Part shown: one piece after another, positions 1-25,962 of the stretch
Position numbering within the stretch: the first letter of the stretch is position 1
Layout of the letters: each line of letters begins with the position of its first letter
Source: Stramenopiles sp. TOSAG23-6
Lineage: Eukaryota; Sar
DNA length: 25,962 nucleotides
NCBI GenBank assembly: GCA_900128565.1
Contig: LT635990.1
Location: forward strand, 1-25,962
Reading direction: 5' to 3'
Notes under the pieces: model-generated
Seen by the model: only the letters and a program-made list of their open reading frames with translations
Database searches by the model: none
What the model was told of the DNA's origin: nothing
Made by a program: the position numbers and the translations under genes

Positions 1-53
1 ACGAAATTTCCTACGAAAAAAACAAATCGAATTTGAAAAAAAATAAAACACAC
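1..53 (-). repeat. Introner-type intron 5 of gene A (partial)
   Basis: On the minus strand the exon ends GAACCAT and the intron starts GTGTGTTTTATTTT, followed by the family's T-rich stretch and the start of the TTCGTAGGAAAT core. The window ends before the branch-point region and 3' end. The start is GTGTG rather than the usual GTATG. Confidence 0.75.
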
Positions 54-1639
54 ATGGTTCTACTAAAGAAAAGAGTGTTTCACCATATATGACCACTACC
101 GATGTACCATTTTCAAGGTGAGCACGGAGAAAAGAGTCAAGTATTATGCAAAAATATGTCAAATTTGAAATTTCTAAGGTACAAAACTTTTCGATTTTCT
201 AGGGAAAAAAAAATAAATAAAAAGTTGACAAAACTTTTCAATTTTCTAGGGGAAAAAAAAAAAATAAAAAGTTGACAACGTACAAATTCACTGCCATTAA
301 TGAGAACTCGATCTTTACGCCGTTGATCAATTACGCTAGCAACCTTTCGGGAACTCACTTCAAGTTCATGTTTCCACATACTCATCGCAAGATCCAAGCG
401 TAATAATAACATATCTTTAGTTACATACATGTATTTTAGAAAAATATTTCAAAAAAAATCTAAAAAACTTTGTTAGGTACAAATTTTTTATACTAAATTT
501 GATTTTTCTGTAAAAAAAAAAATAAAACATACATTGCAAGTGGAAACTTAATATTTGGTAGTTTTGGAATAATTTTTGTTAAAATTGTAGAACCTGACTG
601 AGCCGCATGCATCATATCGAATGTTTTCATTAAGTTTAACTTTGAATCTAATAACCGTTGAGTTGTAAAAACCATGTATTTTGGAAAAATATTTCAAAAA
701 AAAAAATTAAATTTTTGTTAGGTACAAAATTTCGTACGAAAAAAAATTCATACAAAAAAAAAAGAATAAAACATACATATCAACTATAGAACTATAATCA
801 TCACCTGAGCATATATTGTGAAAAATATTTTTTTTTTTGGAAAAAAAATTCGTTAGATACAAAATTTCGTACGAATTTGTTTTTGAAATTCATGATGAAA
901 ACGTACATAATTTACGCAGTTGAAGTTTCAATGCGGAGAGTTGCGCTTGATGACCCTTAGCTTCTTTTAGCTCTTTAGCCGCCATTTTGCACAGAGTATA
1001 ATTGATTATTTCATTTTCATGTCGTATACTACCGTGTATTGCATTATAGAACAAAGCTGATATGAATTTTTCGTGGTTCCTAATTTCTTGTTGGACTTCG
1101 ACTTCTTGTAGTATTTTTTCTACTTCTTGCAAAACATTATTTGGATCTGCACGTTCTGTTATCCTTAAAATTGGTTCTAAATGCTCAATTTTAGTTGAAC
1201 TCATTTTATTCGAACGTTTGATGTCTTCGAGAGATACTTTGGCTCGCGAAAGTAATACACAAATAAATTCATCATATACTTCTATTGGGCAATGTTTCTT
1301 ATTCGCAATTTCAATAGAAACTTCTAAACTTTGTACAAGAGAATACAAAGTATTTTGTAACATCTGTAGATCAGATAGAGAAGATTGATATCGCGGATGC
1401 ATGCTTTGAGTAGTCGATCGTGCCCTATCGATTTTTGTACTATATTTCCTATATATTTCGTCTTTTATATTAATTATGTCACTCAAATAGCCGGACATGC
1501 CACGTATTTTGGCAGAAAGATGCATCACAGCGGAAACTTCGGGTGGGAAATCAGCAATTCCAACGTCCATCCCAACTGAACGATGTAGCTGGAAATTCTC
1601 TAAAACGAATACAAGCAAAAAACTAAAAGGTACTCTCAT
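54..1639 (-). CDS. Gene A: secreted helical protein of unknown function (3' end beyond window)
   Basis: Spliced as complement(54..138, 284..428, 533..673, 777..810, 907..1639), which gives one continuous frame of about 379 codons with no stop. The product begins with a hydrophobic segment (residues about 3-15, MRVPFSFLLVFVLE) that looks like a signal peptide. The rest is mostly predicted helix rich in Lys, Glu and Leu, with coiled-coil-like stretches (for example around EVEKILQEVEVQQEIRNHEK). I recognise no domain. The start is the first ATG in the frame at 1639; it faces gene B across a 297-bp gap, so the two probably share a promoter region. Five copies of the repeated intron family interrupt it, the last cut by the window edge. 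The 34-nt second exon is notably short. The gene model rests on frame continuity only; no homologue guided it. Confidence 0.75.
139..283 (-). repeat. Introner-type intron 4 of gene A, GT-TT, with internal duplication
   Basis: The exon ends GAATTT, the intron starts GTACGTTGTC and ends ATAATACTT, and the next exon resumes GACTCT in frame. At 145 nt it is the longest copy, because a 47-nt segment is present twice in tandem (181-227 and 228-274). The core reads TTTTGTACCTTAGAAA, so the branch-point-like CTAAC is altered to CTTAG. Confidence 0.75.
181..274. repeat. 47-nt tandem duplication inside an intron
   Basis: Two adjacent 47-nt units (181-227 and 228-274) differ at only a few bases. Each carries ACAAAACTTTTC, TTTTCTAGG, an A-run and AAAAGTTG. 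The unit is the T-rich arm of the intron (seen here as its complement), so the duplication happened after the element inserted. Confidence 0.9.
429..532 (-). repeat. Introner-type intron 3 of gene A, GT-AT
   Basis: 104 nt. The exon ends CTTGCAAT, the intron runs GTATGTTTTATT...TTTTTCTAAAATACAT, and the next exon starts GTATGTAAC. The core is TTTGTACCTAACAAAG. The string ATGTATGT is found at both junctions, so the exact cut can slide, but only one join length keeps the frame. The nearest downstream AG shifts the frame. Confidence 0.85.
674..776 (-). repeat. Introner-type intron 2 of gene A, GT-AT
   Basis: 103 nt. The exon ends GTTGATAT, the intron runs GTATGTTTTATTC...TTTTTCCAAAATACAT, and the next exon starts GGTTTTTAC. 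It is a full-length copy with the TTCGTACGAAATTTTGTACC core and CTAACAAA. The nearest downstream AG shifts the frame and reaches a stop. Confidence 0.88.
811..906 (-). repeat. Introner-type intron 1 of gene A, GT-AT (GT-AG alternative 6 nt away)
   Basis: 96 nt. The exon ends AAATTAT, the intron runs GTACGTTTTCATC...TTTTTCACAATATAT, and the next exon starts GCTCAGGTGATG. The core is TTCGTACGAAATTTTGTATC followed by CTAACGAA. A canonical AG lies 6 nt downstream (GCTCAG) and would also keep the frame, with two residues lost, so this one intron alone does not prove an AT acceptor. Confidence 0.82.
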
Positions 1640-1936
1640 TTTCTTTTGGCAATTATACTACTAGTATATGTGAAGAATCCCGAGATCTTGATTCTTGAGA
1701 GGAAAGTTTCAAGTTTGGCTATACATACAACTTGAAAAGGTAGCAAACAAAAATTGTGTGTGTGACGTCATCATGTCACTCAGGATCATTTTCTCAATGC
1801 TCAATGCTCCTGTGTTATATTATACTTAATAGCAATTCGAATTTTTTTTAGGCTGTCAAATAAGAATGCTACTATCTACACTTACATTTAAGTAACCTCT
1901 TTAACAGAGAGCACTCGCAATTGTAATTGCCATCCA
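1640..1936. promoter_or_regulatory. Shared upstream region of divergent genes A and B
   Basis: This 297-bp gap separates two head-to-head start codons and holds no convincing reading frame or RNA gene. It includes TGACGTCA (within GTGTGACGTCATC near 1763), a perfect palindrome matching the CRE/ATF-type site, and an AT-rich TTATATTATACTT stretch near 1816. Any regulatory role is inferred from position alone. Confidence 0.4.
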
Positions 1937-3739
1937 ATGGTCTCAGCTATCATTGAAAATGCAGTAGAATCACAAGTTAGCCGACCCATTACAGGGATAG
2001 TAGCAGTCCCCACTTCCACTAAAATAGCTAAACCAAAGTCTTCCGTTAAAAGTGTATCATCACTCGCAACTGGCGAATCTGCAAAACTTGGAGTTGTCGA
2101 GTCGACCGGACTTCGCTCTCGAGGATCAGCAAAGCAACGAACTTTTACGCCAATTCCAGGAACAAATGAGGTATACGTACATTGTGCATATGGTTGTGGA
2201 ACTACATATCGCACACCGGCTCAGCAATCGAAGGGGACGTACAGACCTCCACCAGACAAAGTTGGGAAAAAGGAATGGCACAAAGTTATCCGTCGACTAA
2301 ACTCCCACGAATCTCAACGATGCCAAAATATGCCCGCATATAAGACAGCAAAGTCGGTAAAAAAATCAAGAATTGCTAAGCATAGTTGTAAAGAAATTAC
2401 AAAAGTTAATATGAATCCGGCAGGAGCAACGGTCCAACGTCGTTTTCGTGTTGTTTCAGGAGGCTTGGCTGACCTATCAAACGTTGAGTCTGATCCAAAT
2501 AGATTGGCTACATTGAACAGCACAAAACCAATGTCAATTACTTCAATTATAGATAACCGTATGAAACCGAGATCTTCTTCTTTGGATTATAGCTCTGCAC
2601 AAATCTGGGATTCAGATTCAGCAAATCATAGCAATACGAAAATTCGAAATGCATTGATGCCCCTTCGGCAGTATAGTGTGCCTTGCAACAACACTTGGTC
2701 AAACATTCCCCCACCTCCACCATCTGATAAATCAGATCGTGCTTGTTTAGCTTGTTTGGATGGGAAAATTTGGTTGTCTCATGTACGTTTTATTTTATTT
2801 TTAATTTCGATTTTTGTTTCGTACGAAATTTTGTACCTAACAATTGTTTTTAGATTTTTTTTGAAATATTTTCCAAAATACATGAAGAATATCAATGGGT
2901 CAGTTTAAATTTACCGGAAGCACATCTCATGTCCATTTCTAGTGTGAAAGAAGCTATTTCCATGTTGTGCACACGGCAATGGTCTACTGGTGGTGATAAA
3001 AAGAACACAGACAATATATTAGCAGCACATTCTGAAAAAAACAATATAATTGCACAAAATGCGATTTTAAGTAAGGCGACTTTCAATAGCAAAGAACATC
3101 AAAACTCCGTTGATCGAATTATGGAAGGCATTCTCAAAGGAAACGCACAGAAAAATATACTTGCTACATCAAATAATGAAAACTATAAGACTTCAAATGT
3201 TTCAACTGGTCAGAATACAAAAAATACGAAAACAATACGTTTTCATCATTCATTTCAAATTCTATTTTTTTTCATACGAAATTTTGTACCTAACGAATTT
3301 GGAATTTCAAAATTTTTAACAATACATAAAGCAGTTAATAAGAGCGGAAAATCTGGAGAAGATTCAGTCTTAGCTTCATTACTTTTACAGTTGAGCCGAG
3401 CACCAAGAATAGGCGGAAGCGTTGATAATTCTCCAAGGGATATAATGAGAACATCTTCAATCGGATCTTATGGCTTACCAAGTAAATCAGATATTTCATT
3501 AAACATTTTAGAAGCTTCAAGAAATTCAAGAGACGCTACTCTTCCTGGGATTCCTAGTGATAAAATACATGTATGTTTTATTTTTTTTCAAATTCGAATT
3601 TTTTTCGTACGAAATTTTGTACCAACTGTCTGACATATCTTGTATTGGTAATAAACGTCTTCATATCAATGCATGTGGGGATTCCATAATTAATTTGGAA
3701 GGTAAAAACAAGAGACTTCGTCCAAGTTTACTTTCATAA
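1937..3739 (+). CDS. Gene B: unknown protein, three introner-type introns
   Basis: Exon 1 is 1937..2782 and exon 2 begins at 2884 in the same frame. Later junctions are near 3238/3326 and after 3570. The start is the first ATG after an upstream stop at 1889. The product is basic and rich in Ser and Pro, with long low-complexity stretches and a PPPPPP run just before intron 1. Residues about 75-135 hold a possible Cys/His cluster (CAYGC followed by HESQRC), a candidate metal site but not a recognised family. Downstream of intron 1 the protein reads WLSHEEYQWVSLNLPE. The 3' end is uncertain: if damaged intron 3 is cut at GTAC (3622) the frame runs to a stop at 3737-3739; if it is cut at ACAT (3636) the protein ends at a stop at 3649-3651. 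No function can be assigned. Confidence 0.65.
2783..2883 (+). repeat. Introner-type intron 1 of gene B, GT-AT
   Basis: 101 nt. The exon ends TTGTCTCAT, the intron runs GTACGTTTTATTT...TTTTCCAAAATACAT, and the next exon starts GAAGAATATC. It carries the TTCGTACGAAATTTTGTACC core and CTAACAATT. The nearest downstream AG (GAAG) shifts the frame and reaches a stop after seven codons. Confidence 0.88.
3239..3325 (+). repeat. Introner-type intron 2 of gene B, degenerate 5' end
   Basis: 87 nt between two copies of AACAATAC (3231-3238 and 3318-3325). The usual GTACGTTTTC start reads ATACGTTTTC here. The core CATACGAAATTTTGTACC and CTAACGAA is intact, and the tail reads TTTAACAATACAT. The boundaries can slide within the 8-nt repeat (GT-AC is one placement). 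The segment is a multiple of three without a stop, so retention would not break the protein. Confidence 0.7.
3571..3636 (+). repeat. Truncated introner-type intron 3 of gene B
   Basis: The 5' half is textbook (exon ends AAAATACAT, then GTATGTTTTATTTT and TTCGTACGAAATTTTGTACC). After GTACC the sequence diverges to AACTGTCTGACATATC. The CTAAC motif and the TTTGAAATATTTTTCC tail are missing. The 3' boundary given (ACAT at 3636) is only one option; GTAC at 3622 is the other. Confidence 0.55.
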
Positions 3740-3958
3740 ACGCAATATATATATCAATGACAGAGTGATATATTTCTATTTTATGATACTGAGTATGCTG
3801 AAAACGGTGTTCAATAATTGAATCTTTTGGCATTTCATTCAACGCATTTTGATTATATGACACGTATTAAAATCATAGTGCTGTGTATTGATACATATTT
3901 CAAATCCATCAATAAAAGGTTATTAGAAATTTTCTTTATACAAACTTATACTTTAAAA

Positions 3959-6122
3959 TTACCATTCCATATCCGCCTTTTTTATAACATCATCTTGGAA
4001 TATGTCATGAAGATGTTTTCTCATAGACGTGTACAACGACGCTAACATACTTTCAAGCCAGTCTTCTAATTTATTTGTCGATGAAACTCCAGGTATAGAT
4101 GAATGCTGTGGTGCTTCCCCTTCGTTGACCTGTGCATACAATTCAGTATATCGAGGTAAAACTTCCTCCCGAATCAAATCTTTGATTTTCTGTATTGGAA
4201 ATTCTCCCTTCAGTTTCTGTTCTATGTTATTTATATGAAGACTGATTGAGGGCGCAACAACACAAAGTCTTACCATAGAGTGCATTGCTGCCTTGAGAAT
4301 ATCCTCTTTCATTTTAGCTTCATTATTCCTACATAAGTCTACAATATTGCGATTTTCATCTTCCAAAGTTTTGCAACGTAAACGAAGACATTTTACATCT
4401 TTTTCCAGACGTCTTTCACTACTTTGAGATTCAGTATACTTTTCTTTCTCTAACTGCATATTTGCTATTTGATCCAAATACGTCTCAATCTGTAGTTTTG
4501 CTTGCTGATTTTTCCATTTAGCGTCATCTCGCTCCTCTTTAGATAGTACTAACTTTTTAGCAATGTCGGCAAACTTATTTTCATTATTTTCTTGTTTAGA
4601 TTGAGACGATATTTTTAATTCTCCAATTTGTATTTTCAACCGTTTTATTTCCATATCTTTTACTTTATGTCTCTGCCTTTCATTTCTCATCGTGTCTTTT
4701 GATGACTGTACCAATTTTCGTAATCCTTTGACTGTATTGTAAAAAATATTTAAAAAAAAAATCGTTAGGTATGAAATTTGGTACAAAAAGATAAATTCGA
4801 AATTAAAATGAAAACGTACCCTCTTGCTGTAGGAAATGGACTTCATCTTTTAACTCAAGATTTTTTTCATTTTGCTGTATATTATCTTTCTCAAACAATG
4901 AAATGCGTTCATCTTTTTGAATAGATTCGCACCGAGATGTTTTTAATTGAAGTTCAAGTAATTCAATAATTGTCTGTTTTTCGTCTAATTCCATTCGTAG
5001 TTTTTTATTAGCAGCCAACAATTTTTCAATTTCATTTGCTTGGTCCCGATGTTTATCAGTGGCCTTGTCATTCGCTTCAATCATTGATTCTCCCATTATA
5101 GCTAACTTCTTGCACAAACTATTTCTCTCATTATCAATTTGCTTTTGATATGCCTCGTCTATTTTATATTTTTTTTCATTTTCTATTTTAATTATTTTTG
5201 CTGTTTCTTGTGCTGTTTCTTGTGCTGTTTCTATTTGACGAAGTTTTTGATTACTTATTCTAAGTTTTTCTTGCATCTCAGAAAGATCTCGATGGAGCTT
5301 TTTGTTTCCAGCTACTAAGTTTGCATTGTTCTTCGAAAGCTGAGAATTATTTTGAGTTATTTTCCGAATATTTGCTTTGAAATTTGCACATGTAACACAA
5401 TCTCTCTTCTTTGGTGTCGGGGCTGATTGCGGTCGCCCGCTTGCCGATATCCTGAAACCTCCTCCGACAGCAAGTTTTTGACCTCTAGTACCTCCGAAAT
5501 ATGAGTTAGAAGGATGATTATCCAGTGCAATTCGTTCTAGTCTTTTGACTTTTCGCTTCAGAAATAAATTTTGTTGTATTAGTTTGTCTCGATCTATATC
5601 GTCTTGTAAGCCCTGTACTTTGAGAAATCCATCTGAAAATTGTTCTACTCTTGATTTTTCAGCACGTCCAAATACATCTACTAATGAATCTTGTAACTCG
5701 AAACCATCTTCGCTACTCATATGATTTCTATTTGCTATTGGGTTGAAAAATCTATGTCTTGGATCAAGCAGTCTCACTGCACCACTTTTTGATTTTATAT
5801 TTGTTGTTGGCATATTAACTTGTTGCTTCTCTGATCGCCAACTTTGATTTGCTGTGAGAGGTCTTTTTTGTATTTGTTTCTTTTTTTTTAGGCGTGACTT
5901 TTCGAGATTCTTAAGGGTAGTACTTTGAACTTTCGTCTTATGACGATTGTACCGACTGACCTGTTTTTGCTTTGGTTGACTCAGTCGAGACCACTTATCA
6001 ACTTTCTTCTTTGCTTTTACCACCCGGATTCGATTCTTCGTAGATTTATTGGTTTTTGGGTTCAAAGAACGTTTACTCTCTCTCGGCTGAGTTATACCCA
6101 CAATTGACTTTGAGACAAGCAT
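3959..6122 (-). CDS. Gene C: long coiled-coil protein
   Basis: Spliced as complement(3959..4731, 4820..6122), 691 residues. The N-terminal ~90 residues are very basic (Lys/Arg/Gln rich). A segment at about 105-200 (LLDPRHRFFNP...DRDKLIQQNLFLKRKVKRLERI) begins the helical region. A long coiled coil follows from about 250 to 570, with heptad-like Leu/Ile spacing and a short TAQE tandem repeat (12-nt units near 5200-5235). One Cys pair (CVTC) lies near 235. The C-terminal part is less coiled. Such architecture is typical of cytoskeletal or basal-body scaffold proteins. The stretch around LFLKRKVKRLERI recalls RPGRIP1-like ciliary proteins, but that is an impression rather than an assignment. The start is the first ATG at 6122. 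It converges on gene B (219 bp) and diverges from gene D. Confidence 0.82.
4732..4819 (-). repeat. Introner-type intron of gene C, canonical GT-AG
   Basis: 88 nt. The exon ends CAGCAAGAGG, the intron runs GTACGTTTTC...TTTTTTACAATACAG, and the next exon starts TCAAAGG. The core is TTTGTACCAAATTTCATACC followed by CTAACGAT. It is one of two copies with an AG acceptor, and the upstream exon here ends in G. The join gives the uninterrupted frame QQEVKGLRKLV. Confidence 0.9.
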
Positions 6123-6559
6123 TATCTTGTACCACAGTCACTTCAACTTTTCAATATGATTAGTAATTTGAGAAATTTCTATTTTCAGCCAGTCAATGGT
6201 ATTTAAATCGAAGCATCTTTCGATGAAATAATGATGGTACTCCAATGTAACATAAAAAGAAGATAATCAAGATTCAAGAGACTACGAGGTACCTATACAA
6301 GTGACGGAAAAATGACAAAATTTAACGGATATTGGAAATCCCGTAACTGTATTCCATTGTCGGTTTATTATATGAAATAGGATCTTGCATATTATACGCA
6401 CAAGATTCGTATACACTATAGCTATACAAGGATTAGCTTCACTATATAAACAGCATACGCTCCACCAAATACTCATAAATATTACACATTTGTTTGCAAC
6501 ACTAATTTCTATTTAATGCGTACGAATTGAGGCAATTATTTTCAGTAAAACTCACAAAA
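6123..6559. promoter_or_regulatory. Shared upstream region of divergent genes C and D, with a TATA-like box
   Basis: 437 bp without a supported gene. TATATAAA at 6443-6450 lies about 110 bp before the ATG of gene D and is a plausible TATA box for it. A pyrimidine-rich stretch ending in TTTTCAG (near 6536-6542) precedes the ATG by about 18 nt and could be a 5'-UTR splice or trans-splice acceptor. Both readings are inference. Confidence 0.35.
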
Positions 6560-8755
6560 ATGGTTGGCTCAAAATTAAGTTCTATGGCTGCGCCTTCCGC
6601 GGAAGAAAAACATCGCTGGAGTAATTTGTTAAATTTTGTAGAAAGCGGACAAGGCGGTTTAGGATTTGATCCACTTCATTATGTAGAAGAATTGAAAAAG
6701 AGTACAGATTATATTCCTGAAGGAATGGAACTGAACACCATTGAGGATAGTTACCAGGAGAATATGACCGACACCTTACTTGATAGTTTCTTTGAAAAGC
6801 TAAGAGTTTCTACCCCAGAATTATCTAATAGTGATTCTGTGCATACAACTACTCCAACTGATGAAGAATATCCCATAAATGCGTCACTTTTTGAAAATAC
6901 GGATACAGAAACGGCGCAATCATCAGCTGAGAACTTTAGGCTAAATAATTGGGAACAAGAAAAACCAGTACACAAAGTAATGTCATATGGAGCAAGTACT
7001 CGAGGAGATGTATCTCAACTTGATGGTGAATTACTAAGCCCTGCATTGAATACACGTCATCAACATGCCCGTATTCCGGATAAAATAAGTGTTTCAGTTA
7101 AAATACCAATACCAAGAGGTAACCAAGGTGGTTCGTCTCAAAGAAACACCGAGACTGATGTTGAGGAATTTATTCAAGGAAAGTTATACAGCAATGAAAA
7201 CTCCAAAGATGTTTTGGATACACAAAACACTACTCTAGAAGTACGACATCAGACTTATCAACACAGGATGCGTGAGGAGCAGAATCGACTTCATCAGAAT
7301 AGGATAAAGGTATGTTTTATTTTTTTAATTTCGAATTTATGTTTCTTTTTCGTACGAAATTTTGTACCTAACGATTTTTTTTTGAAATATTTTTCCAAAC
7401 TACAGGGAGCTCATCGCAGTACTAGGAAGCAACCACTTGAATTATGCTCCTCCACTTCTATTTTCCGTACCAAAAAAACAATTACACCCAGTAAAAATAA
7501 TTCAGTCGATCTGTCTAATGCAGTATCTAACTTGGAATACAAGAATTTCGGTGAAATATCGACTACACCATCGTTAGAATTTATTACACAAAAACAAATT
7601 GAAGCAAATTTCACGCAAAAGAAAAAAAATCGAATACCTAAATTATCTTCAATGTTTTCGGAAACTTTCACAGCTGCTACACCTAAAATCGAAGCAAGTA
7701 TGGCAGTAACACCAAGAATAGACCGACCACATAAAGGTTATAGATATGTATGTTTTATTTTTTTTTTATGATTTTTTTTTTCGTACGAAATTTTGTACCT
7801 AATATATATATTTTTTTTTTTGAAATATTTTTCCAAAATATATTTCAATGGTGAAGTTTTAACAAAAAATGTAATAAATACAAAACAAGTTGATGATTCA
7901 AAAGGTAAATTAACATCCACAATTACCCATGGAGAAATAATTGAAAATACTAATATTGATGTAATTACTCAACTAAGATCTGCAAATGAGTCCCTTCAAA
8001 AACAGATAATATTATTGAAATCAGAAAAAGAAATGAAAAACTTTCGAATAGTTGAGAATACCGAAATTGCAGATTTAAAAAAACAAATAATCTCTACGAA
8101 AGAAGAGTTATGTAAAAGTTTAGAGGAAAATAAATCAAAGCAAGAAGAGATTTTTCGTATCAAAAGAGACAGCACCATGAAAGAGAGTGAACTTAGTACA
8201 CAACTTAGTACTGTTGTAGCGGCTCTCGATAGGGCAAACAAATTAATTGCAACAATCAAATCAAAAAAGCTGCATGTAAATCATAACTCTTTAATAGGAT
8301 TGCCTAAAGTACAGGAATCATTCAGTACATTTCCTACCAGTCTAAATGGATTGCCGAAGGTGCAGGAATCATTCACTTTAACTCCAGCGAGTATAGCTCT
8401 GAATCTAGATAAACAACGAATAAAAGCTCTCACAAAAGAATTTCACTTGGATGTGAAATCTTATGTAAGTAAAAGAAGTGAAAGAAGTGAAAAATTATCA
8501 AATGTTATCACTTCTTTGTCAGAAACAAGTAGAGAAGTAACTAGGAGATTGATGAATAGGATGAATGATTCTGTCTTGCCAAGTTATAAGGATACATACC
8601 CTAATATTCACGACAAAACATCAAGTGATCCAAGTTATAGTAGTTTGGATGATAGAATTAATGGATATAGATCACGACCTACAATGGTAAAGAGAAAAAA
8701 ATATTCATTTAGGAAACCACGCCCAGTTCAAGTGAAAGCGTTTACATATCTCTAA
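6560..8755 (+). CDS. Gene D: unknown protein with a C-terminal coiled coil
   Basis: Spliced as 6560..7309, 7406..7747, 7844..8755, 667 residues. The ATG at 6560 sits in a good context (CACAAAAATGG). The N-terminal ~100 residues (EEKHRWSNLLNFVESGQGG...LDSFFEKLRV) look folded and helical. The middle is Ser/Thr-rich and probably disordered. A coiled coil spans about residues 405-515 (KKQIISTKEELCKSLEENKSKQ region). It is followed by an imperfect duplication, GLPKVQESFSTFPTSLN then GLPKVQESFTLTPAS, and a basic C-terminus. No family is recognised. A polyadenylation-like AATAAA lies at 8781-8786. Intron 1 is in frame and free of stops, so an unspliced reading would give a slightly longer ORF. Confidence 0.78.
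7310..7405 (+). repeat. Introner-type intron 1 of gene D, canonical GT-AG
   Basis: 96 nt. The exon ends AGGATAAAG, the intron runs GTATGTTTTATTT...TTTTTCCAAACTACAG, and the next exon starts GGAGCTCATC. It has an intact core and CTAACGAT. The upstream exon ends in G, matching the G of the AG acceptor. Its length is 32 codons without a stop, so intron retention is coding-neutral. Confidence 0.9.
7748..7843 (+). repeat. Introner-type intron 2 of gene D, GT-AT
   Basis: 96 nt. The exon ends TATAGATAT, the intron runs GTATGTTTTATTT...TTTTTCCAAAATATAT, and the next exon starts TTCAATGGTG. The branch-point motif is degraded to TACCTAATATAT. Splicing at the nearest AG (GGTGAAG) gives an immediate TAA, so the frame supports the AT end. 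Confidence 0.85.
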
Positions 8756-8883
8756 ATTTTAGTTTATTTGTACCGATCAAAATAAATTTTGAAAATTCTT
8801 ACATTTCAGATTTTCGTTTTATAGTTCCTTTGTTGACACATACTTTTTCCCAACCAGCAGTTACAATGCTAGAAGTTCGTTTG

Positions 8884-11295
8884 TTAAACAATCACTCTTT
8901 GACTTAATTCAATAGATCCAGTTCTATACAACGTTTTGACACGCCCGTTATCGACATTAATATCATGTTTTTGTTTTTCCTTAGCATATCGCTCTTCATC
9001 GTGAATCTTTGCATTTGTTTTCATCTCCTTCAAAATTCTTTTCATCAAATGTCTTTCTCCAAACCGCATTTCAACGTGAATTCTGCAAGGTTTGACATGA
9101 TCTTCACTGAAATGGCCGAGGTCTACATCTAGCCAGGCCTCATTTGCTTCTCCATTAGGAAAGATATGGTTTCCTTCTACATTTACAACATCGCGAATAT
9201 TAACATTACAAAAACCTATGACCCTATCCAATTCAGTAAGATGACCTTCAACGACATCCATTAGACTAATTTTTATTATATCATTTGGCATTCCTGGTGT
9301 TTCCACATGAAACTTAAATTCATTCTTTTTGGTATACACAGGATGGAGAGTATTGTACATGACTTGCGTCGAATAAGATTGATGATTACATTCAATTAAA
9401 ACGTAAGGATCGCACAAATCATCTGTGGAACCATCGGCAGGAACTCCAGCCACTTCAAGGACCTTTATATATAATCTATAGCTTCCGCGTACTCTGCCAA
9501 TGTGTTTACCTTTGCCACCATCGGTCCATCCTTTCATTAACTTAAATGCAATAAAATCAACAATTATATATACGACAGCTGCTGAAGCAATTGCCGCTAC
9601 AAAGGCAGCGAGAAATGCATCAAGATTAAATGCACCTACTCGACCTGTGACACGAAATATTATACGAATTCCGTGTCGATTGAATACTTCTCGATGTGTA
9701 GATGACTCTGAAACGTGTTGTAATAATTTATACTCCATTTTATTAATCACGTTTGCTGTCATGGTATATCGATAATTATCAAGATTAAATGATCCTCCCA
9801 TATTATTATAATCTAATGTGAGAGACACAATGACACCTGCATGTATTATGGAAAAATATTTTTTTTTCCTGTAAAAATTCGTTAGGTACAAAATTCTCTA
9901 CCAAAAACAACACTTATATTTATGAAAACATACATATCGATTTGTTTCGCCCTGGCTTGATTCCGATTCTGTATCTAGATCTACAGATGCCATTTTCAAA
10001 ATTGTACCAACTGTCAAAATATCCATGAGCTCATTATTTTTGCAACTACAGGACTTTTTACTAGCATCTTTTCCATGTATTATGAAAAATATTTTTTTTT
10101 GATTTTTTTTGTTAGGTATAGAATTTTGTCTTAAAAAAAAAAATGAAATTCAATTTTGAAAATGTACATCTTCATTTGAACAATCTCCTGGAGATTGATC
10201 TATGTATTTTGGAAAAATATTTCAAAAAAAATTGTTAGGTACAAAATTTCCTATAAAAAAAAATAGAATTTGAAAAAAAAATAAAACATACATATGTGAA
10301 TTCTCTTTACAACCTACTGAGATGAAGTGAGGACACTTGTAGTTGTTCTTTGTGTATTGTGAGCATGGATCGATAAAATTGCCCTCAGTGTCTTTGAGGT
10401 ATCCGACCATTTCTCTTTGGTGTTTTTCGACAGACAAATTTTTTGTCCCAAAAATACTTGGAATTTCAGCATGCATAGAATGGTCAATTTTTAATGTAGC
10501 AAACTCAACATTCCTTGCAAAATTAGATTGAAGAATTTCTCCTTTTTTTTTATTTACCCACTCGTTATGACTATCACGAGTTGAAGACTCAGTTGTCAAT
10601 CTGGTACTTATAAAAATTGTATTCAATTCCGATGTGGGATAGACCAATTCAAAAGAGTCATAATTTTCACATGGAAAGACATATCTATATTGTTTCACCC
10701 TATTTTTATAGTCGCTATATGAACCTAATCGAAGACGATCTTGGAGAAACCATTGTCCGGAAATTGTATCACATTTTTCTTTAGTTGTTTGCTGGAGAGC
10801 CACAGAAAGTTCATTAGCAACAATATAGGTAGATTGGTTAGGGAGTGTCCCTGGAGTGGTCTGAATTCGAGTACCATTACCAATTATTCCGAGTGAACCA
10901 CAGGTTTTGCAAGTGTTTGACACTACGCAAAATCCTTTAGGACAACTTGGTTTGCTTAAATTTACAGTTTTTTTATCAGTATCAACGCAGGCTAGAGCGT
11001 CCTTTGAAGGTAAGCAATATTCATACATCACACTTGGCTTGGAAAAATCTGATGAAGCAGCGAATACTCCGGGTCGTACGAAACCCGTGGGTTCTGTGAT
11101 ATACGCATATCCAAACGCACTAAACATTTTCCAGATAAGAAAACTTAGAATACCCAATTGTAATAGTGTATTTAACAAACCTAGCCTCCAATCATTTATG
11201 ACAGCAACACGGGCCGTAGTATATGGGAAATATCGATTGAGGGTACGTGTTGAAGGCATTGCGGTTGTTATCTTATTGTACAACTTTGTCATCAT
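8884..11295 (-). CDS. Gene E: P2X-type ligand-gated cation channel fused to a C2 domain
   Basis: Spliced as complement(8884..9840, 9934..10074, 10168..10201, 10292..11295), 711 residues. P2X receptors are trimeric cation channels, usually opened by extracellular ATP. The N-terminal tail carries YTTAR, matching the conserved YxTxK/R motif. TM1 is about residues 36-56 (GLLNTLLQLGILSFLIWKMF). A Cys-rich ectodomain follows, including IDHSM and the late segment RYAGVIVSLTLDYNN. The family signature before TM2 is HGIRIIFRVTGRVGAFNLDAF, and TM2 is about 461-494. The cytoplasmic tail is unusually long: about 513-628 is a C2 domain (YRLYIKVLEVAG...LCDPYVLIEC...LDRVIGFCNV), then a charged tail. I do not see the KxK pair that vertebrate receptors use to bind ATP after TM1, so the ligand is uncertain. 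The start is the tandem ATGATG at 11295. Confidence 0.88.
9841..9933 (-). repeat. Introner-type intron 3 of gene E (P2X), GT-AT
   Basis: 93 nt. The exon ends AATCGATAT, the intron runs GTATGTTTTC...TTTTTCCATAATACAT, and the next exon starts GCAGGTGTC. The core is TTTTGTACCTAACGAA. The join gives RYAGVIVSL, which fits the P2X family here. The nearest downstream AG (GCAG) shifts the frame. Confidence 0.9.
10075..10167 (-). repeat. Introner-type intron 2 of gene E (P2X), GT-AT
   Basis: 93 nt. The exon ends AATGAAGAT, the intron runs GTACATTTTC...TTTTTCATAATACAT, and the next exon starts GGAAAAGATG. The core is diverged (TTCTATACCTAACAAA). The nearest AG (GGAAAAG) breaks the frame. Confidence 0.87.
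10202..10291 (-). repeat. Introner-type intron 1 of gene E (P2X), GT-AT
   Basis: 90 nt. The exon ends TTCACATAT, the intron runs GTATGTTTTATTT...TTTTTCCAAAATACAT, and the next exon starts AGATCAATC. An AG directly follows the AT end (ACATAG), but splicing there produces a TGA within the 34-nt exon. The frame therefore chooses ACAT over ACATAG. Confidence 0.9.
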
Positions 11296-11567
11296 TTTCG
11301 TGGAGAGTGAATGGTGTTCTGCTTCAATCTTGGTGTTGAAATGAAACAACTCTCTAGTAGAGACGAAGGAGAAAACAAAGCGAAATATTAATATTGTTTT
11401 CGAGGTCACCTCTGGTTATCACGATTTCGATTTGATCTCAAGATGTCGGTCAATCTCAAATCGGACTTTTTCAATGAAAAGCTCCTGACGCTGACAATTC
11501 AAAAATCATATATATAGCAGTGCACTACTCTCTCGCTCCTCTTGAAAAAAGTAAATCGAATGTTTCA
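11296..11567. promoter_or_regulatory. Shared upstream region of divergent genes E and F
   Basis: 272 bp between two head-to-head start codons. TATATATA at 11509-11516 lies 52 bp before the ATG of gene F and is a possible TATA box. TCGATTTGATCTC and GGTCAATCTCAAATC occur near 11428-11462. I see no RNA gene or further reading frame. Confidence 0.35.
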
Positions 11568-13228
11568 ATGTTGAGTGGTTTAGATATGAAATTCGAGCGT
11601 ACACAGAATAGCATACCATATTCTTGCAGTACGTTAAACCAGAGTCACATGTACCAGGAGAAGACGCGATCAAAAACGTCTGCATATTTGCCGAAAGTCA
11701 TTCTCATGGGCGTTTTCATTATTGTTTCAATACTATTCTTCATGTTAAAGGTTTTATCCGGTCAGTGGACTATATTTGGTCTAGGTGAATTCCAAAACTG
11801 CTCACAGAGTATCGATAACTTACAAGGTAAATTAGCTAAAGCTAGTGTGAATTATGCAGATTTGCAGAAACGATTCAATCTTTTATTGTATTCAGTTAGA
11901 ACTCATGCTCCTCATATTGAAGATATATACTTGATGAATGCACAAACTTCCGGCGGTAGTGCTTTTAATTACTACAATGCAAATGACCCAAATTCGAGTA
12001 GGCCTAATAATAATCATACATCCCACTTACAGCATATTCAACACCAGTATCAAATGAACTATGCACAGCAAATGCAATATATGCAACAGCTTCGTCAAAA
12101 GCGAATCCATGAGGAACAAATCCATCAACAGCAGAAACAACGGGAGCATCCAAACAACATAACTGAAGAGTCTCCAGAAACTAAAGCATCAAGAATCGAA
12201 AGAGTCAGAGCAATAATTCGAATGCCAGAAACTTTGACTAATGAATGTAAAATTCCTTCGGACTTTGATTGGACATTTTCAACGATTATTGAGGATTTCA
12301 AAGCACAACAGCTACAAGATAAATTCTTACTCACAACATTATTACCAGAGGATAAACAGAGCCATGGAACATTTGTCGAGGTCGGTGCAGGGGATGGAAT
12401 TATTTTATCAAGTACATATTTTCTAGAGAAACATCTTTGCTGGAGGGGAGTTTGTATCGAACCCTCACCTTCAGTGTTTCATCATTTAAAACAAAATCGC
12501 CCAGATTGCATAGCTTTACACGGTTCAATTTGTACGGAAAATAAATCTCGAATATTTATTGAAATCACATCTGAAACTGGGAAATGGACAGGCTTATCTG
12601 GATTCAAAGATAACTTTTCTCCTGCTCATTGGGAAATGGTCAATAAAAGTGTAAATGAAAAATCATATCAAATGGAAGAGATTGAGGTACCATGTATGTT
12701 TTATTTTTTTTTCAATTTCAAATTGTTTTTTTTTCGTACGAAATTTTGTACCTAACAAATTTTTGTTTTTTTTGGAAATATTTTTCCAAAATACATGTCA
12801 TCGTTTGGATACAGTCATGGAACACCTAGGGATGAAACGAGTAAACTACTTAGTTGTTAAGGCTGATGGTAGTGAGTTGCAAGTTCTTCAAACTATGAAC
12901 TTTACTCATGAAACAGATGTAGATGTTGTACAAGTAGAAGTTTTTAATCAAAGTGGATCTAATATTGACGCTATAACAAATTCTATGACAACTCAAGGAT
13001 TTTGGGGTCCTTTCACTATGCCTGTAAATTCTAAAGGTACTACATTAGACTACTTCTTTATTCATCATCAAGGTGTATCTAGACCAATTGTTGAGAAACA
13101 CATTCAGAACAATCAAAGACAACAAACTTATGCCTATCATCAACCACCACCACCACCTCCTCCTCCTCCTCCTCCACCCCCTCATAAACAGCAGCAACAA
13201 CAACAACAACGACGACAACAGCAACAAC

Positions 13229-13260
<32 letters not shown>

Positions 13261-13350
13261 CAAAGTAATCAAACAGCATCAAAAGCTAAAATGTCTGAGT
13301 CGATTTCATCTACTACAGCTCCATCTGATCCAGCATTTTGGTCATATTAA
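11568..13350 (+). CDS. Gene F: membrane-anchored FkbM-family methyltransferase
   Basis: Spliced as 11568..12693, 12797..13350, 559 residues. FkbM-type enzymes use S-adenosylmethionine to methylate sugars or small molecules. Many eukaryotic members are type II proteins of the Golgi/ER, and a single TM at about residues 44-62 (VILMGVFIIVSILFFMLKV) suggests that here. After a Gln/His-rich stem (about 150-195), the catalytic domain starts near 225. GTFVEVGAGDG (about 266) is the SAM-binding motif I, RGVCIEPSP is the following acidic strand, and VPCHRLDTVMEHLG plus YLVVKADGSELQVL (about 397) are the late FkbM motifs. The tail (about 490-540) is a run of Pro, Gln and His, unusual after this domain. 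The start is the ATG at 11568. The exact substrate is unknown. A canonical AG further into exon 2 would delete part of the VPCHRLD motif, so the AT end is preferred. Confidence 0.87.
12694..12796 (+). repeat. Introner-type intron of gene F, GT-AT
   Basis: 103 nt. The exon ends GAGGTACCAT, the intron runs GTATGTTTTATTT...TTTTTCCAAAATACAT, and the next exon starts GTCATCGTTTG. ATGT is shared by both junctions. The join rebuilds the FkbM motif VPCHRLD. An AG 18 nt downstream (GGATACAG) keeps the frame but removes six residues of this motif. Confidence 0.88.
13140..13263 (+). repeat. Pro/Gln/His-coding microsatellite cluster
   Basis: Consecutive CCN, CAA/CAG, CGA and CAC runs encode about 13 Pro, then Gln, Arg, His and Gln runs at the C-terminus of gene F. 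Codon mixing (CCA, CCT, CCC; CAG, CAA) shows that the tract is not a fresh single-codon expansion. Confidence 0.9.
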
Positions 13351-13513
13351 TAACTGGAAATATTTGGTAAAAGGCAAATACAAAATTATTTCACTACATA
13401 TTTTATATAAAATTATACAAAAACAAATATTGTTTTTTTCTAAAAATAATGATACTGATCTAATTCTTTTGTTGCCAATATTGCTTGCGAAAGTATTGGG
13501 ACTTGGGCAAAAT

Positions 13514-13580
13514 CGAAATTGAATTTTAAATCTGCTGAATGTCAAAAACCGAAATTGAATTTTAAATCTGCTGAATGTCA
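13514..13580. repeat. 36-nt-period tandem duplication between convergent genes F and G
   Basis: A 31-nt unit starting CGAAATTGAATTTTAAATC occurs at 13514-13544 and exactly again at 13550-13580. It lies after the stop of gene F and before the stop of gene G, so it is in one or both 3' UTRs. Confidence 0.9.
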
Positions 13581-13602
13581 CCCCCAATGTTTATTGGAAA
13601 AG

Positions 13603-15595
13603 TTAGATTTCGTCACAATGGAGTCTAAAATCAGTCCAACCATGAATTGGAAAATTTAGTTTTGTTTGTATATAATTATTCACTTCACACATTCCAGCAA
13701 CTTCACTCTTCCTTTCTTGTGTAATGATAGCAGGGAGACAAGACAAACCTAAACTAGCATGTTTTGTAAAAGAATATATCAAATCCGATATTCGTAAGGT
13801 ACAGAAAACAAAAAAATCGTACAAAAATTCGTACCAAAAATAAATAAATTTGAAATTCATGATGAAAACCTACAGCTTCTTCCAAGACATTTATAGCAGC
13901 ATAGATGTAACCACTAGCCCACCAAGCCATGGCATCTAAACGAATTGATGCTAAAATTTGAGAAAGACTTCGGAAACGTTCAAGAACAAACCTACTACTT
14001 GAAATGTCATCCCCAGAGCCTGCTCTTTTTGCACTATCATAATGTACATATTGAAACATTTGTGATTTGTTTATATTTTCGGTAGCTGAGTTCGATGTTG
14101 TATTAAATTCTCTTGATGCCCAATTATTTCGAAACTTATTTGATAATGAATTCCATTTTTTATAGATGGAGCAATCAGTAGATACGGTGTTATTAGGATT
14201 AGAAAATGAGTCACGCAAACAGTTATAATATTTCACTTCATTGTCGAAGCGCTTATTAATCATTTTAGGCGATGAAAGTGCCATAGAGAATAGCTTTTTA
14301 CGCATGTTTTTTGCCTCCACGCTCTTTTCTGCATTCTTTTTACATAAAGTAAAATTATTATCCTTTTTATCTACCTCATTCACAGAAATCTCTCTCGCAC
14401 ATGATTTAGTTTTATTACTATGTGTATTATCAATGTATTCAAATAATACTGCACCTGTGTTTGGGTCAATTTTTCTTGTTTTTACATCATAAAATGAATT
14501 CACAGCGGATTCAATATTTCGGAAAAAAAAAGGACAAACTCCAGAAGTAGGTAACCAAAAACCAGGATAGTTGCGTCCAGGATTAGATGTCCCTGAACTT
14601 CGAAACATAAGTTCTCCATCAAGCATTGCAAATTCTCGACCGGAAAGGACATTTCGATGAGCACCCGAGTCAGTGTATACACTAAAGACATGCGCTTTAC
14701 CGGGTATCAGAACAATACTTTTTTCACCAGTTTGTTTTGAATTTGAAGAAATTTCCTCATAATTTCGACTTTTTTCCTCCTGTTTTTTTTTTTTTTTCTG
14801 TTGTTTTTCGTTGTTTTCAAACATCGTAGTTGTAGAATGAACTATTGGTGAGGCAGAAAAGAAAATTTTATCTTTAGTAACAATAATACGCCCACTCTCG
14901 CTTATGTTTGATCTTGATTCTACATTAGTTTCTACACTCACTGTTGCAATATGATATCCAGCCATGTCAGAAGGTAAAGTCAGATTTAGAGTGCTTTGAA
15001 CTCCAGAAATACAAGTTTTTTGATTCGTTTTTCTAATTCTACCTTTTTTCTCTTCTTGTGGAGGAATATAAGATGTTAGATCTATACATGTAAAAGCTGT
15101 TATAGCATTGTGTGATATTTCATTTTGTGTACTGACATTTTCATTGAATTGAATTTTTTTGATAATTGTCTTGATGGATTCAATCGATGGAAAATAATGA
15201 ACACGGACAGAAACGTTTCCAGGAGATGTTATCCTCTTTGTACTATCTATTATTGAGGCTACCCTTACACCAATGACTCGATTCGAATCGAAATATGGTG
15301 TTTGTACACCATTTTCTATTCTTTCAGAGAGTGCACTCATTTTGGATTGCTCCAATTTTATAGCAGACTCAACACTAGAACAGTCAATATTGGAAACACC
15401 ATTATAAGCACAAAACCGAAGAGCAACTATAAAAGGTGAATCATCTAATGAAAAGACAATCTTCTTTGGGTTGTTACGGTTCCCTTGGTCAGACAAATAT
15501 ACTTGTATTGAAGCAGTCTGGGAACCATCCACAAGTAAGAGTGATGATATAAATATAAGCACTCGAAAAGCAGTAGATGCAAACACTATTCTCAT
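13603..15595 (-). CDS. Gene G: secreted protein of unknown family
   Basis: Spliced as complement(13603..13758, 13874..15595), 625 residues. A signal peptide is clear at residues 1-25 (VLIFISSLLLVDGS). The first ~240 residues alternate short hydrophobic strands with polar loops and several NxS/T sites, in keeping with an extracellular beta domain. A Lys-rich run (KKKKKK) sits near 260. A segment around residues 330-375 (SGREFAMLDGEL...RNYPGFWLPTSGVCPFFF) is the most motif-like part. The C-terminal third has eight or more Cys and ends DFRLHCDEI. I recognise no family. The ATG lies 26 nt after the stop of RPP14 on the same strand. Unspliced, the frame would run through the intron to a TAG at 13754. 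Confidence 0.75.
13759..13873 (-). repeat. Introner-type intron of gene G, GT-AT, diverged
   Basis: 115 nt. The exon ends GAAGAAGCT, the intron runs GTAGGTTTTCATC...TCTTTTACAAAACAT, and the next exon starts GCTAGTTTAGG. The core is rearranged (GGTACGAATTTTTGTACG, then a second TGTACCTTACGAA), so the branch-point motif is CTTAC. Using the AG of GCTAG shifts the frame and ends the protein after 18 codons. Confidence 0.75.
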
Positions 15596-15621
15596 GACGA
15601 AACTAGAAGGTTGCCACCAGC

Positions 15622-15969
15622 CTAAACAAAAATCACGTGCCGCTCAGAGCCATGCGACAATAGTGTGTTTGCGACACACTCTACGATAAATTTACAAGGA
15701 TTTCCACGGTATGAACTAAATAAGGTCAGAGCAGAACGAATCTGAATTTTGCCTTCACAAGGTACTCTCAGTAAAAAGGTTCGAGCGGCAGAATCGAACT
15801 TTACGATGTCTATCGTCCACTGCGATGATCCAACAACACCAAATAATCCACGAGTTGCCTGAACAACAATAGACTTTAGTAGCTTGTAATCAACTTCTAT
15901 CGGTGTTTTGCTCTTAATGGAAAATCGGGCCTTTAGAAAGCAATGCGTAGGTGTTGGGAGATTTACCAT
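15622..15969 (-). CDS. RPP14: Ribonuclease P/MRP subunit, POP5/RPP14 family
   Basis: 115 residues, the usual size for this family. These small proteins bind the RNA of RNase P and RNase MRP and help in 5' processing of tRNA and in rRNA maturation in the nucleus. The recognisable part is the second half: LLKSIVVQATRGLFGVVGSSQWTIDIV, then FLLRVPC, then SALTLFSSYRGNPCKFIVECVANTLLSHGSERHV. This matches the RPP14-type ending (a SLTLxGSY block followed by a short hydrophobic strand and LALSGxSRE) better than POP5. The start is the ATG at 15969 (TTCACAAAATGG); the frame is open further upstream but has no other ATG. A candidate 3' splice site (TGGGGCTTGCAG) lies about 20 nt before it. The stop TAG is 26 nt from the next ATG of gene G. 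Confidence 0.82.
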   Translation of the reverse strand: MVNLPTPTHCFLKARFSIKSKTPIEVDYKLLKSIVVQATRGLFGVVGSSQWTIDIVKFDSAARTFLLRVPCEGKIQIRSALTLFSSYRGNPCKFIVECVANTLLSHGSERHVIFV

Positions 15970-16457
15970 TTTGTGAACACCGTTGTAAGCTGCAAGCCCC
16001 AAGCAAAGAAGAAATATCCGTTAATCGGAAGCACGTGTAAAAGTTAGAATTCGTGATGTTTGTGTCGACTATTATTCAAATGGTAGCAGATCGACCACTC
16101 ATTTCGATACCGTTCGTGTGTCTGTGTGGTTACTAACAACTAAATTGTTATATGTTATTAAGAGAATAAAGAGATTAATCGTTAAGTTAATTAAGTAGAT
16201 TTAGATTATATCGGACGCGATACTTTCTTTATCTGAATTATTACTAACCTAAATTAAGAGAGATAAAGTATCTAAATATCGGATACTGAGATACACGAAA
16301 TATTAACTAATTTTTTTGGGTTTTCGTGTTTTCATTATTACGGTCAACTTGCGGTCAACTTGATGTTTTTTGAATCAACTTCTTGGAAGACGATCTGATC
16401 CATCCATAAAATTCCCACAGTTTGGATTAGGAATTCTCACTCGCAACAGAGACTCCA
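15970..16457. promoter_or_regulatory. Shared upstream region of RPP14 and SARAF, with an inverted repeat
   Basis: 488 bp without a supported gene. It contains an imperfect inverted repeat (GATACTTTCTTTATCT at 16219-16234 and AGATAAAGTATC at 16261-16272), flanked by the direct repeat ATATCGGA. A short tandem (CGGTCAACTTG twice near 16341-16362) lies closer to SARAF. A possible 3' splice site, CTCACTCGCAACAG, lies about 10 nt before the SARAF ATG. Confidence 0.4.
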
Positions 16458-17508
16458 ATGAACCAGCCTTGGTATGTAATTCTTTTACTTTTGACATTGT
16501 CATCCAGCCTTACCTATGTAACATGTCGGGAAATTGGTGGGAAAGTGTTGCTAGAAACAGTCAAAGCAATAACGTTGAAGAAGGGTAAATACACGAACTC
16601 TAGACGAGTCTCGGCAATTCCACAGATAACATGTATAAATGGTTGTCATCTTGCCAGCCCAAATAGAATTCAATGCAAAAACTCAGGTTCGGATGGTGTT
16701 GATATTCAGTGGGAATGTTCTACAGATCTTCCAGCGGGTGTTTCGTTCGAAGCAGTTGAAGTTCTATGCGAAGGTTACGATTATCCGGAAGATGAATATG
16801 TTTTAAAAGGTTCCTGTGGAGTAGAATATTCTTTATCGGGTCATCGCAGCGATAATCATTCCCAACATAGCAGTTGGGGCAATGGCTATGCTGATAGTGA
16901 TCCATATGGTTATTCAAGTTCAGATTATAGCTATGATAGATCAGAGAGTACTTTTAGTTTTTTTCGGTTATTTATTCTTATCGCTATAATTCTTACTGCT
17001 TATTCTTGCTGTTTTAGTGGTGTCAACAATACAACGAATACAGGGCGCGGTGGAGGTCCTGGAGGTGGAGGTGGAGGTGGTGGAAATAATTGGGGAGGTG
17101 GAGGGGGTGGCCCACAAGGTGGAAATCCTCCTGGAGGTAATGACTGTGGACAACAAGGAACGGGTTTTGGAGGCGGTGGATTTTTTCCCGGAGCAGGACT
17201 CGGTGGATTACTTGGCTATGCCTTGGGTCGTGCAACCGGTGGTGGAGGATATGGAGGATACAACAATAGATATCGCCGAAATGGATATGCTGCTGGTGGT
17301 TATAGAAATACAGGTGTACGTTTTCGAAATTGATTTTTTACCTAAATTTATTTTGTACCACATTTCGTACCTAACAAAAAAAAATCAAATGAAATGTTTT
17401 TTCACAATACATGGTGGAGGAATGAGATTCTCGAGTAGAGGTGGATCCTCCTCCAGTGGTGGTGGTACACGTCGTGCTACAGGTTTTGGGGGGACGCGCC
17501 GTCGTTAA
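16458..17508 (+). CDS. SARAF: SARAF (TMEM66) homologue, store-operated calcium entry regulator
   Basis: Spliced as 16458..17315, 17413..17508, 317 residues, close to the animal protein's length. SARAF is a single-pass ER membrane protein that in animals turns down store-operated calcium entry through STIM/Orai. A signal peptide covers residues 1-23. The luminal domain shows the family blocks in order: VLLETVKAITLKKGKYTNSRR, IPQITC, IQCKNSGSDGVDIQWECSTDLP, VLCEGYDYPEDEYVLKGSCGVEY. TM is about 166-188. The cytosolic tail is Gly-rich (196-280, with GLLGYALGRATGGG) and ends in GFGGTRRR, the same C-terminal GGTRRR motif as vertebrate SARAF. That motif is encoded by exon 2, which supports the intron removal. 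No STIM or Orai gene is visible here. Confidence 0.93.
17316..17412 (+). repeat. Introner-type intron of SARAF, GT-AT
   Basis: 97 nt. The exon ends AATACAGGT, the intron runs GTACGTTTTCG...TTTTTTCACAATACAT, and the next exon starts GGTGGAGGAATG. The core has lost part of the first palindrome arm (TTTGTACCACATTTCGTACC) but keeps CTAACAAAA. The nearest downstream AG shifts the frame to a stop. The join is needed to reach the conserved C-terminal GGTRRR. Confidence 0.9.
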
Positions 17509-17630
17509 CTTAATTGTCATTTGGTTATATAAAGTTTACCACTCTAATTACATACAAAAGCAATAAGAAAAAAAAATCAATTATAAACAGAAGATTAGAC
17601 TTTTTTTTATGTGGGTGTTTTATTTTTTTT

Positions 17631-17867
17631 TTACATACTCTTCTTCATTGCTATTTTCGATCTTGTACATGTTGCAACAGGTTGAATAAAAGTAAAAGTG
17701 TGATCTCCTGAATTCCTAAATGGGTTAGGCGGATGGGCGCCACATCCATCATCAATGCCAGTTCTTGACACGCCGTTTATAAGATGAGTGATTACACCAT
17801 TATCATTAATGAGCAATTTTGGTCTCTCACGTCGGCTAAGTGACCAAGACGAATCATTCCTGTCTTC
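17631..17867 (-). pseudogene. 3' exon or remnant of a secreted glycosidase-like protein
   Basis: An open frame without an ATG encodes SWSLSRRERPKLLINDNGV, THLINGV, and GDHTFTFIQPVAT, then a short basic tail and TAA. The order RRERPxLL - THLINGV - FTxxQPV is, from memory, the C-terminal signature of GH43-like secreted proteins found in many algae and protists. An in-frame stop lies at 17895-17897, and a possible acceptor (ACCTTCAG) ends at 17868. No upstream exon can be found in the 340 bp before gene H. It is either the last exon of a gene whose body is lost or a decayed copy. Confidence 0.45.
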
Positions 17868-18212
17868 CTGAAGGTTATTACTAATTGATTGTTTTCAATA
17901 AAATAAAAGTAAGACTAAAAGGCGAAAAAGATTTTAAGTTATACATTCCTGTTGATGATGTCCCTGGAGTGGGAGATGATTAAATGATTTAGGATTTTTT
18001 TAGAATGATAAAACAATTACAAAAAATAATTCAAATTGAATTTTTATTCTTCCATAATTCGTTTTATTCTCCGAAAGCTAGCCCCAGGGTCAAAAAATGC
18101 GTCAAAAATGTACTTTTGAAACCCTAGTTTTGAACTTTCATCTTGATATCTAGTTTATTTTCAGCAGTAAACTTGAACAGTCAAAAACTCATTACTTGTT
18201 ATCGCTCTCAGC
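17868..18212. other. Intergenic stretch without a supported gene
   Basis: 345 AT-rich bases between the glycosidase-like remnant and the stop of gene H. All frames are broken by stops. I see no intron-family core and no RNA gene. Confidence 0.6.
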
Positions 18213-19001
18213 TTATTGACCTTTTGTCTCTTCTTGTATAGTATCATCCCCTGATCCAAGCAAGTATTGATCATAGAGTTCGTAGCATTCTTGCGGGCAA
18301 TTTTCAGTATACATCAAACCTGTACCGACGGCACCGGCACCACCGACGGCAAGTAACGCTTGATTATTCGACATACAATAAAGTGCACAAACCGCAACAA
18401 GTCCCAATGCACTATTTAGATATTCACCCTTATTCAACTCTTCAGCTCTCTCCCGTAAGAATCCACCGGCACGTGCAGTTGCTTCGTTTAAACTGCTTAT
18501 GACTCTGGCGCGTGTAGCGCGTTGCGCAGCTTCTGCGTCAGCAGCACGTCTCGTCTCTTCAGCAGCAGCAGCAGCAGCAGCAGCATCAACAGCAGCATTT
18601 CTCGTCTTCTCTTTCTCAACTTCTTGCTTGAGTTGAGCCAAGCCTCTTTTACGAAGACGCTCAATTTCCTGCATGACTTCAGCTTTCTCTTGCTTAAGTT
18701 TTTCTGGATCATAAGATTTTATTCTTTCATTTACGCGTACATCATGCATAAAACTGTCGCGCAAACCGTCGTTGTTGAGCTCTTGTTCAAAGGCAAGATC
18801 AAACTCTTCCTTTTGTTCCTGTACCGTTGGCAGAGGTCCAAGATAGCCATGGGACCACTTTCCGCTTTCTTCCAGATTCGTAATAGACCTTTTGAGCGCC
18901 TTCTGAATACATTTTTCACAACGAGTTTTTTTTAAAAAACCGAACATTCCATGTGTTTGCTGAAAACACACAGCGAAAAGAAGGAGTAGTATCTTATTCA
19001 T
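18213..19001 (-). CDS. Gene H: secreted/ER coiled-coil membrane protein
   Basis: 262 residues, no intron. A signal peptide lies at residues 1-18 (ILLLLFAVCFQQTHG), followed by a CEKC pair. Residues about 95-180 form a charged helix (KLKQEKAEVMQEIERLRKR) with an eight-residue Ala run coded by a GCA/GCT repeat. Next come SSLNEATARAGGFLRERAEEL and two hydrophobic stretches, about 201-214 and 215-231 (ALLAVGGAGAVGTGLMY). The C-terminus holds a CPQEC motif. The order of charged coiled coil, short helix around AGGFLRE, then membrane segment loosely recalls the N-terminal half of mitochondrial ATAD3, but there is no AAA domain and the N-terminus looks secretory, so I leave it unassigned. It faces gene I head to head. 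Confidence 0.75.
   Translation of the reverse strand: MNKILLLLFAVCFQQTHGMFGFLKKTRCEKCIQKALKRSITNLEESGKWSHGYLGPLPTVQEQKEEFDLAFEQELNNDGLRDSFMHDVRVNERIKSYDPEKLKQEKAEVMQEIERLRKRGLAQLKQEVEKEKTRNAAVDAAAAAAAAEETRRAADAEAAQRATRARVISSLNEATARAGGFLRERAEELNKGEYLNSALGLVAVCALYCMSNNQALLAVGGAGAVGTGLMYTENCPQECYELYDQYLLGSGDDTIQEETKGQ
18559..18585. repeat. Poly-Ala-coding trinucleotide repeat in gene H
   Basis: A run of (GCA)n on the plus strand, read as TGC/GCT codons for alanine on the minus strand, codes the Ala run in the coiled coil of gene H. Confidence 0.85.
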
Positions 19002-19331
19002 TGGAAGTGTTGAAAAAATAAATTGCCTTAACGATTAGGAAGTGAGGAACTGTTGAAGAATTTGCGGCTCTTTTTGCGAGGAACTCAACTCCAGGAACTG
19101 ACGCTGACTTTATATTACTACTATGTGGAATTTCACATATGGAATTTAGGAAATGGGGGGAACAAAACTGTTTTTGTAGGAGATTATCAAATTTTTCAAA
19201 TCGTCCGTTGAATTTTGAATAATTTTGAACTAAAGCTCGTCGTCGTCGATCCATGCATGTCGTATCCATTTTATATAGTGATTGACTTTCAAGTTTATAC
19301 AATTACATTACAACAATACTGAAAACAAAAG
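19002..19331. promoter_or_regulatory. Shared upstream region of divergent genes H and I
   Basis: 330 bp. A frame on the minus strand runs through much of it and into the start of gene H, but it has no family-like features and I take it as untranslated. TTATATAG near 19271 lies about 60 bp before the ATG of gene I and could be its TATA box. Confidence 0.35.
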
Positions 19332-20027
19332 ATGAAGCTTTTACAAATATCAACATTCGCTTTATCTATTTCTGGAACAGTTGGAGTTGGACACTTCGCC
19401 TACCCTAACTCTTCGCCGACTAAAAATATTTCTCCTCCTTTGAACGTTCCGACTCAAACTATTCGACCTCTGTCCAACGATGATGGTGATTTAATAATAG
19501 AGCCACGAGATTTTGAACAGGAACCAACAGAAAAATGGAACTTTATTCAACCAGAAGTAGTTCAAAAACAACGCGTTGCTCGTACTCTAGAAGAGACAAA
19601 AAAATGGAAACGACCAGAATATACAACTAATTTTGATGAGGAGACAGATCAACTCATGCCTGGCGTGTATAACGTCATCCATTCCGAATTCCGTGCTGAG
19701 TTACCAAATGAAAATGAAATATCGGATGGTCCGGCTACTTTATCTTCTGATATAATACCAGGATCTTTAGCAGACGATAGTGAGAATGATGAGAATGGCG
19801 TGAGTGTTATACCAGACGAGGGAAACTCGAATGATGCTGAAGATGATGAGGATAACGCAAATGATGATCAAGATTCTGATGATGAGGATAAAGGTGAAGA
19901 AGAAGAAACACCGAAAGATGAAGGAGACATTGAGGCAGGAGTGGCCAACACTGATGATGAAGCTGATGAAGATGATGAAGATCACACAAATGATGGAGAA
20001 GAATCCCCAAGATTCAGACACAAATGA
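19332..20027 (+). CDS. Gene I: secreted acidic low-complexity protein (possible 3' frameshift)
   Basis: 231 residues. A signal peptide lies at 1-20 (LLQISTFALSISGTVGVG). A Pro/Ser/Thr-rich segment is followed by a more ordered part around KWKRPEYTTNFDEETDQLMPGVYNVI (about 93-118). From about 140 the protein is dominated by Asp, Glu and Asn (DDEDNANDDQDSDDEDKGEEEE). Such tails often bind calcium or act as spacers, which is inference. The last residues (PRFRHK) are out of character. In the next frame the acidic repeat carries on for about 24 residues (QDSDTNDKEDSETPQDSD) to a TAG near 20079, so one base may be missing in the CCCC run at 20006-20009. No homologue is recognised. Confidence 0.72.
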   Translation: MKLLQISTFALSISGTVGVGHFAYPNSSPTKNISPPLNVPTQTIRPLSNDDGDLIIEPRDFEQEPTEKWNFIQPEVVQKQRVARTLEETKKWKRPEYTTNFDEETDQLMPGVYNVIHSEFRAELPNENEISDGPATLSSDIIPGSLADDSENDENGVSVIPDEGNSNDAEDDEDNANDDQDSDDEDKGEEEETPKDEGDIEAGVANTDDEADEDDEDHTNDGEESPRFRHK

Positions 20028-20104
20028 TAAAGAAGACTCGGAGACTCCACAAGATTCAGACAGAAGTCCAAATAGTTAGGGAATTATATTTTGATACAAA
20101 GAAG

Positions 20105-20269
20105 AAAAACAACATTTGATTTTGTTAGGTACAACATTTACTATGAAAACAAATAGAAATATTTGTACACAAAACTATATATTATTTTTTAATCGAATAA
20201 ATATATCAAAAAAAATCATTAGGTACAAAATTTCGTACGAAAAAAAAATGAATTTGAAAAATATTTCTT
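20105..20269 (-). repeat. Two decayed intron-family cores in the 3' flank of gene J
   Basis: On the minus strand TTCGTACGAAATTTTGTACC followed by CTAATGAT occurs just after the stop of gene J (20217-20240). A second, weaker core (TAAATGTTGTACCTAACAAAA) lies near 20122-20142. Neither has the full GTATG start and CCAAAATACAT end. They look like copies in the 3' UTR or the debris of an old terminal intron. Confidence 0.6.
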
Positions 20270-23200
20270 TTACGAATCATGAACATTTCTTATAGTAATG
20301 TCTCCTTTTAAAATATTTTGACCTCTAGATGAGATCAAGTGCCGAAGCAAAGGTCTGTAAAAATTTCCCCATAATTCGTGAGCTTTAAGAACTAAATTTC
20401 TAGTATCCTTTCTATGGGCTGAAATCTGTGCAATTCGAAAAAAAGCTTCCAAGAAATCATCAAATGTGATTTCATCAGATGCAGGTCTGTGGGGCTGCTC
20501 TATCAAGGGATTAATTTGTAGCATTCTTGACTGATTGAAACAAAGTCTGATAGTTTTCTCACTAAATCTTCCATTCGGACCAGACAAACCAACTTTGACT
20601 TTCCCACAACTTAATAGTGTATTGAAATCTACTTTTTGCTTTACCTTTTCACTTGTATTTTCTATTTCTACTTTTTGCTTTACCTTTTCACTTGTATTTT
20701 CTATTTCTATATCTACTTCATCCACTTGAGATTTGCCCTCTTCATCTTGGTTTACTTTACTATCAATATCTGAAGTGGATTGATTTAATTTTTCAATAGG
20801 GACATCTTTTGAATCGGTATTTGGTTGCGATGTAGTAGATGTACCGTGGTACATGCAATCCATTAAACCTGAAGCTTTCAAAAGATCTCTAAATGATTTA
20901 TACTTCATATTAAAATTTCTTGATAAGTCTGCATTCTTGTCGTCGGAATCAACATAAAACATAAATAATTGTTTCATGCTTTTAAGAAACTTGTTTGATA
21001 AATAAGCAGGTCCGGTTTTCATTATTTCCTCCTTTCTAAATACATTTCTTTCTAATGTCAATCCAAATGATAAAGCTTCTTTCTTTTTGGCTTCTAATGC
21101 ACTATTAAAGTTGAGTTTGAAAAACTTTTTCACTGCATCTGATGTCGATTTACAAAGCGACTTATTACCTCCACCTCTCCCACTACCATCCGAGTAATAC
21201 CTACATATAGCAAGCATTACAATACACGAAATAAACTCGTAACGAACAAGTCCGCGATCTGGATTTGCTTTCTCTCTCGCTTTTCGTTTTTGCACACTTT
21301 CATGCGTGATTTTATTACGTATTTTCTTATTGATGACCTTTGCATATTTATGAGCAATTAGACCGAATTCATCAGCATCTATACGGCCATTCATGTCTGT
21401 ATCAGCTTCCTTTACCAATGCTTCGATTTCTTCTTCTGTGCAAGTAAGTCCAAGATTCTGTAATGCCAATAACAACTCGTCAGGAGTAATATCCCCACTG
21501 TCATCTTTATCAAATATCTGAAATACCTTGTAGATCATTTCCTCGTCTTTTTTCTGTTGCAATTCTTCCGCACTTGGATTTGACTCTATATTAGCAAGCT
21601 GAAAAATAAGGTCTATGTCTTTCTTTTGTAAATATTTTTCATGTGACATTTTGAAAGAAGTTGCTACGTCTGAAAAGGGAATCCATGCAAGAACGCCACA
21701 CCCTTTTGACATTGAGCAAGTGTAATTAAATAATTCTACAATATCTTCATAATGATCCTTAATACATCGATATATCACTTTGGTGTCTGCTTTTGTCGTA
21801 TCTCGACCTAAAATTCGGACTGTATTTACATGATTCCAATCGATGCGAAAGGCTTCTCTATACGCTCTCGAAGAATCTAGAATATCTCGTGAATCGCAAT
21901 GTTTTAATCGAGGCTTAAAAGGATTTGATGATGAGTGAGAATCCAGAATACCAACTTTCAAATGCCCTAACCGTTTCAGAAATGCAAACATGTGATTTCC
22001 TCGAATTTCATCATCTTTTGAAAAAGAGTCATCATCGTTTTGTGTAAAATTTTCTGTGGCATCTTCATTGTGAACTCCAAATACTTCAACAGCTTCTTCC
22101 CATAAAAGTTTCTCACGTCCTTTCATCTCCATTAACCAATGCATGTCATGAAAAGTATCAATGATTTCTTCTTTTGTATTTTCTGTTTTAACATAAAATC
22201 CAAATCTTTTCAAGTAACTCTTCCACAAACCAAGATATGACAAATGTTCAGCTAACCATCGCCATACAGGCATTTTCTCCTTTGCTTGAGCTTCTGGAAG
22301 TGCATGAAAAAAATGTTTGGATTTCTTCCTACTCCATAGCCAGCCATTGTCATTATCATATTTATAATCCATTCGACGAACCTCATCTAAATTTTCTGAT
22401 GTATACATATCAGTTTTACGTACGATACTTTCAGTAGGGCTAGAGTTTGGTTTAGATTTTGGCTCTTTACCTTTACTTGAAGTACACCCCCTTTCCTCAA
22501 ACAAAAAGTTTACAATAGAAATTTGGGAATGTAAGGGACTTGCATTTAATCCTTTCTGTTTTGTAATTGACCCTCTTTCATGTGTTGCAATCCCAAATCT
22601 CAGAAGCTCTTCTAAATTCAAAGGTGGTAGTCCCGATATTCCCTCATCTAGAGCATTTGCTAATTCAGATTTTGTCATTTTAACTAAATCTCCAACTTTC
22701 AGTGAATTAGCGTGGACACATCCTTCACGGTTTCCAATTTCAGAGAGATTTTTATTATTACATTTCCAATCAGCATCGCCTTCAGTGACTGGATAAGTAA
22801 TTCGTGGCATGTGTTTGATTTCATACGACGTAAATGGTCTTAGATTACGTTTCGGTCGATGTGGTAACTTTTTTCCCTGGTTTGAAATTTTCATGATTGG
22901 GTATTTACATTTTGGATGAGGAAAGGTTCCTTTGCGGGTCGGTCTATATCGGCGCATAAACTTCGGATGTGATGTACCTTCCCAGCCCCAATGATCACGA
23001 ATTGCATAGATATAACGACCATCTGCACCGAGGTTATCTCCGTATGCATCGATGATCTCACATAAAGACCACCCAGGAATTTCCGGCGTTTTTTCAGTGG
23101 AATTATTTTTCTTCTTCTTCTTTGTGTCTTCCTTAACTTCCGGTTTTGGGAGACCTGCTGTAGCTAATTGCTCTTCTGTACAATTACATCGAACTTCAAC

Positions 23201-25894
23201 AAAATCACCTATTTGAAACTTTGGGCGCATGTTTGTGTTACCATTGACTTTCTGAAATGCCTTTCCAGCTAATGCACCTTCGATACATTTTACGTCAAAT
23301 AAGCCCAAATCCTGATTTTTTTGGATCTGCGTTTTTACAGGATGTACATTATTTATTTCTGCTACTGCCCAAATACGTTTTGCATAAGGCCCGACGGTTG
23401 AGTCTGGATTATCTATGAGGCATTCAACTACACCATCAACTACAAAATTTGAGTTACAAAGTTTCTTCCATATAATTTCTCGTTTTCTCTCTTCAGCGTT
23501 GAAATCTGCTTTCGCAATTCTTGTTTCTTCGTGATCTTCTATCAGATTTTCTAAATTATTACCTCCTTGATCTTTGGATACTTTGGTAAGATTGTATGGT
23601 GTTTTCGGCAGTTTATGTACAGGTGGAATAATCCCCCAATTGCACTTCTGATCTTCTGCAGCAACTTGTATCTTATCGAAAGCTTCATTATCTGACGATT
23701 GCCCATTAATATTACAACGTGGCTCGCCATTAACATTACAACGTGGTACTTTATATATATAATGAATTCGTTCATTTGGAATCATCGTTGGTGCGATAAG
23801 CGCTTGTGGACGTTTTTCTAGAGAAGATTTAAGCTCTTCAATTTCTTTTCTACGTTGTTTTCCTGTTGGGATTATACCAGTACATTGCTTATAGTATTTT
23901 TGAACCCTTGCGTTTTCTTTCTCTAACCTCATAGAACTATTATCGAGCATATAATACGAGAAAGGGTTCCATGTTGAAGAACGAAGTGACCCTTCTTTAA
24001 GCTTATCACATATATCCACTACTTTGGCGTGAAAAGTATTATTGTAGTTTTCACAAGGCTTTTTTGACACAGCAGATACGAGATCTCTCCCACCCTTATA
24101 ACGAATATATACCGCTGCTGCTAACAACGGAACTTGTATCCCAAAATTTTGAGTAGTACCAGATATATTTTGTTCATTTGCTACCCCAACTTCACCATAA
24201 GTAAAGTGAAGCGCGGTTTCGCCAGCAACATTTTGATGATTCACATGTGCTCCACTATCAATTAATAACTTAACAATTTCTAATACTGAACAATATGCTG
24301 GGCTTGGGTGACCTCGTCTCTTTTGCTTACTAATTTTTCCATTTTCCATGTTAATACTAGAACTAGAAGATGTACTACTAATGTCATCGGTTTGAATGCT
24401 TGAATTTTGACTTAATAATTTGTCAGGCACTTTTGTAAAATTTGGCGTCAAACCATTACTTGTAGGTTCATTCGGTGGTTCAAATTTGTTCCGTTTCTTT
24501 CGAACTTCGTGAAAACCCCATCGGCATGCATGTATTTTGGAAAAATATTTGAAAAATAAATCGTTAGGTACAAAATTTCGTACGAAGAAACAATTCATAC
24601 AAAAAAAAAAAAATAAAACATGCATGTATAAGTGGGGAGTTCATATCTGCATCAATTTCATTAGGATCACTGCCTCTATCCAACAAACGAACAACGCAAG
24701 CTGAATCTGAATTAGCCGCAGCTCTCGACAGAGCACGAGTATTGTTTACCCCCAAATTAAATGAAAGATAGTTTTGGAGTCTCAAATCTTCTTCGGCATG
24801 AATTTTGATCCAAATATTTTGTTTCCATTCAACTTCCGCGTCAGCTTTGCCAGCCTCAAAATCCTCCATCATTTCGACGAAATCTTTTGATACTTCGTTG
24901 GTACTTTCAAAATTAGACATACTGTTTATAGAAGTTGTGCTTTCTGTATTTTTTTCTACTTCCTCTCTATGACGATTTTTTTTCTCTTTTTCATATATAT
25001 CGTGAAAAAATATTTAAATTCCTTTTTTGTTAGATGAAAATTTTAATACGAAAAAACATTATTTTGAATTCAATATTGAAAATGTACATGCATCCTTTAC
25101 AACTTGTTTTCGCCGAGCCCATTCTATTTCGAAATCATTTCCACCTAATTTGGCAAAGCGTAACCAGCGACGATATTTCAAAATATGACGCCGGAATGTA
25201 TATTTTTGAATGATACTTGCGGAGTAGTTTTGCCGTTTTGCAAGTATTTCGTCAATTGAGATTTCTCCAGAGATTTGACTACGTAGTTGAATACATTCAT
25301 CCCACCCACGACTATCCCACATACGAACTCCTAATGTACGATCATTATTTAAACTAGGATTTTCTTTTATTTTATTCTTTTGGGTGTCTACCTCTTGGTT
25401 CTCACTATATGGTTTAGGCCTGTAATGAAATGTGTGATGACGCCACCCATCTGTAATGAAACAATCATTTAAAGTGTACCATTTTTTATCAAGAATGATT
25501 GGAGAAAATTGAGGTATATTTGGAAGATTTAAGAAGCGACAAGCTACCTTAAAATATTTCCTACGATCCACATGTAGTGATGATATAGAGAACTTGTCAT
25601 GAAATGGAGCAACAGTACCATCTCCTTCGACTATGACATCATTTCCAGTTAAATGCACGCAATGTAATCCTTTATTACCTTGGAAAGCTTTAGTTAAATG
25701 TTCAATATTTATTTTGCTACACCCAATTCCACAATGATCTAACTGAAGTACTTGCAATACTGTATTTTGAAGTAAGGCATTGGCTAACACAGGGATCGAT
25801 GACCAAGTTATCCACCCAGCATCAATTTCTCTTGTCGGTTTCGTAGTAGACACTTCATTCTCTACTGGAGAAGGATTTACATAAATGGTAGAGA
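20270..25894 (-). CDS. Gene J: very large LRR - IQ - ankyrin - EF-hand protein (5' end beyond window)
   Basis: Spliced as complement(20270..24525, 24620..24994, 25088..25894), at least 1,812 codons in one frame. Read N to C: an LRR-like segment (VLQVLQLDHCGIGCSKINIEHL, then GLHCVHLTGNDV; 25650-25800) of ribonuclease-inhibitor type; an IQ-like basic helix (IIQKYTFRRHILKYRRW); ankyrin repeats on both sides of intron 3 (VVRLLDRGSDPNEIDADMN, PLIHACRWGFHEV, then VLEIVKLLIDSGAHVNHQN and ETALHF); a central region with two GDxV blocks, the first GDFVEVRC, possibly tudor/agenet-like; two canonical EF-hand loops, DKDDSGDITPDE (21478-21513) and DTDMNGRIDADE (21368-21403), spaced as in calmodulin; and a C-terminal helical part with a 13-residue tandem repeat. 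This suggests a calcium-responsive scaffold, perhaps ciliary or cytoskeletal, by analogy only. The stop TAA is at 20270. Confidence 0.85.
20630..20707. repeat. 39-nt tandem repeat in the coding region of gene J
   Basis: Two identical 39-nt units (20630-20668, 20669-20707) encode the repeated residues EIENTSEKVKQKV twice. The identity at silent positions shows a recent duplication. Confidence 0.95.
23701..23746. repeat. 24-nt tandem repeat in the coding region of gene J
   Basis: The unit CATTAAYATTACAACGTGG occurs twice 24 nt apart and encodes PRCNVNGE followed by PRCNINGQ. It is a small in-frame duplication with one silent and one conservative difference. Confidence 0.85.
24526..24619 (-). 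repeat. Introner-type intron 3 of gene J, inside an 11-nt direct repeat
   Basis: 94 nt. ATACATGCATG stands at both junctions (upstream CTTATACATGCATG, downstream AAAATACATGCATGCC), so the cut can be placed as GT...GCAT (as listed) or four bases earlier as GC...ACAT. Every placement gives the same product, PLIHACRWGFHEV, which fits the ankyrin consensus. The nearest AG would delete CRWGFHE. Confidence 0.88.
24995..25087 (-). repeat. Introner-type intron 2 of gene J, GT-AT
   Basis: 93 nt. The exon ends GGATGCAT, the intron runs GTACATTTTC...TTTTTTCACGATATAT, and the next exon starts ATGAAAAAGAG. The core is worn (TTCGTATTAAAATTTTCATC) but CTAACAAA is kept. The nearest AG gives an immediate TAG at the junction. 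Confidence 0.82.
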
Positions 25895-25962
25895 ATGTAT
25901 TTTGGAGAAATATTCCAAAAAAAAAATGTTAGGTACAAAATTTCGTACGAAAAAAAATTGAA
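25895..25962 (-). repeat. Introner-type intron 1 of gene J (partial)
   Basis: The window starts inside it. It has TTCGTACGAAATTTTGTACC, CTAACATTT, and the tail GGAATATTTCTCCAAAATACAT, and the exon resumes TCTCTACC. The frame upstream is open from the junction. The 5' end is outside the window. Confidence 0.8.

Follow-up and report, generated by a model that had tools for sequence, protein, structure and literature searches.

The AG at the end of introns is among the most conserved signals of eukaryotes. The stretch of DNA analysed here (25,962 nucleotides; hereafter the window) raises the question of whether a whole family of near-identical introns can end in AT as a rule, and if so, what removes them from the message. 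Repeated introns of this kind, called introners, were reportedly treated by Huff and co-workers in 2016. The window is one contig (LT635990.1, here C40) of an 8.03 Mb assembly of 408 contigs from Stramenopiles sp. TOSAG23-6. The assembly is partial, looks single-cell-derived, and contains near-duplicate contigs (C13/C14) as well as inverted repeats (C2, C4).

An earlier note on this DNA had claimed a single intron family with copies in nine genes, 16 of them fixable at both ends by reading frame (13 ending in AT, two in AG and one in TT). Both claims held when the gene models were re-derived: we count 17 complete coding copies in nine genes, and the rebuilt models return the same tally once the frame-neutral copy g2b, which is left out of the 16, is set aside. 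Together with two copies that leave the window, they are as follows.

1..53, minus strand: gene 1, further copy, 5' part only (GTGTG..), leaves the window.
139..283, minus strand: gene 1 intron d, 145 nt, GTACG..ACTT, with TT on either side (frame model).
429..532, minus strand: gene 1 intron c, 104 nt, GTATG..ACAT; the TTTTTTAG inside it does not keep the frame (frame model).
674..776, minus strand: gene 1 intron b, 103 nt, GTATG..ACAT (frame model).
811..906, minus strand: gene 1 intron a, 96 nt, GTACG..ATAT (frame model).
2783..2883, plus strand: gene 2 intron a, 101 nt, GTACG..ACAT (gene model).
3235..3327, plus strand: gene 2 copy b (g2b), 93 nt, ATACG..ACAT; stop-free and a multiple of three, so that its removal cannot be judged.
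4732..4819, minus strand: gene 3 intron, 88 nt, GTACG..ACAG (gene model).
7310..7405, plus strand: gene 4 intron a, 96 nt, GTATG..ACAG, with AG on either side (gene model).
7748..7843, plus strand: gene 4 intron b, 96 nt, GTATG..ATAT (gene model).
10202..10291, minus strand: gene 5 (partial P2X match and C2 domain) intron a, 90 nt, GTATG..ACAT (gene model).
10075..10167, minus strand: gene 5 intron b, 93 nt, GTACA..ACAT (gene model).
9841..9933, minus strand: gene 5 intron c, 93 nt, GTATG..ACAT (gene model).
12694..12796, plus strand: gene 6 (FkbM methyltransferase) intron, 103 nt, GTATG..ACAT (gene model and FkbM bit scores).
13759..13873, minus strand: gene 7 intron, 115 nt, GTAGG..ACAT (gene model).
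17316..17412, plus strand: gene 9 (SARAF) intron, 97 nt, GTACG..ACAT (gene model and homologous C-terminus).
24530..24623, minus strand: gene 12 (an ankyrin protein according to the earlier note) intron a, 94 nt, GCATG..ACAT (gene model).
24995..25087, minus strand: gene 12 intron b, 93 nt, GTACA..ATAT (gene model).
25895..25962, minus strand: gene 12, further copy, 3' part only, ends in ACAT, leaves the window.

The family is not confined to the window. A 25-nt introner core had 1,652 matches (858+794) in the 8.03 Mb assembly at two mismatches or fewer, and the reversed control had none. An earlier pattern search of 224,738 bases (40 rows) was replaced by a profile HMM because the pattern presupposed the intron ends. 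The HMM, built from 32 copies, gave 131 matches with E<1e-3 across the 249,116 bases of the assembly that were searched, the window included; the window holds 20 matches at this threshold, partial copies counted. Ten assembly stretches totalling 219,676 bases, picked in part because the core was listed there, contain 124 of the matches, against 65 recovered in them by the core rule. Applied to the 1,652 core matches, the ratio 124/65 suggests by extrapolation about 3,000 copies in the assembly. When repeats of the same flanks were dropped, 89 near-full-length copies were left, 88 of which had enough flank for the frame test (15 from the window). A 22-nt core had no match in IMG/VR, from which records near the window's genome may have been left out.

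Codon scores, from a model trained on long open reading frames of the same stretches, gave a clear reading frame on both flanks in 79 of the 88 copies. The 3' end expected for the family joined the flanks in frame in 72 of these 79, where chance predicts one third (binomial tail 8e-27), while the next downstream AG did so in 30, which is about the chance level (binomial tail 0.22). Outside the window alone the corresponding figures were 60/66 and 26/66, and none of the 60 in-frame copies ended in AG. For four of the seven misses an AT lying 1-2 nt from the model end gives the right phase, as read from the listings; the other three could not be fitted. The 72 in-frame copies end in AT (62), AC (3), GT (2), or in TT, GC, AA, CT and AG (one each, the sole AG being a window copy), and they begin with GT (63), AT (5), GC (2), GA (1) or TT (1). 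The exact 16-nt 3' arm ATTTTTCCAAAATACA is followed across the genome by T 536 times, by C 15, by A 9 and by G 12 times, a count that fixes the penultimate base as A but not the intron status of each match, and in which some contigs are duplicated. In sum, a single introner family with AT as its usual 3' end, and with downstream AGs in frame at chance level, is well supported by these reading frames.

Could these nonetheless be ordinary GT-AG introns spliced at a nearby AG, or unspliced inserts within dead genes? Two of the 16 window copies and a copy on contig C72 do end in AG, and the next AG happens to be in frame at several of the introns described below. However, the phase of downstream AGs at large is that expected by chance, and AGs within the introns fare no better: 23 framed copies carry an AG downstream of the branch motif and before the end (a copy whose AG is its own end being excluded); at the first such AG 7 of them are in phase, at the model end 20. 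Several of these internal AGs are TTTTTTAG. The internal-AG test is the weaker evidence, since some of these AGs, at a distance of some 13 nt or less, may be too close to the branch A to be used.

Protein homology bears on the same point. An HSP70 gene on contig C83 carries three family introns of 98, 108 and 92 nt. Cut at AT, it reads ..KRSLSSTTQ.., ..RDVHEVVLVGGSS.. and ..NIPPMLRGVPQ.. across the junctions, all of which align with P0011, P0012, a Phytophthora HSP70 and a plant HSP70, as well as with the HSP70 chains 7kw7 and 3c7n of the PDB. Cut at the next AG, in frame at two of the three, intron 1 costs the protein four residues, intron 2 destroys the frame and intron 3 turns MLR into I. 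The deposited HSP70 P0013 (EukProt, 'GSMAST32.ASY1.ANO1.212.1 assembled CDS') equals the C83 translation except for missing or altered stretches, and residues are absent or changed at all three junctions. In the FkbM gene the next AG (+18) keeps the frame, but removes conserved residues: the match falls from 49 bits with the AT cut to 30.5. In the SARAF gene the AT frame restores the C-terminus ..GFGGTRRR common to P0122 and P0125, whereas the next AG (+7) loses the frame; the unspliced P0121 reads on into its intron. Because conserved HSP70 and FkbM residues would be deleted, and because AGs are in frame at chance, we rejected splicing at the nearest AG, and consider ordinary GT-AG introns or dead genes a very improbable account of the family.

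The family is not AT-only, as two actin-related genes demonstrate: their family introns, as we read them, are in frame with ends in TT (C10 copy; the next AG, +27, is likewise in frame) and in AG (C72 copy). Two Rab-type genes (C24, C26) and an actin piece on C173 offered no usable introner, and none of 7,458 candidates was a homologue of the window's P2X-like gene at E<=0.001. Protein searches for spliced sequences of the same species returned none spanning a junction in the predicted way; the nearly identical matches that they gave were P0013, as deposited, and P0121, which is unspliced.

The 72 in-frame copies have the 5' consensus NAT/GTAYGTTTT and the 3' consensus TYCAMAATAYAT/G (slashes mark the intron boundary). 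Base 1 of the conserved 5' block is G in 66/72 and base 2 is T in 69/72, and the last base of the intron is T in 66, C in 4, A in 1 and G in 1. A branch-like CTAAC is found in 70 of the 79 framed copies and variants of it in 8 more, the branch A lying 32-53 nt from the intron end. YAY is the last triplet in 65/72 and the triplet before the intron in 41/72. Of the features of canonical U2-type introns, the copies have the GT donor (63/72) and the branch motif, but seldom the 3' AG (1/72; 2/16 in the window). Introns of the U12 type with AT-AC ends have the donor RTATCCTT and the branch motif TTCCTTAAC close to the end; we rejected this class, since the donor here is GTAYGTTTT and CTAAC lies farther upstream. 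When copies were ranked by similarity to consensus strings of our own making and divided into thirds of 24, from young to old the right end was YAT in 21/24, 19/24 and 22/24, and the 5' end GT in 19, 20 and 24; on this ranking old copies do not become AG.

At their outer ends the copies have an inverted repeat that is short and imperfect, ATGTAT(G)TTTT / AAAATACAT, and the dinucleotide preceding the donor is the same as the one that closes the intron in 54/72, being AT in 50. In the 19 copies with a left dinucleotide other than AT, the right one is identical in 4 (TT, AC, GT, GT; permutation p 9e-5) and AT in 12. We read this as a target duplication of 2 bp with a preference for AT. The right dinucleotide thus follows the target in part, and the AT end would be partly a matter of insertion preference. 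A 3-bp duplication of ATG was rejected: the intron is followed by G in 45/72, against 66/72 for intron base 1, and the non-G cases seldom agree. A copy on C50, near 11,810, has AAA before the intron and CAT at its end, such that left and right bases differ, as they also do at the introns of genes 7 and 9.

Identical dinucleotides at both ends have a further consequence, namely that shifting both cuts upstream by two bases yields the same mRNA in those 54 copies. The same spliceosome might therefore remove NN-GTATG..ATAC, mostly as AT-AC introns: 38/72 copies would become AT..AC, the copies flanked by TT/TT, GT/GT and AC/AC would all end in AC, and a terminal A-C pair is isosteric with G-G, according to the available part of a report on Fritillaria (PMC13326754). 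On the other hand, the conserved 5' block begins at GT, the usual donor consensus, whereas the shifted introns would begin with AT, GT, TT, CT, AA, GA, CA, AC or GG, and 10/72 would be AT..AT. The right AT in 12 of the 19 copies with another left dinucleotide also looks as if this AT were itself retained. We regard the shifted cut as unlikely, though of the competing accounts it is the one to be taken most seriously. The earlier description of the family as having mostly GT-AT ends is consequently right about AT as the usual 3' end, but GT-AT is only one of two parses.

The inverted ends also invite an account in which paired terminal repeats join the ends and the RNA is removed without ordinary recognition of splice sites, as proposed for introns of euglenozoans and Amoebophrya. 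The 9/72 copies without GT and the variable last dinucleotide would suit it, and four or more of the expected pairs are predicted in 30/72 copies against 16/72 in the control. However, mean pairing was 2.95 against 2.84 in the control, on which ground a strong end-hairpin was rejected, and removal of this kind would not need the retained GTAYGT and CTAAC motifs. We judge it improbable, somewhat more so than the shifted cut.

At which level are the copies removed? Coding flanks of 91 copies were open in the sense orientation in 83 (73 in sense only, 10 better in sense), in antisense in 4 and in neither in 4; two of the four antisense copies were also open in sense. Excision from DNA would be indifferent to the strand, and strand-specific placement therefore argues for removal from RNA, which is the best account of the flanks. 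Elimination at the DNA level, as with the internal eliminated sequences of ciliates, or ribosomal bypass could draw on the inverted ends, the 2-bp duplication and the exact restoration of the sequence. Yet elimination has no need of a sense orientation, and the intron phases 0/1/2 (33/24/15) are spread without any lock to the codon, which makes bypass unlikely. We rejected both on the sense bias and the phase spread, and give them the least credence of all the accounts considered.

The donor, the branch motif and the T-rich tract look U2-type, and we infer that the agent of removal is the spliceosome. An altered 3' recognition, as the earlier note had proposed, follows if this is so. Its premise of an AT end for the family stood, but the canonical rule has not been lost. 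The HSP70 gene on C282 contains a GTAAGT..CAACAG intron and, farther on, most of an introner cut off by the contig end, and C13 has a canonical intron GTAAGT..TACTAAC..CAACAG. Of the coding gaps scanned, 58 contain an introner; 14 of the 42 that do not had a GT-AG solution above our score limit, two pairs of them being inverted duplicates. Among the gaps that were displayed, only the C282 and C13 solutions were convincing by eye. Canonical introns thus seem few beside introners, as far as so crude a scan can tell. Two of the displayed gaps, on C60 and C2, resemble decayed copies of the family.

U2 and U6 snRNA had no match in the assembly, and the control genomes gave no match either. In this partial assembly U2AF35 was not recognised in the open reading frames around three of eight CCCH matches, and all matches to the U2AF65 model fell below its cut-off. 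A Prp8 segment on C84 matches human Prp8 with about 1,001 bits across 465 residues, a stretch that we take to include the region contacting the 3' splice site; it is close to human and displays no change. However, the introner HMM found nothing in the 7.7 kb of C84, so that this Prp8 may come from another cell.

The observations that the computational analysis yields (one repeat family and its copy number, an end that keeps the frame, the AGs at chance, the sense placement and the conserved motifs) are, we think, probably best read as transposon-derived introners that the major spliceosome removes, accepting YAT for YAG. According to this hypothesis the introns stem from a DNA transposon, short and non-autonomous, whose ends are (AT)GTATGTTTT..AAAATAC(AT), which would insert mostly at AT and duplicate a 2-bp target. 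The element would itself contribute the 5' splice site (GTAYGT), the branch site (CTAAC) and a T-rich tract, and the U2-type spliceosome of the stramenopile would cut it from the RNA, using the element's YAT in place of YAG. Removal would keep one copy of the target and restore the original message. A changed step of 3' recognition, such as a U2AF variant like that of Fritillaria, would allow YAT. The transposon origin, the spliceosomal agent, the cut exactly after AT and the changed recognition step are what we infer from the observations. Against this reading, 9/72 copies lack the 5' GT and 6/72 end in GT, TT, GC, AA or CT; the tolerance consequently exceeds what a YAY rule predicts.

A broader proposition can be put forward only tentatively, and we would sooner bet against it than for it. 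It holds that nearly all introns of the genome belong to one transposon family, and that a second 3' code, YAY (mainly YAT), operates beside YAG. Splicing would then reverse insertion exactly, whatever the target bases, nearer AGs would be ignored, and the acceptor would be set by the end of the transposon rather than by the last dinucleotide.

Some 3,000 copies, if the extrapolation holds, beside ordinary introns would make it testable what a spliceosome requires at the 3' site, and in a natural genome one could test how the spliceosome bends to a spreading transposon. A more practical consequence concerns the gene annotation of this organism, which may be in error wherever an AG was forced, as in P0013, or an intron left unspliced, as in P0121.

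How does the locus compare with known systems? For the articles cited here, comparison extends to the available parts of their texts. By the name of P0013 the host appears to be a MAST stramenopile. Single-cell assemblies of MAST-3A and MAST-3F were produced by Seeleuthner et al. 2018 (PMC5778133), which makes MAST-3 likely for the host and MAST-3F a guess; in the available text the word 'splice' is absent and 'intron' occurs twice, while in that of Labarre et al. 2021 (PMC8163842) 'intron' is absent and 'splice' occurs once. Our literature search found no paper on MAST-3 with introns and splice site, and no published report, in the texts available, of one stramenopile family that combines a GT donor with a CTAAC branch and a YAT acceptor. 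The family resembles known introners in its many near-identical introns in unrelated genes (Gozashti et al. 2022, PMC9860276). Some introner families have the terminal inverted repeats and duplication signs of DNA transposons, with splice signals carried by the element or derived from the target (PMC9860276). Known introners, however, use GY/AG sites with GC and GA as 5' variants and duplicate 3-9 bp (PMC9860276), whereas here the 3' end is mostly AT and the duplication is by appearance about 2 bp.

Other lineages have departed from the canonical ends in other ways. In hemistasiid diplonemids about 97% of splice sites are non-canonical in two species although parts of a U2-type spliceosome are present; their ends are variable, end pairing is extensive and a branch motif is found in few introns (PMC12621601). 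In the copies described here, by contrast, the ends are fixed and pair weakly, and 78/79 framed copies have a branch motif. Amoebophrya (PMC7789003), where more than 60% of introns are non-GT-AG, shares with our case a marine protist host, the spread of introners, and inverted and direct repeats at the ends of an introner subset. It differs insofar that no terminal dinucleotides are fixed there, against mostly GT..YAT here, and that the subset has inverted repeats of 8-20 nt with proposed hairpins, of which we see no clear counterpart.

In the larvacean tunicates Fritillaria borealis and F. pellucida AT is the commonest 3' end (34% and 44%), backed by RNA (PMC13326754). Shared features are a last triplet that is almost always YAY in the AG/AC and AG/AT classes, often with YAY before the 5' end too, and coexisting canonical introns; the spliceosome is U2-type there (PMC13326754) and presumably here. 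The main Fritillaria classes begin with AG (PMC13326754), whereas our copies have GTAYGT with CTAAC and a 5' AG in 0/72. F. borealis has a duplicated, divergent U2AF (PMC13326754), and Fritillaria is an animal, not a stramenopile. In the available texts, Fritillaria and Amoebophrya appear to be the closest precedents.

Besides the complete introner copies in its coding sequence, the window has these family-like features:

3571-3625: a third, shortened introner copy in gene 2, lacking the usual 3' arm past GTACC
20060-20280: two family-like cores between the ends of gene 11 and gene 12, outside coding frames

The shortened copy introduces an in-frame stop into gene 2, which makes any end assigned to this gene tentative. 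Elsewhere in the assembly, at positions 17483-17678 of contig C1, two copies of the family abut without an intervening exon, and the reading frames on either side match when both are removed.

Gene 5 of the window (8884-11295, minus strand) combines a partial P2X receptor match with a C2 domain, and a protein search of 7,458 candidates returned no homologue at E<=0.001. The coding sequence of gene 12 contains a perfect 39-bp tandem duplication (20628-20705).

One 51-kb contig of the assembly, C380, bears a gene for a chaperonin of the Cpn60 family; its GT-AG introns are longer, and no match to the introner family was found in the 6,333 b of it that were examined. This contig possibly derives from another organism.

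The genome-wide counts of the 25-nt core (1,652, with up to 2 mismatches) and of the 16-nt 3' arm (followed by T in 536 cases, C in 15, A in 9 and G in 12) are somewhat inflated, because the assembly contains duplications. These comprise inverted duplications within contigs (C2, C4) and near-identical contigs (C13 and C14), and both resemble what is seen in amplified single cells.
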